This document shows, in pieces, positions 1 through 64,000 of a DNA stretch of 64,000 nucleotides. Position 1 is the first letter of the stretch, and each line of letters starts with the position of its first letter. The translations under genes were made by a program, and so were the position numbers. The notes beneath the pieces are model-generated. The model did not search any database, was not told the DNA's origin, and saw only the letters and a program-made list of their open reading frames with translations. Source of the DNA: Salinimicrobium sediminis (GTDB lineage: Bacteria; Bacteroidota; Bacteroidia; Flavobacteriales; Flavobacteriaceae); assembly GCF_900215295.1 (NCBI RefSeq), contig NZ_OCMF01000001.1:1488001-1552000 (forward strand), written 5' to 3'.

Positions 1-2
1 TA

Positions 3-326
3 TACCACGAAACCCGAGAGCTACGCGTTGATGTTCAGAGGCACGACAGATCTTTAGCTGTTGAACTGCTAAAAGATTATGGGCTAATAGAAGTTTATCA
101 GAACCAAGGCTTAAGACTAACAAAAGAAGGTTGGGAATTCCCGGGGTTTAAAGAATACAGAAATGATTTAGAAAAAAGGAGAAGTAGAGAAGACCTCATT
201 CAGGATTTAACCATGACTCAATTGAGGAAAGAAATATTCCATTTGAAAAACTGGTGGTGGATAGGATTAATAAATTTACTAGTTTCCGGGTTTATTGCTT
301 TTCTAGTTGCTAAATACACTACATAG
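3..326 (+). CDS. Partial phage protein, winged-helix-like plus C-terminal TM helix
   Basis: This is an open frame entering from the left edge and ending at a TAG, 107 residues visible, with the start outside the window. The first 45 residues (ELLKDYGLIEVYQNQGLRLT region) resemble the wing of a winged-helix domain. A charged stretch follows, then a C-terminal hydrophobic segment (GLINLLVSGFIAFLVA) that is very probably a membrane helix. It reads rightward, against the phage early operon. I do not recognise the family. A DNA-binding-like domain tethered to a membrane helix is an inference from the residue pattern only. Confidence 0.6.
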   Translation, partial: YHETRELRVDVQRHDRSLAVELLKDYGLIEVYQNQGLRLTKEGWEFPGFKEYRNDLEKRRSREDLIQDLTMTQLRKEIFHLKNWWWIGLINLLVSGFIAFLVAKYTT

Positions 327-593
327 TCGCGACATTTTCTAAAGTATAAAATTGTTAAAGTTTTTTCTCCCTATGAGAACAACATATCAATGTTAACATA
401 ATCGCCTGACTATCAACATGATTCTTGTGCATAACTCCGCACTTCTGGTTGAAAATTCTTAACCTTTGGTTAAGGGCTATTATATCTAAAGGTAGTATTT
501 TTGAGACTGTACTTTGAGGTACTAAAAAAGCCGGTAAGTTTGGACACCCCGGCTTTTGATAACTGATTAGCGAATCAATTAAACCATATTTCT
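327..593. other. Intergenic stretch with a terminator-like hairpin
   Basis: No convincing gene was found in this 267-base stretch. It contains the hairpin listed at 525-558. Otherwise it is AT-rich phage intergenic DNA between a rightward gene end and a very short membrane peptide gene. Confidence 0.4.
525..558 (+). terminator. Hairpin, probable rho-independent terminator
   Basis: The arms AGCCGG (529-534) and CCGGCT (549-554) enclose a loop and are followed by TTTTG. An A-tract precedes the stem, so it could also work on the other strand. It would end the transcript of the gene closing at 326, or sit in the leader of the 29-aa gene that follows. Confidence 0.5.
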
Positions 594-683
594 ATGGATT
601 ATTTTTTTGGACTGCTTGGACTAGCAGTATTAATTTTTGCTGTTGCAAAATTGATTAAAGAAGTCCGAAAAACAATTTTCTAA
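594..683 (+). CDS. Very small membrane peptide (29 aa)
   Basis: An ATG-started frame of 29 residues begins MDYFFGLLGLAVLIFAVAKL and ends in a basic KEVRKTIF tail. It is essentially one transmembrane helix followed by a positive tail, and a hairpin terminator follows 14 bases after the stop. The hydrophobic-then-basic layout plus flanking hairpins on both sides (525-558 and 697-727) argues for a discrete transcript. Function is unknown. A phage toxin-like or host-membrane peptide is possible, but nothing in the sequence settles it. Confidence 0.4.
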   Translation: MDYFFGLLGLAVLIFAVAKLIKEVRKTIF

Positions 684-696
684 CCTTTTAATCAGG

Positions 697-727
697 ACCC
701 ATCTGCTAGATCAGGTGGGTTCTTTAT
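697..727 (+). terminator. Rho-independent terminator-like hairpin
   Basis: The arms ACCCATCTG and CAGGTGGGT (one mismatch) are followed by TTCTTTATTTG. It is placed directly after the 29-aa peptide gene and before the convergent end of the leftward phage operon. Confidence 0.6.
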
Positions 728-802
728 TTGTTTATCTGTTGTACAAATATACATACCTACAACCAAATAACAACAACAACAACAACATTTGTTGCAACTT
801 TT

Positions 803-1183
803 TTACACCAGGTATAAATCTATTACCTTCTTGGTCATCTCAAAAGACCAGCAAAAACAAGTCTTATATCCTTTCACTTCTAGCTCTTTGAGGGTTTTTG
901 CCTGCTGCTCTACATGATCATTTTTCAGGAGTTCACCGTTCTTTTTGTAAGGGGACTTTGTTTTTAATTCAATTAACAATCCGGCATATCCTTTTCGCGG
1001 TTCCAGGATCAGAAGATCCGGACACTTAAAGCCTGCCTTCTGGATGGATTTATTGCGGACCTGCTGAGGAATTGTGAGCTTCACTGAAGCAATGGTATCG
1101 GATAAGTACAAAGTTTTCGGGTATTGAATATCCAGGTAGTGGCAGATGCTTTTTTGAAGTTTAAATTCTGGTTGGCTCTTCAT
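803..1183 (-). CDS. Phage VRR-NUC-type nuclease
   Basis: The 126-residue protein has the core of the VRR-NUC (PD-(D/E)xK-like) nuclease fold: CPDLLILEPRKGYAGLLIELK supplies the acidic residue and the ExK pair, and KNGELLKNDHVEQQ followed by KGY is the usual continuation. Phage members of this family are thought to cut branched or flapped DNA during replication and recombination, a resolvase-like role. It is the last gene of the leftward early operon, 10 bases after dnaB, which fits a role in replication-intermediate processing. The full length is typical of stand-alone VRR-NUC proteins. Confidence 0.75.
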   Translation of the reverse strand: MKSQPEFKLQKSICHYLDIQYPKTLYLSDTIASVKLTIPQQVRNKSIQKAGFKCPDLLILEPRKGYAGLLIELKTKSPYKKNGELLKNDHVEQQAKTLKELEVKGYKTCFCWSFEMTKKVIDLYLV

Positions 1184-1193
1184 CGGTTAAGTT

Positions 1194-2630
1194 TTAAAAT
1201 GGCATATCATCATCGTCATCCTGTTGGGTGTCCCAGGCTTCAGCAAGATTTGAGTTTGGTTCTGGTACCGGTGGAATGAATTCTTCTTCATTTTCTTCAA
1301 TCTCTTCCCAGCCGTTCAGATCATGGAACTGCATGAATTCAAGTTTACAACCAACTACACAAGCACCAACTTTTCCGTTTCTGAATTTTGCAATATTAAT
1401 CTCGGCCTGACCTGCAGTTGGTGATCTTTGATCATCATCCCATTCATCAACCTTGTAGTATTCCGGTCGGAGTAGGAACATGATGAGATCCGCATCTTGT
1501 TCGATGGATCCCGACTCCCGAAGATCTGAAAGGATCGGCCGCTTCATTCCTCCACGTATTTCGACTGCTCTGGAGAGTTGAGCCAAGGCCATAACAGGAA
1601 CATCGAGTTCTTTTGCAATTCCTTTGAGCGCTGCAGAACAGTCACTGACTTCCTGCTCCCGGTTCCCTTTGTGAGATTTAATTCTCATGAGTTGGAGGTA
1701 ATCCACGAATAACATTTCAACTCCCTTTTCCCGTTTCCACTTGGAAGCCTGGATCTTTAACTCGAGAGGAGAGATTGCAGGCTTGTCATGGATGTAGATA
1801 GGCAGCTTGGAAAAAGCTTCCCGCTTTTCATTCATCAGCCTGAGTTCAAACTTGTCAACCTTGTTCAAGCTGATCTTCTCCACATTGATCTGGCAGAAGT
1901 TGGCAAACATCCGAGCAGCAAGTTCTTTGTCGGACATTTCAAGAGAAAAGATTCCCACGGGAATTCCTCGCTTTGCTGCCGCCAAAGCCTCGTTGATCAT
2001 GAGTGCAGTTTTTCCCATTCCGGGACGGGCGGCCAAGATGATCAGGTTTGTTTTTTGGTAGCCGTTCAGCTTGTATTGTAAACGCTCCAGTGAACTTGGA
2101 ACTCCTGTGACTTCTTCGTTTGCTGCTTCGAAGATCTTGTTCACCACGCTTTTGAAGTCGGTAGGTTTTTTAACCAGGAGCCAATCTGAAACTTTATCGA
2201 GATTGCTGTAAGATGATTCCAGAAGTTCAAAGATGTCGCTCTCCTCGTTGTAAGCTTCCTTGGTGATTTTATCTCCTACCTCAATTGCTTTCCGCTTCAC
2301 ATACATCTGCTGCAGGATCCTTGTGTGGAATTCCAGGTGAGCAGCTGAAGCAACTTTCTGGCAGAGATCCACAAGGAAAATATTTCCTCCAATGGCTTCA
2401 AGCTTTCCGAGTTTGATCAGTGCCTGGGAAACTGTAAGCAAGTCAATTCCTTCGCTTTTTTCGTAGAGATCAACAATCACATCGTAGATTGCCTGGTGCT
2501 CCGGTTTGAAGAATATTTTTTCTCTTCCAACAAGCTCAATGAGTTCACTGGCTCCACCGCATCCAATGGCAGCGCCAAGAACGCTTTCTTCCAGATCAAG
2601 GGCCTGTGGTATTTTTTTTCCGTTGGTCAT
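1194..2630 (-). CDS. dnaB: Phage replicative DNA helicase, DnaB family
   Basis: The 478-residue protein has the N-terminal helical DnaB domain (PQALDLEESVLGAAIG) and a RecA-like ATPase core. Walker A is ARPGMGKTAL, Walker B is FVDYLQLM, and the later motifs AQLSRAVEIRG, LSDLRESGSIEQDAD and AKFRNGKVG match DnaB motifs 3 to 5. It forms the hexameric 5'-3' helicase that unwinds the fork for the phage genome. The start lies 2 bases after the stop of the initiator-like gene 2633-3385. It is a phage copy rather than the host one, judging by its place in the early operon and its acidic tail. Confidence 0.95.
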   Translation of the reverse strand: MTNGKKIPQALDLEESVLGAAIGCGGASELIELVGREKIFFKPEHQAIYDVIVDLYEKSEGIDLLTVSQALIKLGKLEAIGGNIFLVDLCQKVASAAHLEFHTRILQQMYVKRKAIEVGDKITKEAYNEESDIFELLESSYSNLDKVSDWLLVKKPTDFKSVVNKIFEAANEEVTGVPSSLERLQYKLNGYQKTNLIILAARPGMGKTALMINEALAAAKRGIPVGIFSLEMSDKELAARMFANFCQINVEKISLNKVDKFELRLMNEKREAFSKLPIYIHDKPAISPLELKIQASKWKREKGVEMLFVDYLQLMRIKSHKGNREQEVSDCSAALKGIAKELDVPVMALAQLSRAVEIRGGMKRPILSDLRESGSIEQDADLIMFLLRPEYYKVDEWDDDQRSPTAGQAEINIAKFRNGKVGACVVGCKLEFMQFHDLNGWEEIEENEEEFIPPVPEPNSNLAEAWDTQQDDDDDMPF

Positions 2631-2632
2631 GG

Positions 2633-3385
2633 TTAAAATCTTTCAGGGGCTGTTGAAGTATATTTTTCTGTTTCCGGTTGATGGTTGGTTTGGTTTCTCA
2701 ACCAGCTTCTGGTCCACTTCCGGAGTCTGGGGAGTAGCTGGTCGGCTTCGAAATCAATTTTGCCTTTGCTGATTTCAATCTCAACCGTGTCGTTGAAGTT
2801 ATCGATCATATCCTGCCACTGCTTCACCTGCTTTTTATTTTGCATCTCGAAGATGTTTAACTCTTCAGATTTTTCAATTTTCAAAAGCTCAAAAGCGCGG
2901 GAGGGAGAGAGTTCACTCTCTCTTTCTTTTACTTTACTTTCTTTTACTTTACTCTCCTTTACTTTACTTTGTGGTTTTTCGCTGTCGAAAACTTCTTTCT
3001 TTTCTGTTTTCGGTGTCGGTTTTGCAGTTTCTTTTTGTTTTCTGTCTCGGTTACGCTTACTAAGAAGGCTTTCGAACCGTTCTTGCAATTTTTCAGAAAA
3101 GATCAAATCTTCCTCTTTTTGGATTAATTTCAGCATCACACAGTAGTCAATTACCTCTTCCAGAATTTTGGGTTCCACATCAAAATCACCGGCCAATAAT
3201 TCAATGTTTAAAGTTGTCCATTCGTATTCAAAAAAGTCGGCATCAGTCAAAACCTCCAGCATCATATTCCAAATTGCATAGCCTTGAATTCCATACTTTC
3301 TTCTCAGTGCTTTTATCTTAGGATCATTCCTCATGTCGGCATCGTGAGAGAAATAATCAGCGTTTAATTTTTTTGGTCGTGCCAT
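2633..3385 (-). CDS. Phage replication initiator-like protein (DUF4373, Lin1244/Lin1753-like)
   Basis: Its 250 residues begin with MARPKKLNADYFSHDADMRN and KIKALRRKYGIQGYAIWNMMLE, the recognisable N-terminal winged-helix-like domain of the DUF4373/Lin1244 family. These are usually found immediately before a helicase loader or DnaB in phages and mobile elements. A low-complexity linker holds three near-identical VKESKVKE-type repeats, and a Trp-rich C-terminal segment (LRKWTRSWLRN) follows. Its position directly upstream of dnaB supports an origin-recognition or helicase-loading role. The DNA repeats encoding the linker (about 2925-2970) could be slippage-prone. Confidence 0.7.
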   Translation of the reverse strand: MARPKKLNADYFSHDADMRNDPKIKALRRKYGIQGYAIWNMMLEVLTDADFFEYEWTTLNIELLAGDFDVEPKILEEVIDYCVMLKLIQKEEDLIFSEKLQERFESLLSKRNRDRKQKETAKPTPKTEKKEVFDSEKPQSKVKESKVKESKVKERESELSPSRAFELLKIEKSEELNIFEMQNKKQVKQWQDMIDNFNDTVEIEISKGKIDFEADQLLPRLRKWTRSWLRNQTNHQPETEKYTSTAPERF

Positions 3386-3405
3386 TATAGTGGGGGTTTT
3401 TATTC

Positions 3406-4602
3406 TTAATAAAACAGTCTTTTCATCACGCTGCCATCACTGTACATTTTATCCAGTGGTTTGCTGGCTTCCGGTTCAGATCCATCCCAACCTTTTGGAT
3501 AGACCCTATTGGCGATCAGCTCTTTGATCCTTCTTACTTCTCTTGAATTCAGTATATCAATTTTCGGTCTGTTGATCCTGACCGCTTCAGTATTTACCCG
3601 GTTCTGAATGTCCACCACTTTCTCAAGAAAATATTCTCTTGCCTCTAAAGTAAGCGGCCCCATTCTTTGTTGGTTCTTTGCCAAGGTTCCATCCTTCCTT
3701 CTTTGACCTCCGGCTTTCCTGTGCCGGTGTTGTGGCAGCTTCATTTCACGGTAAATAGGTTTAAGCTCTTTTAAAGGCTCCAGATACTTCCATTCTGGAA
3801 TCTGGATAACCAGGTCGAGCGCTTTATCCTTTGAAGCAAGAGGACAACCGATGCATCCAGTACGGGCATTTTTCTCCTCGGCTTCATCACCACCATAAGC
3901 ATCGGCTAAAATTGTTGTATTCCATCCTCCATACTTGGGCATAGGAGCAAACACTTTGAGCCAGTCCCACACATTGCAGACCCTCCAATGAAGTATAGGA
4001 GCTAAGGTTGCACAAAGATCATTTTGCAAACCTGTTTGATACCAGCCTTGACCACATTCAGCACCATCTTTTGAACAGCTTACATTGATCCGTTGATCTC
4101 GAATTGAACTTTCTCCAAGTCTTACTCCGGTAAGCATCAAAACCTTTTCATCTTTTTCATGGATGAATTCTGCAAGTGCTGTCTCCATAGGTTCAACTTT
4201 AATCTGGCCGGTGCACCATCGGAAAGTATTGGAAGGTGGAGGAACTCCTCGGCCAAGGATATAAACCAGGAACCGATCATCAAGAGGAGCAGTCACCACT
4301 TTCACTTTCACACCTCTTTCTTCAAGCTGCTTTGTAATAATCTGAGAAGAGATCCAAAGCGGTACCAGTTCCATCCGTGTATCGGCGGCAAAAATTGTGA
4401 AGGTTTCCGGCTTTGGGATTTGGCCTGTGGCAATGAGTTGAGTCACCAGAGTGACCACTGTTGTACTATCTTTTCCCCAGCTCCATGCAGCAGCCCAATG
4501 CCTATGTCTTGAGCCGTATTCTTTTAAGCTTTCAATAGTGAGATCAATTGATTCAGCTACAGTTATTTTTTCGGTTCCGAAGATGTTGAGTTGATCATTC
4601 AT
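3406..4602 (-). CDS. Phage PAPS-reductase-family / DndC-like protein
   Basis: The 398 residues carry a PP-loop near residues 42-50 (SWGKDSTTV, a Trp variant of SGGKDS). TFRWCTGQIKVEP resembles the DndC motif with the first cluster Cys, LAPILHWRVCNVWDWL matches the family middle motif, and RTGCIGCPLA adds a Cys pair. Four Cys in this arrangement suggest a Fe-S cluster. DndC uses such a fold in DNA phosphorothioation, and relatives reduce PAPS. No dndA, dndD or dndE partner is visible here, so the substrate is open. It overlaps the preceding small gene by 4 bases inside the phage replication operon, which argues for nucleotide or DNA chemistry. Confidence 0.75.
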   Translation of the reverse strand: MNDQLNIFGTEKITVAESIDLTIESLKEYGSRHRHWAAAWSWGKDSTTVVTLVTQLIATGQIPKPETFTIFAADTRMELVPLWISSQIITKQLEERGVKVKVVTAPLDDRFLVYILGRGVPPPSNTFRWCTGQIKVEPMETALAEFIHEKDEKVLMLTGVRLGESSIRDQRINVSCSKDGAECGQGWYQTGLQNDLCATLAPILHWRVCNVWDWLKVFAPMPKYGGWNTTILADAYGGDEAEEKNARTGCIGCPLASKDKALDLVIQIPEWKYLEPLKELKPIYREMKLPQHRHRKAGGQRRKDGTLAKNQQRMGPLTLEAREYFLEKVVDIQNRVNTEAVRINRPKIDILNSREVRRIKELIANRVYPKGWDGSEPEASKPLDKMYSDGSVMKRLFY

Positions 4603-4850
4603 ACTATTATCATTTGAAAAGTGGTAGCATCGAAGTACTGGATATATCCGTTCGTTAAGCAGTCTTCAAATTCACCAGGCCAGTGATGGGATTTCCAATT
4701 TTCCTGGCATTCCTCTATTGATTTGAAAACAGAGGCTTCTTTTGGATCTTCAGTGACCATATTGTTCCACTCTGTATTGTGCTTGTGGTACAATTGATCC
4801 TGAGTCTCATTACCTTTTCTCCATCCGTATATGAAGCCTCTGTTTTTCAT
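4599..4850 (-). CDS. Small phage protein, unknown
   Basis: This is an 83-residue soluble protein rich in Trp and His (KGNETQDQLYHKHNTEWNNM, SHHWPGEFEDCL). No domain is recognised. It starts 1 base after the stop of the clamp-like gene and overlaps the DndC-like gene by 4 bases, so translation of the two is probably coupled. That coupling is the only hint that it might work with the DndC-like protein. Confidence 0.6.
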   Translation of the reverse strand: MKNRGFIYGWRKGNETQDQLYHKHNTEWNNMVTEDPKEASVFKSIEECQENWKSHHWPGEFEDCLTNGYIQYFDATTFQMIIV

Positions 4851-4851
4851 T

Positions 4852-5397
4852 TTAAAACAGCGATTCGCTTATTGCCATCGGCATCAGAATTGCCACCTGA
4901 TCTTCATACTCCTGAACCTGTACAAGCATTCCTTTTGAAACTCCGTTGAACAAAACTTTTACTCCAAAGTCTTTAGCCCCATACATAGCATCACAGATGG
5001 TTTTCAGATAGTCAGGATGGAAGCCGATAACTTCAGTTGATTTTATAGAATGCTGCTGAAAGATATTCTCGAAATCCGGCACCTTGTCGCCGTGATCTTG
5101 GTAATCAAAGAAAGCTTTCCGGCCTTCTTTGTCCACGCATTCAATCCCATCTTCAGTAGCGGTGGCGGTTTGATAGCCAAGGATCTCTTTGAAGCTATCC
5201 TTGTGAATTGATTTTCCGTTAAGGAAGTCGTGATCCAATACTCCGGAATATTCAAGGTTTTGTTTCACTACTATGTAGCTGTTGCTCACATAGGCATAAC
5301 CATCGATGAAGTGAATGCAGTTCATTACCGGCCTCATATCATCATCTGAAGCTGCTAAATGGAGTTTACTTATAAAGTTGAATTTGTCTTTAGCCAT
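4852..5397 (-). CDS. Phage protein with possible sliding-clamp-like fold
   Basis: The 181 residues include an N-terminal part reading like the beta-clamp pattern: LHLAASDDDMRPVMNCIHF, then DGYAYVSNSYIVVKQ, comparable to the clamp segment ending in TDGHRLA. The end, DQVAILMPMAISESLF, resembles the beta-clamp C-terminal YVLMPMR. The length fits one and a half to two clamp domains rather than the three of bacterial DnaN. If correct, it would be a phage processivity factor or a clamp-mimicking protein. This rests on motif resemblance only, and an unrelated phage protein remains possible. Confidence 0.55.
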   Translation of the reverse strand: MAKDKFNFISKLHLAASDDDMRPVMNCIHFIDGYAYVSNSYIVVKQNLEYSGVLDHDFLNGKSIHKDSFKEILGYQTATATEDGIECVDKEGRKAFFDYQDHGDKVPDFENIFQQHSIKSTEVIGFHPDYLKTICDAMYGAKDFGVKVLFNGVSKGMLVQVQEYEDQVAILMPMAISESLF

Positions 5398-5399
5398 GG

Positions 5400-5675
5400 C
5401 TATAAAAGGGTTAATTGATTACTTTGATTAATAGTCCAGACGGTAACAGATCTTCCTGTCACGGGACATTTTTTTGTGTCTACTTCCTGAATGCTTCCAG
5501 AAGATTTCAATTCGCTCAAGCGTTTCCATACCTGAGATTCACGAAGACCAGCGGCGGCGGCAATATCTCTGAAGCTCCCTTTGTTGATTTTTCTGAGAGC
5601 CTGGAGGATTTTCCGGTGCAGTCTTGACTTGTCCTGCTTGATACTTTCGTGTGCTTCAATAGAGGTTGATTTCAT
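5400..5675 (-). CDS. Small phage winged-helix DNA-binding protein
   Basis: The 91-residue protein has a clear winged-helix pattern: LHRKILQALRKINKGSFRDI, then AAAAGLRESQVWKRLSELKS, then a wing SGSIQEVDTKKCPVTGRSV. It probably binds DNA as a regulator or accessory replication protein. It overlaps the preceding gene by 4 bases and is 2 bases from the clamp-like gene, so it is an integral member of the early operon. The family is not recognised beyond the fold. Confidence 0.65.
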   Translation of the reverse strand: MKSTSIEAHESIKQDKSRLHRKILQALRKINKGSFRDIAAAAGLRESQVWKRLSELKSSGSIQEVDTKKCPVTGRSVTVWTINQSNQLTLL

Positions 5676-5866
5676 GACAAAAAGAATTTGTTACTGTGTA
5701 GGGTATCTCTGGATTTAATCTTCTTTTCCTCCACCAGTTCATCGAGGAAAGGATTGAGTTCGTTTACATGGAAACCACAGTGGCCGCCACTCTCTTTGCT
5801 CTTTCGCTTGACCAGGAATAAAAGCATGGCCTTGAGCTTGTTCTTTTCTTCAGGACTGAATTGCAT
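5672..5866 (-). CDS. Small phage protein, unknown
   Basis: The 64-residue basic protein (MQFSPEEKNKLKAMLLFLVK, then GGHCGFHVNELNPFLDEL) has no recognised domain. The C-terminal half looks like a short helix-turn-helix (HVNELNPFLDELVEEKKIKS) but is too short to call. It shares one base with the upstream gene and four with the downstream gene, which supports it being translated. Confidence 0.55.
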   Translation of the reverse strand: MQFSPEEKNKLKAMLLFLVKRKSKESGGHCGFHVNELNPFLDELVEEKKIKSRDTLHSNKFFLS

Positions 5867-6414
5867 TAATATTGGCGTTTTGTCCAGTGAATAATCTTGC
5901 CTTTCCAGTCAGAATTAAACCAGTTGCAGAAGTGGTAAAGAGATTCGAAACCATCATTTTTGGCAACCGATTCCATTTCATTCATATCCAGTACTCGATC
6001 ATCGATCTTAATCACGGGATAGGTTCCATAATGATCACATAAATCTTCATCTGTATAGATAATTTCAGCCTTCTGAATAGATACACAGGCAATAGTTGGA
6101 GCAAATTGAAACCGTCTCTTTGTTCTGTTATTGATTACCGGATGAATTTTCATTCCTACCTTCCATCGATCTTTAGGATCTTCGCGGAAAGTGTGAATTT
6201 TAGGCTCAATCATTAGTTCATTATATTCACTCATATCCGTACCTAACATCGACCAGTGCTGTAGGGAATAAGATTCATAATGAGATATGTTGATGTCTTT
6301 AATTCCATGAATTAGACCTGCCCATATCTTCTCTACAAAGTGATTTGGTTTGCCAGCAATTTCTTCAGGCATGGACTTTGGCCAGTATGTTGAAAATGAT
6401 AGTGTCATAATCAA
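5866..6414 (-). CDS. Phage protein of unknown function
   Basis: The 182 residues are soluble and rich in aromatic residues. They contain TFREDPKDRWKVGMKIHPVI, a beta-rich middle, and a C-terminal MESVAKNDGFESLYHFCNWF reminiscent of ASCH-like/DUF proteins found in phage replication operons, where the same Gly-Phe-x-x-x-x-x-Phe-x-x-Trp-Phe ending occurs. An ASCH/PUA-like RNA- or nucleotide-binding role is a weak inference. The start ATG overlaps the MBL-fold gene end by 4 bases. Confidence 0.55.
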   Translation of the reverse strand: MIMTLSFSTYWPKSMPEEIAGKPNHFVEKIWAGLIHGIKDINISHYESYSLQHWSMLGTDMSEYNELMIEPKIHTFREDPKDRWKVGMKIHPVINNRTKRRFQFAPTIACVSIQKAEIIYTDEDLCDHYGTYPVIKIDDRVLDMNEMESVAKNDGFESLYHFCNWFNSDWKGKIIHWTKRQY

Positions 6415-7142
6415 AAAGGTGTTTTATTAAGTTCCATCACCAGACCATTGTCAGCGACTGTCACTGTCTTTCCGGTGGCTTTTGTTACTTCTGTTCTGAA
6501 CAATACTTCATCACTGTTTCCATCGCTTAAATGGATCAGTACAATGTTGTTCACTTTGCTCAGGTCATTCTTTTTCAGAAATTCGATACAGGTGTCCAGG
6601 CTCATGTGAGATTGCATCACCCGGTTCTTCAAAAACTCCATGTCATTAAGCTTCACACGAATTACTTCATGAGAATAATTTGCCTCGATAATGATGTTGT
6701 GAAGGTTCCTGAAAGTGTAATGGCTGTACATGGTATCAGTCAGGAAAAGCACATTACCCGTCTCTGGATGGTTGATCAGGAAACCACAAGGTTCTGCTGC
6801 ATCATGTTCGATCTTGAAGGGTAATACTTTGAAGTTACCAAGGACAAAACCTGTTGGCATTTCAAACTTACATGCCCGATGATTATCATATGTTCCACAA
6901 GCTTCATGAGTTCCGATTGTAGCCCAAACATTCACTCCGGCTGCCATTGTTTCCTTGATGCTCTTGGCATGATCTCCATGTTCATGAGTGAGAATGCACC
7001 CGACAATTTTGGAGAGCTTAAAACTCACCGCTTGCTTGATCGCTTTAATGTTTACACCGCATTCGATAAGGAGTGCCTCCTCCTCATTTTCGAGGAGGTA
7101 AGCATTTCCTTTGGATCCCGTACCTATAACCTTTAGTACCAT
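6411..7142 (-). CDS. Phage MBL-fold metallo-hydrolase
   Basis: The 243-residue metallo-beta-lactamase-fold protein has the metal-binding motif HEHGDH at residues 53-58, a further His in FKIEHDAAEPCGF, an Asp in LTDTMYSHYTF and a late His in IVLIHLSD. The opening (MVLKVIGTGSKGNAYLLENE) is that of the YycJ-type nuclease/phosphodiesterase group. It directly follows recT with a 1-base gap. In several phages an MBL-fold gene next to recT is thought to replace the usual exonuclease of single-strand annealing recombination. That role is inference. Confidence 0.75.
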   Translation of the reverse strand: MVLKVIGTGSKGNAYLLENEEEALLIECGVNIKAIKQAVSFKLSKIVGCILTHEHGDHAKSIKETMAAGVNVWATIGTHEACGTYDNHRACKFEMPTGFVLGNFKVLPFKIEHDAAEPCGFLINHPETGNVLFLTDTMYSHYTFRNLHNIIIEANYSHEVIRVKLNDMEFLKNRVMQSHMSLDTCIEFLKKNDLSKVNNIVLIHLSDGNSDEVLFRTEVTKATGKTVTVADNGLVMELNKTPF

Positions 7143-7143
7143 T

Positions 7144-8019
7144 CTAAAATCCGGGTCCTGTCATTGTTGATTGTCCGGCTTCCTCAGCCATCGCTTCTTC
7201 ATAAAGCTTTTGGTTTTCATCTTCATCATTCACCTCCTCGGCCACTTCATACCCCTCTTCTTCATCAAAGCCTATTTCCTGCTTATTGGCGTTCTCCTTG
7301 ATCTGATGCTTCACGTGAGCTTCTGTCACGCTCTCCCTTGGTTCATCCTCCAGTAAAGCAGCATCATCTGAAGAGTTGATGATACTTTTACAGGCGCGGT
7401 TGATCACTGACTTCTTGGCCATTTCACCCGAGAAGTTTTTGTGAGCAGGAGAATTACCGTTAGTGGCTCCCTGCTTCCATGCGTTCTGGATATCTTCCAT
7501 GGTCATGATGGTAGTGTCAATAGTTCCATCTTCCATAGTGGTTACGGCATATGCACCGATGATCTTCTTATTCAGGCTGCCAAAGCTTTGAGAGTGCTTT
7601 GAGATCTTGATACGGCCGTCCTGCTCGATGTTGTACTCGAAGTTGTCACCTTCATAGATCAATACTGCTTTCACATCCTTAAGGCCGAACCTCTTTGCAA
7701 TTGCTATATTCCCCTGGTAAGAAGTCTGGCATTCCAGTTTGTTCCCGTAGACCAAGAAATAACATTGCTTCTTGATAGGGTTAAGACCAAGAGTCACCAT
7801 CTTAAGAACCGCATTTGCGATACTTGGAGGAGTGCACACTTCAAGAGCGCTCTTTCCGGATTTGTCCTTCGTTTCCTGAAGGATCATTCTTGCAGACTGA
7901 GCTGCATTTATAGGTGAATAATTCTGAGGGAATTGCACCCCTGTTTCCTGAAGTCCCAGGATTCTCTCTTCGATCTTAGCGAAGGTGTCAGTTGACTTTT
8001 TTGCTACTGCTGTACTCAT
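7144..8019 (-). CDS. recT: Phage RecT single-strand annealing protein
   Basis: The 291-residue protein matches the RecT family: N-terminal FPQNYSPINAAQSARMILQE, then LGLNPIKKQCYFLVYGNKLE, CQTSYQGNIAIAKRFG and the later GEMAKKSVINRACKSII. RecT binds ssDNA and anneals complementary strands in phage recombination. The tail after about residue 225 is acidic and low in complexity, as is common in this family. It sits between a 57-aa gene and an MBL-fold hydrolase, downstream of an SMC-like ATPase, which together form the recombination block of this prophage. Confidence 0.92.
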   Translation of the reverse strand: MSTAVAKKSTDTFAKIEERILGLQETGVQFPQNYSPINAAQSARMILQETKDKSGKSALEVCTPPSIANAVLKMVTLGLNPIKKQCYFLVYGNKLECQTSYQGNIAIAKRFGLKDVKAVLIYEGDNFEYNIEQDGRIKISKHSQSFGSLNKKIIGAYAVTTMEDGTIDTTIMTMEDIQNAWKQGATNGNSPAHKNFSGEMAKKSVINRACKSIINSSDDAALLEDEPRESVTEAHVKHQIKENANKQEIGFDEEEGYEVAEEVNDEDENQKLYEEAMAEEAGQSTMTGPGF

Positions 8020-8029
8020 AATTCAAGTT

Positions 8030-8203
8030 TTAGTTAATTACTTTTTCTTTTGTTGATGATACCACGAAGAAGATCTTGTGGTCTTTAGGAGCCAGATATT
8101 CCATCTTCTCCCGATCCTGGTCGACAGTCGCAAGAGAGGTAGGGACTCTCCGGACTATCTTTTCACCAAATTTTTGTTCCAGGTAATAGTTCTTTTTACT
8201 CAT
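8030..8203 (-). CDS. Small phage protein between SMC-like ATPase and recT
   Basis: A 57-residue frame starts at the ATG 3 bases past the TAG of the SMC-like gene and ends 10 bases before recT. It begins MSKKNYYLEQKFGEKIVRRV and continues into TVDQDREKMEYLAPKDHKIF, a plain alpha/beta soluble sequence with no known domain. The tight spacing on both sides and strong Lys/Glu content make it a real gene. Function is unknown, possibly accessory to recombination. Confidence 0.65.
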   Translation of the reverse strand: MSKKNYYLEQKFGEKIVRRVPTSLATVDQDREKMEYLAPKDHKIFFVVSSTKEKVIN

Positions 8204-8205
8204 GG

Positions 8206-10230
8206 CTATACAGCTTCAGCAAGTTCCGGAGCCTCCACACGTAGCTTCTTATCTCCTCCGGAAACTATTAGGTTAATGATCTGTGATTGGCTGTCGATAA
8301 GATCCACCACGCTCTCTCTATTGTCGATGAAGATTGGAGCAGATACCCGATAGTGATCGCAAAGAGTATTGATGATATCAATCCCTGCATTGATCTTCGA
8401 TGCTGTGTTGGCATCTGAAAAAGGCACTCCGTTGATAAGAGCTTTACAAGTTGGGACCTCGCCACCATTCACCTGAGTTTCGAATAATTTGAAGTTCACG
8501 AACCGGAACCGCTCGTTGATCATTCCTTCCAGCTTGTCAATCTTAGCTTTGATGAACTGCTCGATAGTGAACTGGTCACGCTCGTAGTCTGCAATCTGTT
8601 GAGCCAGATCGGACTCCTCTTTTTGAAGATCAGCAATACGCTTATCAGCTTGCTTGATTTGCTCTTCAGCCTGAAGTCTGGATTTGATCTGAGAAATAGC
8701 TTCAAGATATTTGGCCTTCTTCTCTTTCAGATCCTGCATGTCCACACCCTCTTCATTTTTGAGAGCTTCTTCCAGTTCACCGATTCTGGTTTGAATAGTC
8801 CAATAGCCGGCATTCTTTTCAAGAATCTCCTCAACAATCTCAGCTTGGGACTTTACCTCAGTGCGGTTCTTCTCAGCTTCCAGTTGAGTCTTGATGTTAT
8901 CCACCTCACTGTTGAGATTCTCTATAAGTGCCTCACCTTTTGAGATTCTGCCTATCAAGGTTTCAACCTCCTGCTTGGCGGCTTCGATCTTCTCCTTGTT
9001 GCGCTTACCTTTTTTGGAAAGTTCTTCAAGGTCCTGCATCTTGGCTTTTTGAAAGTTGGCGAAGAATTCTTTTTTCTTAGCCTCTACATCTTCAGCATCG
9101 AAGGCTCTTTCACAAGTTGGACACTTGCAGGCGTTTTCATCCATTTTGAACTCATCAGCATTGCGCTTGTTCCATTCCGCCCGGATGTGGTCGTTCTTTT
9201 GCTCATACAGTTCGATATCTCCCTGCTCATTCTTAAGCACTGCCTTCAGCTGGGCCAGTGTTCTTTCAGATTTCTGAAGTGAGTCTCTAGAATCTGAAAG
9301 CTGCTTAGTCAGGTTATCAACTGCAGAAGATTCTTTCTGGATATGTCTCTGAGCCTCCTGCCTTGCTTCGAACTCGATCTTCTGAAGGTCACTTTTAAGT
9401 GAATAGATCTCCTGCTGCTTGTCCTGCCTTCTGTTCAGGATCTCCTGTTGAGCGGCCACCTTATCAGAAATCTGATTTTCCAGTGAAGCCAGCTCCTTTT
9501 CATTGGCTGCCAGATCTCTTCTCACCTCGGTGAAATCAATTGCCTCTGGTTTATTCCTTTGCACCTCATCGATCCTGGTAGGGATCATCTTGATCTCATC
9601 CTTCGCCTTTCTGATGGAAGAGGCAATCTGCTTCTGGTACTCCTCAAGAGACTTATTGGTGAGCTTCGACATCAACTTTTCGAAGTCAGGGTTTCCTTTG
9701 GCCACATCGTAATCTGTCACACCACCAGTGATGTCTATAAGGACCTGACGTTGGTCTTGCCACTTTAGACTGTTGAAGGCCGTTGGACTGGTGATGAGCT
9801 TAAAAACACTTTCGTCAACCAGGTTACTGATCTTGGCAGTGTAATCTCTCAAGGTCATTGGAACATCATTCCAATAGTAAAGGGTTTCATTTCCTCCGAA
9901 TTCAGATTCCAAAGCACCGCGCTTCTTTACCCACTTTTCTCTGAAGGTTCTTTTGATGTTAATCTCCTCACCGTCTACAGTGATTAATGCCTCAACTTCA
10001 TGGTCAATCTTAGGGATAGGATTGTTTAAAGGATCAAGAGTTTTGATCTCGAAGTTGGTCCTGTCCGTTGAATCTTTACCGAAGAGAATAAAACAAAAGG
10101 CATCAAACACGGTTGTTTTTCCTGTTCCATTCGCTCCATAAATTCCCGTCTCTTTACCGAATTTAATAGTGAGATTGCGAATCCCTTTAAAGTTTACAAG
10201 GGTCAGTTTTTTTAAGAATATTGTTTTCAT
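8206..10230 (-). CDS. Phage SMC/SbcC-like AAA ATPase
   Basis: The 674 residues start with an ABC-type N-terminal ATPase half: Walker A is YGANGTGKTTVFDAF (about residues 33-47). A long coiled coil (about residues 200-560) is interrupted by a CKCPTCERAF zinc-hook-like motif. The C-terminal half has a Walker B-like SAPIFIDNRESV and a late D-loop region. This is the Rad50/SbcC/T4 gp46 plan, but shorter. The ABC signature is poorly conserved (SDANTASKI instead of SGG), a common feature of phage members. No Mre11-like partner gene is present, and the downstream MBL-fold protein may supply nuclease activity. Confidence 0.85.
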   Translation of the reverse strand: MKTIFLKKLTLVNFKGIRNLTIKFGKETGIYGANGTGKTTVFDAFCFILFGKDSTDRTNFEIKTLDPLNNPIPKIDHEVEALITVDGEEINIKRTFREKWVKKRGALESEFGGNETLYYWNDVPMTLRDYTAKISNLVDESVFKLITSPTAFNSLKWQDQRQVLIDITGGVTDYDVAKGNPDFEKLMSKLTNKSLEEYQKQIASSIRKAKDEIKMIPTRIDEVQRNKPEAIDFTEVRRDLAANEKELASLENQISDKVAAQQEILNRRQDKQQEIYSLKSDLQKIEFEARQEAQRHIQKESSAVDNLTKQLSDSRDSLQKSERTLAQLKAVLKNEQGDIELYEQKNDHIRAEWNKRNADEFKMDENACKCPTCERAFDAEDVEAKKKEFFANFQKAKMQDLEELSKKGKRNKEKIEAAKQEVETLIGRISKGEALIENLNSEVDNIKTQLEAEKNRTEVKSQAEIVEEILEKNAGYWTIQTRIGELEEALKNEEGVDMQDLKEKKAKYLEAISQIKSRLQAEEQIKQADKRIADLQKEESDLAQQIADYERDQFTIEQFIKAKIDKLEGMINERFRFVNFKLFETQVNGGEVPTCKALINGVPFSDANTASKINAGIDIINTLCDHYRVSAPIFIDNRESVVDLIDSQSQIINLIVSGGDKKLRVEAPELAEAV

Positions 10231-10232
10231 GA

Positions 10233-10853
10233 TTAAAGATTTTTAGTTGATAATGCTTCTTTGGGTGCCCAGCCTCTTCTTATTCTTTGGGTAATTACTC
10301 TGGAGGAAATACCTAATTTTTCACTCCATTCAGTTGCTGTTCTCGTTACTCCATTCAGTTCAATAGTCACTGATGTAGTTCTGTTTTTGGATTGCTCGGA
10401 TTTTGGAATCCATTCACAATTTTCAGGGCAATAGTTTTGATCTGGATCTCTTCTCTCTATGGTCAATCCTTCAGCGTAACCTTTGGAAATTGCCCAGTGG
10501 TAAAAGTTCTCATAGTTGTTTTTCCATTCTGGACAAACTTCAATTCCCCTGGCACCATAGTCAGGATAAGATTTGCTGTTGGTGTTATAGCAGCGTTCTT
10601 TCATTCCTCCCCAAACCTTGTACAGCTTTAGATTTTTAGATCTCAAACCGTGTGTTGTTTTGGCGGCACTGGTTCTTTCTTTCTGAAGGCAACCACAGCT
10701 TTGAGTGTGGCCATTTTTAAGAACTCCTCCACGTACAACTTTTTCATTGCCACAGTCACAGGTACAATTCCAGAGAGAGTCATACCGTTTATTTCTACCG
10801 GCAAAGCTTTTTACTGTTAACCGTCCGAACTTGTTAGAAGTCAAATCTTTCAT
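10233..10853 (-). CDS. Homing-endonuclease-like phage protein with Zn ribbon and HTH
   Basis: The 206 residues have three parts. First comes KFGRLTVKSFAGRN followed by a four-Cys ribbon (CTCDCG, then SCGCLQK). A middle domain has the pattern GGMKERCYN, YPDYGARGIEVC and FYHWAISKGY, then LTIERRD and YCPENCEWI, which resembles the HNH/AP2-associated homing nuclease group of phages. Last is a C-terminal helix-turn-helix (TATEWSEKLGISSRVITQR) like the NUMOD modules that help homing nucleases bind DNA. It sits within the early operon with 2-4 base spacing. It may be a selfish gene riding in the prophage. Confidence 0.65.
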   Translation of the reverse strand: MKDLTSNKFGRLTVKSFAGRNKRYDSLWNCTCDCGNEKVVRGGVLKNGHTQSCGCLQKERTSAAKTTHGLRSKNLKLYKVWGGMKERCYNTNSKSYPDYGARGIEVCPEWKNNYENFYHWAISKGYAEGLTIERRDPDQNYCPENCEWIPKSEQSKNRTTSVTIELNGVTRTATEWSEKLGISSRVITQRIRRGWAPKEALSTKNL

Positions 10854-11071
10854 ACCACTTGTTTTTGAAAGTTGTTATAATTGATGCTTGCTTCTTGATC
10901 TCCGGCTTGTCGGTTGATGAAGTGTCTTATTTCCTCATCTTCTTCTGCTTTCCAGATCTTGAATTCCCGGAAGAAATCATTCATGAATTCCTTCTCCTCG
11001 GTGTTCAGTTCATGCAGTCTTTTCCCATTGACCAGCCATCGACCGTCTTTAAAAATGATTTCTAGTTTCAT
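10850..11071 (-). CDS. Small phage protein, unknown
   Basis: A 73-residue charged protein (MKLEIIFKDGRWLVNGKRLH, then ELNTEEKEFMNDFFREFK). The N-terminal beta hairpin followed by helices recurs in short phage early proteins, but I cannot name the family. It overlaps its neighbours by 4 bases on both sides, so it is surely co-translated with the operon. Confidence 0.6.
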   Translation of the reverse strand: MKLEIIFKDGRWLVNGKRLHELNTEEKEFMNDFFREFKIWKAEEDEEIRHFINRQAGDQEASINYNNFQKQVV

Positions 11072-11304
11072 ATCTTGAAGAGGTGTTTTGTATTGATGTT
11101 CACCCCGGTACTGAAACCGATCATTGCAAAGAGAAAACTCTCATAGGTGGTTGATTTCTCCGGACACTCGTCCAGAAGCTGGTGGTAAAACTTTGCAAGC
11201 TCCTCATCGTTATCGATTTCCTGATAGCGATTGTACTCTTCGGTTTTTCCAAAATTGATCAGAGGATTTCCGATCGTGATTTTTTTTAGTACATTTGGTT
11301 TCAT
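11068..11304 (-). CDS. Small phage protein, unknown
   Basis: A 78-residue protein starting MKPNVLKKITIGNPLINFGK. I chose the ATG at 11304, because a longer in-frame extension would run across the hairpin at 11336-11361 and into the neighbouring gene. No domain is recognised. It overlaps the next gene by 4 bases. Confidence 0.55.
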   Translation of the reverse strand: MKPNVLKKITIGNPLINFGKTEEYNRYQEIDNDEELAKFYHQLLDECPEKSTTYESFLFAMIGFSTGVNINTKHLFKI

Positions 11305-11335
11305 AATCTTATTGTTGGGTTTATACTCAGTTAAG

Positions 11336-11361
11336 AGCCACCATGCCGGGTGGCTTTTTTT
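11336..11361 (+). terminator. Hairpin with T-tract on the + strand
   Basis: The arms AGCCACC and GGTGGCT are followed by seven T. The T-tract is on the + strand, opposite to the operon it interrupts, so it may stop antisense transcription or act as a structured leader for the gene starting at 11304. Confidence 0.5.
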
Positions 11362-11362
11362 A

Positions 11363-11557
11363 TTAATATTCCTGACTTTTAAAGACCGTTTTAAGAAGCT
11401 GCTTTTTGTACCATTCGACAGATCGGCCGGTATCTCTTTTAATTGGTGCTGCTTCATTCGGTTCCCCTTTGATCAACCTGCATAGCGCATCTTTTTCCTC
11501 CTGGGTCAATTGCTCCAGGGAAGGTTTCAAGAATTGATATGTGGCTTCAGCGGTCAT
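11363..11557 (-). CDS. Small phage protein, unknown
   Basis: A 64-residue helical protein (LEQLTQEEKDALCRLI, then SVEWYKKQLLKTVF). No domain is recognised. It lies 3 bases downstream of the preceding gene in the early operon, and its short helical build suggests a small DNA-binding or regulatory protein, though nothing specific supports that. Confidence 0.5.
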   Translation of the reverse strand: MTAEATYQFLKPSLEQLTQEEKDALCRLIKGEPNEAAPIKRDTGRSVEWYKKQLLKTVFKSQEY

Positions 11558-11560
11558 TGA

Positions 11561-11875
11561 CTACTCGTTCAGAATTGATTTAAGATCTGTGATAGCTTTA
11601 CCCGCATCCTCAATGAGATTATTACAGTTAATGATCGCAATACGCATCAATTCGATGATTGCTCTTGAATTGCTTTCAGTTAGGTTGTTATTCCTAAAAG
11701 CCACGTCACGGACCGTTGAAGATCCCACTCCAGTCATTCTGGATACATTTGCCCGATCATCCTTACCTGTATAGGTTCTTAGATAATTTGACAGCTTTTC
11801 GCTGATCGGGTTCCCGAATTGCTCATTCTTCAACATGCTTTCTTCAGGACTCATTGTTGCTTCTTTCACTACCAT
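11561..11875 (-). CDS. Small phage HTH-like protein, possible CII-type regulator
   Basis: The 104-residue protein contains a helix-turn-helix-like stretch: LSNYLRTYTGKDDRANVSRM, then TGVGSSTVRDVAFRNNNLT, with the pattern of phage regulators that recognise DNA through TGVGSSTV. The C-terminal part is helical. It is the second gene of the leftward operon, after the LuxR-type gene, the place where many temperate phages keep a CII/Cro-type regulator. That assignment is inferred from position and motif only. Confidence 0.5.
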   Translation of the reverse strand: MVVKEATMSPEESMLKNEQFGNPISEKLSNYLRTYTGKDDRANVSRMTGVGSSTVRDVAFRNNNLTESNSRAIIELMRIAIINCNNLIEDAGKAITDLKSILNE

Positions 11876-12210
11876 TGATATTGATTTTTCTTTCCGGATC
11901 TACCGGCTCGTGTTGTTCTACTTATTGACCTGGGCGGCTTCCTTAGATCAAGGTCTGCAGCAGTTACTATGATGTGGCCTTGCATTACTAAAAAGACTAC
12001 CACGGTAAAAAACTGCTTTGGGTTATCAAGTGCGAGGATGAACTTTCTTGCCACATCTACTGCAGATCTTGCAGACCATTTTTTGCGGATGTTGTACGTA
12101 TGAGTGTGCACAGTTTTAGGACTGATGAACAGTTCAGAGGCAATCTCTTTTTCACTTAATCCTCTGGCGACTAACTCGGCAACTCGGTATTCTGCTTTTG
12201 ATAATTCCAT
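11869..12210 (-). CDS. Phage LuxR-type HTH protein
   Basis: A 113-residue protein whose first 55 residues are a textbook LuxR/NarL HTH: LSKAEYRVAELVARGLSEKE, then IASELFISPKTVHTHTYNIR. There is no receiver domain. After a hydrophobic segment (FFTVVVFLVMQGHIIVTA) comes a short basic tail, so the protein may be membrane-associated. It is the first gene transcribed leftward from the divergent control region at 12,211-12,356. This is the cro position of a lambdoid layout, yet with an unusual DNA-binding family. Confidence 0.75.
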   Translation of the reverse strand: MELSKAEYRVAELVARGLSEKEIASELFISPKTVHTHTYNIRKKWSARSAVDVARKFILALDNPKQFFTVVVFLVMQGHIIVTAADLDLRKPPRSISRTTRAGRSGKKNQYQW

Positions 12211-12285
12211 ACGACCTTTGTATTAATCTTTGCCTCTGGTTTCGCTATTTCAACCTTTTGGCGTTTATTTGTTGTAATACAGTTA

Positions 12286-12293
12286 CAAATATA
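12286..12293 (-). promoter_or_regulatory. -7 box of the leftward early phage promoter
   Basis: On the minus strand this reads TATATTTG, a perfect match to the Bacteroidota TAnnTTTG element, 76 bases before the first leftward gene. It overlaps the repeated TRYGCAA sites, so the repressor could block it directly. Confidence 0.55.
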
Positions 12294-12363
12294 CGCAAGG
12301 TTATTCGTAATGTGCAAGTATATGCGTAAAATATTTCAATAAAATATGCAATTTATATGCAAG
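12292..12363. promoter_or_regulatory. Probable operator region of the prophage genetic switch
   Basis: Between the divergent repressor and early genes the sequence holds repeated heptamers of the form TRYGCAA: TACGCAA at 12292, TGTGCAA at 12311 and TATGCAA twice, the last containing the repressor start codon. An inverted relative TATGCGTAA sits near 12321. Repeated half-sites between divergent phage regulators are typical operators. Their binding by the CI-like protein is inferred. Confidence 0.5.
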
Positions 12364-13094
12364 GATCTGAAATAAAAGAACTTAGAAAGCGACTGAGACT
12401 TAGCCAGACTGAGTTCGGAAAGCTGATTGGGGCTAGCTTAAGGTCTGTTCAGAATTATGAAAAGGGAAATACGCAACCTTCTGCGGATGTTTTATTGAAG
12501 TTGTTAGAGGTGAATGAGAAGCATCTTGCGCAACTGAAGGATGATCTTGCATATCTCAAAGACAAAGTAGATCCCAACGAAATAAAAGTCAATCAGCCCC
12601 TGGAGAATTTCCAGACCAAGGCAGGATCTACATACGAAGAATTACCGAACGGAAAATATAAGGTGAAAGTGCCATTCGTGCCGGTAAAGGCCCAGGCAAG
12701 ATATCTACATGAATTTACTGATGCAGAATTCATGTCTGATCTGGAAGAGATGACCTTCTTTGTGGACCGCGTTGGAAATGGAAAGTACCTGGCATTCGAG
12801 ATCCAGAACGACAGCATGGATGATGGCACCATTAATTCAATACCTGATGGAGCTGTAGTACTGGCCAGAGAATTAGGAAAGCAACATTGGACCAATAAAT
12901 TTCACACTCATTCCTTCCCTTACTGGATCATCGTGCACAAGACCACCATCCTTTGTAAAGAGATCCTGAACCATGACATCGAGCGTGGAGTGATCACCTG
13001 CCACAGTTTAAATGAAAGTCCGGAGTATTCCGACTTTGAACTGAAGCTGGATGATGTTCACCAGCTTTTTAATATTGTAAAAAAGACTTTTTAA
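12357..13094 (+). CDS. Prophage CI/LexA-like repressor (HTH_3 plus S24-like domain)
   Basis: The 245 residues begin with a Cro/CI helix-turn-helix (IKELRKRLRLSQTEFGKLIG, ASLRSVQNYEKGNTQPS). The C-terminal half has the S24 peptidase layout: AFEIQNDSMDDGT with the candidate Ser nucleophile, IPDGAVVLARE, and a Lys in TTILCKEIL. A clear Ala-Gly or Cys-Gly cleavage site is not evident, so self-cleavage upon DNA damage is uncertain. It is divergent from the early operon and keeps the prophage silent by analogy with lambda CI. The ATG lies within the last TATGCAA repeat. Confidence 0.88.
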   Translation: MQGSEIKELRKRLRLSQTEFGKLIGASLRSVQNYEKGNTQPSADVLLKLLEVNEKHLAQLKDDLAYLKDKVDPNEIKVNQPLENFQTKAGSTYEELPNGKYKVKVPFVPVKAQARYLHEFTDAEFMSDLEEMTFFVDRVGNGKYLAFEIQNDSMDDGTINSIPDGAVVLARELGKQHWTNKFHTHSFPYWIIVHKTTILCKEILNHDIERGVITCHSLNESPEYSDFELKLDDVHQLFNIVKKTF

Positions 13095-13435
13095 TGAAAA
13101 AACTTCTACTCTTATTATTCGTGTTCAGTTTATGGAGTTGTCAGGAAAAAACCGAACAGCCGGAAGTGACACGGGAAACAGTTCTCTTGGATCTTGCTAA
13201 GGCTGAAACTTTAGATCGATTAAAATCTCCATCAACAGCTACCTTTATAGACAGCCTTTCCACTATTACAAAACTAAAAGGGGAAGGAGATGATCAATAC
13301 CGTGTTAATGTTTCCGTAGATGCTGAGAATTCTTTCGGTGCAATGGGTAGAGAAAGATATATGTTGATTTACCAGGACAAAACTGGAGACAGCTTAAGTA
13401 AAGAAAATTACGAGTTACTGAATTTTTACGACTAA
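13094..13435 (+). CDS. Prophage-encoded lipoprotein
   Basis: The 113-residue protein begins with MKKLLLLLFVFSLWSCQE, a lipoprotein signal with the lipobox Cys at residue 16. The mature part contains RLKSPSTATFIDS and VDAENSFGAMGRERYMLIYQ. The pairing of a LKSPxTA segment with VDAxNSFGAxxR recurs in small secreted or lipoproteins of phages and mobile elements. It starts one base into the repressor stop region and is therefore expressed from the lysogenic transcript, consistent with a lysogenic-conversion gene. Function is unknown, and superinfection exclusion is one possibility. Confidence 0.65.
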   Translation: MKKLLLLLFVFSLWSCQEKTEQPEVTRETVLLDLAKAETLDRLKSPSTATFIDSLSTITKLKGEGDDQYRVNVSVDAENSFGAMGRERYMLIYQDKTGDSLSKENYELLNFYD

Positions 13436-13441
13436 AGGTGT

Positions 13442-13699
13442 ATGTCCATGGCCGATAAACAAATGCTTCATTTGATCGAGATCCTGAAGAGCTCCGGAAG
13501 GATTAGGTTCGGAACGGAGTTTTGTGAGGCAGTCGGTTTATTAAAGCAGAACCTTTACAAAATCCAAAAAGGCGAAAAACATTTCACTCCTGATCATATT
13601 GAAAAGGCGGTGAAAGAATATAAAGTAAATGCGAACTGGATCTTCGGTGTAAGTGACAAAATCTTCTTACCCATGGAAACTGCCGCGGATACTAAATAA
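13442..13699 (+). CDS. Small HTH protein of the lysogeny module
   Basis: The 85 residues show a Cro/CI-like helix-turn-helix layout: GTEFCEAVGLLKQNLYKIQK, then HFTPDHIEKAVKEYKVNANW, ending IFGVSDKIFLPME. The same ending is common in Bacteroidota phage regulators that follow a repressor. MADKQ (13448) is an alternative start to MSMADKQ. It is the last gene before the attachment site and may modulate the switch. Confidence 0.6.
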   Translation: MSMADKQMLHLIEILKSSGRIRFGTEFCEAVGLLKQNLYKIQKGEKHFTPDHIEKAVKEYKVNANWIFGVSDKIFLPMETAADTK

Positions 13700-13727
13700 T
13701 TGAAATAATAACTTTTTAATGCTGTAA

Positions 13728-13745
13728 GCCCCTGTAAACAGGGCG
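13728..13745 (+). other. Short hairpin just inside the prophage end
   Basis: GCCCCTGTAAACAGGGC is a near-perfect stem-loop without a strong T-tract. It may terminate the lysogeny transcript or be part of the attP arm. Confidence 0.4.
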
Positions 13746-13763
13746 CTCTCTGGTCAGGGCAAA

Positions 13764-13814
13764 ACTTAGGATCTGGTGCCGCAAGGTGTGGAGGTTCGAG
13801 TCCTCTCGCCCGCA
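13764..13814 (+). other. attR: 3' half of tRNA-Leu(UAG)
   Basis: From the anticodon loop onward (CTTAGGA with TAG at 13767-13769) the sequence continues with the 3' anticodon stem TCTGG, a long variable arm TGCCGCAAGGTG, a T-arm with GGTTCGAGTCC and an acceptor end CGCCCGCA. These are the features of a type II tRNA-Leu. The 5' half (acceptor, D-arm) is absent, since the bases before 13764 belong to phage-like DNA. A 3' tRNA half flanked by phage genes on one side and host DNA with the tRNA terminator on the other is the classic mark of integration into a tRNA gene. The complete tRNA-Leu should lie at the left end of the prophage, outside this window. Confidence 0.75.
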
Positions 13815-13900
13815 CAAAAAGCCTCATCGAAAGATGAGGCTTTTTTATTTTGAAACGTTTAATGGTACCGGATAGGCGAGAGGACGAGAAGTTTATCCTG
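13798..13900 (+). repeat. Tandem repeat copy 1: tRNA-Leu 3' end plus terminator
   Basis: This copy comprises the last 17 bases of the tRNA fragment, the hairpin terminator (AAAGCCTCATC / GATGAGGCTTTTTT), and a trailer that contains GGCGAGAGGAC, the reverse complement of the tRNA acceptor-side GTCCTCTCGCC. It is repeated 117 bases later with few changes. Confidence 0.8.
13816..13846 (+). terminator. Terminator of the tRNA-Leu transcript
   Basis: The stem GCCTCATC / GATGAGGC with a GAAA loop is followed by six T and sits directly behind the tRNA 3' end. Confidence 0.8.
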
Positions 13901-13914
13901 AGCGCAGTCGAAGG

Positions 13915-14017
13915 GAGTCCTCTCGCCCGCACAGAAAGCCTCATCGAAAGATGAGGCTTTTTTATTTCAAGATGTTTAATGGTATCGGATGGGCGAGAGG
14001 ACGAGAAGTTTATCCTG
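13915..14017 (+). repeat. Tandem repeat copy 2: tRNA-Leu 3' end plus terminator
   Basis: It repeats copy 1 from GAGTCCTCTCGCCCGCAC through the terminator hairpin (13934-13963) and the GGGCGAGAGGACGAGAAG trailer. Only the outer part of the T-arm and the acceptor end of the tRNA are retained, so it cannot be a functional tRNA. It is probably a footprint of an earlier element or a slippage duplication. Confidence 0.8.
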
Positions 14018-14225
14018 CGACCAATGCGAGAAAACTTTGAGATTTAGGGACCGAAGCCGAAGGGCATTTATAGAAACTTTTCAGCTCCTAAGTTTTAAGT
14101 AGGAGACAAATGAACCGGAGAGATTAAAATGTAATTAAGCCCCTGTTCAGGGGCTTAATATTATCATTAGCTCTTATTTCCGTAGGCGGATTTATAAACC
14201 GGAGAGTCTTGTGATAGTTTTTAGG
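14018..14225. other. Host intergenic stretch after the prophage junction
   Basis: No gene was found. A perfect 26-bp palindrome ATTAAGCCCCTG-TT-CAGGGGCTTAAT lies at 14134-14159 and could end transcription from either side. Short repeats ACCGGAGAG occur at about 14113 and 14198. Confidence 0.5.
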
Positions 14226-14540
14226 CTATTGGCAAACGGTACAATAGTTCTGTAGATCACACTCTGTGCACATCATGCAATTGGCAGAATTAAAATAATC
14301 ACTCTCATTGCACCCGTAAACCTCTGCAAAATACTCATAGGCTTCCTGGCATTCTTTGGAAGCAGCAGGGATAGGAACAGTATTAGTACTTCCTGCGGGA
14401 CAGGTAAAAGTAAAATTATAACCAGGATTTACGGCTGCCGCCACTTCTTCTAATTCTTCCTCGTCTTCTAAACCTAACAGTTCACAGGAATAAAAAGCAA
14501 GGCTGAGCAAAAGAATTGATAGTAAATAAAATTTTTTCAT
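14226..14540 (-). CDS. Cys-rich small lipoprotein
   Basis: I chose the ATG at 14540, giving 104 residues with a clean lipoprotein signal (MKKFYLLSILLLSLAFYSCE). An earlier in-frame ATG would add nine residues before the signal. After an acidic linker the mature domain has eight further Cys, ending in NCMMCTECDLQNYCTVCQ, a pattern that suggests disulfides or metal binding on the outside of a membrane. The family is not recognised. Its upstream region carries the AATACC-N8-GGTATT palindrome shared with four other loci in the window. Confidence 0.65.
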   Translation of the reverse strand: MKKFYLLSILLLSLAFYSCELLGLEDEEELEEVAAAVNPGYNFTFTCPAGSTNTVPIPAASKECQEAYEYFAEVYGCNESDYFNSANCMMCTECDLQNYCTVCQ

Positions 14541-14592
14541 CAAGTTATAGGTTTTGTTAGAAAGCAATATTCTTCAAATTGACTTTACCTGA

Positions 14593-14614
14593 CAATACCT
14601 ACAAATAGGTAAAT
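14593..14614 (-). promoter_or_regulatory. AATACC-N8-GGTATT palindrome, site 1
   Basis: On the + strand: CAATACC-TACAAATA-GGTAAAT. Read towards the lipoprotein gene it ends GGTATTGTCAGGT, as does site 2 (GGTATTGTTAGGT). It is 52 bases from the ATG. The -7 box at the 20-nt spacing seen elsewhere is weak here (GAATATTG). Confidence 0.5.
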
Positions 14615-14661
14615 TCATTTCATTATAGCAGCTGTTGAGTTTTCCGTGGATCGTTCCTAGT

Positions 14662-14703
14662 AAGCTCCCCGGGAAGGGGCAGCAAAATCCTTCCCGGGCT
14701 CTT
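14662..14703 (-). terminator. Strong GC-rich hairpin behind the DUF4097 gene
   Basis: The arms CTCCCCGGGAAGG and CCTTCCCGGGCTC enclose an 11-base loop. It lies 84 bases past the stop of the leftward gene. A T-tract (CAATTTTTAG) exists only on the + strand side, so its direction is uncertain. Confidence 0.5.
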
Positions 14704-14786
14704 CAATTTTTAGATCCTTACCTCCTCAATCCCATTTGTAAAATTTGATTTCCTGAAAATAAGCTTAAATGCTTTCCGGAAGGAAC

Positions 14787-15461
14787 TTAGTTTAAATAAA
14801 TATCCCCTGTTACGGTACTTAGTGTAAGCTGATTTTTTGAATCCTGCAGATCTTTTATTACTTCCTGGCCAACAAAACCTTTCTTTTTTTCGGCTTCAGG
14901 ATCATTGCCGTGGATATTGCCCATGACAGTTTTGGCGGTGTAGGAGCTGTCTTTTACCGGCAGGTTTATTTTTCCGGTAACAGAAGTCAGTTCCAAATGA
15001 CCTTTGAATTTTTTAATATCTATATTCCCTACCACCAGGTCAATTTTGAAATCCCCCTGCAGGGATTCTGAAGTCAGGTTTCCTGTAACACTGGACAATT
15101 CCAGTTCCACACCTTTGGGAACCAGGAGGGTGTAATAGATCTTTTGTTTTAGATCATTATGCTGTCCAAACTGGTCATGGTGAGCTTTTATAAGTTCTTT
15201 CATATTCGAGCTGATCTCAATCCCTGAATCGCTGCTGTTTATTTGCAGCTCATATTGTTCGGTATATTTCTCATCTTCTGTATCTACCGAAGCTTCAATT
15301 CTTATAGATGGTTTATTCCAGGTCTTCATTTCAATATCTGAAGCAAAAGCCAGTTCTACAGTTACGGGCTGTCCTTTATAGGCAACTTCTTTTTCGACTT
15401 TCTTCTGAGCCTGCAGATTAAGGCTAACGAATACCAATAATAATAAACTAAGTGTTCTCAT
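14787..15461 (-). CDS. Secreted DUF4097-type beta-helix protein
   Basis: The 224-residue protein has a signal peptide (MRTLSLLLLVFVSLNLQAQ). It continues with repeating beta-strand units: VELELSSVTGNLTSESLQ, KIDLVVGNIDIKKFKGHLEL, TSVTGKINLP and LSTVTGDIYLN. The recurring SSVTG/VVGNI spacing is that of the DUF4097 beta-strand repeat family, found in envelope proteins of Bacteroidota. It is probably periplasmic. The precise role is unknown, with stress-linked or adhesion-like functions proposed for relatives. Confidence 0.75.
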   Translation of the reverse strand: MRTLSLLLLVFVSLNLQAQKKVEKEVAYKGQPVTVELAFASDIEMKTWNKPSIRIEASVDTEDEKYTEQYELQINSSDSGIEISSNMKELIKAHHDQFGQHNDLKQKIYYTLLVPKGVELELSSVTGNLTSESLQGDFKIDLVVGNIDIKKFKGHLELTSVTGKINLPVKDSSYTAKTVMGNIHGNDPEAEKKKGFVGQEVIKDLQDSKNQLTLSTVTGDIYLN

Positions 15462-15536
15462 TGTTCTGTTTTTTGATTGATTGATTGAAAAATTCTTTAT
15501 TTAAAGACGAGGGAAAGGATTGTATGTTGCAAAAGG

Positions 15537-15677
15537 ATGTTGAGAGTGAGTACAAGGCCTTTGGGAGGAAGTGAAGAAGAGATTGTGAAAATGCTGCTGA
15601 AAGCTGCTCTTACAGGTTTTGCATTAACACTTTCAAAGGAGGAAGCCATATATCTGAAAAATTTATTGTGCACTTAA
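15537..15677 (+). CDS. Possible 46-aa gene or gene remnant
   Basis: An ATG-started frame encodes MLRVSTRPLGGSEEEIVKML and LKAALTGFALTLSKEEAIYL, then stops. The same frame stays open for about 85 more codons after this stop. That extension contains a CNC-x14-CVVC zinc-ribbon-like pattern and ends near 15932. The layout suggests a small gene or a broken longer one. Codon use is not clearly protein-like, so confidence is low. Confidence 0.3.
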   Translation: MLRVSTRPLGGSEEEIVKMLLKAALTGFALTLSKEEAIYLKNLLCT

Positions 15678-16034
15678 AGATCTTGCCATATATTTGCCAG
15701 CCCAATTACGGAACGCCCTATAAGTTTCGATTGGAATTTTCAAAATATTTTCCCGGCAGCATCTTTTAGCCGGGGGAGAATCAGAGAAAAATACGGCAGG
15801 ATTTTAGCCGACAGGATAAGCGCCAAATGGTGCAATTGCAGGAAAATTCCTAAGAAGGGATCTGCTGCAAGGAAGATTAGTTGTGTTGTTTGTGGCAAGC
15901 TTCGGTTTGCCTTGGGTTTAGAAGTAAACCAATGAGAAGCTTTTCCCTTTTTTGGGAAGGGCTTTTTTGTTTTATGGTTACGGGCCAAACCTTAGGATTA
16001 AAAAGAATGATTTCTTTGAATATTCCTTAAAGGT
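15678..16034. other. Stretch without a confident gene
   Basis: Frames on both strands are open here but neither looks like a real protein. The + strand frame (15678-15932) has a CxC/CxxC pattern and may be decayed coding DNA. A terminator hairpin is at 15937-15967. Confidence 0.35.
15937..15967 (+). terminator. Rho-independent terminator
   Basis: The arms AAGCTTTTCCC and GGGAAGGGCTT around TTTTTT are followed by TTTT. It lies between a possibly decayed rightward frame and the end of the leftward gene at 16035, and would serve the former best. Confidence 0.6.
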
Positions 16035-16400
16035 TCAGGATTCCATATTTTTCAGGATCTCTTCTTTTTTAAAACGGTCGTTAGTCCGCCTGATCTTCTT
16101 TCCCGGGTCATCTTTTTTTGTGGGAAAGCCTTCCGGAAATTCAAGCTTTCGGTATTCAGATCCATCTTCGAGGTAAAGACTTCCACCGGGATTATCCTTA
16201 CTTTTTGCTCCCACAAAGAAATACTTTCCGGTGGCGCGGGAATTTAACTCATTAGGATCTGGATCTATGGATGAAATATATTCCCCGTCTTTTTTTTCTG
16301 AAAAGAGGTAAAATTCTTCCTTATCAAAATTCACTATTTCCTTCCCCCCGGGCGTTGTAAATAATTCATATTTCCCTTCAGATTTCAATTCCTCTTCCAT
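16035..16400 (-). CDS. Hypothetical acidic cytoplasmic protein
   Basis: The 121-residue hydrophilic protein, without signal or membrane segment, is rich in Lys/Glu/Asp (MEEELKSEGKYELFTTPGGK, then FVGAKSKDNPGGSLYLEDGS). No domain is recognised. It is a single leftward gene between a terminator and the divergent DUF5723 gene. Composition is like that of its host neighbours. Confidence 0.55.
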   Translation of the reverse strand: MEEELKSEGKYELFTTPGGKEIVNFDKEEFYLFSEKKDGEYISSIDPDPNELNSRATGKYFFVGAKSKDNPGGSLYLEDGSEYRKLEFPEGFPTKKDDPGKKIRRTNDRFKKEEILKNMES

Positions 16401-16596
16401 GCCAAATGTTATTAAAGATTCCTGATTTCAATTTCAAGATACGGCATTTTTCATCCTGATTACACGTCCTGATATTTGGAAATGAGAAAATTAAGAGAAA
16501 TTTAGTGTGGAAGGAAATCTGTAAAATTCGGGTCCGTAATTAAATCAGGCAATGGATTTCCATATTTCGCTGTGGGTAAGCAGCTGATATATCAGA

Positions 16597-16618
16597 AATT
16601 ACCTACTTGTGGGTATTT
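16597..16618 (+). promoter_or_regulatory. AATACC-N8-GGTATT palindrome, site 5
   Basis: AATTACC-TACTTGTG-GGTATTT. Exactly 20 bases after its end stands a perfect -7 box TATGTTTG (16639-16646), 15 bases before the ATG of the DUF5723 gene. The site occupies the place of a -33 element, as expected for an activator-dependent promoter. Confidence 0.6.
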
Positions 16619-16638
16619 CAAAACACTTCCTAATAGGA

Positions 16639-16646
16639 TATGTTTG
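16639..16646 (+). promoter_or_regulatory. -7 box of the DUF5723 gene
   Basis: TATGTTTG matches TAnnTTTG fully. No good -33 TTG is found at 17-23 bases upstream, where instead the palindrome of site 5 lies. Confidence 0.55.
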
Positions 16647-16661
16647 ACAAAAATTTTCCTG

Positions 16662-17990
16662 ATGAAGAAAACCTTAGCTTTTACTGCAGTCCTTTCCTGT
16701 CTTTCTTTTAATGCCATTGCCCAGTCCTATATTGGTCTCAGTGTAGATAATTACAGCGGCATTCACGGGGTGCTCTATAACCCCGCATCTATTGTAGATT
16801 CCAATTTCAGGACAGATATCAATCTGGCTTCGGTAAGTGTTTTCGCAGGAAGTGACTATTTTGGGATTGATCTTGGCAATGCCTTTGAAAGCACAGAAGG
16901 TTTTAATATTGATGACCAGGTGCAAAAATTTCCGAAAGATGACAATCAGTTTTTTGTGAATGTGGACGTGCTGGGTCCTTCCTTTATGTTCAATCTTAAT
17001 CCAAAAAGCAGCCTTGGAATCACTACGAGGGTGAGGGCGTTTATGAACCTCAACAATGTCAATGGAAAACTATATGAAAATATAGAAGACGGTTTTGATG
17101 AGACCGAAAATTTTGATTTTGAACTAAGGGAGCTCTCGGGTACTGTTCATTCCTGGGCAGAGATAGGAGTGACCTATGCCCGTATTCTCATGAATGGCGG
17201 AGACAATTTTTTAAAGGGTGGAATCTCCTTAAAATATCTGCAGGGAGCGGGTTCGAATTTTATAAATGCACCGTCTGTGAACGGAGAGTTTAATGCCGAA
17301 ACCGAATTGATCACCACTTCGGGAACTCTTACCTATGGCAAAACCCCGGGATTTGATAGTGACGATGTTGAGTTCAGTAACTTAAGTTCGGGATTTGGAG
17401 CAGATCTTGGATTGATATACGAATACAGACCCAACCAGGGTTTGCAAGAAAATATGGATGTTGTGAGCCATAGTGATTATAAGTTGAAACTGGGAATTTC
17501 GGTGACAGATATTGGTAGTATTAGTTATGATGGAAGCACAGTTTCCACCTATGATCTTGATAATGCTGTTCATGAGGACCGGTTTGAAGATAATGATCTT
17601 GAAACGGTGCTGGAGGAGGATTACCTGGGAACAGAAGAGCTGATAGATGCTAAAATTTCTTTGCCTACTGCGGTACATGCCCTGGTAGATTATAAGTTCC
17701 AACGGCATTTGTTCCTTGCTGTACAGGGATCTCTTTCCCTGGTAGGAGAAGGAACCGAGAAGGCAAACAGGATTTTGAATACAGTCACAGCAGTACCGAG
17801 ATTTGAATCAAAATGGTTTAGCTTTTACCTGCCCGTGGGAATGCGGCAATATGATGGTTTTACCATGGGAGCCGGCTTAAGGCTGGGACCTCTTAGTATA
17901 GGATCGGGCTCTTTGATCTCAAACTATATTTCAGATTCTGCAAAGACCACAGATGTTTATGTAGGGCTTAAGATCCCAATCTACAGATAA
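16662..17990 (+). CDS. Secreted DUF5723-type outer-membrane-associated protein
   Basis: I chose the ATG at 16662 because it begins a signal peptide (MKKTLAFTAVLSCLSFNAIA), giving 442 residues. A longer in-frame extension would put 30 residues before the signal and would overlap the promoter. The mature protein has alternating beta-strand character with many Gly/Asn/Asp turns (YIGLSVDNYSGIHGVLYNPA, then LRLGPLSIGSGSLISNY). It ends VGLKIPIY, typical of an outer-membrane beta-barrel of the DUF5723 family in Bacteroidota. The LuxR-type regulator at 18122 follows 131 bases later. Confidence 0.75.
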   Translation: MKKTLAFTAVLSCLSFNAIAQSYIGLSVDNYSGIHGVLYNPASIVDSNFRTDINLASVSVFAGSDYFGIDLGNAFESTEGFNIDDQVQKFPKDDNQFFVNVDVLGPSFMFNLNPKSSLGITTRVRAFMNLNNVNGKLYENIEDGFDETENFDFELRELSGTVHSWAEIGVTYARILMNGGDNFLKGGISLKYLQGAGSNFINAPSVNGEFNAETELITTSGTLTYGKTPGFDSDDVEFSNLSSGFGADLGLIYEYRPNQGLQENMDVVSHSDYKLKLGISVTDIGSISYDGSTVSTYDLDNAVHEDRFEDNDLETVLEEDYLGTEELIDAKISLPTAVHALVDYKFQRHLFLAVQGSLSLVGEGTEKANRILNTVTAVPRFESKWFSFYLPVGMRQYDGFTMGAGLRLGPLSIGSGSLISNYISDSAKTTDVYVGLKIPIYR

Positions 17991-18121
17991 GAGCTCGTCA
18001 ATTTCTGGAATAAAATGGAGCTTGTTTTTCAAGGCAAAGCTTCAGGTTTTGTATAGGCAAAGAAAATTTTCAGCAGAAGTTTAGTTTTTTTGAATTAATT
18101 TCAGGAGAACAAAACTTCTCA

Positions 18122-18799
18122 ATGACAGCATTTTACCAAGACCCGAAGCTTCAGCAAAAAATAGAAGCCTTCGCGCCGCATGCCGAAATGATGCCTGCGG
18201 TGGTCATTATTCAGCAGCTGGAGCCTTTTACCTCTATTTACATGACTTCCCGGGGCCTTAAAGAACTGGGGATCACTATTGATGAGTTGCGGGCGATGGG
18301 TCCTGAATACCTGGAGAGGTTCTTTAACCTTGAAGACAGTGAGGATTATCTCGAAAAACTCAAGCGTTTACTGCAGTGCCGAAACACAGAGGAGACTTTT
18401 ACCTTTTTTCAGCAGGTGAAGATCAACTCCCACGAAGACTGGGTGTGGCATATTGGTTCTACAAGGATCTTTTATATGGACGGGCAGGGCAACCCTACCC
18501 ATATTGTAACAACTGCTATTCCTATTGATAAACTCAAACATATTCCCAATAAGGCCGAAAGATTACTGGCAGAGAAAAATTTCTTTCATGACAATTTAAC
18601 CAAATTCCTTAGCCTTGGAAAAAGGGAGAGGGAGGTTCTAAAGCTGGTGGCGTTGGGTAAAAGTTCGGTGCAAATCGGGGATGAGCTGTGTATCTCTTCC
18701 ATGACCGTGAATTCACATCGAAAAAGCATAAAGAATAAGCTGGGTATTTCCTCAACCTATGAATTCACATTGTATGCCCATGCCTATGACCTGATTTGA
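18122..18799 (+). CDS. LuxR-type transcriptional regulator with PAS-like N-terminus
   Basis: The 225 residues have an N-terminal PAS-like sensor part (VVIIQQLEPFTSIYMTSRGL, VKINSHEDWVWHIGSTRIFY) and a C-terminal LuxR HTH (LSLGKREREVLKLVALGKSS, then VQIGDELCISSMTVNSHRKS, IKNKLGISSTYEF). No phosphorylatable receiver is present, so the input is probably a ligand or a partner protein. It belongs to a group common in Flavobacteriaceae. It lies downstream of the site-5-controlled DUF5723 gene and is one candidate for reading the shared palindrome. Confidence 0.8.
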   Translation: MTAFYQDPKLQQKIEAFAPHAEMMPAVVIIQQLEPFTSIYMTSRGLKELGITIDELRAMGPEYLERFFNLEDSEDYLEKLKRLLQCRNTEETFTFFQQVKINSHEDWVWHIGSTRIFYMDGQGNPTHIVTTAIPIDKLKHIPNKAERLLAEKNFFHDNLTKFLSLGKREREVLKLVALGKSSVQIGDELCISSMTVNSHRKSIKNKLGISSTYEFTLYAHAYDLI

Positions 18800-18999
18800 T
18801 CTTTCTAAAGTTTCTTTAAAAAACCTCTAAAAAATGACATTTTGGAAGCTCCTTCCTAATGACTCATTTCTACCGTCATAGCCCCTCGCTCCTCTGTTAA
18901 GCAATTCTGTAAGAGCTTGTAGGAAGGGTGTTAAAGGAATGGTAAGATTTAGCTTCCAGCGGTAATTTTTGGTTGTAAACCTTATATTTACTTCCTATA

Positions 19000-19007
19000 T
19001 ATATTTG
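19000..19007 (+). promoter_or_regulatory. Promoter -7 box of the PAS/GAF kinase
   Basis: TATATTTG matches TAnnTTTG. TTG triplets at 18968-18975 lie slightly further upstream than the usual 17-23 bases. The ATG is 35 bases downstream. Confidence 0.5.
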
Positions 19008-19042
19008 TTAGTCGCCAAAAAAGATTAATAAACCGTCCCCTC

Positions 19043-21436
19043 ATGGAAAAGGATTTTGTAAAAGGAAAGGTCAACGACGGACTTCGGGGTGATGATTCTC
19101 CCGAATATTTTGAAGACTCACCTCTTGGATTTTACATTTGCGACCCCCGGGGATCCATTATTTATTATAACAGGGCTGCTGCGGAATTATGGGGCAGAAA
19201 ACCTGTGCCTGCTTCAGAAGTTTGGAGTGGTGCCTGGAAGTTATTCTATCCCGACGGCACCCCAATGGCTGTGGAAGATTCTCCCATGGCAGCACACTTC
19301 AGGACCGGAAACGAGGGAAAACATTCAGAAGTATTAATAGAGCGTCCCGATGGCACTTTTAAAATGCTGCTGGTCTTTTGCCGGCCTCAGTTCAGCAAAG
19401 ATAAACAGCACACCAATTCGCATTTTACACTCGTTGATATTACCGAGCAGCAAAGAGATCATGTAAAGCAGGCTACTCTTTCGGCTATTGTGGCATCTTC
19501 AGACGATGCCATCATCAGCAAGGATCTTAACGGGATTATTACAAGTTGGAACCAGGGTGCAGAGAGGATCTTTGGTTATTCGGAAGCAGAAGCTATAGGA
19601 CAACCTATTACCATGCTTATTCCGGAAGACCGGTTGGGGGAAGAAAAGGAAATTATTGCCAACATTAAAAGCGGCAAAAGGATAAAACATATTGATACCA
19701 TCAGGCTTGATAAGAACGGAAGGGAAATTCCCATCTCTGTAACAGTTTCTCCCGTTAAAAATGCCTTCGGAAAGATCGTGGGAGCCTCAAAGGTGGCGAG
19801 GGATATCAGTGACAGGTTACAAATTGTCGAAAAGCAGGCTATGCTTTCGGCCATTGTGGAATCTTCAGATGATGCCATTGTAAGTAAAAACCTGGAAGGG
19901 ATCATTATGAGCTGGAACAGGGGAGCAGAGCAGCTCTTTGGTTATACTGAAGCCGAAATCGTGGGAAAATCAATTACCACTTTAATCCCGGAGGAGCGGC
20001 TTAAAGAAGAAAATATCATTTTAGACAGGATTAGGAGCGGAAAGAAGGTAGACCATTTCGAAACAGTAAGGTGCCACAAATCCGGCAGGGAATTTCCCGT
20101 TTCTATCACCGTTTCTCCTATAAGAGATGCAAAAGGGAGAGTCATTGGAGCCTCGAAGGTAGCAAGGGATATCAGCGTGCAGGTGGAATCTCAGGAAGCG
20201 ATGGAGAAATATATCAGCAACCTGGAAACTCTTAATACCGTTGGGAAAAGTATTTCTGAAAATCTTGATGTACAGGGGATCCTGCAGCGGGTGACAGATG
20301 CTACAACAAAGCTTACAGGAGCTGCATTTGGAGCCTTTTTCTATAATACTACCGATGAAAATGGGGATAGTTTTAAGCTGTTCACTCTTTCCGGCGCACC
20401 CAGGGAAGCTATGGAACAACTGGGAATGCCCAGGCATACAGAAATGTTCATCCCCACTTTTGTAAATAAGAAGGTGGTGCGAATTGACGATATAAGGAAA
20501 TTTAGCGGGCATGGTAATAATGCCCCCTATAATGGTATGCCCACAGGACATTTTGAGGTGGTAAGTTATCTGGCGGTACCGGTGGTGGCGAAATCGGGAG
20601 CGGTCATTGGCGGGCTGCTATACGGGCATCCGGAACCGGATGTTTTTACCGCAGAAGCAGAACTTATGGTGGTGAACATTGCTGCACAGGCAGCGGTTTC
20701 CCTTGATAATTCCAGGCTTTTTGAGCAGGTAAAATCCTTTAGTGATAAAAAGGATGAATTTATTGCCCTTGCCAGCCATGAATTAAAGACGCCGCTCACT
20801 ACTATAAAAGGTTATTTGCAGGTGCTGACTAAGAAAGATAATGACCCCATGTCTAAGCTTTTTATAGACAAATCTCTCTACCAGGTAGAAAAGTTGAATG
20901 CCCTCATCGAAGACCTGCTGAATATGTCAAGGATCGAAGCAGGCAGGCTGGATTTCAATCTTGAGATATTTGATATGAGGGAATTGCTGGGAGAGATCCT
21001 GGAGACCTTTAGCTATTCGGCAACCACTCATGAGGTTGTGAACAACCTGGGAAGTGAGCCGGTTTTTGTAAAAGGAGATAAGCAGCGGATAGAACAGGCA
21101 GTTTTAAACCTGTTGATCAACGCAATAAAATATTCTCCTTCTGCAGATAAGGTATACCTGTCTCTCGAGGTAGTGGGGAAAAATGTTACCGTGAGGGTGA
21201 AAGATGAAGGAATGGGGCTCACCCGCGAACAAAAAGAACAACTGTTTACCCGCTTTTACAGAGCAGAAAATACCAAAGGGATCAGTGGACTGGGACTTGG
21301 GTTGTATCTCACCAAACAGATCATTGAACGGCATAAGGGAGTGATACAGGTGAGCAGCGAATATGGAAAGGGTTCAGAATTCTATTTTACCCTACCCATG
21401 AGAAGGAAAAAGATGAAAAAAGAAAAAGCGGTTTAA
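19043..21436 (+). CDS. PAS-PAS-PAS-GAF sensor histidine kinase
   Basis: The 797-residue soluble kinase contains PAS domain 1 (about 25-130), then two near-duplicate PAS domains (about 140-260 and 265-385, each with SDDAI, GYTEA or GYSEA, and GASKVARDIS). A GAF domain follows (about 395-555, TKLTGAAFGAFFYN), then HisKA with the phospho-accepting His in ALASHELKTPL (about 577), and a HATPase_c domain (INAIKYSP, DEGMG, GLGLGLY). It has no membrane helices, so it senses a cytoplasmic cue such as redox, light or a small ligand. The receiver-only gene 49 bases downstream is the likely partner. The PAS 2/3 similarity indicates an internal duplication. Confidence 0.9.
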   Translation: MEKDFVKGKVNDGLRGDDSPEYFEDSPLGFYICDPRGSIIYYNRAAAELWGRKPVPASEVWSGAWKLFYPDGTPMAVEDSPMAAHFRTGNEGKHSEVLIERPDGTFKMLLVFCRPQFSKDKQHTNSHFTLVDITEQQRDHVKQATLSAIVASSDDAIISKDLNGIITSWNQGAERIFGYSEAEAIGQPITMLIPEDRLGEEKEIIANIKSGKRIKHIDTIRLDKNGREIPISVTVSPVKNAFGKIVGASKVARDISDRLQIVEKQAMLSAIVESSDDAIVSKNLEGIIMSWNRGAEQLFGYTEAEIVGKSITTLIPEERLKEENIILDRIRSGKKVDHFETVRCHKSGREFPVSITVSPIRDAKGRVIGASKVARDISVQVESQEAMEKYISNLETLNTVGKSISENLDVQGILQRVTDATTKLTGAAFGAFFYNTTDENGDSFKLFTLSGAPREAMEQLGMPRHTEMFIPTFVNKKVVRIDDIRKFSGHGNNAPYNGMPTGHFEVVSYLAVPVVAKSGAVIGGLLYGHPEPDVFTAEAELMVVNIAAQAAVSLDNSRLFEQVKSFSDKKDEFIALASHELKTPLTTIKGYLQVLTKKDNDPMSKLFIDKSLYQVEKLNALIEDLLNMSRIEAGRLDFNLEIFDMRELLGEILETFSYSATTHEVVNNLGSEPVFVKGDKQRIEQAVLNLLINAIKYSPSADKVYLSLEVVGKNVTVRVKDEGMGLTREQKEQLFTRFYRAENTKGISGLGLGLYLTKQIIERHKGVIQVSSEYGKGSEFYFTLPMRRKKMKKEKAV

Positions 21437-21484
21437 GACGGGGAAATATAGTTTTCCCGAATTATACCAGAGAAAAAAATTGCT

Positions 21485-21832
21485 ATGAAAGAGATTTTTA
21501 TTGTAGAGGATGATGACGGGATCAGGGATTTGATAGAATTTCTCCTGGTGAGTCAGCAGTATGTGGTGAAAACTTTTCCCACGGCAAGAGCATTTAAGAA
21601 CAACATTACGGGTGAAACCCCGGACCTGTTTCTACTGGACATTATGCTGCCCGACGGCAATGGCCTTGATCTTTGTAAAGAATTGAAGAAGAATTCCAAC
21701 ACCAGCAGTATTCCGGTGGTGCTCATGTCTGCCCATGCCGATATAAACCGCATGGAAGGCGCCGATGATTTTATTGCCAAACCCTTTGATGTGGATGAAC
21801 TGCTAAACAGGATCGAGAAGCAATTGGCGTGA
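21485..21832 (+). CDS. Receiver-only response regulator
   Basis: The 115-residue single-domain CheY-like protein has the acidic pocket VEDDDG, the phospho-accepting Asp in FLLDIMLPDGNG (about residue 54), a Ser in VVLMSAHADI and a Lys in FIAKPFD. There is no output domain. It is probably phosphorylated by the kinase encoded just upstream and acts through protein contacts or as a phosphate sink. Confidence 0.88.
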   Translation: MKEIFIVEDDDGIRDLIEFLLVSQQYVVKTFPTARAFKNNITGETPDLFLLDIMLPDGNGLDLCKELKKNSNTSSIPVVLMSAHADINRMEGADDFIAKPFDVDELLNRIEKQLA

Positions 21833-21837
21833 AATTA

Positions 21838-21880
21838 GTGTTCAGTGTTCAGTGGTCAGTATTCAGTAATCGGTAGGCAG
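21838..21880. repeat. Simple GTGTTCAGTG-type repeat
   Basis: Imperfect short repeats of the words GTGTTCAG, GTGGTCAG, GTATTCAG. The same words recur at 28730-28765 and 35450-35475, always in intergenic DNA after a gene end. Confidence 0.6.
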
Positions 21881-21910
21881 GTCGGTTACCTTGGAAAGTC
21901 TTTTAGGCGG

Positions 21911-22458
21911 AGAGTTTTTTGGCGACTGCAGCAATCCCCTACCCAAAAGTTAAACGAACACGTCTTTGCGAAGGAGCCTTTTTTGGCGACTTTAGCAATC
22001 TCCACTCCGGGAATTCAATTAATACGTCTTTGCGAAGGAGCCCTTTTTGGCGACTGAAGCAATCTCCTCCTCGTGAAGTACTCCCTATACTTTTTAGTTC
22101 TAACCAGCAGCCAGTCAAACCATGAGCGGATTGCTTCGCTCCACTGCGTGTCACTCGCAAAGACGTTCCCTGGTTTCGTCTTTGCGAAGGAGCCCTTTTG
22201 GCGACTGAAGCAATCCCCTCCTCGTGAAGTACTCCTATAATTTTTAGTGCTAACCAGCAGCCAGTTAAACCATGAGCGGATTGCTTCGCTCCACTGCGTG
22301 TCACTCGCAAAGACGTTCCGTGTGTTTCATCTTTGCGAAGGAGCCTTTTTTGGCGACTTCAGCAATCTCCACTCCGGGAATTCAATTAATACGTCTTTGC
22401 GAAGGAGCCCTTTTTGGCGACTGAAGCAATCTCCTCCTCGTGAAGTGCTACGTATACT
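21911..22458. repeat. REP-like palindrome cluster, left of the GIY-YIG gene
   Basis: Several copies of a palindromic element occur here. One arm reads CGTCTTTGCGAAGGAGCC, then TTTTTGGCGACTGAAGCAATC. The opposing arm reads GATTGCTTCGCTCCACTGCG, then TGTCACTCGCAAAGACG. Full two-armed copies are 22025-22165 and 22177-22315. Arm-only copies are at about 21915, 21961, 22329 and 22393. The inner segment (CTAACCAGCAGCCAG, then AAACCATGAGC) is also shared. There is no protein of note in these repeats. Confidence 0.85.
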
Positions 22459-22488
22459 TTGTTGTTCGACACAAAAACCTTTTAATCG

Positions 22489-22785
22489 TCAAAATGAAAA
22501 AACCCATCCGTCAGACAGATCCTTCCATTCAGGATTTAGGTCTGTAATTAATTTTTCCTTTTTAGCTCTGCTGCCTGCTTTTATTTTCTTCTCAAAATCA
22601 ATGGCTTCAGAAATGTTTGAAAATTGCAGAAAGTAGACCAGTTTGGTGCAGTTGTATTTAGATGTAAAGCCTTTATAAGCTTTTGTTTTATGTTGGTAGA
22701 CTCTCTTTATTAAATTGGAAGTAACACCAGTATAGATCACTGTGTTATGTGGATTGGTCATCATATAAGTATAAGAAAATACCAT
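22489..22785 (-). CDS. Small GIY-YIG nuclease, repeat-associated
   Basis: The 98-residue protein has the GIY motif as FSYTYMMTNPHNTVIYTGVT, the conserved Arg/Tyr/His of LIKRVYQHKTKAYKGFTSKY, and an end KLITDLNPEWKDLSDGW, the stand-alone UPF0213/YhbQ-like GIY-YIG family. It is placed inside a cluster of REP-like palindromes that flank it on both sides (21911-22458 and 22807-23008). Multi-copy GIY-YIG genes are frequent in Flavobacteriaceae. A nuclease that helps these palindromes spread, in the way RAYT transposases do for enterobacterial REPs, is a hypothesis. Confidence 0.88.
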   Translation of the reverse strand: MVFSYTYMMTNPHNTVIYTGVTSNLIKRVYQHKTKAYKGFTSKYNCTKLVYFLQFSNISEAIDFEKKIKAGSRAKKEKLITDLNPEWKDLSDGWVFSF

Positions 22786-22806
22786 TTTACAAGCTTAAAT
22801 ACCTTA

Positions 22807-23008
22807 AACGTCTTTGCGAAGGAGCCTTTCTCGACTGATGCAAACTCCTCCCCGAAAGTATAACAAACACGTCTTTGCGAAGGAGCCATTTGGCGACTGA
22901 AGCAATCTCCTCCCTGTAAAGTACTACCTATACTTTTTTGTTCTAACCAGCAGCCAGTTAAACCATGAGCGGATTGCTTCGCTCCACTGCGTGTCACTCG
23001 CCAAGACG
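22807..23008. repeat. REP-like palindrome cluster, right of the GIY-YIG gene
   Basis: An arm-only copy lies at about 22809-22850 and a full two-armed copy at 22870-23008 with the same CGTCTTTGCGAAGGAGCC start and GCGGATTGCTTCGCTCCACT arm as the left cluster. Confidence 0.85.
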
Positions 23009-23017
23009 TTTAAAACA

Positions 23018-23086
23018 AAAAAAAAGCTGCCGGAAGGATTTTTTAAAAAGAAAATATTCCTCTTTTCAAAAACTCTTCCTGACAGC
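23018..23086 (-). terminator. Terminator of the 59-aa gene
   Basis: On the minus strand the arms GCTGTCAGGAAGA and TCCTTCCGGCAGC are followed by nine T. The loop is long and A-rich. It lies 28 bases after the stop of the small leftward gene. Confidence 0.6.
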
Positions 23087-23113
23087 CTTAACAACTATCA
23101 ACAGTCGTAAATA

Positions 23114-23293
23114 TTAAGACAGTTTTGCTTTGATCTGTTCCTTGTTATCTCTAACGAGCGTATAAGCATAATATCCGGCTCCGGCGATAGCGCCCCATTT
23201 AAGAAGACTACCTGTCCATTGGATCCCTTTCTTAGCCGCCCAAAGTTTAGCTACTTTTTCACCTGCATCTTTTGCATTTCTCTTTAAGTCCAT
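23114..23293 (-). CDS. Small single-TM protein (59 aa)
   Basis: A 59-residue frame starts MDLKRNAKDAGEKVAKLWAA. A moderately hydrophobic segment (LLKWGAIAGAGYYAYTLV) follows, then a charged tail DNKEQIKAKLS. The layout, an amphipathic Lys/Ala-rich helix before a short membrane segment, resembles small YtxH-like stress proteins, but the family cannot be assigned. A terminator follows directly, so it is an independent unit. Confidence 0.65.
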   Translation of the reverse strand: MDLKRNAKDAGEKVAKLWAAKKGIQWTGSLLKWGAIAGAGYYAYTLVRDNKEQIKAKLS

Positions 23294-23557
23294 TTTTTTG
23301 GTTTTTTAGATTCAGATACAATATCGTGAAGATTAGGCCTCTTTTCCGTTAAAGGCTTATCAAATAACAGTTTTTTAACCCTCCGCCGGAAAGCTGGAGG
23401 CAGTTGGCAGGTGGCAGTTCCATTCATAACTCTATACCTTACTGTTTAAAACCCATTTATCCCGTCAAAACTGTATTTCATCTAAAATTCATACATATTT
23501 GAGTGTAAGTGTCTGACTTTTAGGTAAATTTATGGAAGAAACCAACATTTTATCTGT
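23294..23557. other. Intergenic stretch, nothing supported
   Basis: AT-rich sequence between divergent small genes. A possible -7 box TAAATTTA lies at 23524-23531, 26 bases before the lipoprotein ATG at 23558. No RNA gene or repeat is evident. Confidence 0.4.
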
Positions 23558-24058
23558 ATGAAACTATTAAAGACCTTAGGCCTGTTCACCTTTATGCTGC
23601 TGCTGATGGTGGCCTGTGAAGAAAAAGCGGAAAGAACTGCCGAAAATGAAATGGAGACTGCAGAAATTCCCAATGCCGATGAAGCTATGAAAGGCTGGAG
23701 CGATGCCTGGAATTCCAACGATTCTCAAATGCTGAAGGATTATTCTGCAGATGATGCCGTATTGCTCATGTGGGGACGACAAATGACGGGAGACAGCCTT
23801 AATACCTGGATGGATTCTACTGCCACCTGGATGAAAGACCTGAGAACCACCGCCCTTATGACCGAGAAAGATGATAATTTCGCCTGGGAAACCGGCACCT
23901 ATACCCACGGCACCTCGAGAAACGATACCCTTTCCATGAGAGGCACCTATACCGTGATCTGGGAAAGAGCTGAAGGTGAATACGAGGGAGACTGGAGAAT
24001 TAAAGTGATGGACATAAGTCCCGAACAGGAACCCATGCAACCACAGGAACAGCAATAA
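23558..24058 (+). CDS. SnoaL/DUF4440-like lipoprotein
   Basis: The 166-residue protein has a lipoprotein signal (MKLLKTLGLFTFMLLLMVAC, Cys at residue 20). The mature part has the NTF2-like pattern: MKGWSDAWNSNDSQMLKDYS, then ADDAVLLMWGR, and YTVIWERAEGEYEGDWRIKV. That order of strands is the SnoaL/DUF4440 cone-shaped fold. It is probably in the periplasm or outer membrane. Its ligand is unknown. It is alone in its transcript, followed by a terminator. Confidence 0.75.
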   Translation: MKLLKTLGLFTFMLLLMVACEEKAERTAENEMETAEIPNADEAMKGWSDAWNSNDSQMLKDYSADDAVLLMWGRQMTGDSLNTWMDSTATWMKDLRTTALMTEKDDNFAWETGTYTHGTSRNDTLSMRGTYTVIWERAEGEYEGDWRIKVMDISPEQEPMQPQEQQ

Positions 24059-24082
24059 CTACGGCTAACCAGCCTAACCGGG

Positions 24083-24120
24083 AAAAGCCCTTTCTGAGAT
24101 CTTCAGGGAGGGTTTTTCTT
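24083..24120 (+). terminator. Rho-independent terminator
   Basis: The arms AAAAGCCCTTTCTGA and TCAGGGAGGGTTTTT are followed by CTTTT. A near-identical hairpin follows the DUF885 gene at 27572, so this is a recurrent terminator type in this genome. Confidence 0.75.
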
Positions 24121-24311
24121 TTCAGGGAGATCCGGGATTTTTCTTTTAGCCGGCTGGCTCACCTGCTTTCGAAAATGACATTATTCCTTCTTTATAAATT
24201 TCTTCCCTGTTAAGCAGAAAAGAAGAAACCTGGCCTCCTGCTTTCGAGAAAGGGTAGTTATTCTCTGTATGTGAGCCAGACCTGCAGCCAAAGCGTTTTT
24301 AAAAATGTAAG

Positions 24312-24881
24312 TTAGGCAGCTACTTCAGAATGCTGCGCAGTCTCAACTGCCCTCAACGCCTGAACAATATGTCTTTGATTATGATAGATCACTACTCTAA
24401 AAGTATCTCCCAGCTTCAGTTTTAGCATTGGTGCAATGCTAATGGAAGTTTTGGTCTTGTAGAGACTTACCCGTCTTGCAGCGTCGAGTAACTTCAGCAT
24501 TTTTTTTTGCTGCTGAAGGAATTTTTCTATCGTTGCTTTGTTCAGCCTGCTTCCGTTGGGGTTGGAGACACTCATGGTCTTCATTGGCTTCATCTTCTCT
24601 CCCGGTAGCATCATCTTTGCAAAGTAATTCCCCAGCAGGCCCGACTTGAAAACAGGGTCTTGAGGATGTCGGGCAGCTTTTATCCGCTTATCAATTTCCG
24701 GCAGATAGAAGTCTCCGTAGAAGTTGAGATGTTCCAGACATTCCAGAGCACTCCAGCTGTCGGCCGTACTTTTATAGTTGATAATTTGAGGACTCAGGTC
24801 CTGTAGCTGCTGTGCGTGGTTGAGGTTTTGGCGGGTGCGTTCAATAAGATCGGAGATCAGCTTTTCTGTTGGTGTTTTCAT
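24312..24881 (-). CDS. DinB-fold (DUF664-like) protein
   Basis: A 189-residue four-helix-bundle protein of the DinB superfamily. The features are the N-terminal TEKLISDLIERTRQNLNHAQ, WSALECLEHLNFYGDFYLP with the first His, and the C-terminal IYHNQRHIVQALRA with two further His forming the metal-site triad typical of DinB_2 proteins. Some relatives act as metal-dependent thiol transferases, and most are uncharacterised. The next gene leftward-upstream, a Crp-like regulator, is 57 bases away on the same strand and probably co-transcribed, so it may control this gene. Confidence 0.78.
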   Translation of the reverse strand: MKTPTEKLISDLIERTRQNLNHAQQLQDLSPQIINYKSTADSWSALECLEHLNFYGDFYLPEIDKRIKAARHPQDPVFKSGLLGNYFAKMMLPGEKMKPMKTMSVSNPNGSRLNKATIEKFLQQQKKMLKLLDAARRVSLYKTKTSISIAPMLKLKLGDTFRVVIYHNQRHIVQALRAVETAQHSEVAA

Positions 24882-24938
24882 CTTGTTTGTTTTTATACAA
24901 ATATCTGATCCTGTGCAGGTTCAAAACATTGATCCTAA

Positions 24939-25475
24939 TCAAGATTTTTTGATGCGCGACAAAGTTTCGGGGGTCATTCTTAAATAGGAGGCGATGTAGC
25001 GGTGCGGAACTTCCTGGAAGAGCCGCGGACTGCGTGCCAGTACTCTCCTGTATCTCTCTTGCGGCGAGGAGGTGAGCAGGTCCTGTTCCCTTTCCATTTG
25101 CTGATAGACCAGTTGCAGCAGGAGGTTCTGGTAGAGCTGCATATTTTCTTTTGATGCTGAAACCATGTCCAGAAAGGTCTTTTTTGAAATCACTTTAAGA
25201 CTGCTTTTTTTGATCGCCTGTATGTAAAGGGGAGATGGCTGTTCGCTCACAAAGGAATCCAGCGCTGCGACTATGTCCCCGCTGTATGCAAACCTGATGG
25301 TGTGTTCCTCCTCCTCATCGGTAACAAAAGCACGCAGGCTTCCGTCAGTCACAAAATATACCTGCGTGTCTTTACTGCCGCTCACCTTGAGGTATTCATT
25401 ACGGGAGAGCTCCAGCTCCTTTTCCCAAAGCTCACGTTCTTCGATTTGCTGCAGGAGAATTTCCAGGGGATTCAT
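24939..25475 (-). CDS. Crp/Fnr-type regulator
   Basis: The 178-residue protein has a cyclic-nucleotide-binding-like N-terminal jelly roll (DTQVYFVTDGSLRAFVTDEE, TIRFAYSGDIVAALDSFVSE) and a C-terminal HTH whose end RYIASYLRMTPETLSRIKK is characteristic of the Bacteroidota branch of Crp-like regulators. The residues for cAMP binding are not conserved, as usual in this group. The final basic tail is short. It is presumably transcribed together with the DinB-fold gene. Confidence 0.85.
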   Translation of the reverse strand: MNPLEILLQQIEERELWEKELELSRNEYLKVSGSKDTQVYFVTDGSLRAFVTDEEEEHTIRFAYSGDIVAALDSFVSEQPSPLYIQAIKKSSLKVISKKTFLDMVSASKENMQLYQNLLLQLVYQQMEREQDLLTSSPQERYRRVLARSPRLFQEVPHRYIASYLRMTPETLSRIKKS

Positions 25476-25488
25476 GCTCTAAATTTAA

Positions 25489-25720
25489 CAATTAGCAATG
25501 AACAATAAACAATAAACAATAAACAATAATCAATAATCAATAATCAATAATCAATAATCAATAATCAATAATTCTTTTCCTTAAACCTTGAACATTAGCC
25601 ATTAGCCATTAGCCATTAGCCTAAGTTTTTCGAAATTGACACTTAATAAGCAATAATCCCTAATCACCATTCCCTAATCACCATTCCCCAATCCCCAATC
25701 CCCAATCTCCTTTTTTCTAT
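25489..25720. repeat. Low-complexity short tandem repeats
   Basis: Runs of AACAATA (about four copies), then ATCAATA (about six copies), then CATTAGC, then CCCCAAT. These 7-mer arrays lie in the divergent promoter region of the Crp-like gene and the DUF885 gene, close enough to the latter to alter its promoter spacing if copy number changes. Confidence 0.75.
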
Positions 25721-25751
25721 ATTAGTAGCTTTACTTTAAAAAATTCAGAAA

Positions 25752-27551
25752 ATGATAAAGAAATTAATATTTCCGTTATGCCTGCTCTTTATTGTTACTG
25801 CCTGTAAAACTGAAAACTCCGCGACTCCTTCAGAAGAGAGAGAAAGAGTGAGAACAGAGTTTGACTCGCTGCTAAGCAATTATTATGAAGATGGTCTTAA
25901 GCTGAATCCCATTGCTGCAACCACCTCGGGTGACATGAGGTACAATGACCGCTTTCCCAACTTTCTTTCCCCGACTTTTGAAGACAGTCTTAGAAACTAC
26001 TACAGCACCTACAGGGACAGGGCGAAAGCTTTTGATGATGCACAGCTTAGTGAAAGTGAACAAATGAGTAAGGAAATTCTATTGTGGGAGTGCAATATGA
26101 ACCTGGAAACCCTCGAATTCAGCAAGGAGAAATATCTGCCTATTGACCAGATGTGGTCTGTGAACCTGTTCATGGGGCAGCTCGCGAGTGGAGCAGGGGC
26201 GCAACCTTTTGATACTGTAAAGGATTATGAGGACTGGTTAAAACGGGTGGATGGCTATCTTACCTGGTTTAATACCGCCCGTGAAAATATGCGGGAGGGA
26301 ATGCGACAGGGATATGTGTTGCCCGCTGCACTTATAAGAAAGGTAGTTCCTCAAATGGCCGCCATGACCGGCGGGGAAGTGGAGAACCACCTGTTCTTTA
26401 GTCCGGTGTTGAATTTTCCTGAAGATTTTTCTGAAGCCGAAAAGCAGGACCTTATCGATAAATACCGCAATATGGTAACCGAAAAGGTCATTCCTGCATA
26501 TGAGCAGATGCATGATTTTATGCAGACCGAATACCTGGCTGCCGGAAGGGAAACCAGCGGAATCACCGGTATTCCTGAAGGGGAGGAGTATTATAAACAC
26601 CAGATCAAACTCTACACGACAACTAATATGACTGCCGAAGAGATCCACGAGCTGGGGCTGGCCGAGGTGGCGCGTATCTCTTCCGAAATGGAAAAGGTGA
26701 AACAGCAGGTTGGCTATGAAGGAGACCTGCAGTCATTCTTTAATTACGTGCGCAACAATAAGGAACTGATGCCATTTGACACAGCCGAAGAGGTGGTAGC
26801 TAACTTCAATGCTATCTACGACCGCATGAGACCACATATTCCGAAGCTGTTCGATATGACTCCCAAAACAGGATTTGAGGTGCGTCGTACAGAAGCCTTC
26901 AGGGAGAAATCGGCCAGTGCCGAATATAATCCGGGTTCGCTGGATGGAACGCGCCCGGGAATCTTCTACGTGCCGGTGCCCGATGCAACTACTTATAATG
27001 TGTATAGCGATGAATCCCTCTTCCTGCACGAGGCCATCCCCGGGCATCATTACCAGATCTCGCTAACGCAGGAGAATGAAGATTTGCCACAATTCAGGAA
27101 AACCCTTTGGTACAGCGGCTACGGCGAAGGCTGGGCTCTTTATTCTGAATCCCTGGGAGAGGAGCTGGGGCTTTATGATGATCCTTACCAGTACTTCGGA
27201 ATGCTGAGTGCAGAGATGCACCGGGCCATTCGGCTGGTAGTAGACACAGGATTGCACAGCAAGGGCTGGACGCGGGAGCAGGCCATTCAGTATTCGCTGG
27301 AAAACGAGGCCGAACCCGAATCCAGTGTGATTTCAGAGATAGAACGCTATATGGCCAATCCCGGGCAGGCATTATCTTATAAGATAGGGCAGCTCAAGAT
27401 CATTGAGTTGAGAAAAAGAGCCGAAGCTGAGCTGGGAGAGAAGTTTGATATTCGCCAGTTCCACAATGAGGTGCTTGAAACCGGCTGCGTACCATTGCAG
27501 CTCCTGGAAAATAAGATCGACGGATGGATCGCTGATGTGAAGGGAACCTAA
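25752..27551 (+). CDS. DUF885 lipoprotein metallopeptidase
   Basis: The 599-residue lipoprotein (MIKKLIFPLCLLFIVTACKT, Cys 18) is of the DUF885 family. The zinc-site motif HEAIPGHHYQ is near residue 430, followed by YGEGWALYSESLGEELGLY with the downstream Glu. The closing SYKIGQLKIIELRKRAE and HNEVLETGCVPLQLLE are the family hallmarks. It is probably an extracytoplasmic peptidase. Length is typical. A recurrent type of terminator follows at 27572. Confidence 0.9.
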   Translation: MIKKLIFPLCLLFIVTACKTENSATPSEERERVRTEFDSLLSNYYEDGLKLNPIAATTSGDMRYNDRFPNFLSPTFEDSLRNYYSTYRDRAKAFDDAQLSESEQMSKEILLWECNMNLETLEFSKEKYLPIDQMWSVNLFMGQLASGAGAQPFDTVKDYEDWLKRVDGYLTWFNTARENMREGMRQGYVLPAALIRKVVPQMAAMTGGEVENHLFFSPVLNFPEDFSEAEKQDLIDKYRNMVTEKVIPAYEQMHDFMQTEYLAAGRETSGITGIPEGEEYYKHQIKLYTTTNMTAEEIHELGLAEVARISSEMEKVKQQVGYEGDLQSFFNYVRNNKELMPFDTAEEVVANFNAIYDRMRPHIPKLFDMTPKTGFEVRRTEAFREKSASAEYNPGSLDGTRPGIFYVPVPDATTYNVYSDESLFLHEAIPGHHYQISLTQENEDLPQFRKTLWYSGYGEGWALYSESLGEELGLYDDPYQYFGMLSAEMHRAIRLVVDTGLHSKGWTREQAIQYSLENEAEPESSVISEIERYMANPGQALSYKIGQLKIIELRKRAEAELGEKFDIRQFHNEVLETGCVPLQLLENKIDGWIADVKGT

Positions 27552-27571
27552 GTTCTCCAGCAGAAAATAAT

Positions 27572-27612
27572 GAAAAGCCCTTTCTGAAATATTCAGGAAG
27601 GGTTTTCTTTTA
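27572..27612 (+). terminator. Rho-independent terminator
   Basis: The arms AAAAGCCCTTTCTGAA and TTCAGGAAGGGTTTT are followed by CTTTT, matching the hairpin type at 24083. Confidence 0.75.
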
Positions 27613-27852
27613 GTAGGCAGTAAGAAGTCGGCAGTAGGCAGTTTTTGGAAAGTAGAAGAAGGAAGTTAGAAGTACGAAACTTGGAAGTTAGAAGTACGAA
27701 GGTAGAAGTACGAATTTTTCAGATTCCGAATTTTGAATCCTGAACCTTGAATCTCCTTGTCATCTTCTTCTCTCACAACATTAACTATAGCAGCAGCAGA
27801 ACCAAAGCAAATTTGAATTAATTTAACGCTCTAATAACCAAAACTTTGCGTC
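27613..27852. repeat. Low-complexity intergenic stretch
   Basis: Repeated words GAAGTTAGAAGTACGAA occur several times between 27655 and 27720 and again at 28700-28715. No gene is seen. A possible weak -7 box AAACTTTG lies at 27842. Confidence 0.5.
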
Positions 27853-28686
27853 ATGAAGAAAACAATTTTTCTCTTGCCGCCCCGATCTCCTTTTTACCTA
27901 CTCCCCCTGTTTTTTCTCTTTCTACTTGCAGGCTGCCAGCAAGAAAGCCTGCCTGAAGCCGATGGACTCACGAATTCTGCGGCAGCCAAAGCCGCCAATG
28001 ATGAAGTGAGGGTTAACACCTTTTACGGGCCGGCTGAGCCTTTCAATGGGGGCGTAGTGCGTACCATGGTCACCATGACCCGTGACGGGGTTCCTGTGGA
28101 GATCGGGGTGCGTATTTCAGAAAAGGCTCTTGAGGACCTGCCCGAGGACGGAAGGATCATTAGCCTGGACCTGCCCAATCAGATGCAGGGCCTGACTTTT
28201 GAACATGTAGACGTTAACTGGAATCCACACGGGCACGAACCTGAAGTTCTGTATGGAGCAGAGCATTTTGATGTGCATTTTTACATGGTGAGCGAGGAAT
28301 ACAAGATGACTATCACCGATCCTCAAAAAGGAGTGGATTATCCCGATGAGGTCTATCAACCCTTCAATTACTTTCCACCCCCACCACAGGTGCCTGCGCA
28401 GTTCCAGTTAGTGCCCAATATGGGCGTTCACTGGACCAGGGCCGATGAGCCGTTTCCATTCACACACACCTTCATTTACGGGTCCTATGACAATAGTTTC
28501 ATCTTTATGGAACCCATGGTCACCCTGGAGTACCTGTTGGAACATGCAGATGGAACAGCATTCAGCATTGCCCAGCCGGATGAATTCGAGAGAAGCGGTT
28601 ATTATCCCACCACCTACAAAATGTATTATGATGATAAACACAAAGATTATGTGATAAGCATGGGAGATATGGTGTGGTATGATTGA
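27853..28686 (+). CDS. Lipoprotein with DUF5602 (TTHB210-like) domain
   Basis: The 277 residues begin with a long signal (MKKTIFLLPPRSPFYLLPLF, FLFLLAGC with Cys 28). The mature domain contains RVNTFYGPAEPFNGGVVRTM, then VDVNWNPHGHEPEVLYGAEH and FDVHFYMV, the pattern of the DUF5602/TTHB210-like family with a His-rich centre (GHEP, EHFDVHFY) and a late GVHWTRADEP. The His cluster suggests metal binding. It is probably exposed to the periplasm or outside. The physiological role is not established. Confidence 0.7.
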   Translation: MKKTIFLLPPRSPFYLLPLFFLFLLAGCQQESLPEADGLTNSAAAKAANDEVRVNTFYGPAEPFNGGVVRTMVTMTRDGVPVEIGVRISEKALEDLPEDGRIISLDLPNQMQGLTFEHVDVNWNPHGHEPEVLYGAEHFDVHFYMVSEEYKMTITDPQKGVDYPDEVYQPFNYFPPPPQVPAQFQLVPNMGVHWTRADEPFPFTHTFIYGSYDNSFIFMEPMVTLEYLLEHADGTAFSIAQPDEFERSGYYPTTYKMYYDDKHKDYVISMGDMVWYD

Positions 28687-28699
28687 AGTGTTTAGGAAT

Positions 28700-28765
28700 T
28701 TAGATTTACGAAGTTAGAAGTACGAATTAAAGTGTTCAGTGATCGGTGATCAGTGATCAGAAAAT
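28700..28765. repeat. Simple repeats, GTGTTCAGTGATC type
   Basis: Short imperfect repeats (GAAGTTAGAAGTACGAA, then GTTCAGTGATCGGTGATCAG) of the kind seen at 21838 and 35450. Confidence 0.55.
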
Positions 28766-28802
28766 TGAAAATGAGTAAATCCTGAATTTTGAATGTTGAA
28801 TA

Positions 28803-28840
28803 AACCTGTAAGCTCCTTTTGGGAACCTGCAGGTTTTTTC
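28803..28840 (+). terminator. Rho-independent terminator
   Basis: The arms AACCTG and CAGGTT with an inner complementary TCC/GGGA part are followed by TTTTTTC. It closes the DUF5602 gene and lies between convergent genes. Confidence 0.65.
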
Positions 28841-28884
28841 TTTCCAAACCTTAAACCTTGAACCTTAAACCTTAAACCTTGTAC

Positions 28885-29505
28885 CTAGTATCCCGGAATA
28901 TTCCTTCCCAGTATAAAATCCCTGTTGATCACGTAAATATCATCCTGCTTTTTGAGTTTCACAACTCCGGGAGTGCCGCCACGGGGACTGGAAGAGACAT
29001 GTTCATTGCTTAGCAAGTCATCCCCCTCGAAAAAATAGGTTTCCAGCCAGTAATATTTCCCGTCCGGCTCCAGGACATAGGGATGTATGTGTGCCGGCGT
29101 ATTGCGGCTGGGGTAGTGTCCCGGCACCTGCGTGTAAAAGGTGAATTTCCCGTCTGGTCCGGTTTTAGCCCAGCCTCTAAGGTAACCATGCCTTTTTGCC
29201 CATCCTTCCTCGTCGCCACGGGTGGGGTAAATACCTTCTGCGTTGGTGTGGTGGATATATATAACTACGCCCTCTGCGGGAGTTTTTCCGTCGGGTTGAT
29301 AGATAGTGCCGGTGAGCTTCAGCTTTTTTGCGGCCGACTTAAATTCCGGAAGAGTATCTACGGCAGTAAGTTCCCTGTCACCGTACTCCAGCACGGCCTC
29401 ACAGCCTTCACAACGCCCACCTACCAGGTGTGGCTCCTCTTGTTGCGAATGTGCGCAGGAGGTGAGTAGCAGGAACAGGAATAGAATGCCGAAGCTTTTT
29501 GTCAT
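28885..29505 (-). CDS. Secreted intradiol ring-cleavage dioxygenase-like lipoprotein
   Basis: The 206-residue protein has a lipoprotein signal (MTKSFGILFLFLLLTSCAHS, Cys 17). An intradiol dioxygenase beta-sandwich follows: LTGTIYQPDGKTPAEGVVIY, the candidate Fe ligand Tyr in GIYPTRG, GYLRGWAKTGPDGKFTFYT, a second Tyr in PGHYPSRNTP, and the His pair in PAHIHPYV. All four Fe(III) ligands thus appear present. Extracytoplasmic members of this group are common in Bacteroidota, and their substrate is usually unknown. The stop is 70 bases from the edge of the defence-like cassette. Confidence 0.82.
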   Translation of the reverse strand: MTKSFGILFLFLLLTSCAHSQQEEPHLVGGRCEGCEAVLEYGDRELTAVDTLPEFKSAAKKLKLTGTIYQPDGKTPAEGVVIYIHHTNAEGIYPTRGDEEGWAKRHGYLRGWAKTGPDGKFTFYTQVPGHYPSRNTPAHIHPYVLEPDGKYYWLETYFFEGDDLLSNEHVSSSPRGGTPGVVKLKKQDDIYVINRDFILGRNIPGY

Positions 29506-29574
29506 TTTTGAAGACTTTGTAAATCAGTTAGTTAAGTTAATAAAATTTTGTTTAGGTGCGGCAAAAGATCCGGC

Positions 29575-30555
29575 TTAGAGCAAGAAGACTTCTTTGTTAT
29601 GCCAGCTTAAGGATTCCTGTGAGGGATAATATTTTTCCTTTTCTGGCAGGGAAATTTGTCGGCCGGCAAACTGTGATAGCTTAAAATGTGACTCCTCCTC
29701 CTCAAGTGTTGGAGAAACCCTGACGACATAATCGGAATTAATTGTAATTAATCCCCGGTCAAAAGCTCGATGCAATGTTGGGGATAAAGCTATGCCATTA
29801 GTAATGGTGTCATCTCCCGAAAGACTAAAGGGATAAATGTGACAGGCATCAATCATCTGGACATTGTAAGAGGATTGAATCTTCATTCCTGTTATACAAC
29901 ATGTGTGGTTATATATTCTTGGGACAGTCTTTTTGAAGAGTCCACCACGAACAAATAATTCCTGTTCAAATTCATCTTCTTCTAAAGTTTCTTTTAGACT
30001 CTGGATATAATTTTTATAAATCTCTTTGGGTTCATTCAAGATTTGATTTTCGATACTTTCTTCTTCATAGTTTTTTTCACGGCTTGAATAAAGATGTTTA
30101 GTTGCAGGAAAATAGTTTTCTAAAATGAGCTGCTCAAACCACATTTGGTTTGGTGTCTCCTGAAGAAGGAAGAATAATTCACGATCAATTTCAGCAAAAG
30201 CAATGGATTCTTTTAGGTTTTTAAAACTCTTAATACTATTTGAACTTGTAGTGGCTAATTCTTTCCCTGGTTTACCTACTAAATACCAAAAGGGCTCGGA
30301 GCGTAGATGAAAAAAGGGGAGAGAAAAATTCCGCTTATGATTAGTGATTACTAATCGGTTCCAGTTCTGCTTAAAAGCTAATAAAAGATCCGGAGTGATA
30401 AATATTCGGTTAGAACTTATTACTCCCCTAGAAATTAGCTGAATAACTGATAGTAATAAGATTGGTTTATGTGGCGCTTTACCCATATCCTTGACATTGG
30501 CGCACCTCAATTTCCTGAATTGGTTGGAATATTTAAAAATGGTTTCTTCTGTCAT
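29575..30555 (-). CDS. HNH endonuclease of the NUDIX-helicase-HNH cassette
   Basis: The 326-residue protein has a C-terminal HNH domain: CCITGMKIQS, MIDACHIYPFSLSGDD, then ITNGIALSPTLHRAFDRGLI, giving the H-N-H metal residues. The N-terminal 200 residues (GKAPHKPILLLSVIQLISRG) are those of a family of putative restriction enzymes in which this segment precedes HNH. It begins 2 bases after the helicase gene and is the last gene of the cassette. I infer DNA cleavage as its role. AT content is higher than in the flanking host genes. Confidence 0.85.
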   Translation of the reverse strand: MTEETIFKYSNQFRKLRCANVKDMGKAPHKPILLLSVIQLISRGVISSNRIFITPDLLLAFKQNWNRLVITNHKRNFSLPFFHLRSEPFWYLVGKPGKELATTSSNSIKSFKNLKESIAFAEIDRELFFLLQETPNQMWFEQLILENYFPATKHLYSSREKNYEEESIENQILNEPKEIYKNYIQSLKETLEEDEFEQELFVRGGLFKKTVPRIYNHTCCITGMKIQSSYNVQMIDACHIYPFSLSGDDTITNGIALSPTLHRAFDRGLITINSDYVVRVSPTLEEEESHFKLSQFAGRQISLPEKEKYYPSQESLSWHNKEVFLL

Positions 30556-30557
30556 TT

Positions 30558-33500
30558 CTAACCAATAGCTAATTTCTGACTTTCTTTCAAAATATAAGAG
30601 GGCATGGGTTCAAGAAGTTTCCATTCTACACTCATAGGTTTTGCACCTTTTGATTTTATAAATTCTGTCTCACCCAAAAATGTGTAAGACATTGTAAAAC
30701 CATATTCATCCACGTTTTGTTCCCTTACAAAAAGTAGTATTTTCTTGCCAATCGTTTTATGTTGAATGTATGATTCTCCCTTTGGAGAATTTGGAGAGAT
30801 GCTATTCTGTGATTGCCAATGAAAAAGGGTTTTATTCACGGCATAATCTTCATACATCGTTGTTGGAGAATATTCTTTTTCGGTTTTTTTAAGTGTGACG
30901 AATAAAGCCTCCACGTTTAGCTTCTTGTTAAAAGCGGATCCTTCACGGTTAGAAGATTTTTTACTGAAGGTACTCATTTCGATTGCAGCTAAAATTTCTT
31001 CTCTATTATATCTACTGTGGAGCTTTAAAGGGAAAGGAAAACCTAACCGAATATCCTTTTCAACAAATTCAATTTTTTCTATTTGATGTTCAACGAATTC
31101 TTGCAACTCTTGAAGCATAACCTTGTTTTTTCTCAACAAAGCCATACTGTCTTTTAAATTTGAAAAATCCAATTTTGGTCCTGCCTCTTGCCAAACATCG
31201 TAATGGAGCATTAGCAGCATTTTTTCTTCCTCCTGAGTAAGCAGATCGAGATTGGTATTTTCAGAAGTTATTTTCTGGATGAACTGCAGATAACTTAACG
31301 AGTTACATTGGATTAGTTTCTTCTGCATACAGGTCGTCAGTTCTTTTTCCTGAGGCTCCTCAAAATCAGTAATAACCTTTGCATCTGCACATAGTCTTTT
31401 CCAGCTTCCTTTCCTGTAAATCTGACGAATCTCAAGATGATGAAATTCTAAAAAATTGTTCAGTGTTAGAGGAAGGGTAGAATGGTGTTTGAACTGCTGA
31501 ATTTTAGTTAATAGCTGTGGTCTCCTAAATTCAGTTGCCTCTCGGATGTTTCTTAGAATAACTTCCTTAGCTTTTTTCTCCAGTACGATTGAACAACCTA
31601 AAGGTAAATGGGGAAATTCATCTTCTATTTCCTTTATGATTGAGGTGTGTGTTTTACCTACTAAGGCCCTGAATTTATGTTCAAAATCGTATTCTGGCCG
31701 AGCATTACCAACAAAATCTAAAACAGTTAAGCAGTCTTTGTTTTCCGCAAGTCTAAGGCCCCGTCCTAATTGTTGAAGGAAGACAGTTAAGCTTTCTGTA
31801 GGTCTGAGAAAAAGGACGGTATCGATGTTTGGGATATCTACACCTTCATTAAAAATATCTACTACGAACAAATAGTTAATCTCTTTTTTCAGGAGTTGAT
31901 TTCTCAAGAACTCCCTCTCCGAGCTATTACTGCTAACTAAGTAATTGGCTTTTAATTTAGCTATTGTAAATTTCTCGGCCATGTATCGGGCATGCTCTTG
32001 ACTCACACAAAATCCTATAGCTTGTACATCATGAACATCTGTCAAATATTCCTCACAATTACGGATGATATCTGATACGCGTCTGTCATTTTCCGTATAA
32101 AGCTTTGTCAGTTCTTTTATCTCATACTTCCCATTCCTCCAATTTACTGTTGATAAATCAATAGCATCAGAAAGAGCGAAGTATTGGAAGGGACTTAAAA
32201 GCTTACGATTTAGAGCTTCTGGTAGTCGAATTTCTGCAGCAATCTTGTTGTGGAAATCTTCTGCTATGTCTCCTCCATCCATTCTTTCTGGAGTTGCTGT
32301 TAAGCCTAAAAGGATTTTGGGCTCAAATCTTTTAAGAATTGGACGATAGCTATCGGCCTTGATGTGATGCACTTCATCAACTATTATGTAATCGTAAAAA
32401 TCAAGTCTCAAATTGATGGTCTTCAACCGATTGTTCAAGGTCTGAACAGACGCGAAAAGTTGAGTATATCTTTCCGGTTCATTTCCATCTACCCACAATT
32501 CTCCAAAGTTGGAATCACGCAAGACATGTTGGAATGTTATCTGCGCCTGTTGTAAAATCTCTTTCCGGTGAGCAACAAATAGGAAATTTGCATTTGGATT
32601 TTCTAAATAGAACCTCCTAAAATCAAAAGCTGAGATTACAGTTTTCCCAGTTCCTGTGGCTGCCACCAATAAATTTTTATTTCTATTATGGACTTCTCTT
32701 TCTGATTGTAACTTAGACAGAATTTCCTCTTGATAAGGATAGGGCTTTAAGTCGAAGAAAGTGGTAATTTGATGTGATCCATAGGAACTTTGTCTCTTTA
32801 AAGCCTTACTTAATTTCTCCCTATCTCTTCCTTTTTGGTATTGTTCAAACTCGGGATCTTCCCAATAAGTTTCAAAAGTCTTTTGAAACTTATCAATAAT
32901 ATGGCTAATTTCCTGAGTTGTTACTTTCAGATTCCATTCCAAGCCATTAGTTAAAGCAGATCTGGAAAGATTTGAAGAGCCAATATATCCAGTATGAAAG
33001 CCAGAATTTCTTAGAAAGAGGTAAGCTTTGGCGTGCAGTCGTTCATGTTCGGAATTGTATGAAACCTTTATTTCTGTATTGGGTAAAGAAGATAAATATT
33101 CAATGGCTTTTACATCTGTAGCTCCCATATAGGAAGTGGTAATAATTTTCAGACTTTTACCACTGCTTGTAAATTCTTCTAATTCCTTCTTGAAAATTCT
33201 AATTCCGGAGTACTTTATAAAAGATACTAACCAGTAGATTTCATCGGCAGAAAGAATTTCTTTCCTCAATTCACTTTCCAATGAGATCCCAACGTTATTT
33301 CCGGTAAAAAGTTCACTCTGGCTCATTCGAGTATAAGGAGTTATCTCCTTCAGTCGCGCTTCTAAACTTGAAAAGGGAAAATTGAGTTTCGAAAATACAG
33401 CTTGCAAGATTCTACCTTCACTTTCCAATAGATTCTCGGATAATTCTACGTTTCCTAATTCCGAGACTAAGAGCTGAATTATTTTATTGGAGAGTTCGAT

Positions 33501-33704
33501 TTGTTTTAGCGGCCGATCTTTTTCTTTGATCTCATTAAGAGCATACTTTATTGTTTCCGCTAGATAAAGACTTAAATACAGCGAAGCTTCTTCTTTGTCC
33601 AAAGTCGTTTCGCTAATGTGAAATTTTTCAGAATCAACGGATTCCAATTTATTGGCGACCAGTTTGTTTATTAGCTGTTCGTAGAGTCCTGTTTCGAGGT
33701 TCAT
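30558..33704 (-). CDS. PLD-SF2 helicase-DUF3427 protein
   Basis: The 1048-residue multidomain protein has an N-terminal helical part and a phospholipase-D-like nuclease domain with HAKAYLFLRNSG and GYIGSSNLSRSAL (about 220-245). An SF2 helicase follows, with Walker A VAATGTGKTVISA (about 345), DEVHHI (about 445), GLTATPER, and C-terminal motifs VDIFNEGVDIPNID and QQLGRGLRL. The rest is a long DUF3427-type C-terminal region. This is the order of the known DUF3427 helicase family. The gene overlaps the NUDIX gene by 4 bases (ATGA). One PLD HxK motif is visible, so nuclease activity may need dimerisation. Probably a DNA translocase/nuclease of a defence module. Confidence 0.9.
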   Translation of the reverse strand: MNLETGLYEQLINKLVANKLESVDSEKFHISETTLDKEEASLYLSLYLAETIKYALNEIKEKDRPLKQIELSNKIIQLLVSELGNVELSENLLESEGRILQAVFSKLNFPFSSLEARLKEITPYTRMSQSELFTGNNVGISLESELRKEILSADEIYWLVSFIKYSGIRIFKKELEEFTSSGKSLKIITTSYMGATDVKAIEYLSSLPNTEIKVSYNSEHERLHAKAYLFLRNSGFHTGYIGSSNLSRSALTNGLEWNLKVTTQEISHIIDKFQKTFETYWEDPEFEQYQKGRDREKLSKALKRQSSYGSHQITTFFDLKPYPYQEEILSKLQSEREVHNRNKNLLVAATGTGKTVISAFDFRRFYLENPNANFLFVAHRKEILQQAQITFQHVLRDSNFGELWVDGNEPERYTQLFASVQTLNNRLKTINLRLDFYDYIIVDEVHHIKADSYRPILKRFEPKILLGLTATPERMDGGDIAEDFHNKIAAEIRLPEALNRKLLSPFQYFALSDAIDLSTVNWRNGKYEIKELTKLYTENDRRVSDIIRNCEEYLTDVHDVQAIGFCVSQEHARYMAEKFTIAKLKANYLVSSNSSEREFLRNQLLKKEINYLFVVDIFNEGVDIPNIDTVLFLRPTESLTVFLQQLGRGLRLAENKDCLTVLDFVGNARPEYDFEHKFRALVGKTHTSIIKEIEDEFPHLPLGCSIVLEKKAKEVILRNIREATEFRRPQLLTKIQQFKHHSTLPLTLNNFLEFHHLEIRQIYRKGSWKRLCADAKVITDFEEPQEKELTTCMQKKLIQCNSLSYLQFIQKITSENTNLDLLTQEEEKMLLMLHYDVWQEAGPKLDFSNLKDSMALLRKNKVMLQELQEFVEHQIEKIEFVEKDIRLGFPFPLKLHSRYNREEILAAIEMSTFSKKSSNREGSAFNKKLNVEALFVTLKKTEKEYSPTTMYEDYAVNKTLFHWQSQNSISPNSPKGESYIQHKTIGKKILLFVREQNVDEYGFTMSYTFLGETEFIKSKGAKPMSVEWKLLEPMPSYILKESQKLAIG

Positions 33705-34192
33705 TGGCTACTTTGAATATAATTTTGAACAATAGGAATGTCGGCATCTGCCCAATCGTACCGTGACAAATCAGTGGGAGATGCCCATTCAACCTTTAAA
33801 TGTTCTTTTAAATCAATTTCAAATGTTTGTAGGGAACAGCGAAATGGAATTAGTTTAATTACTTTATTATTTGGATAGGAGTGAGTACTAAAAGGTAAAC
33901 GTTCAATTACTTTTATTTCAACACCTAATTCTTCTTTTATTTCTCTTTTTAAACAGGTTTCTAAATCTTCATCTTTTTCAACCTTTCCTCCAGGAAATTC
34001 CCACTTAAGTGGGAGGTTCATCTTTTCACTTCTTTGTGCACAGAGAATTTTTCCATCGAGTTCTATTATGCCACAAGTTACTAGGATCACCCTCTTGAAT
34101 AGTTGTTTCAATAAAAGTAAGAAAATCCTTAAGAAGTATATGACGGGAAATTTCAAACCATCAGAAAAGGAAGTGGTGATTTTAATTTCCAC
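33701..34192 (-). CDS. NUDIX hydrolase (MutT/8-oxo-dGTPase-like)
   Basis: A MutT-type protein with the complete NUDIX box GGKVEKDEDLETCLKREI-KEELG (residues about 69-91), preceded by VTCGIIELDGKILCAQRSEK. As drawn it is 163 residues. The first 34, with a hydrophobic stretch VIYFLRIFLLLL, are not typical, and a GTG start at 34090 would give a normal 129-residue enzyme. It opens the cassette and overlaps the helicase by 4 bases. Hydrolysis of a modified or signalling nucleotide in the defence pathway is conceivable, whereas simple nucleotide-pool cleaning is the family default. Confidence 0.85.
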   Translation of the reverse strand: MEIKITTSFSDGLKFPVIYFLRIFLLLLKQLFKRVILVTCGIIELDGKILCAQRSEKMNLPLKWEFPGGKVEKDEDLETCLKREIKEELGVEIKVIERLPFSTHSYPNNKVIKLIPFRCSLQTFEIDLKEHLKVEWASPTDLSRYDWADADIPIVQNYIQSSQ

Positions 34193-34496
34193 ACCTCTTT
34201 CTAATCACCTTCCGCAGCAACACTTCGCAAAATTTAAATTTTGAAACTTTTAGGGGGACAGGAAGAATTACCAGTTCAGGCTCAAAGAGAACTGCAGGAC
34301 TAAACCTCCTATGCCAAACTATTTGAAACTACCGGAGAATGGTAAAGTGTGGAGATTCCGCTGGATCAAATGAAACCTGTCTACCGCGGCCGGGATCTGG
34401 ACATGCCCACTTTCTCTGCCAATGCCATTCAGGAAATCAGGTTCCTTATAGACAGCAAAAAGCAAAGGGATTTTGAACTATAGAACAACTAAAAAA
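34193..34496 (+). pseudogene. Decayed CIA30-family gene fragment at the cassette edge
   Basis: From about 34239 to 34483 the sequence reads, with gaps, like the C-terminal half of the intact CIA30 gene at 35631-36164. VEIPLDQMKPVYRGRDLDMP and NAIQEIRFLIDSKK match VEMPLHEMRPVYRGRSLELP and DTIQEVRFLIGNKK. A TAA interrupts it where the functional copy has Gln after Trp (GDWQ). The N-terminal half is missing and is replaced by the NUDIX gene promoter region. So this is a truncated duplicate, cut when the cassette arrived or when flanking DNA was lost. Confidence 0.8.
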
Positions 34497-34535
34497 ACCA
34501 CAGATCACAAAAAAATCTGTGTATCTGTGGCTTTT
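34497..34535 (-). terminator. Terminator of the SDR gene
   Basis: On the minus strand the arms GCCACAGAT and ATCTGTGG are followed by a run of T. It lies 48 bases after the SDR stop codon. Confidence 0.65.
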
Positions 34536-34582
34536 CAATGACTATTGATCAATTAGCAATGATCACTAAATATGGAATATTT

Positions 34583-35317
34583 TTAAGCTTTCCCTGTAGG
34601 TTTGATGAGCAGCTCGTTCACGTTGACACTGTCCGGTTGGGAGATCGCGTAGAAGACGGCATCGGCGATATTTTCGGGTTCCAGGTGTGGTTCATTCTCA
34701 TAGCTGTAATCCTTATCCTTTAGCAATTCCTGGTCGGTAATATCATCCCGCAGATTTGTGGCTACGGTTCCGGGTTCAATGGAGGTGACCCTGATGTTGA
34801 ATTCCGGAGAGAGTTCCATGCGCATTGCCCTGGAAAGTTCAATGATGGCAGCCTTGGAAGCTCCGTATACTGCCCCGCCTTTAAAGATCTCCTTTCCGTC
34901 TACCGAGGCGATGTTTACGATATGCCCGCTCTTTCGCACCTTCATTGGCGGCAGGGCCTCATGTATACAGCGCAGCGTCCCTTTTACATTCACCTCGATG
35001 GTTTGCAGCCATTCCTCCAGGTGCCGGTTCTTGAGGTAGGTGAGCGGCATGACTCCGGCACAATTCACCAGGATATCGATCTGGCCCATTTCCCTGTGAA
35101 TATCTTCAAATGCACCCTGCACGCTTTCGGTATCGGTCACATCCATACTCACCACCAGGCTTTCGTGCTTCAGCTCCCCGGCAGTTTCCTGAAGCTTGTG
35201 AATGTTACGACTGGCCAGCGCGACTTTACATCCGGCTTCAGAAAGTTTTATTGCGATCGCTCTTCCTATACCGCCGCTTGCCCCGGTCACTACTGCTACT
35301 TTATCTTTTAGTTCCAT
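34583..35317 (-). CDS. SDR-family NAD(P)-dependent oxidoreductase
   Basis: The 244-residue classical short-chain dehydrogenase has the cofactor motif TGASGGIG (about 11-18), NNAG replaced by NCAG (VNCAGVMPL), the catalytic Ser in NIASVDG, and YGASKAA with Tyr and Lys. The Arg of SRNIHK after the second strand suggests NADP. I chose the ATG at 35317 (MELKDKVAVVTG), since an earlier in-frame ATG would add nine atypical residues. The substrate is not deducible. Many close relatives are annotated as clavaldehyde or serine dehydrogenase-like. Confidence 0.88.
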   Translation of the reverse strand: MELKDKVAVVTGASGGIGRAIAIKLSEAGCKVALASRNIHKLQETAGELKHESLVVSMDVTDTESVQGAFEDIHREMGQIDILVNCAGVMPLTYLKNRHLEEWLQTIEVNVKGTLRCIHEALPPMKVRKSGHIVNIASVDGKEIFKGGAVYGASKAAIIELSRAMRMELSPEFNIRVTSIEPGTVATNLRDDITDQELLKDKDYSYENEPHLEPENIADAVFYAISQPDSVNVNELLIKPTGKA

Positions 35318-35449
35318 AATATTATCGCTTTCTCTTAATATCAATATATTATTGCTGAAGCTGAGTTAAAAGAGTTTCAAATAACAGGAATTTAACGGTG
35401 TGGAAGAATCAATGTTCAATGATCAATTACCGATTAACAATTAACGAGT

Positions 35450-35480
35450 GGTCAGTGTTCGGTGTTCAGTGATCAAAAGA
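35450..35480. repeat. Simple GTGGTCAGTGTTCGG repeat
   Basis: The imperfect repeat (GTGGTCAGTGTTCGGTGTTCAG) belongs to the word family seen at 21838 and 28735, inside the 313-base divergent region between the SDR and CIA30 genes. Nothing else is supported there. Confidence 0.5.
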
Positions 35481-35630
35481 TTGAAGAATTTGATGATTTG
35501 AAATTGAGAAGAATGCTTCGCGAATAGCCAATAGCCAACAGCTCAAAATAGAACTCAAAGCTTTAAAAAGAAAAGCTGAAGAAAAAAATCTATTTCCAAT
35601 GAACCATAATATACTTATCTTATAAAGAAA

Positions 35631-36164
35631 ATGCTACATAGCCGTTTCCTTTTAATTTTAATAGCCCTGATTATGAATGATCTTACTGTTTTTGATTTTA
35701 GTGCCACCAAAGACTGGTCGGGTTGGCGGGTAGAGAATGACGTAGTAATGGGAGGGAATTCGTCCAGTAAGTTAGAGCGCAGTGGCGAGGGGAATGCTGT
35801 TTTTACCGGCAGGGTCTCCCTTGAAAACAACGGCGGCTTCGCCTCCCTGCAATATCATTTTCCCCCGAAGGATATTGAAGGTTATAAAAAAGCCCTCCTT
35901 TACCTGAAAGGGGACGGAAAGACCTGGCAATTCAGGATAAAATCCCGCCTGGAAGACAAAGCATCCTACATATATGAATTCACTACTACCGGAGACTGGC
36001 AAACCGTCGAAATGCCGCTACACGAAATGAGACCGGTATACCGCGGCCGCAGCCTTGAGCTGCCAAATTTTTCTTCAGATACCATACAGGAAGTTCGGTT
36101 CCTGATCGGTAATAAAAAGGAGCAGGATTTTCGGCTGGAAATAGACAGGATCATGCTACAATGA
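35631..36164 (+). CDS. CIA30-family protein
   Basis: The 177-residue protein matches the complex I intermediate-associated protein 30 fold. After a short hydrophobic N-terminus come DFSATKDWSGWRVENDVVMG and GNSSSKLERSG, then VSLENNGGFASLQY, LYLKGDGKTWQFRIKSR and VEMPLHEMRPVYRGRSLELP. The VMGG-S motif and the galactose-binding-like beta sandwich are characteristic. Bacterial members are secreted or cytoplasmic proteins of unclear role. The N-terminal stretch MLHSRFLLILIALIM may act as a weak signal. Position 34239-34483 holds a decayed copy. Confidence 0.85.
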   Translation: MLHSRFLLILIALIMNDLTVFDFSATKDWSGWRVENDVVMGGNSSSKLERSGEGNAVFTGRVSLENNGGFASLQYHFPPKDIEGYKKALLYLKGDGKTWQFRIKSRLEDKASYIYEFTTTGDWQTVEMPLHEMRPVYRGRSLELPNFSSDTIQEVRFLIGNKKEQDFRLEIDRIMLQ

Positions 36165-36333
36165 TCAATTAACAAGCACTAAATTCCAAATTCCAAATTT
36201 TTTTAGTGGGTAGAGAGCGGAGGCAGGTAACCAAGCTATTTATTTAATTCTTTGTTAAACTCTCGCGATCCTGATAAAAGTCATCCTTTTAAGTGTCAGT
36301 AATTCAGAGATTTAGATTCTTAAAATTGAATGT

Positions 36334-36839
36334 ATGATCTGGCTTCTCATTATTTTAGGACTGTTGCTGACTTTCCTGATCTTTCTATTGCTCACACCGC
36401 TCATTCTTGTGATCGATACCGAAAAAGCAGAGTATTCCCTCACTTATAGAGGAGTGGGAGGTGTAAACCTCATTCCCGATGCAGAGGAACTGGTCTTTTT
36501 GAGGTACAGAATTTTTTTTTTGAAGGTAATTTTTATCCCCTTAGAGCAAAAAGATCTGTAAAAAAGAAAGAGAAGCCCGGGAAGAAGAGAAAGGAAGGAG
36601 GAATAAAAATGAGTCGGATGCCTGAGAGGATGTTTAACGTGTTGCGGTCTTTTAGGGTGAGGGAGCTGAGGTGGGAACTTGACACAGGAAATTACCTGCA
36701 TAATGCACTGCTTTACCCCATCTTTTATCTTTTAAACCTCCAGGATGCTTCGACAGGTATAAATTTTTTAGGTAGAAACGGGATTCGCATTAGAGTAGGA
36801 AACAGGTTAATGAGGATGCTGTTTGCCTTTTTCAAATAA
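36334..36839 (+). pseudogene. DUF2953-like gene, frameshifted at a poly-T tract
   Basis: Two frames form one protein. The first part (36334-36561, MIWLLIILGLLLTFLIFLLL) has a TM segment and leads to LVFLRYRIFF. The second part, in another frame, reads NFYPLRAKRSVKKKEKPGKK, then MSRMPERMFNVLRSFRVREL and RWELDTGNY. They join at a run of ten T (36512-36521), where an eleventh T would give one continuous frame of about 168 residues. The layout (TM helix, YPL, Lys-rich linker, DTGNY core) matches the Bacteroidota DUF2953-like proteins usually placed before a GerW/YtfJ gene, as here. It may be a true frameshift, a slippage site or a sequencing error. Confidence 0.75.
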
Positions 36840-36858
36840 TCTTTTAAAATGACTAATC

Positions 36859-37224
36859 ATGGAACTGAGATTTGAAGAATTACTGGACAGAATTACCGAT
36901 TTTATGAGATCGGAGGCGAAAACTGAAACTGTCATTGGACAACAGTTTAAACTGGGAGAATTTACCTGCGTCCCCGTTATTAAGGTGGGGATGGGTTTTG
37001 GTTCCGGTGGCGGTGAGGGAGAGGATCCCAAAAAAGGCAAAGGACAGGGGGGCGGCGCCGGCGCCGGAGTGAACATTCAGCCAATAGGCTTCCTGGTAAC
37101 TAAAGAGGATGAGATCTCCTTTTTAGGAACAGGTGCAAAGACCGGCCTGGCTGCTGTTTTTGAAAAGGTGCCCGATCTTATTGAAAAACTCTCTGAAAAA
37201 GCCAATAAAAAAGAGAAGCTTTGA
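36859..37224 (+). CDS. GerW/YtfJ-family protein
   Basis: The 121-residue protein starts MELRFEELLDRITDFMRSEA and contains VIGQQFKLGEFTCVPVIKVG. A Gly-rich region follows (GFGSGGGEGEDPKKGKGQGG), then NIQPIGFLVTKEDEISFLG. These are the hallmarks of the GerW (YtfJ) family, named in sporulating Firmicutes but widespread elsewhere. In this organism it has nothing to do with spores. It lies 19 bases after the frameshifted DUF2953-like gene, which is its usual partner. Confidence 0.88.
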   Translation: MELRFEELLDRITDFMRSEAKTETVIGQQFKLGEFTCVPVIKVGMGFGSGGGEGEDPKKGKGQGGGAGAGVNIQPIGFLVTKEDEISFLGTGAKTGLAAVFEKVPDLIEKLSEKANKKEKL

Positions 37225-37416
37225 TGTGATGTGGATCGCCCATGTGGGATTGAGGAAGTTATTGTACATTACCCTCTTGTCCTCACTTTGATGGTTCTTC
37301 ATGGTGTCTGGGGAAACAGCTTCAAAAGCGTTTCTTATAACCTGCTTATTCCCAGTCACTAAAAATTTCTCTTTCATTTTAACGCTCTTTCAGCAGGAGG
37401 GAATCTCTTATTTTTA

Positions 37417-37424
37417 TAATTTTG
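37417..37424 (+). promoter_or_regulatory. -7 box of dinB
   Basis: TAATTTTG matches TAnnTTTG, 32 bases before the ATG, and overlaps the first of two GGAAA-n-CC palindromes. Confidence 0.5.
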
Positions 37425-37453
37425 GAAATATTCCAATTAATAGGAAAATATCC
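37422..37453. promoter_or_regulatory. Candidate operator pair upstream of dinB
   Basis: TTGGAAATATTCCAA (37422-37436) and a second copy GGAAAATATCC (37443-37453) stand 19 bases apart, one over the -7 box and one just before the ATG. Two near-palindromes at a damage-polymerase promoter suggest a repressor site of the S24/LexA-like kind. The regulator is not in view. Confidence 0.45.
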
Positions 37454-37456
37454 AAA

Positions 37457-38677
37457 ATGGAGAAGACAAAAGCTATTTTACACCTCGACCTGGATACCTT
37501 TTTTGTATCTGTAGAGCGCAAGCTTCATCCGGAACTCAATAACCGGCCGGTGCTGGTTGGAGGGCTGGGGGATCGCGGGGTGGTAGCGGCATGTAGTTAT
37601 GAGACCCGCCGCTATGGCGTACATTCGGGGATGGCGATGAAGGTGGCCCGGCAGCTTTGTCCGGCGGCTACGGTGATCAAGGGAGAGACTGTCACCTATA
37701 GCAAATATTCCAACGAGGTCACCGAGATCATTAAGAGCAAAGTGCCGGCTTTTGAAAAAGCCAGTATCGACGAATTCTACGCCGACCTTACCGGGATGGA
37801 TAAGTTCTTTGGCACCTACCGCTTTGCCAGTGAGCTGCGGCAGGAGATCATCCGCGAAAGCGGCCTTCCTATTTCCTTCGGACTTTCCCGAAACAAGGTG
37901 GTGTCAAAAATAGCCACGGGCGAGGCTAAACCCAATAATCAGCTGCTCATAGAAAGCGGGAATGAAAGGAATTTTTTAGCACCCCTGTCTGTGCGGAAGA
38001 TTCCCATGATAGGAGCTAAGACCTTTCAGACGCTGCTGGGGCTGGGGGTGAGGGAGATCAAAACCATCCAGGAGATGCCGGTGGAGATGATGGAAAGCGT
38101 CCTGGGCAAGAACGGGCGCACCATCTGGAAACGCGCGCATGGAATAGATGATATTCCTATCATTCCGTTTCACGAGCGCAAATCCATCTCTGCCGAACGT
38201 ACCTTTCACCGGGATACCATCGATATGGTGCAGCTCAACGCCACGCTTACCGCCATGACCGAGAGTCTGGCGTACCAGCTGCGGCGGGGGAATAAACTCA
38301 CCTCGAATGTGAGTGTGAAGATCAGGTATTCAGATTTTAATACCTACACCAAACAGGCCAGCATTCCCTACACCAGCGCCGACCATATTTTGATCCCGAA
38401 GATCGAAGAGCTCTTCCGGCAGCTGTACAACCGGCGGTTGCTGATAAGGCTCGTGGGAGTGAAGTTCAGCGGACTTGTAGGGGGGCATTACCAGATCAAT
38501 TTGTTTGATGACAGCCAGGAGATGCTGGACCTGTACAATTCCATCGACCGCATTCGCAACCGGTTTGGGGAAGACAGCGTGATGCGGGCATCAACCATTG
38601 GCGGCACCAGCATAGGCGGAAGGGCAAATTCTTTCGACGGCGCCCCACCTATGTTGTATGCGCACAGGCAGAGTTAG
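37457..38677 (+). CDS. dinB: DNA polymerase IV (Y family)
   Basis: I chose the ATG at 37457 (MEKTKAILHLDLDTFFVSVE), giving 406 residues. The long in-frame extension upstream overlaps the promoter and has no family match. The Y-family signature LDLDTFFVSVERKLHPELNN with the catalytic Asp and Glu is present, as are RRYGVHSGMAM, the SIDEFYADLTG catalytic pair and the LSRNKVVSKIATG thumb. It copies damaged DNA with low fidelity. A short DnaE gene follows in the same direction. Together they form a translesion set comparable to Bacteroidota dinB-dnaE cassettes. Confidence 0.93.
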   Translation: MEKTKAILHLDLDTFFVSVERKLHPELNNRPVLVGGLGDRGVVAACSYETRRYGVHSGMAMKVARQLCPAATVIKGETVTYSKYSNEVTEIIKSKVPAFEKASIDEFYADLTGMDKFFGTYRFASELRQEIIRESGLPISFGLSRNKVVSKIATGEAKPNNQLLIESGNERNFLAPLSVRKIPMIGAKTFQTLLGLGVREIKTIQEMPVEMMESVLGKNGRTIWKRAHGIDDIPIIPFHERKSISAERTFHRDTIDMVQLNATLTAMTESLAYQLRRGNKLTSNVSVKIRYSDFNTYTKQASIPYTSADHILIPKIEELFRQLYNRRLLIRLVGVKFSGLVGGHYQINLFDDSQEMLDLYNSIDRIRNRFGEDSVMRASTIGGTSIGGRANSFDGAPPMLYAHRQS

Positions 38678-39236
38678 CCTCCTGCGGAGGCTATTCAAGG
38701 TTCAAAATTCAAGATTCAAAATTGGGTTATATGAATGATAAATTATAGTAAGAATAGGATGGAAATTTCCTTTTACGCAGAATAAGGAGCAAAACTTCGA
38801 AATTCAGGAGCACCGATTTTTATCGGGGCTCCGCGAAGTTTTGTGACTGGTTTTTCTCCTGCGGAAGCAGGAGGGAAAATTCCTCGGAAAAGGTGTCCTT
38901 TTCTTTGCTTCGTTTCTTTTGGACAAGCAAAAGAAATGAAGGGCAAGTAAAAAATAACATGGACTTATAACCAGAGGATCCAGGGAGATCCGGAATAAAC
39001 CCGGTATTGATTTCCGTGGCCTCTGCGCGAAAATTCTCGTGCTGTTTTTTTCACGCAAAGAGCGCAAAGAAAAATTCGCAGAGAACGCAAAGAGCGAATG
39101 GTTAAAAGTCAACAGCCAACAGTCAAAAGCTCAAAAAACATAACTCATAACTCTAAACTCATAACTTAAAAAAGTCCTGGCTCTTGGTTCTTGTAGCGCA
39201 GCGGTCTTGCCTCTTGACCTCAAAATATGATAAGAA
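38678..39236. other. Long intergenic region between dinB and dnaE
   Basis: No gene was found in 559 bases. It contains a small hairpin at 38676-38692 (AGCCTCC / GGAGGCT), a large imperfect hairpin at 38790-38843 and a hairpin CTCCTGCGGAAGCAGGAG at 38852-38869. A pair of direct words CGCAAAGAGCGCAAAGA / CGCAAAGAGCG lies near 39053-39090. A stretch near 38905-38940 (TTCTTTTGGACAAGCAAAAG) recurs in Bacteroidota genomes as decayed repeat DNA. Confidence 0.5.
38790..38843. repeat. Large imperfect inverted repeat
   Basis: CAAAACTTCG and GAGCACCGAT pair with ATCGGGGCTC and CGAAGTTTTG, with an 8-10-base bulge on one side. The stem has about 20 pairs. No T-tract follows, so it is more like an RNA structure or mobile palindrome than a terminator. 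Confidence 0.55.
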
Positions 39237-42200
39237 ATGTATTTAAACAACCACACATATTACTCCCTTCGCTACGGCACTTTTCCGGAGAAGGAATTGT
39301 GTGATCTGGCAGAAGAGAATAAGGCGACGGCGGTGGCGGTGACCGATATTAACAACACCTCGGCCTGCCTCAGCTTTTTGAAGACTGCTCAAAAATATGA
39401 TTTTAAAGCCCTTATCGGGATCGATTTTCGCAATGGTGTGCAGCAGCAGTACGTGGGCCTGGCGCGGAACAATAATGGTTTTAAGCAGCTCAACGATCAC
39501 CTCTCGGCGCACCTGCATGTGGAGAAAGAATTCGCTGCAGCTGCTCCGCCGCTGGAAGATTGCTGGTTTATTTATCCGCTGGAGCAGGTGATAAGGTGTC
39601 AAAAATGGCATTTTAGAGAGGATGAGTTCATAGGAGTTTCGGTGGAAAGCCTGCGCAAGCTGAAATTTTCAAAATACCTGCAGCTAAAGCACAAACTGGT
39701 GCTGCTGCAAACCGTAACTTTTAGAAATAAGCGGGATTATAACGCCCATCGCCTGCTGCGGGCGATCGATAAGAATATTCTGTTGAGTCAGCTGCCCGAA
39801 AACGAGCAGGGTGCTCCCTCTCATAAAATGCTGCCTCAAAACACCCTTTTTGAAGCCTTTGCAGATTATCCTTTTATCCCGCAGAACACGCAGCGCCTCA
39901 TCGATGGCTGCGAGCTGAACTTTGGCTTTGACAGCGCCCGGCAAAACCGGAATCTGCAGATCTTCAGCAGCAGCAAAGAGGAAGATGCAGAGATCCTGAA
40001 GGAGTTGTGCTACAAGAACCTGCCGCGCCGCTACCCCCATGCCACACCCGAAACCTATGCACGGGTAGAGAAGGAGCTGCAGGCTATTATTAGTCTGGGT
40101 TTTGTGAGTTATTTCCTGATCAACCACGATATCATTTCCTATGCAAAATCGAAGAATTATCCATTCATAGGGCGGGGGAGCGGAGCGAATTCGGTAGTGG
40201 CCTATATCATTGGGATCACCAATGTGGATCCCATTGAGCTCAACCTGTACTTTGAGCGCTTTATCAACGCCCACCGCCACTCACCGCCCGACTTTGATAT
40301 TGACTTCTCCTGGAAGGACCGGCAGGATGTGACCGATTATATTTTTAGGAGGTATGAACACACTGCCTTGCTGGCGACCTATGTCACTTTTAAGCGGCGG
40401 GCGGTGATTCGGGAGCTGGGGAAGGTATTTGGTTTACCCAAGGCAGAGATCGACAAACTGTCTTCGGGATATTTTGATCCCAAAAGCCTGGATGAGATGG
40501 AGCAGCTGGTGTTTCGGTACAGCGGGCTCATCGCCGGCTTCCCCAATTACCTGAGCGTACATTCCGGCGGAATTGCCATTTTACAGGAGCCCATTCACCA
40601 ATATGCCGGTACCTTTTTGCCGCCTAAAGGTTTTGCGACCATTCAGCTGGATATGAATATTGCCGAAGATGTAGGCATCTTCAAATTTGATATCCTCGCC
40701 CAGCGCGGATTATCCAAGATCACCGATGCCATTGAGATCATTAAGGAGAATCAGCCCGAAGCGGAAATTGAAGACATGGAGAATATTTCCGCTTTTAAAA
40801 ATGATCCTAATATCAATCATTTGTTACGCACCGGCGACTGCATGGGGGTGTTCTATGTGGAATCGCCTGCCATGCGCGGACTTTTTCAGAAATTACAAAC
40901 CGATGATTACCTGGGGCTGGTGGCGGCGAGCTCTATTATTCGACCCGGAGTTTCCAATGGTGGCATGAAAGAAGAATACATCAAACGTCACCGCGATCCC
41001 GAAAGAAGAAAACAGGCGCATCCCGTGCTGGCGAAGATCCTGGACGAAACCTACGGCATTATGGTGTACCAGGAAGATGTGCTTAAGATCGCCCACTATT
41101 TCGCAGGACTCTCCCTTGAGGAAGCCGATATCCTGCGCCGGGGCATGAGCGGCAAGAAGCGAAATGAGGTAGACTTTCGGCGGCTGGAGGATAAATTTAG
41201 AAATAACTGCCGGGAAAAAGGTTATTCAGAAAGCCTTATTGAAGAGGTGTGGACCCAGATCATGTCTTTTGCAGGCTATGCCTTTCCGAAGGGACATTCG
41301 GCCTCCTATGCGGTGGAGAGCTATCAAAGCCTTTACCTTAAATATTATTTTCCGCTGGAATTTATGGTGGCCTGCCTCAACAACGGCGGCGGGTTCTATG
41401 ATGTGGAAACCTATATTCAGGAGATCCGGAAATGCGGCGGAAGGGTGCATGCGCCCTGTATCAACAAAAGCGACCACCATACGGTGATCTGCGGAAAGGA
41501 TATTTACCTGGGGCTGGGCTATATCAAGGAGCTGGAGATAAAAGTGGTGCAGCGCATTTTAGAGGATCGAAATTTCTTCGGAAGCTTTAGATCCTTTGAT
41601 GATTTTATTGACCGGGTGCCCATTTCCATTGAGCAGCTGAGTATCCTGCTGAAGATCGATGCCTTCAGATTTACCGGGGTGGATAAACATCACCTGCTGT
41701 GGAAGGCCTATTTTAAACTGAATAAAGGAAAGACCGCTACCGGGCAGGCGTTGCTGTTTAAACCGCCCCACCGGGATTTTGACCTGCCAGAACTGTCACA
41801 TTCTTTTCTTATTGATGCTTATGATCAAATGGAACTCCTGGGCTTCTCCCTGCATGACCATTTTAAGCTCCTCAAGCCGGAATGCTTCCACAACCTGATG
41901 CGTCCCGGCGTGGTCAAAGCCAAAGACCTGCAGCAGTACCTGGGGCAACAGATCGAGATCTACGGACATTTGATCACTGCCAAACGTACCCCTACAGTGA
42001 ACCGGCAGTACATGTGTTTTGGCACTTTCTACGACCGGGACGGGGATATTTTCGATGTGGTGCAGTTTCCCAGGGCTGCAGAGCGATTTCCGCTGCACAG
42101 CAAAGGGATCTATTTATGTAAGGGAAAGGTGATGGAGGAACTGGGATATATTTATATCACGATAGACTGGATGGAGCGGCAGGAGACCATAGGAGATCCG

Positions 42201-42245
42201 CGGTATGTAAGTCCCTCCAAAAAAGGCCTTTTAAAGGTAGAGTAA
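39237..42245 (+). CDS. dnaE: Short DNA polymerase III alpha subunit (translesion-type DnaE)
   Basis: The 1002-residue C-family polymerase has a PHP domain at the N-terminus (LNNHTYYSLRYGTFPEKELC) and a catalytic core with the Asp triad region HSPPDFDIDFSWKDRQDVTD. It also has the fingers FPKGHSASYAVESYQSLYLK and an OB-fold segment near IEIYGHLITAKRTP. It is much shorter than the replicative DnaE of this phylum (about 1450 residues). The usual PHP metal His in TDHGN is replaced (TDINN), so the PHP active site is probably dead. Small size, a dead PHP site and the neighbour dinB point to error-prone lesion bypass (DnaE2/ImuC-like role). Confidence 0.9.
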   Translation: MYLNNHTYYSLRYGTFPEKELCDLAEENKATAVAVTDINNTSACLSFLKTAQKYDFKALIGIDFRNGVQQQYVGLARNNNGFKQLNDHLSAHLHVEKEFAAAAPPLEDCWFIYPLEQVIRCQKWHFREDEFIGVSVESLRKLKFSKYLQLKHKLVLLQTVTFRNKRDYNAHRLLRAIDKNILLSQLPENEQGAPSHKMLPQNTLFEAFADYPFIPQNTQRLIDGCELNFGFDSARQNRNLQIFSSSKEEDAEILKELCYKNLPRRYPHATPETYARVEKELQAIISLGFVSYFLINHDIISYAKSKNYPFIGRGSGANSVVAYIIGITNVDPIELNLYFERFINAHRHSPPDFDIDFSWKDRQDVTDYIFRRYEHTALLATYVTFKRRAVIRELGKVFGLPKAEIDKLSSGYFDPKSLDEMEQLVFRYSGLIAGFPNYLSVHSGGIAILQEPIHQYAGTFLPPKGFATIQLDMNIAEDVGIFKFDILAQRGLSKITDAIEIIKENQPEAEIEDMENISAFKNDPNINHLLRTGDCMGVFYVESPAMRGLFQKLQTDDYLGLVAASSIIRPGVSNGGMKEEYIKRHRDPERRKQAHPVLAKILDETYGIMVYQEDVLKIAHYFAGLSLEEADILRRGMSGKKRNEVDFRRLEDKFRNNCREKGYSESLIEEVWTQIMSFAGYAFPKGHSASYAVESYQSLYLKYYFPLEFMVACLNNGGGFYDVETYIQEIRKCGGRVHAPCINKSDHHTVICGKDIYLGLGYIKELEIKVVQRILEDRNFFGSFRSFDDFIDRVPISIEQLSILLKIDAFRFTGVDKHHLLWKAYFKLNKGKTATGQALLFKPPHRDFDLPELSHSFLIDAYDQMELLGFSLHDHFKLLKPECFHNLMRPGVVKAKDLQQYLGQQIEIYGHLITAKRTPTVNRQYMCFGTFYDRDGDIFDVVQFPRAAERFPLHSKGIYLCKGKVMEELGYIYITIDWMERQETIGDPRYVSPSKKGLLKVE

Positions 42246-42427
42246 AAAGATTCAGAATTTAAAATTCAATATTCAAAATTGGAATTTGGTGCTTGAAATT
42301 TGATTTTTCAGGAATTGTATAGCCTTCTACAATGTGCAAATAGCTATTTCTGATATGTACAGCACCAACTTTGGTTAGATTTTTGACTACTTTTACTTAT
42401 ATTTATTTACGAACAAAAAATTGAATT

Positions 42428-42745
42428 ATGGCTTTAGAGATAACAGACGCAACATTTGAAGAGCAAGTGCTAAAAAGTGACAAACCGGTAATGGTTGACT
42501 TTTGGGCAGCCTGGTGTGGACCTTGTAGAATGGTAGGTCCAATCATTGACGACATCAGTAAAGAATACGAAGGTAAAGCAGTAGTAGGAAAACTGGATGT
42601 GGATGCAAACCAGGAATTTGCTGCCAAATATGGAGTGAGGAATATCCCCACAGTTTTGATCTTCAAAAATGGGGAAGTAGTAGGAAGACAGGTAGGAGTT
42701 GCTCCTAAAAATACATATGCAGAAGCTTTAGACCAGCTTTTGTAA
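42428..42745 (+). CDS. trxA: Thioredoxin
   Basis: The 105-residue thioredoxin has the active site WCGPC (about 31-35) in FWAAWCGPCRMVGP, the cis-Pro in RNIPTVLIFKNGE and the full-length thioredoxin fold. It reduces protein disulfides and serves as electron donor. AT-rich promoter DNA precedes it and a strong bidirectional terminator follows. dnaE-trxA-DUF58 order is seen repeatedly in this bacterial family. Confidence 0.95.
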   Translation: MALEITDATFEEQVLKSDKPVMVDFWAAWCGPCRMVGPIIDDISKEYEGKAVVGKLDVDANQEFAAKYGVRNIPTVLIFKNGEVVGRQVGVAPKNTYAEALDQLL

Positions 42746-42764
42746 TGGATGATTCCATAAAAAA

Positions 42765-42800
42765 ATAAACAGGCCCGGAATTTTCCGGGCCTGTTTATTT
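42765..42800. terminator. Bidirectional terminator
   Basis: The arms ATAAACAGGCCCGGAA and TTCCGGGCCTGTTTAT are perfect, with T-rich DNA on both sides. It separates the convergent trxA and 42816-43250 genes. Confidence 0.85.
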
Positions 42801-42815
42801 TTGGTCTGATTTACA

Positions 42816-43250
42816 TCACTCCCATTTTCGGGCTAATTCGGTTTTCCAGTCCTGGATATAGGAATAATATTCCTGCCAAATCTCACGGGCTTTTTCCTCG
42901 CCGCCCACTTTTTTCATGAATGCATCCCTGAATTTTGCTCCGGTAGGGCTTATTTCATAATCCAGTGTCTTGATACCTTCTTCAAGTTCCCAGATAAATA
43001 TCATATCCCATTCTCCCGAAACCAGGTCCAGCATCATGTGAGGTCCGGGTAAATTTGATTCCATACCCGTAGCCATGAAATGATCCTTAATGATCGCCTG
43101 GGCTTTTTCTTTTTGCCCTGCCTTATATTTCACCTGTACAATCTCAAACCATTGAGGATTTTCAAATTGTTTCGCTTTGGTCTCCTGTCCCTGTGCCGTA
43201 GAAGTAAACAGGAACAATGTCCACATCGTCAATAGCATTAAATTTTTCAT
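42816..43250 (-). CDS. Secreted protein, unknown
   Basis: The 144-residue protein has a signal peptide (MKNLMLLTMWTLFLFTSTAQ, GQE). The mature part (WFEIVQVKYKAGQKEKAQAI, then IIKDHFMATGMES, MMLDLVSGEWDMIFIWELE) has the look of a small dimeric alpha-beta-barrel (NIPSNAP/antibiotic-monooxygenase-like) protein, judging by the alternating strands and amphipathic helices. I am not sure of that. It has its own terminator and no operon partners. Confidence 0.6.
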   Translation of the reverse strand: MKNLMLLTMWTLFLFTSTAQGQETKAKQFENPQWFEIVQVKYKAGQKEKAQAIIKDHFMATGMESNLPGPHMMLDLVSGEWDMIFIWELEEGIKTLDYEISPTGAKFRDAFMKKVGGEEKAREIWQEYYSYIQDWKTELARKWE

Positions 43251-43417
43251 ATAATAAAAGTTTTTGGTTTCCGGTGTATTTAGCTTTAATTTACTAAAAA
43301 TCAGCTTATTAAATAAGAGTTTAGAAAAATAATCAGGTTTTGGAAGGGTCCGGCTGTTGAAAAGCTTATCTCTATGAACTGAGATTTAATTAATTTAGAA
43401 GATTTGACACCACATCT

Positions 43418-44344
43418 ATGCAGCTGGAACAGGAAATAAATAAATCGGAATTTCTTAACCTGGACCTTCTTTCGAGGCAGGTAGTAGAGGGATTTATTTC
43501 CGGACTGCATAAAAGTCCCTTCCATGGTTTTTCTGCGGAATTTGCTGAACATAAGGTTTATAACCCCGGAGAGACAACCCGGCATATAGACTGGAAACTT
43601 TTCGCACGTACAGATAAGCTTTATACCAAACGCTACGAAGAGGAAACCAATTTAAGATGCCATTTGATCATCGATAATTCGGCTTCAATGCATTTTCCGC
43701 AGAAGAAAGTACAAAATCTTGGAAACCTCAATAAAATAGGATTTTCGGTACTTGCTGCGGCCTGTTTGATGCAGATCCTTAAGAAACAGAGAGATGCGGT
43801 GGGTTTAAGCATCTATAGTGATCAATATGAATATTATGCTCCCGAAAAAGGCGGCGAACGTCACCGGCGTATGCTGCTTCACGTGTTAGAAGAAACCTTG
43901 AAACAACAAAAATCGGGTAAGGAGACCAATACCTATACCTACCTGCACCAGATCGCCGAGAAGATGAAACGGCGTTCCCTGATCTTTCTTTTTACAGATA
44001 TGTTCCAGGATGAGGTGGAAGAGGATAAGTTGTTCGAGTCCCTGAGACATCTAAAGTATAACAAACATGAATTGATCATGTTTCATGTGTTGGATCGCAG
44101 GAAAGAATTCAATTTTGATTTTGGAGATACCCCGCAACGTTTTACCGATGTTGAAACCGGGGAGAAAATTGACCTTTATGCTGAAAATGTGAAGGATAGC
44201 TACCGGCAGGTTGTAACTGAATACTTTGATAAGCTGAAATTACGGTGCTCCCGGTACGGGATCAAATATGTGGAAGCAGACATCAATGAGAATTTCAATA
44301 AAATTTTGTCCACTTATCTGGTTGAGCGACAGAAGTTTGTTTAA
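43418..44344 (+). CDS. DUF58 protein
   Basis: The 308-residue protein has the DUF58 signature HIDWKLFARTDKLYTKRYEE, followed by a von Willebrand-like motif IIDNSASMHFP with the DxSxS metal-site spacing and a later FLFTDMFQD. DUF58 proteins work with MoxR ATPases in chaperone-type assembly. In this window no MoxR gene is adjacent. Start chosen at the ATG 43418. It follows trxA in the way common to Flavobacteriaceae, though a convergent gene now separates them. Confidence 0.85.
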   Translation: MQLEQEINKSEFLNLDLLSRQVVEGFISGLHKSPFHGFSAEFAEHKVYNPGETTRHIDWKLFARTDKLYTKRYEEETNLRCHLIIDNSASMHFPQKKVQNLGNLNKIGFSVLAAACLMQILKKQRDAVGLSIYSDQYEYYAPEKGGERHRRMLLHVLEETLKQQKSGKETNTYTYLHQIAEKMKRRSLIFLFTDMFQDEVEEDKLFESLRHLKYNKHELIMFHVLDRRKEFNFDFGDTPQRFTDVETGEKIDLYAENVKDSYRQVVTEYFDKLKLRCSRYGIKYVEADINENFNKILSTYLVERQKFV

Positions 44345-44466
44345 GCAGGAAAAAATTCTTCCAAAATAATTTCAAAAAGGTTTGCTGAATTTAAAATGTG
44401 CAGTATATTTGCCCTCGCAATCAAGGAACGCTATTTGTTTAAGGTTGTAAGTTCTTAAAAAGAGTT

Positions 44467-44540
44467 GGTCTGGTAGTTCAGTTGGTTAGAATACCTGCCT
44501 GTCACGCAGGGGGTCGCGAGTTCGAGTCTCGTCCAGACCG
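44467..44540 (+). tRNA. tRNA-Asp (GTC)
   Basis: A 74-base cloverleaf: acceptor GGTCTGG / CCAGACC with discriminator G, anticodon loop CTGTCAC with GTC for Asp, T-arm GTTCGAGTC. No CCA is encoded. A strong terminator follows at 44554. Confidence 0.95.
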
Positions 44541-44553
44541 CAACATGAAAAAG

Positions 44554-44581
44554 AAGCTCCTCATTAGAGGGGCTTTTTTTA
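44554..44581 (+). terminator. Terminator of tRNA-Asp
   Basis: The stem AAGCTCCTC / GAGGGGCTT is followed by seven T, 13 bases after the tRNA. The same downstream motif (GAAAAAGAAG then a CTCC hairpin) is found with a tRNA relic at 56,850-56,926. Confidence 0.8.
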
Positions 44582-44919
44582 TGGGGTAAAGTGAGCTTTA
44601 TTATAATTAAGGTCTTTGATGGCGGTCTTTTAAAAAAAAAATCATCTCTTCCGGGCCTAAGGGTTTGCCAGTCATTATTCCTAATCAGTTTTTCTAAAAT
44701 TTTCATTTCCTTAAACATCCTCTTTAAAATTGGTTTTATAGGGATTCCTAATATCCCCAAGTGACTTCTTTTTCCTTTAGTTGATGATATTTACGATGGT
44801 AAATGACCTTGTAATTGTTTAAATTTCAGGAGTTAAAAAAAATAATTTTGTCCAAAAAAATATTTTATGCTGTTGGTTTTGCTATGTTTTTTTAACATAA
44901 CAATATCTTACATTTGATC
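44582..44919. other. Intergenic stretch without a confident gene
   Basis: AT-rich. A long leftward open frame here runs through the antisense strand of tRNA-Asp and is not believed. A perfect -7-like TACATTTG lies at 44909-44916, immediately before the next gene and hence probably too close to be its promoter. Confidence 0.4.
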
Positions 44920-45285
44920 ATGAAAATGCTGAAAACTGTTAGTATCTCACCTGGAGTGATTTTCTTGTTGCTAATGCTTCTTGGAAGCAGTAGTCCGCTT
45001 TTTTCAGCTAATAATTTTATTGAGAATTCTGCCATTCAGGAAGACTCAGTAGAGTTTTGGAGTGATAGTCTGGAAGATGAACAGTTAAATATTTTAAATG
45101 ACTCCATTCTTCCCTTTCAAAACAATCCTGTTTTTGTCTACGGCTTTTCCGGCTTGTATGGTGAATACGATGCTCTTCTTAAAATCCATAGCATTGCATC
45201 CCTTAGCTACGTTATCTCGTGCCGTTCCATTGTTCCCGGTCTGGGCATAAGGGAGTTGATCTATCCGTTCCACGTTTTTCTTTAA
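44920..45285 (+). CDS. Small secreted protein, unknown
   Basis: The 121-residue frame, with ATG at 44920, has a likely signal (MKMLKTVSISPGVIFLLLML, LGSSSPLFSA). It is followed by an acidic mature part (NFIENSAIQEDSVEFWSDSL) and a C-terminal hydrophobic stretch. No family is recognised. It is isolated, with low coding-like regularity towards its end, so it may be decaying. Confidence 0.4.
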   Translation: MKMLKTVSISPGVIFLLLMLLGSSSPLFSANNFIENSAIQEDSVEFWSDSLEDEQLNILNDSILPFQNNPVFVYGFSGLYGEYDALLKIHSIASLSYVISCRSIVPGLGIRELIYPFHVFL

Positions 45286-45321
45286 ATCCTTTTCATAAAA
45301 AACTAGAGGTAAATAGCCTTT

Positions 45322-45352
45322 TAGGTATCTCACCAGTTGATTGATACCTCTT
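45322..45352 (+). terminator. Hairpin after the 44920 gene
   Basis: The arms TAGGTATC and GATACCT with a 14-base loop are followed by CTTATTTTATG. It may terminate the upstream transcript. Note that its orientation (GGTATC...GATACC) differs from the AATACC-N8-GGTATT regulon sites. Confidence 0.45.
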
Positions 45353-45384
45353 ATTTTATGTCTTAATATTTAATTGAAAAAAAA

Positions 45385-45888
45385 ATGAAACTTGATATCA
45401 TAATTGTGGACCTGATCCTTATTGCAGCAGTTGCATTACCTTATATATTATTTATCCTTTTGGGAAAAAAGGAAGAGGGTGGACTAAAAAGTAAATTTTT
45501 CGAAGAGGTTAAAAAAAATGAATTACATCTTCAGGAAAAGGACAAATGGAATACTAACCTTGTAGGCCTTGATAAGGAAAAGGCCAAAATAATTATTGTT
45601 CAAAAAAGGAAGGCCGGTTTTGTAACTGAACTTATTGACCTGAGGCAGGTACAGGCATGTAATATTCTCCAGGAGACACAAACCTTGAAATTGAACAAAC
45701 GAACAGCAAACATTCTCCAAAAAATAGACCTTCAGTTTATTTTATTTGATGGAAGCATTCAAATAATCAACCTGTTCAACTGTGAGGAAACCTTTTCGCA
45801 GGAATATGAATTAGTGCATGCAGAAAAATGGAATCAAATTATAAATAGATCTCTGGTCAATCGTCCCAATGTAAATTCTGCAGCATAA
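45385..45888 (+). CDS. Membrane-anchored hypothetical protein
   Basis: The 167-residue protein has an N-terminal transmembrane helix (IVDLILIAAVALPYILFILL) and a cytoplasmic part with two strands-rich modules (KIIIVQKRKAGFVTELIDLR, KIDLQFILFDGSIQIINLFN). No known domain. It is a single gene between two hairpins (45322 and about 45900), with nothing in its surroundings to suggest a task. Confidence 0.6.
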   Translation: MKLDIIIVDLILIAAVALPYILFILLGKKEEGGLKSKFFEEVKKNELHLQEKDKWNTNLVGLDKEKAKIIIVQKRKAGFVTELIDLRQVQACNILQETQTLKLNKRTANILQKIDLQFILFDGSIQIINLFNCEETFSQEYELVHAEKWNQIINRSLVNRPNVNSAA

Positions 45889-45976
45889 TAAAATATAGGA
45901 GAGGAGCCGTCATTTAAGACGCTCTTCTCCATTTCAATTTCCTCATATTTCTAAAATTCATTTCTTAAATATATAG

Positions 45977-46915
45977 ATGATACTACAAATTATTCTACTC
46001 ATTGCCGGATTTTTACTGCTGATAAAGGGGGCCGACTGGCTTGTGGAGAACTCGTCGTCCTTTGCCCGTAAAAAGAAAATATCCGATTTGGCTATAGGTC
46101 TTACCATAGTTGCTTTTGGAACCTCGGCTCCTGAACTCGTTGTGAATGTGGTTGCGGCCTATCAGGGTCATGAAGACATAGTCTTTGCGAATATAATTGG
46201 AAGTAATAACTTCAACCTGTTTTTCATTCTTGGAGTAGCCGGGCTTATATCTCCTTTGCTGGTACAGCATACTACTGTATGGAAAGAGATTCCCATCTCC
46301 TTATTTGCGGCTATAGTACTTTATTTTTTAGTCATGGAAGGTTTCTTAAGCAGGTGGGATGCTTTAGTTTTGATCATCTTTTTCCTTGGGTTTTTGTTCT
46401 ACGTATACAAGCAGCTAAAAGATGTGCCTTCCACTTCTCCCGCACCTTTACAAGAGAAATCAAACCTCAGAATTTTTGTTTTTATTATTCTGGGCCTGAC
46501 AGGCTTAATAGTGGGTGGAAGACTCGTGGTGGAAAGTGCAATGGATATTGCAGGAAGTCTTGGGATGAGTGAAAAGATTATTGGGATAACTATTGTAGCT
46601 GCAGGTACTTCTTTGCCTGAATTAGCTACTTCTGTTATTGCAGCTTTAAAGAAGAACAATGACATTGCTGTAGGCAATATTATTGGCTCCAATATCTTTA
46701 ATATTTTCTTTATTCTTGGATTAAGTGCGTTGGTGAGACCTATAAATTTCAGTCCGGTTTTTAATATTGATCTATATCTGCTCTTTGCCGGTACAGGGCT
46801 CTTGTTTCTCTTTATGTTCCTGGGTGGAAAAAGAAAACTTGAACGTTGGGAAGCCGGGTTCTTACTTATGAGCTATATAGGCTATACCACTTATCTGGTG
46901 CTTAAGGAGGTGTAA
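45977..46915 (+). CDS. Ca2+/Na+ antiporter, YrbG-type
   Basis: The 312-residue membrane protein has two inverted repeats, each with the CaCA alpha motif: GLTIVAFGTSAPELVVNVVA, then NIIGSNNFNLFFI, and GITIVAAGTSLPELATSVIA, then NIIGSNIFNIFFI. The GTSAPE/GTSLPE and GSNxFN pairs bind Ca2+. Ten or eleven helices. It exchanges Na+ or H+ for Ca2+ across the inner membrane. The symporter gene is 38 bases downstream in the same direction. Confidence 0.92.
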   Translation: MILQIILLIAGFLLLIKGADWLVENSSSFARKKKISDLAIGLTIVAFGTSAPELVVNVVAAYQGHEDIVFANIIGSNNFNLFFILGVAGLISPLLVQHTTVWKEIPISLFAAIVLYFLVMEGFLSRWDALVLIIFFLGFLFYVYKQLKDVPSTSPAPLQEKSNLRIFVFIILGLTGLIVGGRLVVESAMDIAGSLGMSEKIIGITIVAAGTSLPELATSVIAALKKNNDIAVGNIIGSNIFNIFFILGLSALVRPINFSPVFNIDLYLLFAGTGLLFLFMFLGGKRKLERWEAGFLLMSYIGYTTYLVLKEV

Positions 46916-46953
46916 TTTTCTTTTCTCTGATCATTAATTAGTAATTGGATTTT

Positions 46954-48231
46954 ATGAAGAAACAAGGATTTCCTTTGCATTGGAAGATTCTTATTGGAAT
47001 GTTTCTCGGGGTAATTGTAGGTTTAATATTAGGACAATTTGAATGGGGACCTGGTTTTGGGAGGGATTGGATCAAACCTTTTGGTACTATGTTCATAAAT
47101 GCCCTGAAGCTTATAGCAGTACCTTTAATACTTGCGTCTCTCATTAAAGGTGTTTCAGACCTTAAGGATCTTTCAAGTCTTTCTAAAATGGGATTTCGTA
47201 CGATCACTATTTTTCTTTTTACCACCGTCACTGCAGTATCATTAGGACTTCTCCTGGTAAACACCATCAAGCCCGGTTCTTCAATATCTGAAGAAACCAG
47301 GAAAAATTTATTGGCAAGTTATGAATCAGAAACTGCCGCAAACATTGAAAAGGCAGATGAACGTTTGGAAACAGGGCCCCTACAGGGGATTGTAGAAATT
47401 ATACCGGAAAACTTTATCTGGGCTGCTGCAGACAATCGTAATATGCTCCAGGTAATTTTCTTTGCCCTTTTAATAGGGGTAGCATTAATTCTAATTCCTG
47501 AGAAATCGGCAAAGCCCTTAAAGGAATTTTTTGACAGCTTCAATGAGGTGATACTTAAGATCATTGATATTATAATGATGACAGCTCCTCTTGGGGCATT
47601 TGCTTTACTGGCGGCTCTCGTTATTGATGCCCCAAGTGTAGATCTTTTTGCTGCGCTTGGCTGGTATTCTATTACGGTTATCATAGGCCTGTTCCTGATG
47701 ATTTGCGTCTATGGAATTCTGGTGTACACCTTTGCAGGCAAATCTCCGTTCCAATTTTTTAAGAAATTGGCGCCGGCTCAATTATTAGCCTTTTCTACCA
47801 GTTCAAGTGCAGCGACGCTTCCTGTCACTATGGAAAGAGTAACAGAGCACATAGGTGTGCCTAAAGAGGTAGCAAGCTTTGTTCTTCCCATAGGTGCCAC
47901 TATAAACATGGACGGTACCAGTTTATACCAGGCTGTGGCTGCTGTATTTATAGCTCAGGCCTTTGGTTTGGATCTAAGTTTGGGAACTCAGTTAGGTATC
48001 ATAGTAACTGCAACTCTTGCTTCTATTGGGTCTGCGGCAGTCCCCGGTGCGGGAATGGTCATGTTGGTAATTGTACTCGCACAGGCGGGAATTCCTGAAG
48101 CGGGCCTGGCTTTAATTTTCGGAATTGACAGGCCATTAGATATGTGTAGAACAGTAGTAAATGTCTCGGGAGATGCAGCGGTTTCAACATTGGTGGCAAA
48201 AGCCATACCTACTTATAAAGATGGGGAATGA
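46954..48231 (+). CDS. Dicarboxylate/amino acid:cation symporter (DAACS family)
   Basis: The 425-residue transporter starts at the ATG 46954 (MKKQGFPLHWKILIGMFLGV). Family hallmarks are the Ser-rich motif AFSTSSSAATLPVTMERVTE, the NMDGTSLYQAVAAVFIAQ signature and late SAAVPGAGMVMLVIVLAQAG with the GIDRPLDMCRTVVNV motif. These belong to GltP/GltT-like transporters, which take up glutamate, aspartate or C4-dicarboxylates with Na+ or H+. It is probably co-transcribed with the antiporter, and a terminator follows. Confidence 0.93.
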   Translation: MKKQGFPLHWKILIGMFLGVIVGLILGQFEWGPGFGRDWIKPFGTMFINALKLIAVPLILASLIKGVSDLKDLSSLSKMGFRTITIFLFTTVTAVSLGLLLVNTIKPGSSISEETRKNLLASYESETAANIEKADERLETGPLQGIVEIIPENFIWAAADNRNMLQVIFFALLIGVALILIPEKSAKPLKEFFDSFNEVILKIIDIIMMTAPLGAFALLAALVIDAPSVDLFAALGWYSITVIIGLFLMICVYGILVYTFAGKSPFQFFKKLAPAQLLAFSTSSSAATLPVTMERVTEHIGVPKEVASFVLPIGATINMDGTSLYQAVAAVFIAQAFGLDLSLGTQLGIIVTATLASIGSAAVPGAGMVMLVIVLAQAGIPEAGLALIFGIDRPLDMCRTVVNVSGDAAVSTLVAKAIPTYKDGE

Positions 48232-48280
48232 CTTTTAAATAACAGAGGATAAACCGGTCACCCTGACATCGGTCTTTTTA

Positions 48281-48318
48281 AAAAAAGCCTCCAAATCATC
48301 GTTTTTAGAGGCTTTTTT
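48281..48318 (+). terminator. Rho-independent terminator
   Basis: The arms AAAAAAGCCTC and GAGGCTTTTTT end in T. It closes the transporter transcript and lies between convergent genes. Confidence 0.8.
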
Positions 48319-48330
48319 GTTTTTGATATT

Positions 48331-51300
48331 TTACAGCTTTTTAAAATTATTTAAGGGTTCCCTGTCTATGAGCAAATGATTGGGATCTATTCCCACCAAA
48401 TCGGGTTCTTTATTCACCTGAATTGTGACCGAATTTTCTCCTGAAGTTATTCTATGCCTTTTTAAGTAAAGTAATTCTCCGAGATCACCTTCGGGAGAGT
48501 TGGCGTATACGGCCAGATCAATATAATCCGCAACAGGCAATTCTGTGACCACACCTTTTTCATCTACTGCAATTTTTTTGATCTCAAAATTAAAAGTGAC
48601 CTCCCATTTACCATTTTTGGAAGGAGTGACAACAGATTCTTTGGCTTCCATTTCCCAGAAAGTATTCTGCGCAAAAAGGTCGTGCAGCAGGTACTGCAGG
48701 GAATCGGGGGTTACCTGTTGGAGTTCGGCGTAGAGATCGAGGGTCGTGGGAAGTGGCGGTTCTCTGGACTCAAATCTTTCCAGCAGTCTTTTCAACGCCA
48801 GATTCACCTTTTCTTCTCCAATATATTCCTGAACAGTGTACAGCGCGAATGGACCCTTGCGGTAAGCGTTAAATTTATCTGTAGCTCGAAGGAGAGGAAC
48901 ATCGGCGGGGGAGCGCGGAGATTCATACTCCATTCTCATCACGTGTAACAGCGTCTCGAGATGCTCCTTCCCGAAGGTATTTTTCACCAGCATCCACGAG
49001 CTGTACCACGCCAGGCTTTCAGTAAGTATGGGAGCTCCTTCAATATAGGCAGGCCTCAGTTCATTCCCCCACCATTGGTGCGCCACTTCATGACCGGTTA
49101 CAGCAAACGGAAAATCAAGTTTCCGGTGATCTTTTTCGGGTGCAAAGAAGGAAAAACCTTCAGTGTACGACATGGTTACGGGATTACCATTAAGCCCGAC
49201 TCCGCTTCCGGGAAATTCAACCAGCCTAATCTGGCTGTGAGGATACGGACTAAAATTTTCAGAAAAATATTCCAGCGAGGCTTGAACTCCATGAAGCATT
49301 CGCTCAAGATTTCGGGTGTGTCCGGGATGATAAAAGATCTGGATATCGACATCATTCCAGCTCGATTCGTGCAGTTTGTATTCCGCAGAAAAGATCTCGT
49401 AATTATGTGTGATCGGAACATCTGTGGCGTAGTCAAAATAGTTGCGATCGTCTTCTTTCCAGCTTCTTTTGAGAGTCCCGGCGGTAATTGCAGTCTGCTC
49501 TGAAGATGTACCCAAAACCGCTTCAAAATGTATTTTTTCGGCTCCGCTTATGTCCATGGTTCTAGTGCGGTCATATAATGATGGCACCCTGGACTGCAGC
49601 GGCAAACCAAATTTTTCCCTTTGCGCCTTATCACTTATTTCCCGGCCCTCCTTATACCCAATAGCAGGTAATAAATGATAACCAATATAAGTCCCATTTG
49701 CAACTACCTCCTGATTTCGGCCATAATTGCTGAATCCCTTTTGATCCAAACGCGCTAAAAATTCCAGCTGAAGGGAATCTCCCGGCAAAAGCGGCTTTTT
49801 AAGCCTGTAGATTCTGTGTCCAAGATCATTGTCGATAATGACCGCGGAAGTTTCTTCGGAAAACTTCATTTTTTCAGGATCAACGTCTGAAGTAGTTGAG
49901 ATATGAAGCGTATCGATCGCTTCGGAAGTTTTGTTCACGAGCTTGTAAGTTCCTTTAATTTCTGCTGCCTGTTCTTCAGGATAAAGTTCCACCTGAAGTT
50001 TGACTTCAGAAAGGATTGGCTGAAGCGCATTTTTGAAATTTCCGTATTTATTCTCATAAAGTACCTTCCGTTCTGTTTTCTCAGTGACCGAATTGTAGTC
50101 GTTCAGGACATTGGTATTGTAAAACACATATCCTCCGACAAGGAAAACAACCAGAAGGGCCGGCAGGCCAACCTTTGCGGGAGTTCCGGAGAAATTTTCC
50201 TTCGCCTGATTATACCTTCTGCTAAATTTAGATTCCTTTCCTCTCACCCAGAACAACCTCGACACCAATGCGAGCAGGATCGCCCAAACCGCCCAATAGA
50301 ACTTGAACCAAAGCCACGGACCGATTGATGATGCAAAACCACTGATTTCAGAATAAAACCATTCCGGAGCCGCGCCGTAGATCAGCAGGTTGTGATGAAG
50401 GTTCATTAGCCCCGGGAAGTACATGTAAAAGAACATGATAAAGAGTACCAAATGCCCCACATACTTCTGGTTGACCAACACGTGAACCAGAAAAGCCACG
50501 GCGGTAAAAAGCAGCAGATCAAAAAATCTCAAACCGAAAAGCACTTTTAGATAGAGCATAAGATCAACTGACGGGGAATCAAGTAAATACTGAACAATAA
50601 AACCGGTACACATCACCAGCAACTGCAAAAAGAACAGCAGGATCGCAAGACCGAAAAATTTTGAAAGGAACAAGACCGAATCCTTAACCGGGGCAGCATC
50701 ATTGATCTCGTTCAAGCGTGAGTCCCGTTCTTTCCAGATGAGATCACCGGCGTAATATGTGATCAAAAGTGCAAAGACCAAACCTGTTCCCATGGCTTTG
50801 AGAAAGCCAATCACGACATAGGTTGTAGGGATCATAGGCACGCCCAACTGACCTTCAAGGACTTCTTTACTGGCGATGATGCTAAGCACAGCAATAGCCG
50901 GATAGATGAGCCACACCATTCCCTTAAACATGCTTCGGAAGGAGCTTAGACTCAGGTAAGTCACCTGCCGGATTTTTGTTCTGAGGTCAAAACTTCTTTG
51001 AACCAAGGGTGCAGCAACTCCGTTGCTCCATATCTTTTTTGGAATTTCTGAAGTGCCTGGATTATTTGTCCTGGATTTTCTTTTACTGCCGGTTTGTAAC
51101 TTAAAACTGAAACTGAAATATGCCCAGGCCAGTAAAACAAAGGAGCCGGCCAGCCAGAACAGCCTGTTTAGAAAGAGGAACTTATCGGCTGCCACAAATC
51201 CCGATTTTAGCTCCAGGGGCGTCTGTACCTTCCGGAGTTCCTTAAGAATGGTAAGACCCGAAAGGTCCAGTTTTTTAGCCAAAGCCCATTTTCCAATTTC

Positions 51301-51888
51301 CCCGGCAAGGATGTCCATCGTGAATAGAGCGATCATAAAAAGCAAGGCTGCTCCAAGAAAGGCGGCCATAGATTTTCTTGTGGCCAGGCTAAGCGCAAAA
51401 AGAAAGCTGCTGGTTATTAAAGTATTCGGAATTGCAAAATAGAGAATTGCAGAGGTGTAGGAAGTGAAATAATTAGGCCCAAAATACTCGTGTAAAGCAG
51501 GAATGAGCGACGTCAGGAAGAGAGATAAAATAATTACCAGCAAAACCATAAAGTTAATGCTGAGCAGCGCCAGGAATCTTCCACCCAGGTAATTGATCTT
51601 TCCCAGCGAAGTGGTGAACAGAAGGGGTTCCATTCCTGCCTGCCGGTCCCTAACAGCTGCATTTCCACAAAGTGCAGCTGTTAACAGCAGGCCGAACATG
51701 CTGCTTACCGCTGTGACCAAAGAAACAATGACAGGAGAGTTCAGAAAATAACCGCCCTCTTTGACACTGTCGATCAGCGAAACAGTCGCCAGGCCACTAA
51801 AGCCCAGGACTACCACAATAAAGATCCAGGTCGCGGGGCGGCTTAGCTGATACTTTAATTCGAATTGAAAAATTTCCCTGAACCTCAT
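48331..51888 (-). CDS. ABC-2-type permease fused to M1-family peptidase domain
   Basis: The 1185-residue protein begins with two ABC-2-like membrane blocks (about residues 1-560), including SLATRKSMAAFLGAALLFMI and the soluble loop LIWKERDSRLNEINDAAPVK. A C-terminal M1 aminopeptidase domain (about 640-1170) carries the zinc motif HEVAHQWWGNE (near residue 931) and the downstream Glu in PILTESLAWYSS. This fusion is a known Bacteroidota family. The gene overlaps the ATPase by 4 bases. It is probably an export or signalling ABC unit in which the peptidase faces the periplasm. The substrate is unknown. Confidence 0.9.
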   Translation of the reverse strand: MRFREIFQFELKYQLSRPATWIFIVVVLGFSGLATVSLIDSVKEGGYFLNSPVIVSLVTAVSSMFGLLLTAALCGNAAVRDRQAGMEPLLFTTSLGKINYLGGRFLALLSINFMVLLVIILSLFLTSLIPALHEYFGPNYFTSYTSAILYFAIPNTLITSSFLFALSLATRKSMAAFLGAALLFMIALFTMDILAGEIGKWALAKKLDLSGLTILKELRKVQTPLELKSGFVAADKFLFLNRLFWLAGSFVLLAWAYFSFSFKLQTGSKRKSRTNNPGTSEIPKKIWSNGVAAPLVQRSFDLRTKIRQVTYLSLSSFRSMFKGMVWLIYPAIAVLSIIASKEVLEGQLGVPMIPTTYVVIGFLKAMGTGLVFALLITYYAGDLIWKERDSRLNEINDAAPVKDSVLFLSKFFGLAILLFFLQLLVMCTGFIVQYLLDSPSVDLMLYLKVLFGLRFFDLLLFTAVAFLVHVLVNQKYVGHLVLFIMFFYMYFPGLMNLHHNLLIYGAAPEWFYSEISGFASSIGPWLWFKFYWAVWAILLALVSRLFWVRGKESKFSRRYNQAKENFSGTPAKVGLPALLVVFLVGGYVFYNTNVLNDYNSVTEKTERKVLYENKYGNFKNALQPILSEVKLQVELYPEEQAAEIKGTYKLVNKTSEAIDTLHISTTSDVDPEKMKFSEETSAVIIDNDLGHRIYRLKKPLLPGDSLQLEFLARLDQKGFSNYGRNQEVVANGTYIGYHLLPAIGYKEGREISDKAQREKFGLPLQSRVPSLYDRTRTMDISGAEKIHFEAVLGTSSEQTAITAGTLKRSWKEDDRNYFDYATDVPITHNYEIFSAEYKLHESSWNDVDIQIFYHPGHTRNLERMLHGVQASLEYFSENFSPYPHSQIRLVEFPGSGVGLNGNPVTMSYTEGFSFFAPEKDHRKLDFPFAVTGHEVAHQWWGNELRPAYIEGAPILTESLAWYSSWMLVKNTFGKEHLETLLHVMRMEYESPRSPADVPLLRATDKFNAYRKGPFALYTVQEYIGEEKVNLALKRLLERFESREPPLPTTLDLYAELQQVTPDSLQYLLHDLFAQNTFWEMEAKESVVTPSKNGKWEVTFNFEIKKIAVDEKGVVTELPVADYIDLAVYANSPEGDLGELLYLKRHRITSGENSVTIQVNKEPDLVGIDPNHLLIDREPLNNFKKL

Positions 51889-52811
51889 GACAGTACCTCC
51901 CTTTCTTTTTGTTGCGCTACTTTTCCGAGAAAACCTGACATAGTACTGAAATAAACATCTTCCAGATCGGGTTGTACAGGATGGAATTCGGGAGCCGGCT
52001 TCTCTTCAGAATAAAAATGCACCACCGTTTGCCCCGCAAGAAGCTTTGTAGAAATCACCTGATAATTTCTTTCAAGGGCGGCTAATTCAGTTTTGGCTGA
52101 AATTTTCCTCCAGATCTTTCCTTCCAGGTCCTTAACTGATGCTATGGGTTCTGCCTCAAGAAGAATTTCCCCTTTATTGATGATGGCCATGCGGGTGCAT
52201 AGTTCAGAAACATCTTCTACAATATGAGTAGAAAGGATAACTGCGCTGTTCTCCCCCAATTCACTTAAAAGGTTCAGGAAACGGACTCTTTCCGCAGGAT
52301 CGAGTCCGGCAGTTGGTTCATCTACGATCATCAGCTTTGGATTTCCAATTAGTGCTACTGCCACTCCAAAGCGCTGTTTCATTCCGCCGGAATAGCCGCC
52401 GAGTTTCTGCTTCCGTACATCCCAGAGATTGGTTTGCTTCAGCAGAGCTTCAGTAACATCTTTCCTTTCGGACTTGTTGGTGATTCCCTTCAAAACCGCA
52501 AAATGATCAAGAAGTTTTTCCGCAGAAATGCCTTTATAGACTCCGAATTCCTGCGGCAGATATCCAAGGGTTTTTCGAAGCTCTTCCTTTTGCTTCACCA
52601 CGTCCATACCGTCGAATAGAATTTCACCTTCATCGGGATCCTGCAGGGTCGCAAGAATTCTCATTAAGGTAGATTTCCCCGCCCCGTTGGGCCCCAGAAG
52701 TCCGTACATCCCCGGGGGAATTGTGAGAGAAACATCCTTTAGCGCCTGCACGCCATTGGGGTAAGATTTCGAGACATTCCTGATCTGTAAGATTGCTTCC
52801 TGATTTGTCAT
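51885..52811 (-). CDS. ABC transporter ATP-binding protein
   Basis: The 308-residue ATPase has Walker A GPNGAGKST, the signature LGGYSGGMKQRFG, Walker B KLMIVDEPTAGLDP and the switch His in LSTHIVEDVSELC. The C-terminal extension (VQPDLEDVYFSTMSGF) is that of drug/lipid-type ABC-2 ATPases. It energises the permease-peptidase encoded immediately downstream. Divergently placed serine hydrolase, LytS-type kinase and LytTR regulator genes may form a functional unit with it. Confidence 0.95.
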   Translation of the reverse strand: MTNQEAILQIRNVSKSYPNGVQALKDVSLTIPPGMYGLLGPNGAGKSTLMRILATLQDPDEGEILFDGMDVVKQKEELRKTLGYLPQEFGVYKGISAEKLLDHFAVLKGITNKSERKDVTEALLKQTNLWDVRKQKLGGYSGGMKQRFGVAVALIGNPKLMIVDEPTAGLDPAERVRFLNLLSELGENSAVILSTHIVEDVSELCTRMAIINKGEILLEAEPIASVKDLEGKIWRKISAKTELAALERNYQVISTKLLAGQTVVHFYSEEKPAPEFHPVQPDLEDVYFSTMSGFLGKVAQQKEREVLS

Positions 52812-53132
52812 TTTTAGAGATTATGATTGATTAAACAACATTAAAACATCTTCTTCCGGAAGAAAATAAATTGTGACGGAAGCAGGTATTTATGTGACGG
52901 CTTTCCGTTCGCATACCAATTGCTGACCTAAATATTAAGATTGACAATCAGGCACTTATGGCTACCCTTATTTTATTTAAGACGCCTTACATCAGGAATT
53001 GTAACAGATGAAGGTCCGCTACTCCTTTTACTTACCTGCCTTTCCATTGGTCACATCTTTTAATGCATCTGTCACATAAACTTCCTTTTTAGATGGGTCT
53101 GCCATAGACTTGTAGGTGTAAAAAACAACTGT
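52812..53132. other. Divergent promoter region
   Basis: No gene was found in 321 bases between the ABC operon and the serine hydrolase. The sequence TTCTTCCGGAAGAA at 52852-52865 is a perfect 14-bp palindrome and could be an operator. No TAnnTTTG box at good spacing is evident for the rightward gene. Confidence 0.4.
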
Positions 53133-54566
53133 ATGAAACCTATCTATTTATTGTTTGTGGGGTTTTTTGTGTACAATCCCGCACTGGCTTTTCAGTCTGA
53201 GATCATTGATAACAAACCCGGTGATCCTTTTAATTTTGAGAGGGTTGAACAGGTTTCGGACTCTCTTGCACATTTACTTATTAAGGACAACCTGATAACC
53301 GGGATGAGCATAGCCATAGCCGAGGCGGGCAAGGTGGTACTTTCTAAAGGCTATGGCCTCGCCAATGTTGAGCACAAGGTCCAGGCCACTCCGGAAACCG
53401 TGTACAGAGTCGCCTCAATAACAAAGCAGTTCACGGCAGCAGTTATATTAAAACTCATAGAAGAGGGCAAAATGGAAATCAGCGATACGCTGGGAAAATA
53501 TTTTCCTGAATATCCAGCTCATGGTGCCGGAATTACCATTCAACAGCTTCTCAACCAGACTTCGGGAATTGGAAGTAAAAAATATAACACTGAAGTAGAA
53601 AAAATTGCAGCCGGAAGGAAAGCGTTTTATGAACTTTCTGAAGAGGAAATAATTGAGATGTTTGCCAATGCACCACTGGACTTTGAACCCGGCGAGCAAT
53701 TCGCATACAGGAACCAGAATTATATTCTCCTGGGTATGATCATAGAAAAAGTCAGTGGATTGCCTTACGGGCAGTATTTGGAGGAAAAATTTCTGAAGCC
53801 ACTGGGGCTTGAACAGACCGGGTACTGTGATGAAAGTCGAATTATAGGGAGCAGGGCACAGGGCTATATCTCTGCCAAGGGCGAAATCTTCAATGCACCT
53901 TATATCAATATGAAGAATCCCGGCGGAGCCGGGGGCTTATGTTCCACAGTGTTGGATCTCGTTCGCTGGAATCATCTTCTTTATTCGGGACAGGTAGTAA
54001 GCCGGGAGTCTTTAGATCAAATGACTGCTTCAGGAATTTTGGAAGACGGTCGCCCCACTGAATATGGATTTGGTTTGAAACTGGGTAAGCTCGGAGATCA
54101 CCGGAAAATATACCATGGCGGCTCTATCCAGGGCTTCAATTCCAACCTCGAGTTCTATCCTGAAGAAGATCTCAGTATTGCTGTGATGACCAACACAGGA
54201 TCAGGCCAGGATGAGAAAATATCTGAAGCTTTGGCAAGGGCCGCATTTGGCCTGGAAATTAAAAACAGCGAGCTGTCGGCGGCCGAAAGACAAAAGTATG
54301 AAGGAAGTTACATGGTCAAAATTCCCGAAAAGACAATTGAGATCCGCTTCTTCTCAAAGGATGACCAACTACAGGTTGACCTCGCCGGTCAGGGTATTTC
54401 CCCGCTGTTGTTCCAGGGGAACAGTAGGTTTGTGGCGGAATTAGACAAGAATTTAGTTTTTACATTTTTGGAAGAGGATCAAGGATTCCCTGAACTTACA
54501 GTTGAAATGCAGGGAAAAACATTTTCCGGCACCCGAAAAGATCTTACTTCCATAGAAGATAATTAA
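53133..54566 (+). CDS. Secreted serine hydrolase, class C beta-lactamase-like
   Basis: The 477-residue protein has a signal peptide (MKPIYLLFVGFFVYNPALAF). The beta-lactamase/transpeptidase-like domain has ASITKQFTA with the Ser and Lys of SxxK (about 95-98), the YxN-like FAYRNQNYILLG, and HGGSIQGFNS as the third motif. A C-terminal lipocalin-like domain (YEGSYMVKIPEKTIEIRFFS) follows. Bacterial relatives hydrolyse peptides or esters outside the cell. The order hydrolase, LytS-like kinase, LytTR regulator, with an ABC-peptidase divergent, suggests a peptide- or antibiotic-response cluster. Confidence 0.88.
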   Translation: MKPIYLLFVGFFVYNPALAFQSEIIDNKPGDPFNFERVEQVSDSLAHLLIKDNLITGMSIAIAEAGKVVLSKGYGLANVEHKVQATPETVYRVASITKQFTAAVILKLIEEGKMEISDTLGKYFPEYPAHGAGITIQQLLNQTSGIGSKKYNTEVEKIAAGRKAFYELSEEEIIEMFANAPLDFEPGEQFAYRNQNYILLGMIIEKVSGLPYGQYLEEKFLKPLGLEQTGYCDESRIIGSRAQGYISAKGEIFNAPYINMKNPGGAGGLCSTVLDLVRWNHLLYSGQVVSRESLDQMTASGILEDGRPTEYGFGLKLGKLGDHRKIYHGGSIQGFNSNLEFYPEEDLSIAVMTNTGSGQDEKISEALARAAFGLEIKNSELSAAERQKYEGSYMVKIPEKTIEIRFFSKDDQLQVDLAGQGISPLLFQGNSRFVAELDKNLVFTFLEEDQGFPELTVEMQGKTFSGTRKDLTSIEDN

Positions 54567-54660
54567 AGTGCCCGAAATTCGTCACTTTGGGCACTTCATT
54601 CATCACATTTACTATTTTTTCGCAGCTAATTATGTTAATCTTGTTCTATAAATATTGATA

Positions 54661-56070
54661 ATGAATATTCTTAATGCATTTGATTTGAAAAGGGAGTACA
54701 GCCTCACAGAAAAGGTGGAGTTCGGTCTTGCGACCCTCTTATTCTTTCTGGGATTTACAGTAATTATTGCTGAAGGTCCAATTCCGTATGCTGCTCTTTG
54801 GGGAGTGGATTATCTCTACTTTATTCTTGTCCTTTGTTTTTTTTACTTGTCATTTCTACTGCTGAATTTTGTAGTTGTTCCCACCATAGGAAAGCGCGAA
54901 GCCTTATTGCGGAACATGGTCGCCATAGTAGCAATCTTTGGAATTTCCTTTGCTCTTTCCCCGCACCTCGATGATAATGTTCTTATTACTGTCCTGGTAG
55001 TGTATTTTTTTATAAAATTCAGTGTCATTTTTCTATGGAGAAGATTCAGGGCCTTTAGAGAGGAAAAAGGCAGCTTTTCTACAGGGATCTTACTTGCTGT
55101 TATCTTCTATCTCCTCCTCATGTTTTCAATGTTCTTAGGGGAGGCGCACCCCGGAGCAATAGCAGTTCCGGGCATTCTTGTCCCCTATAGCATTGGATTT
55201 TATGTTTTTTCATTTCATAAGCTCTTGCCGGTGGCTGTGCAAAAGAAGCACCCGGTCTGGGATTATGTCTGGAAGACTTTTCTCGTCCTTTTATTTTCGG
55301 GCATTCCACTCGGTTTTCTGATATACCTGTTAACCGGGGATGAAGATTTGCCTCTAATAGTGGCGATGCTTAATTTCCCTGTACAGTTTTTCATCACCGC
55401 TCCAATTAGCTGGCTTGTTTATAAGCGGCATACAAAGGGGAAGGAAGAAGTGGACAAACTCCAGAAGGAACTGGGACAATCTACGGCAAAATTTGACTTT
55501 TTGAGATCTCAGATCAATCCGCACTTTCTGTTCAATGCTTTAAATACTCTTTATGGCACGGCAATCCAGGAGAATGCAGATCGCACAGGGGAGGGCATTC
55601 AGAAATTGGGAGATATGATGCGGTTCATGCTGCATGAGAATATGCAGGAAAAAATTTCGCTTGAGCGGGAGATCGAATATCTTGAGAATTACATCAGCCT
55701 GCAACGGCTGCGGACAGATCCGAGTCCCACAGTTACCATTCAGGCGCAAATACAGCAGCAATTTGAATATGCGCAGGTCTCTCCGATGTTATTGATCCCT
55801 TTTGTGGAGAATGCTTTTAAGCACGGGATTAGTTTCAGGGAAGCTTCTCACATCAAGATAGCGTTGGAGAAGAAGGAAAATACGCTATATTTCGATGTGT
55901 ACAACAGCAAACACCCCCGGGTGGAAAACGATCCGGAAAAGGACAAAAGCGGGATTGGACTGACAAATGTGAAACAACGGTTGCAACTGCTGTATCCTAA
56001 AAAGCATGAACTTTTGATAAGGGAAAATTCAAAGGAGTTTTTCGTTCACCTTACACTTCAGTTGAGTTAG
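54661..56070 (+). CDS. LytS/YpdA-type sensor histidine kinase
   Basis: The 469-residue protein has about seven N-terminal membrane helices, then a His_kinase domain with the phospho-His in FLRSQINPHFLFNALNTLYG and an ATPase with PFVENAFKHGI and SGIGLTNVKQRLQLLYP. This is the LytS/YpdA class. It starts at the ATG 54661 and ends immediately before the LytTR gene (no bases between). It likely senses a membrane-linked or extracellular signal and phosphorylates the next protein. Confidence 0.9.
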   Translation: MNILNAFDLKREYSLTEKVEFGLATLLFFLGFTVIIAEGPIPYAALWGVDYLYFILVLCFFYLSFLLLNFVVVPTIGKREALLRNMVAIVAIFGISFALSPHLDDNVLITVLVVYFFIKFSVIFLWRRFRAFREEKGSFSTGILLAVIFYLLLMFSMFLGEAHPGAIAVPGILVPYSIGFYVFSFHKLLPVAVQKKHPVWDYVWKTFLVLLFSGIPLGFLIYLLTGDEDLPLIVAMLNFPVQFFITAPISWLVYKRHTKGKEEVDKLQKELGQSTAKFDFLRSQINPHFLFNALNTLYGTAIQENADRTGEGIQKLGDMMRFMLHENMQEKISLEREIEYLENYISLQRLRTDPSPTVTIQAQIQQQFEYAQVSPMLLIPFVENAFKHGISFREASHIKIALEKKENTLYFDVYNSKHPRVENDPEKDKSGIGLTNVKQRLQLLYPKKHELLIRENSKEFFVHLTLQLS

Positions 56071-56757
56071 ATGAAAGCAATCGCCATAGATGACGAACCT
56101 TTAGCACTGGAGGTGGTAAAATCACATGCTTCAAAAGTACCTTTTTTGGAACTCTCGGCGACGTTCACCGATGCCTTTAAAGCTCTCGAATATCTGCAGA
56201 GGGAAAAGGTGGATCTCATCTTCCTGGATATTAAAATGCCAGATATCTCCGGAATAGATCTCTTCAGCAGCCTGAGTAAAAAACCCCTGGTCATTTTTAC
56301 TACTGCTTATTCTGAACACGCCGTGACCAGCTTTGAACTCGATGCCGTGGATTATCTGCTGAAGCCTTTTTCGCTGACCCGGTTTATTAAAAGCTGTAAT
56401 AAAGCAAATGAATTATTCAATTTCAGAAACTCTGCCGAGCCTTCAGATTTTATTTTTGTTAAAGACGGATATGATCAGCTGAAGATCCACTACGACGACA
56501 TCCTCTATCTGGAAGCCGCAGGGAATTATGTCACTTTTATGCTGAAGGAAAAGAAAGTGCTTACCAGAAGTACATTTCAGGAAGCCCTGAATCTTTTACC
56601 GTCAGAAAAGTTTGTGAGGGTGCATCGGTCATATATTGTCGCAGTGTCGAAAATTGATAAAATTGAGAGGCATCAGGTGACGATTCAGAAGAACACTGTT
56701 CCTGTTAGCGGGGCATATAGGGAAGACCTGAATAAAGCGTTGTCGAAAATAAAGTGA
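56071..56757 (+). CDS. LytTR-type response regulator
   Basis: The 228 residues have a receiver (AIDDEPLALEVV, phospho-Asp in IFLDIKMPDISG, Lys in DYLLKPFS) and a C-terminal LytTR DNA-binding domain (ILYLEAAGNYVTFMLKEKKV, then VRVHRSYIVAVSKIDKIERH). It controls target promoters by binding imperfect direct repeats. It directly follows its kinase and probably regulates the local serine hydrolase and ABC genes. Start chosen at the ATG abutting the kinase stop codon. Confidence 0.93.
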   Translation: MKAIAIDDEPLALEVVKSHASKVPFLELSATFTDAFKALEYLQREKVDLIFLDIKMPDISGIDLFSSLSKKPLVIFTTAYSEHAVTSFELDAVDYLLKPFSLTRFIKSCNKANELFNFRNSAEPSDFIFVKDGYDQLKIHYDDILYLEAAGNYVTFMLKEKKVLTRSTFQEALNLLPSEKFVRVHRSYIVAVSKIDKIERHQVTIQKNTVPVSGAYREDLNKALSKIK

Positions 56758-56849
56758 GAATTCAAGTAATCCCTCCACCCTGTCTTTATTGTACTGCAAT
56801 TCGGTGATTATAGAAATGAAGTCTCCGGAGTGGCCTATATAAAAAGTGG

Positions 56850-56894
56850 AATTGGACGAGTCGTTCGGGCATCAACCAGACAACAATTTGAAAA
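56850..56894 (+). other. Possible relic of a tRNA-Asp 3' end
   Basis: The segment GGACGAGTCGTTCGGGCATC, then AACCAGACAACAATTTG, can be aligned with the 3' end of tRNA-Asp at 44505-44550 (GTTCGAGTC, then TCGTCCAGACC, then CAACATG). The following AAAAAGAAG and CTCC hairpin are also shared. It is heavily degraded. Confidence 0.4.
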
Positions 56895-56895
56895 A

Positions 56896-56926
56896 GAAGA
56901 TCCTCAATGGAGGAGCTTTTTTTTAT
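56896..56926 (+). terminator. Hairpin terminator
   Basis: TCCTC and GAGGA around AATG are followed by a run of T. It resembles the terminator behind tRNA-Asp (44554) and terminates the LytTR gene transcript. Confidence 0.6.
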
Positions 56927-56942
56927 GGAGCAAAAAGGTTAT

Positions 56943-56964
56943 CAATACCCATATATAGGTATTG
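56943..56964 (+). promoter_or_regulatory. AATACC-N8-GGTATT palindrome, site 3
   Basis: CAATACC-CATATATA-GGTATTG is the best inverted repeat of the set. Twenty bases after its end lies TATCTTTC (56985-56992), a near -7 box, and the ATG of the serine hydrolase gene is 18 bases further. Confidence 0.6.
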
Positions 56965-57009
56965 TCTTAGTTTTTATTTAAAAATATCTTTCCTGAAAAT
57001 TTAAAGTAT

Positions 57010-58107
57010 ATGAAGAGCTGTTTTTACCTTCTTCTTTTTGTTTTGTTGTTGGCCGGATGCGATCCCGCAGATGATAAAATTGAGGAGAACTTAACCGGAT
57101 CGGAAATATTTGAATCCCTTGATGAAAAAATTCAAAAACTTCTGGATGATCATAATGTAAGTGGAGCACAGCTCGCAATAGTAAGGGATGAAAAACTTGT
57201 TTATTCCCAGTCTTATGGATTTGCGAATCTTGAGGAATCTATTCCGGTTACTTCACAATCCCGGTTTCGAATAGCCAGTATTTCCAAGCCTATAACTGCA
57301 GTAGCAATATTAAAACTTAAAGAACAAGGTTTGCTTGATCTGGATGATCCTGTTTTTGGTGTAGGTGCAATTCTTGGAACTACCTATGGAAATAAACCTT
57401 ATGGAGAGGATATAAAGAAGATTACAGTAAAGCATCTTCTGGAGCATAGATCGGGGTGGACCAATACCCCTAATGATCCTATGTTCGCAAATTTGAATTT
57501 TACTCATGCGCAGCTTATTGGAGATGTACTGGATAACCGGTCTCTCACAAATGCACCCGGAAGTACAGAGTTTTATTCAAATTTTGGATACAACGTGCTG
57601 GGACGGGTTATTGAAGCTATCACCAACAAACCATACAGCACTTATGTAAAACAGGAAATCCTTACGCCGGCAGGAATAACAAATATGGAGATTGGAGGTA
57701 ATACTTATTCAGAAAGGCTTATGAATGAAGTAAAATATTACACCCAGGAGAATTTTGATCCATACAAAATGAATGTTTCCCGGATGGATTCACACGGAGG
57801 TTGGATAGCTTCTGCTGAAGACCTGGTAAAATTGCTTGTAAGAATAGATCGCAAATCATCCAAACCCGATATATTAAGTAATTCCTCCCTTCAGGAATTA
57901 TATTTTGGATATCAATACTGGTATTTCTTTGGATCCTTACCGGGCACATCAACAGTACTATCAAGAGTGAATGACCGTACCGGGTACGCACTACTTTTGA
58001 ATTCAAGAACTCTTCCTCCCAACGGAATTTTAGAGGAAATGAACAGCATTGTACGAAATGAACTTATCTCGATCCCTAATTGGCCGAATCAGGATCTTTT
58101 TAAGTAG
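57010..58107 (+). CDS. Serine hydrolase lipoprotein, beta-lactamase-related
   Basis: The 365-residue protein has a lipoprotein signal (MKSCFYLLLFVLLLAGCDPA, Cys 17). Catalytic motifs are FRIASISKPITA (Ser-x-x-Lys) and FYSNFGYNVLG (Tyr-x-Asn); a third motif is not obvious, and HGGWIASAEDL may fill the role. It is shorter than the hydrolase at 53133 and lacks the C-terminal lipocalin-like part. It is anchored in a membrane facing the periplasm or outside. Its promoter has regulon site 3. Confidence 0.85.
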   Translation: MKSCFYLLLFVLLLAGCDPADDKIEENLTGSEIFESLDEKIQKLLDDHNVSGAQLAIVRDEKLVYSQSYGFANLEESIPVTSQSRFRIASISKPITAVAILKLKEQGLLDLDDPVFGVGAILGTTYGNKPYGEDIKKITVKHLLEHRSGWTNTPNDPMFANLNFTHAQLIGDVLDNRSLTNAPGSTEFYSNFGYNVLGRVIEAITNKPYSTYVKQEILTPAGITNMEIGGNTYSERLMNEVKYYTQENFDPYKMNVSRMDSHGGWIASAEDLVKLLVRIDRKSSKPDILSNSSLQELYFGYQYWYFFGSLPGTSTVLSRVNDRTGYALLLNSRTLPPNGILEEMNSIVRNELISIPNWPNQDLFK

Positions 58108-58279
58108 GACTGTGATGCGATATTATATCAAGACTACCATTTTTATTTAGGTTTAGAATTTCCGAAAAATAAATTAGCCTCTAAAACCTATCTAACAATA
58201 GTCCCCTTTCTTTTAACGGAAAGGGGACTTTCTTCTTTACCCAAAAAAATTAGCCCAATAGATAAATTCCCTATAAATA

Positions 58280-59554
58280 TTAAGGAAAGCTGAGAATGGT
58301 AGTGGTGCCGGTTCCAATTTCCGACTTGATTTCGAGACCTCCTTTTAGTTGTTTCGTCAGGGAATGCATGAGAGACATTCCCGATCTCCTTTTATTTTTA
58401 TAAAGATCGAAACCGTTTCCATTATCTCTGATCTTAAGAATGTATTTATCAGAATAACTAAAGAAGATCTCCAGTCTTGGCTGATCAGTGTTTATGAAGC
58501 CGTGCTTAAAACTATTGGTTATAATTTCGTTGCAGATCAATCCAAGCGAAATAATTTTTTCCACAGGTAATTCCAGGGGCTCAATGTTGTAATCAATAAT
58601 TTCCTTACCATCCTTAGTCTCATTGCTCCCATTATAAAGAGAAAGTATACTTTCACAGAGCTCCTGAATATATTCAGGTATATATATGCTTATCCTCTGG
58701 TTAGGACCGTATAGCTTTTGATGCACAAGAATAATAGAAATAAGACGATTCTTGGTTTCTTCAACCTGGGAATGTTTTTCTCTATTTTCTTCATCCAGGA
58801 TCTGCATGTCCAGAAGGCTAATGACCAATTGCAGGTTATTCTTTACCCGATGACTTAATTCCTGCAGGAGGGTTTCAATATACAGGTTTCTCTCTTTGAT
58901 CTGGGACAAAGAATTTTCCAGAGCTTCATGCTTCTCTTTTAATTGTACAGATTGATTTTCTATTTCTAAACTTTTCTTAATGATCTCCTGCCGGTCTTTG
59001 GACATCCTGTTCCTAAAATAGATCGTGACATAAGTTGTAAGACCCATGGAATAGAACATGGTGGTCATATGATCAACGGCCGCCTCTCCATTGGAATTAT
59101 AAGGGGTGATCCAGTGTGGGAAAAAATATTGCAGGAGGAAAAGGGAAAAAAGAAATAAATAAAGACTTCCGGCTATATGTTTTTGATATTTCTTTGGGGT
59201 GACCAGGATGAAAACGTTGAGTAAAACAAGAACCAGGTAAGGAACTGTACCGCTAAACCCACTGTTATAAAAATACATGATTCCAAGGATCAGAAATATC
59301 GCACTTAAATAATAAACAATGAAGATGCTGGAGAACCTGAACTTATATCTGGAGAGATAAAATAAGTAGAATGCCACTAAACTCCCTATGAAACTTAATC
59401 CTACGACTATGAGGTTTAGACCGATTAAATAGTTTAGCAGAGTTCCTACAAGAGCAAAAACCCCAATTGAAAATGCTGAAATATTAAAGATCTTTTCTTC
59501 AATTTCGAGTTCAGGACTCCCTCCAAGATTTCGAAAAAAACCTGCCAGATTCAT
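58280..59554 (-). CDS. Membrane histidine kinase, HisKA_2 type
   Basis: The 424 residues include about six N-terminal membrane helices (residues 25-190), a coiled coil, the phospho-His segment LLQELSHRVKNNLQLVISLL (HisKA_2, as in PdtaS/HWE-type kinases) and an ATPase domain with GLICNEIITNSFKHGF, RDNGNGF and SGMSLMHSL. It is 9 bases downstream of its response regulator. It senses an unknown membrane or extracellular cue. The pair is preceded by regulon site 2, which suggests autoregulation. Confidence 0.88.
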   Translation of the reverse strand: MNLAGFFRNLGGSPELEIEEKIFNISAFSIGVFALVGTLLNYLIGLNLIVVGLSFIGSLVAFYLFYLSRYKFRFSSIFIVYYLSAIFLILGIMYFYNSGFSGTVPYLVLVLLNVFILVTPKKYQKHIAGSLYLFLFSLFLLQYFFPHWITPYNSNGEAAVDHMTTMFYSMGLTTYVTIYFRNRMSKDRQEIIKKSLEIENQSVQLKEKHEALENSLSQIKERNLYIETLLQELSHRVKNNLQLVISLLDMQILDEENREKHSQVEETKNRLISIILVHQKLYGPNQRISIYIPEYIQELCESILSLYNGSNETKDGKEIIDYNIEPLELPVEKIISLGLICNEIITNSFKHGFINTDQPRLEIFFSYSDKYILKIRDNGNGFDLYKNKRRSGMSLMHSLTKQLKGGLEIKSEIGTGTTTILSFP

Positions 59555-59563
59555 CGATCTGTT

Positions 59564-60157
59564 TTAATCATTTTTTATCCATTTTAGTCTCGAGGAGAGT
59601 GCAATGAGTTCATAGGTTGAATTTACCTTATACTTCCTGAGCATATTTTTTCTTTGAGTTTTAATAGTGTGCTCACTTAAAAAAAGGAAATTACCTATGT
59701 CTCTGCTATTGAAGCCTTTTATGAGGAGTTCAATTATTTGAAGCTCCCGGGCACTGGGCTTCACTATACTATCTTCCAACCTGTTTTTTTCAACTTTGTT
59801 CAATGCTATTGAAAAAGCCACAAGCAACTGTCTTTCAAGAAAGGGTTTGATAAGATATGTCACGGGTTCTGTTTCCAGGGCTGCATCCAGGTAATTCTTG
59901 TCACTGTACGCAGTTACGTAGATTACGGGAACATACCGTTCCTGCTGAATTTTTTTGACAACACAAGTACCGTCATGACTATTGTTCAAATGGATGTCAC
60001 TTATGATTAAATCAACCGGCTCTTTTTTAAAGATTAAAAGCGCATCCTCCTCGTTATCTACTATGGTAATATCACAGTCGGTATGCTTTTGAAGAATATA
60101 GCTGATATTCTCTGCGACGAGAATCTCATCCTCAATAATTAAAATGTTGATTTTCAT
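59564..60157 (-). CDS. Response regulator, receiver plus LuxR HTH
   Basis: The 197-residue protein has a receiver domain (LIIEDEILVAENISYI, phospho-Asp in LIISDIHLNNSHDG, Lys in TYLIKPF). It also has a LuxR-type HTH (PSARELQIIELLIKGFNSRD, then IGNFLFLSEHTIKTQRKNML). It is the natural partner of the kinase at 58280. Two AATACC-N8-GGTATT palindromes lie in the 399-base region upstream, one towards this gene and one towards a 43-aa peptide gene. This protein is therefore the best candidate reader of the motif. Confidence 0.9.
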   Translation of the reverse strand: MKINILIIEDEILVAENISYILQKHTDCDITIVDNEEDALLIFKKEPVDLIISDIHLNNSHDGTCVVKKIQQERYVPVIYVTAYSDKNYLDAALETEPVTYLIKPFLERQLLVAFSIALNKVEKNRLEDSIVKPSARELQIIELLIKGFNSRDIGNFLFLSEHTIKTQRKNMLRKYKVNSTYELIALSSRLKWIKND

Positions 60158-60309
60158 CTATTAAGGATTTAAAACTTTTAAGTACTTGTAGAGCGTGTCC
60201 AAATAAAATAAAATTCCTGATTAAATATGATATGATTTTGTTCCTCTCTAAAATTTTTTTTCAGGTATTTTTAGAGATAAATAAAAGTAGACCACCAGAT
60301 TTGACCTAA

Positions 60310-60331
60310 CAATACCTATAATTAGGTAAAA
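60310..60331 (-). promoter_or_regulatory. AATACC-N8-GGTATT palindrome, site 2
   Basis: CAATACC-TATAATTA-GGTAAAA on the + strand. On the minus strand a -7-like box TACTTTTA follows after 20 bases, reading to the response regulator gene. Confidence 0.55.
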
Positions 60332-60489
60332 TAGGGAAAGAGACCGGGGGTTCCTGCCGTTCAAGGGTGCAGGTTTTTATAGGGAAATCTTAATTCTTTC
60401 CTCCGCCTGAAAATATTTTCTTCTTTCACAGCAAAGCAGTCATAATATGAGCAGGAGAAAGTACTACTCAGGGGAATTTTGGGCTTAAA

Positions 60490-60511
60490 AAATACCACTA
60501 AAGAGGTATTT
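60490..60511 (+). promoter_or_regulatory. AATACC-N8-GGTATT palindrome, site 4
   Basis: AAATACC-ACTAAAGA-GGTATTT, followed after exactly 20 bases by the perfect -7 box TATATTTG (60532-60539), 17 bases before the ATG of the 43-aa gene. Confidence 0.6.
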
Positions 60512-60556
60512 TAGGAGAAGCAACTGTAAGATATATTTGTTTATACAGTATAGGCA

Positions 60557-60688
60557 ATGAAAGAACTGGTTGAACAGGACGAAGAATTTAAGGAGGTGTA
60601 CTTAGCTACCAAAGCAAGTATATTGACCTTAAGTCTGACTATCGTAGCTGTCTCAGCCCTCCTCATTACTTTCATCATTTTCTTATAA
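60557..60688 (+). CDS. Small single-TM peptide (43 aa) under regulon site 4
   Basis: The frame encodes MKELVEQDEEFKEVYLATKA and then one strongly hydrophobic helix (SILTLSLTIVAVSALLITFI) ending IFL. A perfect TAnnTTTG box and the palindrome precede it at the right distance, which is strong support for expression even though the peptide is short. The acidic N-terminus and C-terminal TM suggest a tail-anchored membrane peptide, possibly a feedback partner of the kinase at 58280. That link is inference. Confidence 0.6.
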   Translation: MKELVEQDEEFKEVYLATKASILTLSLTIVAVSALLITFIIFL

Positions 60689-60787
60689 TAGCCTGAACTC
60701 CTTTCCGGATTCTTAACCCTTCACCTGTAGAAGAGTATAAATTGCTCTTATTGATTTTTTATATCTTCAGGATCTATTGCTAACCTT

Positions 60788-62140
60788 ATGAACATATCTC
60801 TTTCTATTTCCAAGACCTGTTTTTCAGTTTTCCTCTTTTTTGTTCTGTTTTCTTCCGAGGCACAAATTGCTTCTGAAAAAGAGCAGGCACAGATCGTCGA
60901 TGAGGTGCTGGAGGACCGGTTTAATAAATTACTGCCAAAATTAATGGACCGTACCAAGATTGACATGTGGATCCTTATTTCCAGGGAATACAATGAAGAT
61001 CCTGTAATGCGGACCATGTTGCCTGCTACCTGGCTGAATGCCCGCCGCAGGACGATGCTGGTTTTTTACAGGGATAAGGAAATTGATACTCTGGAAAGAC
61101 TGGCCGTTGCAAGATACGACGTGGGCAAAAGTATTACTTCTTCCTGGGATTCCGAATCACAGCCCGATCAATGGCAGGCACTGCTGGAGATTATTACAGA
61201 ACGGGAACCCGAAAAAATCGGGCTGAATTTTTCTGAAGATTTTAATATTGCAGATGGAATTGTAAAGACAGATTATGAAGCCTTTATGGCAGTACTTCCT
61301 GAGACATACAAAAAGAGGATCGTATCTGCCGAAGCCCTCGCCAATGCATGGATCGAAACCCGTACAGAGAAAGAAATGGAACTGTACAGGGAGCTTGTTG
61401 CTATAACAAAAGATATTATCCGGGAGGCTTTTAGTAAAAAGGTCATTACTCCCGGAAAGACCACATCTGATGATGTGGTTTGGCGGATGCGCCAAAAGGT
61501 GACAGATCTCGGGTTGGAAACCTGGTTTCATCCCACAGTAGATATACAGAGAAAAGAAGAAGCCCTCAAAGATCATATTGAAGCTTTTTCCTCGGGTTAC
61601 GCAGACCAGGTGATTTTACCCGGAGATCTTTTGCATTGCGATTTTGGCATCACTTACCTTGGACTTAACACAGACTGTCAGCAACATGCCTATGTGCTAA
61701 GGACAGGAGAGAGCAATGCTCCGGCTTATCTGCAGCAGGCACTCGCCACAGGAAACAGGCTGCAGGATATTCTCACCTCTAACTTTAAAACAGGTCGCAG
61801 CGGAAATGAAATTCTTGCTGCTTCATTAAAACAGGCAAAGGACGAAGGATTACGACCTTCAATATATACCCACCCGTTAGGGACCTATGGACATTCTTCA
61901 GGACCCACCATAGGAATGTGGGATTCGCAGGATGGGGTGCCGGGAGCAGGGGATTATCCTTTATTTCCACAGACTGTTTATGCCATTGAGCTTAACACTA
62001 CTATTGCGATTCCGGAATGGGAAAAAGATATCCGTATCATGCTCGAGGAAGTTGGTTATTGGGGAGAAGAAGGATTCAGATATATCAATGGGCGACAAAC
62101 CGATCTCCTGCTGATATCATCAAAAGAGGAGGAAGAGTAA
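60788..62140 (+). CDS. Secreted M24-family metallopeptidase
   Basis: The 450-residue protein has a signal peptide (MNISLSISKTCFSVFLFFVL, FSSEAQ). An N-terminal creatinase-like half (KIDMWILISREYNEDP) precedes the pita-bread domain with the metal ligands: Asp in LHCDFG, Asp in NTDCQQ, His in TYGHSSGP, Glu in YAIELNT and Glu in MLEEVGYW. All five ligands appear present. It is an Xaa-Pro peptidase-like enzyme acting outside the cytoplasm, and its preferred substrate is unknown. The gene is monocistronic as far as visible. Confidence 0.88.
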   Translation: MNISLSISKTCFSVFLFFVLFSSEAQIASEKEQAQIVDEVLEDRFNKLLPKLMDRTKIDMWILISREYNEDPVMRTMLPATWLNARRRTMLVFYRDKEIDTLERLAVARYDVGKSITSSWDSESQPDQWQALLEIITEREPEKIGLNFSEDFNIADGIVKTDYEAFMAVLPETYKKRIVSAEALANAWIETRTEKEMELYRELVAITKDIIREAFSKKVITPGKTTSDDVVWRMRQKVTDLGLETWFHPTVDIQRKEEALKDHIEAFSSGYADQVILPGDLLHCDFGITYLGLNTDCQQHAYVLRTGESNAPAYLQQALATGNRLQDILTSNFKTGRSGNEILAASLKQAKDEGLRPSIYTHPLGTYGHSSGPTIGMWDSQDGVPGAGDYPLFPQTVYAIELNTTIAIPEWEKDIRIMLEEVGYWGEEGFRYINGRQTDLLLISSKEEEE

Positions 62141-62317
62141 AAGAAGTTCTTCAACAGAGTGTCTTTTTTAATGGGATAATCAGGAAATTTTTCGCTCTGT
62201 CTTTTTTCTTTACAATATTGCTCCTTTTGTTCTGAGGCCTTTGCTGGAAAGGCTTCAGGTGCAGAGTGTTTCTTAAAAATTTGGCGTTTATGAGGTAATT
62301 CTTTATAATCCCACCCT

Positions 62318-63193
62318 ATGAAAGAAAAACTCCATCAAGAACAATTGGACCATCAAAATGAATTCAGGATCACCGGGATCTCGAGAAGCGGAAATCACGC
62401 CGTGATCAACTGGATCCTGGGTCATATTCAGGATAAGGAATTCTGTTTCCTCAATTGTACCGAGCCTAAGTTCAATCCATACGAAACCTGCCGTCCCCTG
62501 GGGTCCGAAGAGGATTCCTGGTATACCAATATTCCGGATTTCAATATTGAAGAAGAGCGAAAAGGAAATTTTATTTGGAAGGATTATTTGCTTTACAGCC
62601 ACGAAGATTCTTTCCTGGGTCCTTTAGAGCATAGAGAATTCAAGAAGAACAGGGAAAGGTGGATAGGAAAAGCGAAAAACAGAAAAGACATCCTTATCAT
62701 CAGGGATCCCTTCAATCTTTTCGCCAGCCGGAGAAAGGCGGGATTCCTTTTAGGACACGAACCTGAAGCCGGTCCCAAACCCATGTCTGTACATTCCATA
62801 CGTCGCATTTATAAACAGCATGCAAAGGAAGTTTTAGGCAAATCAAATTTTCTTAAAGATAAGGTGGTCATCAATTTTAACAGGTGGGTGAAGAACCCTG
62901 TTTATAGAGAAGCAATTGCTTTAGAACTGGGGCTGGAACACACAGATGAAGGCATGCAGGAAGTGAGCCGGGTAGCAGGTGGCAGTTCTTTCGACGGGAC
63001 TTCAATTTCTGCAGCGGAGCTTCACCGAAAACTGGAAGAGCGTTGGAAAATTTACGCCCCCGATCCTGCTTTTCAAGGAATATTTGACGCCGAACTTATA
63101 GCACTCAGCAAAGAGATCTTTGGTGAAACAGAAGCATTAAAAGCCATTTTGGAATACTCCAAAAAAGAAGAAGAATTTAGCTATCCTGTTTAA
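62318..63193 (+). CDS. Sulfotransferase-like P-loop protein
   Basis: The 291-residue soluble protein has a PAPS-binding-like 5' loop ITGISRSGNHAVINWILG and a 3'-phosphate-type motif DILIIRDPFNLFASRRKAG. The C-terminal HRKLEERWKIYAPDPAFQGI completes the sulfotransferase-like fold. The substrate could be a polysaccharide, lipid or peptide. The 5' loop has SGNH where the common motif has a Thr/Lys, so catalysis is uncertain. A second sulfotransferase-like gene starts to appear at the right edge (63776). Confidence 0.72.
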   Translation: MKEKLHQEQLDHQNEFRITGISRSGNHAVINWILGHIQDKEFCFLNCTEPKFNPYETCRPLGSEEDSWYTNIPDFNIEEERKGNFIWKDYLLYSHEDSFLGPLEHREFKKNRERWIGKAKNRKDILIIRDPFNLFASRRKAGFLLGHEPEAGPKPMSVHSIRRIYKQHAKEVLGKSNFLKDKVVINFNRWVKNPVYREAIALELGLEHTDEGMQEVSRVAGGSSFDGTSISAAELHRKLEERWKIYAPDPAFQGIFDAELIALSKEIFGETEALKAILEYSKKEEEFSYPV

Positions 63194-63294
63194 CTCTATA
63201 GATCAAACCGCCAAATTTATAAAAGGTTTAACTTGAGAAGGAGCGGCAGCGGCGGGAATTTTTTAATTCTCTTTGTAGATTGTGGTAAAAAGAT

Positions 63295-63759
63295 ATGAAC
63301 CATAATGAAGAGTATGAGCTGCGGGAGCAACTGGCCGGGCTGTTGTGGGGTGGTTTTGCACCAAATATTATTCTTTTAAGAGAATTCGACCACAGAAAAG
63401 CTGGAGTTATTCTTGACGGGCTGCATTTTTCTGCCTGGATCCTGCTGGGGCATATTCGCGCCAGGCACAAAACCTTTCTTCAATTTATGAAACATCCCGA
63501 AAAGGAGATAGATCTGTGGCCCAAGGCTCAGTGGCCGGAAAATCATCAGCCAGGCAAAGAGGAATGGAATAAGGCTATTGATGAATATGAAGCCGAATTA
63601 AACGAGATGATCGCACTTGTAAAGGATCCGGAAATCCCCCTTTTTGAGAGGCAGTCGAATGGACGGAATTTTTCCTGGGCTGCAATGACAGTACTACATC
63701 ATACAGGATACCATATTGGTCAGCTTAAAACCATTGGTCGGCAGCTGGGGGTGTGGTAG
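63295..63759 (+). CDS. DinB-fold protein
   Basis: The 154-residue four-helix protein of the DinB superfamily has HFSAWILLGHIRARHKTFLQ near the first metal His and HHTGYHIGQLKTIGRQLGVW for the closing His pair. It is not the sequence twin of the 24312 gene but the same fold. Metal-dependent chemistry with a low-molecular-weight thiol is known for some members. No other partner is suggested by the neighbours. Confidence 0.8.
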   Translation: MNHNEEYELREQLAGLLWGGFAPNIILLREFDHRKAGVILDGLHFSAWILLGHIRARHKTFLQFMKHPEKEIDLWPKAQWPENHQPGKEEWNKAIDEYEAELNEMIALVKDPEIPLFERQSNGRNFSWAAMTVLHHTGYHIGQLKTIGRQLGVW

Positions 63760-63775
63760 AAGGCCTTTGTAAATG

Positions 63776-64000
63776 TTATGAAAAAAGAATTTCCTGGGAA
63801 GCGATGATCTCCTTTTTCAGTTTTTCGGCATCTTCGGATGAAAAGCTGCGCCTAAAATTGAATTTTTCCTCCATATTTTCCCTGCCATATCCAAGGTAGT
63901 CGAGTAAAGGGCCTGTGATTGTTTCAGCTTTTTCCTTCTGCCCGGCGGTTAAACCTTCGGTCCATTGCCCGTGAGACCCTTTTTTTAAATGCTTCGGATT
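63776..64000 (-). CDS. Partial sulfotransferase-like protein (C-terminal 74 residues)
   Basis: The frame enters from the right edge and ends with a TAA at 63776. It reads NPKHLKKGSHGQWTEGLTAG, then QKEKAETITGPLLDYLGYGR, and closes SQEILFS. The KKGSHGQWTEGLT pattern followed by a helix and GYG resembles the C-terminal PAPS-binding end of sulfotransferases (RKGxxGxW). The N-terminal half lies outside the window. It is convergent with the DinB-fold gene. Confidence 0.6.
   Translation of the reverse strand, partial: NPKHLKKGSHGQWTEGLTAGQKEKAETITGPLLDYLGYGRENMEEKFNFRRSFSSEDAEKLKKEIIASQEILFS

Follow-up and report, generated by a model that had tools for sequence, protein, structure and literature searches.

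Five intergenic dyads of the form TACC-N8-GGTA were found in the window (the whole 64,000-nucleotide stretch of Salinimicrobium sediminis DNA analyzed here), and four of them stand at a single distance from a -7-like promoter box. This arrangement recurs in related genomes, where GerE genes are over-represented beside it, and the recurrence together with these neighbours makes the dyad very likely a lineage-wide operator of LuxR/NarL (GerE) proteins, placed as for a class II activator. The geometry, its recurrence, its conservation and its association with GerE genes can be read directly from the sequences compared. The operator appears to recur ahead of surface lipoprotein genes and, unexpectedly, ahead of what look like small RNA genes.

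To our knowledge, the LuxR/NarL proteins of Bacteroidota have few described operators. With a defined dyad at a preferred distance from the promoter, regulons could be predicted directly from sequence across many of these bacteria. Small RNAs would also become more accessible, since the dyad would mark both their promoters and the adjoining regulators; the targets of an exposed GGGG seed, and the way in which sensing is connected to surface lipoproteins, could then be tested.

Putative operator sites and promoter geometry in the window

The initial annotation had listed five intergenic palindromes, and all five were found in place (Table 1). It had also assigned them a shared long form, CAATACC-N8-GGTATTG; the dyad core is present at all five sites but the long form is complete only at 56944. 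When scored as 20-mers against AATACC-N8-GGTATT, the sites at 56944 and 60491 have no mismatches, 16598 has one, and 14594 and 60311 have two each, their right arm reading GGTAAA on the plus strand. By eye, 60311 and 14594 are each followed at approximately 10 bp by a second AGGT.

A spacing of 21 nt separates the end of GGTATT from the T of the -7 box (TAnnTTTG), or 20 nt with the extra G included as in the initial annotation, and the fixed spacing described there was confirmed for four of the five sites with boxes of at most one mismatch (perfect at 16639 and 60532, one mismatch at 56985 and at 60289 on the minus strand). At the fifth site (14594, minus strand), the 21-nt spacing gives a poor box with two mismatches. 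The start of the open reading frame (ORF) behind this site is an ATG chosen in this analysis, the listed TTG start at 14567 overlapping the box.

Table 1. Putative operators, promoter boxes and associated genes in the window.
Feature	Position	Strand	Remarks
Cys-rich lipoprotein-like ORF (MKKFYLL...SCELLG)	14226..14540	-	No Pfam match; ATG 24 nt after box
Poor -7-like box GAATATTG	14565..14572	-	21-nt spacing, 2 mismatches
Operator TTTACCTATTTGTAGGTATT	14594..14613	-	Faces lipoprotein gene
Operator ATTACCTACTTGTGGGTATT	16598..16617	+	
-7 box TATGTTTG	16639..16646	+	Perfect
DUF5723 protein, 442 aa	16662..17990	+	PF18990
LuxR-type regulator, candidate reader	18122..18799	+	GerE the only Pfam match
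Operator AATACCCATATATAGGTATT	56944..56963	+	Perfect arms
-7-like box TATCTTTC	56985..56992	+	1 mismatch
Serine hydrolase lipoprotein	57010..58107	+	Pfam Beta-lactamase family; ATG 17 nt after box
Sensor histidine kinase adjoining response regulator	58280..59554	-	HisKA_2, HATPase_c
Response regulator, 197 aa, candidate reader	59564..60157	-	REC + GerE; 124-nt leader after box
-7-like box TACTTTTA	60282..60289	-	1 mismatch
Operator TTTACCTAATTATAGGTATT	60311..60330	-	Faces response-regulator operon
Operator AATACCACTAAAGAGGTATT	60491..60510	+	Perfect arms
-7 box TATATTTG	60532..60539	+	Perfect
43-aa ORF, hydrophobic segment at its end	60557..60688	+	No Pfam match; ATG 17 nt after box

The combination of site and box with at most one mismatch occurs four times in the window, against a mean of 0.01 and a maximum of one in 200 shuffled windows. 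For the loose palindrome (up to three mismatches) the window shows no enrichment, with 34 occurrences against a mean of 27.9 and 14 of 100 shuffles reaching 34. In the window's own genome, neither the bare core TACC-N8-GGTA (59 against 56 in the reversed control) nor a shorter geometric pattern with up to two mismatches (36 against 45) is enriched, and own-genome enrichment was dropped as proof; W-flanked arms were found 16 times against 6 and a stricter geometric pattern five times against two. As these own-genome counts are weak, it is the window and the relatives that carry the argument.

Recurrence in related genomes

The stricter geometric pattern was matched 118 times in 149 genomes, the window's own included, against 27 times in reversed controls. 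When the spacing was left free, with 27 spacings allowed, 23 of 27 exact matches chose 21 nt, compared to two in the control. A sample of 395 genomes from the phylum gave 31 exact matches, 17 of them at 21 nt (control, four) and the other 14 elsewhere. The consensus operator is AAAATACCY-N6-RGGTATT(T/G), and an A-tract lies just beyond the searched pattern, with A in 88% and 94% of 68 sites at two positions. Among the operator-driven ORFs the median distance from box to ATG is 29 nt, and a hydrophobic N-terminus is found in 48 of 63 compared to 129 of 358 neighbouring ORFs.

Outside the own genome there were 113 pattern matches, 83 of which fall within the 80 loci examined. These loci consist of 60 chosen at the outset and 20 added later (one of the latter for a free-spacing match), the clearer palindromes being taken first; 20 loci were examined for the phylum-sample matches. 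Loci related to one another, such as the four LuxR promoters in the genus, each entered the counts on their own.

Conservation upstream of orthologues, on which the initial annotation had made its proposal depend, was checked for the DUF5723 gene: the one orthologue found in 11 other genomes of the genus (genome G004, 63% identity) retains the site in the same place. A 270-aa LuxR protein likewise has the operator in all four copies of at least 67% identity, own genome included. A 37% relative in another genome was left out of the four, as it has only a two-mismatch match on the other strand.

Association with GerE genes

GerE genes were found at 16 of the 60 initial loci where 1.09 would be expected (P ~ 7e-15), the genes being detected with a small purpose-built model and the expectation derived from PF00196; two genomes (G006 and G007) had a known nearby LuxR gene before their loci were chosen. 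With the later loci added, GerE genes occur at 22 of 81 and the remaining 59 are without a nearby GerE gene. The 121 genomes containing GerE genes hold 116 sites against 25 controls, whereas those without them hold two of each, this set comprising 28 small genomes (37 Mb), eight of which were assigned to it by elimination among the matches listed. The LuxR-type reader proposed in the initial annotation is thus supported by the neighbourhood of the sites.

LytTR genes were found at one of the 81 loci, using a model built from two sequences of which one came from that locus; this adjacency does not support a LytTR protein as the operator reader. In the window, the 56944 site follows a LytTR gene (56071).

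Predicted small RNAs behind the operator

A predicted structured small RNA, termed R1, lies behind a variant of the operator (two to three mismatches to the pattern) in all ten genomes of the genus that carry R1, and a pattern match on contig C4 of the own genome with no gene ahead of it is the putative promoter of R1, which occupies 113664-113738 on the minus strand of that contig. R1 is new to Rfam: a search of seven R1 loci gave one chance-level match (E 0.98) located away from R1, and 15 operator-RNA loci gave no matches at gathering score. Because the terminator part of the R1 alignment is offset by one column in three of its eight rows, only the first helix was counted. Beyond the genus, the R1 model found weak matches only (E 6.5e-4 or worse), none of them with the operator, and a match in G004 on contig C7 (E 2.9e-4) is also without one. 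The best match in the window (42739-42802, E 0.023) appears to be a terminator only and was rejected.

Apart from R1, there are 42 operator promoters with no gene behind them, and 24 of these run into a terminator compared to six on the control side. Exposed GGGG is frequent and enriched in the 25 operator-driven RNAs analyzed, which were selected from a set of 34 to reduce relatedness although some relatives remain (L135/L137, L114/L167/L174 and two R1 sequences). GGA is not enriched in the full set, with 28 of 34 RNAs against a shuffled mean of 29.1; this set combines 26 hand-picked terminator-site RNAs with eight R1 sequences and includes three (L146, L149 and L173) that the ORF filter had classed as ORF sites.

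We tentatively consider it quite possible that the Bacteroidia use one LuxR/NarL operator code, with several paralogous readers, to switch both surface lipoproteins and otherwise unrelated small RNAs that have variable stems and a common unpaired GGGG seed and that often sit beside a LuxR gene as a local regulator-small-RNA module. No description of such a module or of the operator was recognized in the literature searched for the phylum, with most subscription journals lying outside its coverage.

Proposed mechanism and alternative explanations

In the mechanism that we propose, a dimer of a GerE protein would bind the two half-sites, whose midpoint would lie some 43.5 bp upstream of the transcription start if the box is taken as -12 to -5. 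The promoter-side half-site adjoins the -33 region, where the regulator may contact the polymerase in the manner of a class II activator. Such a contact would explain the single preferred spacing, and this one preferred distance in turn argues for the class II reading made in the initial annotation. The window operators would then activate the lipoprotein, the DUF5723 protein, the serine-hydrolase lipoprotein, the 43-aa peptide and the kinase/regulator pair, and in relatives the same operator is predicted to drive terminator-ended small RNA genes.

The response regulator at 59564, which has PF00072 and PF00196 above cut-off, had been put forward as the best reader as two sites flank its operon. 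One of these is placed as its own promoter, and the form (A/G)TAGGTATTGT, common to 14594, 56944 and 60311, also speaks for a single reader. That it alone reads all five sites is nevertheless unlikely, since its closest relatives in the genus reach 37% identity at best and G004, where matches to it are only 25-29%, keeps the DUF5723 site; similar sites also adjoin other LuxR types. A search for related loci starting from 59564 returned five matches, remote ones from other phyla, which were set aside. The regulator at 59564 is a good candidate but hardly the only reader. The LuxR protein at 18122, named as an alternative in the initial annotation, has several points in its favour: it starts 131 nt after the DUF5723 gene, its relatives (56-64% identity) adjoin the R1 operator in all ten genomes with R1, G004 among them, and in G004 a 15-nt sequence, CCATTTCTGGGTATT, is common to the DUF5723 and R1 operators. 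On the other hand, the window copy has no adjoining R1 RNA and none of the five sites is directly upstream of it, and we regard it as rather doubtful that 18122 or another GerE protein is the reader with 59564 merely a target. Most likely, several LuxR paralogues share one operator type, 59564 reading at least its two flanking sites and 18122 the DUF5723 site. How the GerE paralogues of one genome (ten in the window's own) share an operator type is then a question of specificity.

A repressor could also occupy the dyad and block RNA polymerase, given that the arm nearest the promoter extends, by its position, as far as the -33 region. A blocking site would tolerate many positions, however, while 23 of the 27 exact matches lie at one spacing, and some boxes are imperfect as activator-dependent promoters would have them, which makes repression improbable. 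The fixed distance to the box would also suit a dyad that belongs to a composite promoter, or to the site of an alternative sigma factor, without any dimeric regulator; the dyad symmetry and the GerE association speak against it, and the Flavobacterium psychrophilum sigma motifs compared from PMC9723704, whose main text contains neither 'palindrom' nor 'LuxR', do not resemble the dyad. This last explanation is very improbable.

Comparison with known systems

NarL operators follow a 7-2-7 arrangement, in which inverted heptamers TACYYMT are separated by a 2-bp gap. In length and in their TACC/GGTA cores all five window sites fit this arrangement, whereas the full TACYYMT fits one arm of 56944 only. 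The likeness to the NarL/FixJ type extends to the REC and GerE domains of the regulator (59564), the 16-bp dyad with equally spaced CC/GG cores and the class II-like placement; the differences are the TAnnTTTG promoters, arms that read (A)ATACCY and the several LuxR subfamilies adjoining the operator. In the GacA-RsmY/RsmZ system, small RNAs with repeated GGA loops, which titrate a CsrA/RsmA protein, are driven by a NarL-family regulator through an upstream palindrome. It shares with the present system the palindrome, the type of regulator and the predicted small RNAs, but here some of the RNA genes adjoin a LuxR-type gene, and GGGG is exposed in place of an enrichment for GGA.

Rfp18 of F. 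psychrophilum (PMC9723704) is likewise a structured small RNA of the Flavobacteriaceae, although the main text describing it mentions neither LuxR nor a palindrome. The main texts of PMC11697453 and PMC7366714, in which 'LuxR' does not appear, describe FopS and GibS of Bacteroides thetaiotaomicron, which are also small RNAs of Bacteroidota. FopS is described with canonical promoters of the TAnnTTTG type, as here, and with a 5' single-stranded seed followed by a terminator. GibS has a PM2 motif with centres at -10 and -30, in contrast to the dyad near -43 of the present operator.

Putative operator sites and promoter geometry

All five palindromes that the initial annotation had described as shared are present in the window as intergenic TACC-N8-GGTA dyads, and in each of them GGTATT forms the gene-proximal end when read toward the served gene. 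The fixed distance to a -7 box (TAnnTTTG) claimed for four of the sites stands as 21 nt in four of the five. A motif beyond chance was confirmed for the full pattern of site, spacing and box, which occurs four times in the window with at most one mismatch, whereas 200 dinucleotide shuffles average 0.01 matches and never give more than 1; it failed for the loose palindrome, whose frequency in the window is not above chance, and for the bare core TACC-N8-GGTA, which is not commoner than its control in the own genome. At the same threshold the own genome (3.48 Mb) contains five full-pattern matches, namely the four window sites and one on contig C3, against two for the reversed control.

Features of the window and of related loci (L, loci around sites; G, genomes)
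Feature	Position or locus	Detail
Operator dyads	14594, 16598, 56944, 60311, 60491	
Perfect -7 boxes		TATGTTTG and TATATTTG, 21 nt past GGTATT
-7 boxes with one mismatch each		TATCTTTC and TACTTTTA, 21 nt past GGTATT
Box-like element	site 14594, minus strand	GAATATTG, 2 mismatches, equal 21-nt spacing
Further palindrome	49653-49672	TATACCCAATAGCAGGTAAT, 2 mismatches; absent from site-plus-box matches
Kinase and LytTR regulator genes	54655-56757	directly upstream of 56944
Weak R1 match	42739-42802	E 0.023, apparently terminator-only
REC-GerE response regulators	L127, L154 (domain check)	about 208 aa, behind sensor kinases
Sensor kinases	L127, L132, L154 (domain check)	HisKA_3 and HATPase_c
GerE protein	L147	126 aa
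GerE proteins	L165 (with PAS domain), L114	259-270 aa
REC-GerE protein	L158 (G031)	34% identity to 59564
Operator-like sites	L170 1178 (G004), L176 944 (G005)	good -7 box, 19 nt ahead of the ORF for a 648-aa protein
Second LuxR gene, apparent remnant	L115 2688-2903 (own genome, contig C4)	before the C4 LuxR; tandem GerE partner at the matching position in G002, G003, G009, G010, G011

The fixed geometry between site and box is a property of the lineage. Among 149 genomes (own included), 118 matches with at most one mismatch were found in 62 genomes, and 27 in 24 for the reversed control. When exact matches to ATACCY-N6-RGGTATT followed by TAnnTTTG were allowed any spacing from 8 to 34 nt, 23 of the 27 matches (17 genomes; control, 2) had a spacing of 21 nt. 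In a phylum sample of 395 genomes, exact matches number 31 and fall in 21 genomes (control, 4), 28 of the matches within the same class; the spacing is 21 nt in seventeen, 20 or 22 nt in seven and elsewhere in seven. Of 68 aligned sites, 88% have A at position -3 and 94% at position -2, two bases that the search pattern does not cover. Taking the box as -12 to -5, where PMC9723704 places it in F. psychrophilum, the dyad centre lies near -43.5. Such a single preferred spacing is required by an activator contacting the polymerase; a blocking repressor needs none. In two loci (L299 of G490 and L313 of G474) a -7 box is found on both sides of one palindrome, the palindrome apparently serving two divergent promoters. 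The operator-like sites in L170 and L176, where the 648-aa protein has threonyl-tRNA synthetase domains (Pfam for L176 only), may not be LuxR sites at all.

Candidate readers of the operator

The reader of the dyad is most likely a LuxR-type protein. A GerE gene, detected with a small custom model, occurs in 16 of 60 site loci of about 6 kb, not all independent, compared with 1.09 expected from the PF00196 GerE counts of the same genomes (P about 7e-15), and in 22 of 81 after the addition of 20 loci and the C3 locus. The 121 genomes with GerE (387 Mb) hold 116 sites versus 25 controls (0.30 vs 0.065 per Mb), and the 28 genomes without it (37 Mb) two of each. These neighbouring regulators are of several kinds, and the recognition-helix stretch T(I/V)xxxRK(N/S) is found in 14 of the 22 GerE proteins, those of the window included. 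A LytTR reader was considered: a His_kinase sensor kinase and a LytTR response regulator lie just before the 56944 site, but adjacency elsewhere gives LytTR no support, with such a gene in one of the 81 loci.

The response regulator at 59564, previously proposed as reader of all five sites, has REC and GerE domains and an operon flanked by two sites, but its closest genus relatives reach at most 37% identity. Conservation upstream of an orthologue was borne out by the sole DUF5723 orthologue found in the genus (genome G004, 63%), which has the operator at the matching place (L169). In G004, 59564 and the C3 LuxR find no more than remote matches (about 25-31%), but the genome carries an 18122-type LuxR that shares 64% identity with 18122 and 70% with the C4 paralogue. 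A stretch of 15 nt (CCATTTCTGGGTATT) is common to the DUF5723 operator of G004 and the operator adjoining this LuxR gene. These sequence comparisons therefore favour 18122, earlier named as the alternative, as candidate reader of the DUF5723 site, and 59564 is favoured as candidate reader of its own two sites.

Candidate target genes

A hydrophobic N-terminus was scored in 48, and a lipobox-like motif in 22, of the 63 operator-driven ORFs that reach 60 aa; among the 358 other ORFs of the same loci the counts are 129 and 25. Both features were called by simple heuristics, and the set may include spurious ORFs. Start codons lie a median of 29 nt from the box. The window fits this trend: its targets are two lipoproteins, a DUF5723 protein and a 43-aa ORF that is hydrophobic at one end, besides the regulator operon. 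A lipoprotein target with the motif VNxTSIIPS recurs in L128, L138, L147, L150 and L154, and in L147 and L154 it adjoins a NarL-type regulator of 208 aa.

Predicted small RNAs behind the operator

Beside the genus relatives of 18122 stands an operator of equal geometry, located some 90-140 nt downstream of the LuxR stop codon and pointing back to the gene; it has 2-3 mismatches to the pattern and a left arm that is often ATCCCC. Between this operator and the gene lies R1, a predicted transcript of 75-103 nt whose 3' hairpin has T runs on both strands and is thus apparently one terminator common to R1 and the LuxR gene. RNAalifold agrees with the hand-drawn first helix, in which four of eight pairs change on both sides across eight sequences; pairing is seen in 92% of cells (76% shuffled), with a covariation score of 0.50 (0.23 shuffled), while the count of two-sided changes is a weaker measure, at least four being reached in 53 of 500 shuffles. 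The model built from these sequences matches 10 of 12 genus genomes (E 7e-12 or better), eight of the matches being training sequences and those in G002 and G006 new; the two genomes without a match are 74-75% complete. All ten loci have the operator and a LuxR neighbour 56-64% identical to 18122. Rfam holds no family for R1, and neither the neighbourhood of 18122 nor the window scanned with the model contains a convincing R1 gene. G004 also has an additional, weaker R1 match (E 8e-4), immediately downstream of a site that lacks a gene.

Predicted small RNAs behind this operator go beyond R1. Of the 110 sites classified (window 4, C3 1, relatives 83, phylum sample 22), 68 are followed within 75 nt by the start of an ORF that is 40 aa or longer. 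A terminator lies within 200 nt in 24 of the 42 ORF-less sites versus 6 on the opposite side of the site, and in 7 of the 68 ORF sites versus 6. In the four genus genomes that encode the 270-aa LuxR, the promoter upstream of it runs into a terminator before the gene. All three pattern matches in G093 precede predicted RNAs of 76-82 nt, which differ in their 5' hairpins and terminators and share an invariant AAGTAAGTTTTTTTGGGGTAA.

NarL heptamers, the Gac/Rsm system and the class II rules form the background for comparison. A LuxR/NarL operator in the class II position is of an already known kind. GGA is not enriched in the operator-driven RNAs, so they are no copy of the Gac/Rsm system. No description of this operator, of its recurrent geometry in the class or of small RNAs served by it next to LuxR genes was found in the literature searched or in the accessible parts of PMC9723704, PMC11697453 and PMC7366714.

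A GGGG run is exposed in the predicted fold of 12 of 25 RNAs, whereas 200 shuffles average 1.25 and never exceed 5; the RNAs were picked to reduce relatedness and relatives remain among them, so the strength of this enrichment is overstated, but its direction in the predicted folds is clear. CCCC occurs in 10 of 34 RNAs versus 3.1, an excess that R1 terminator stems can explain.
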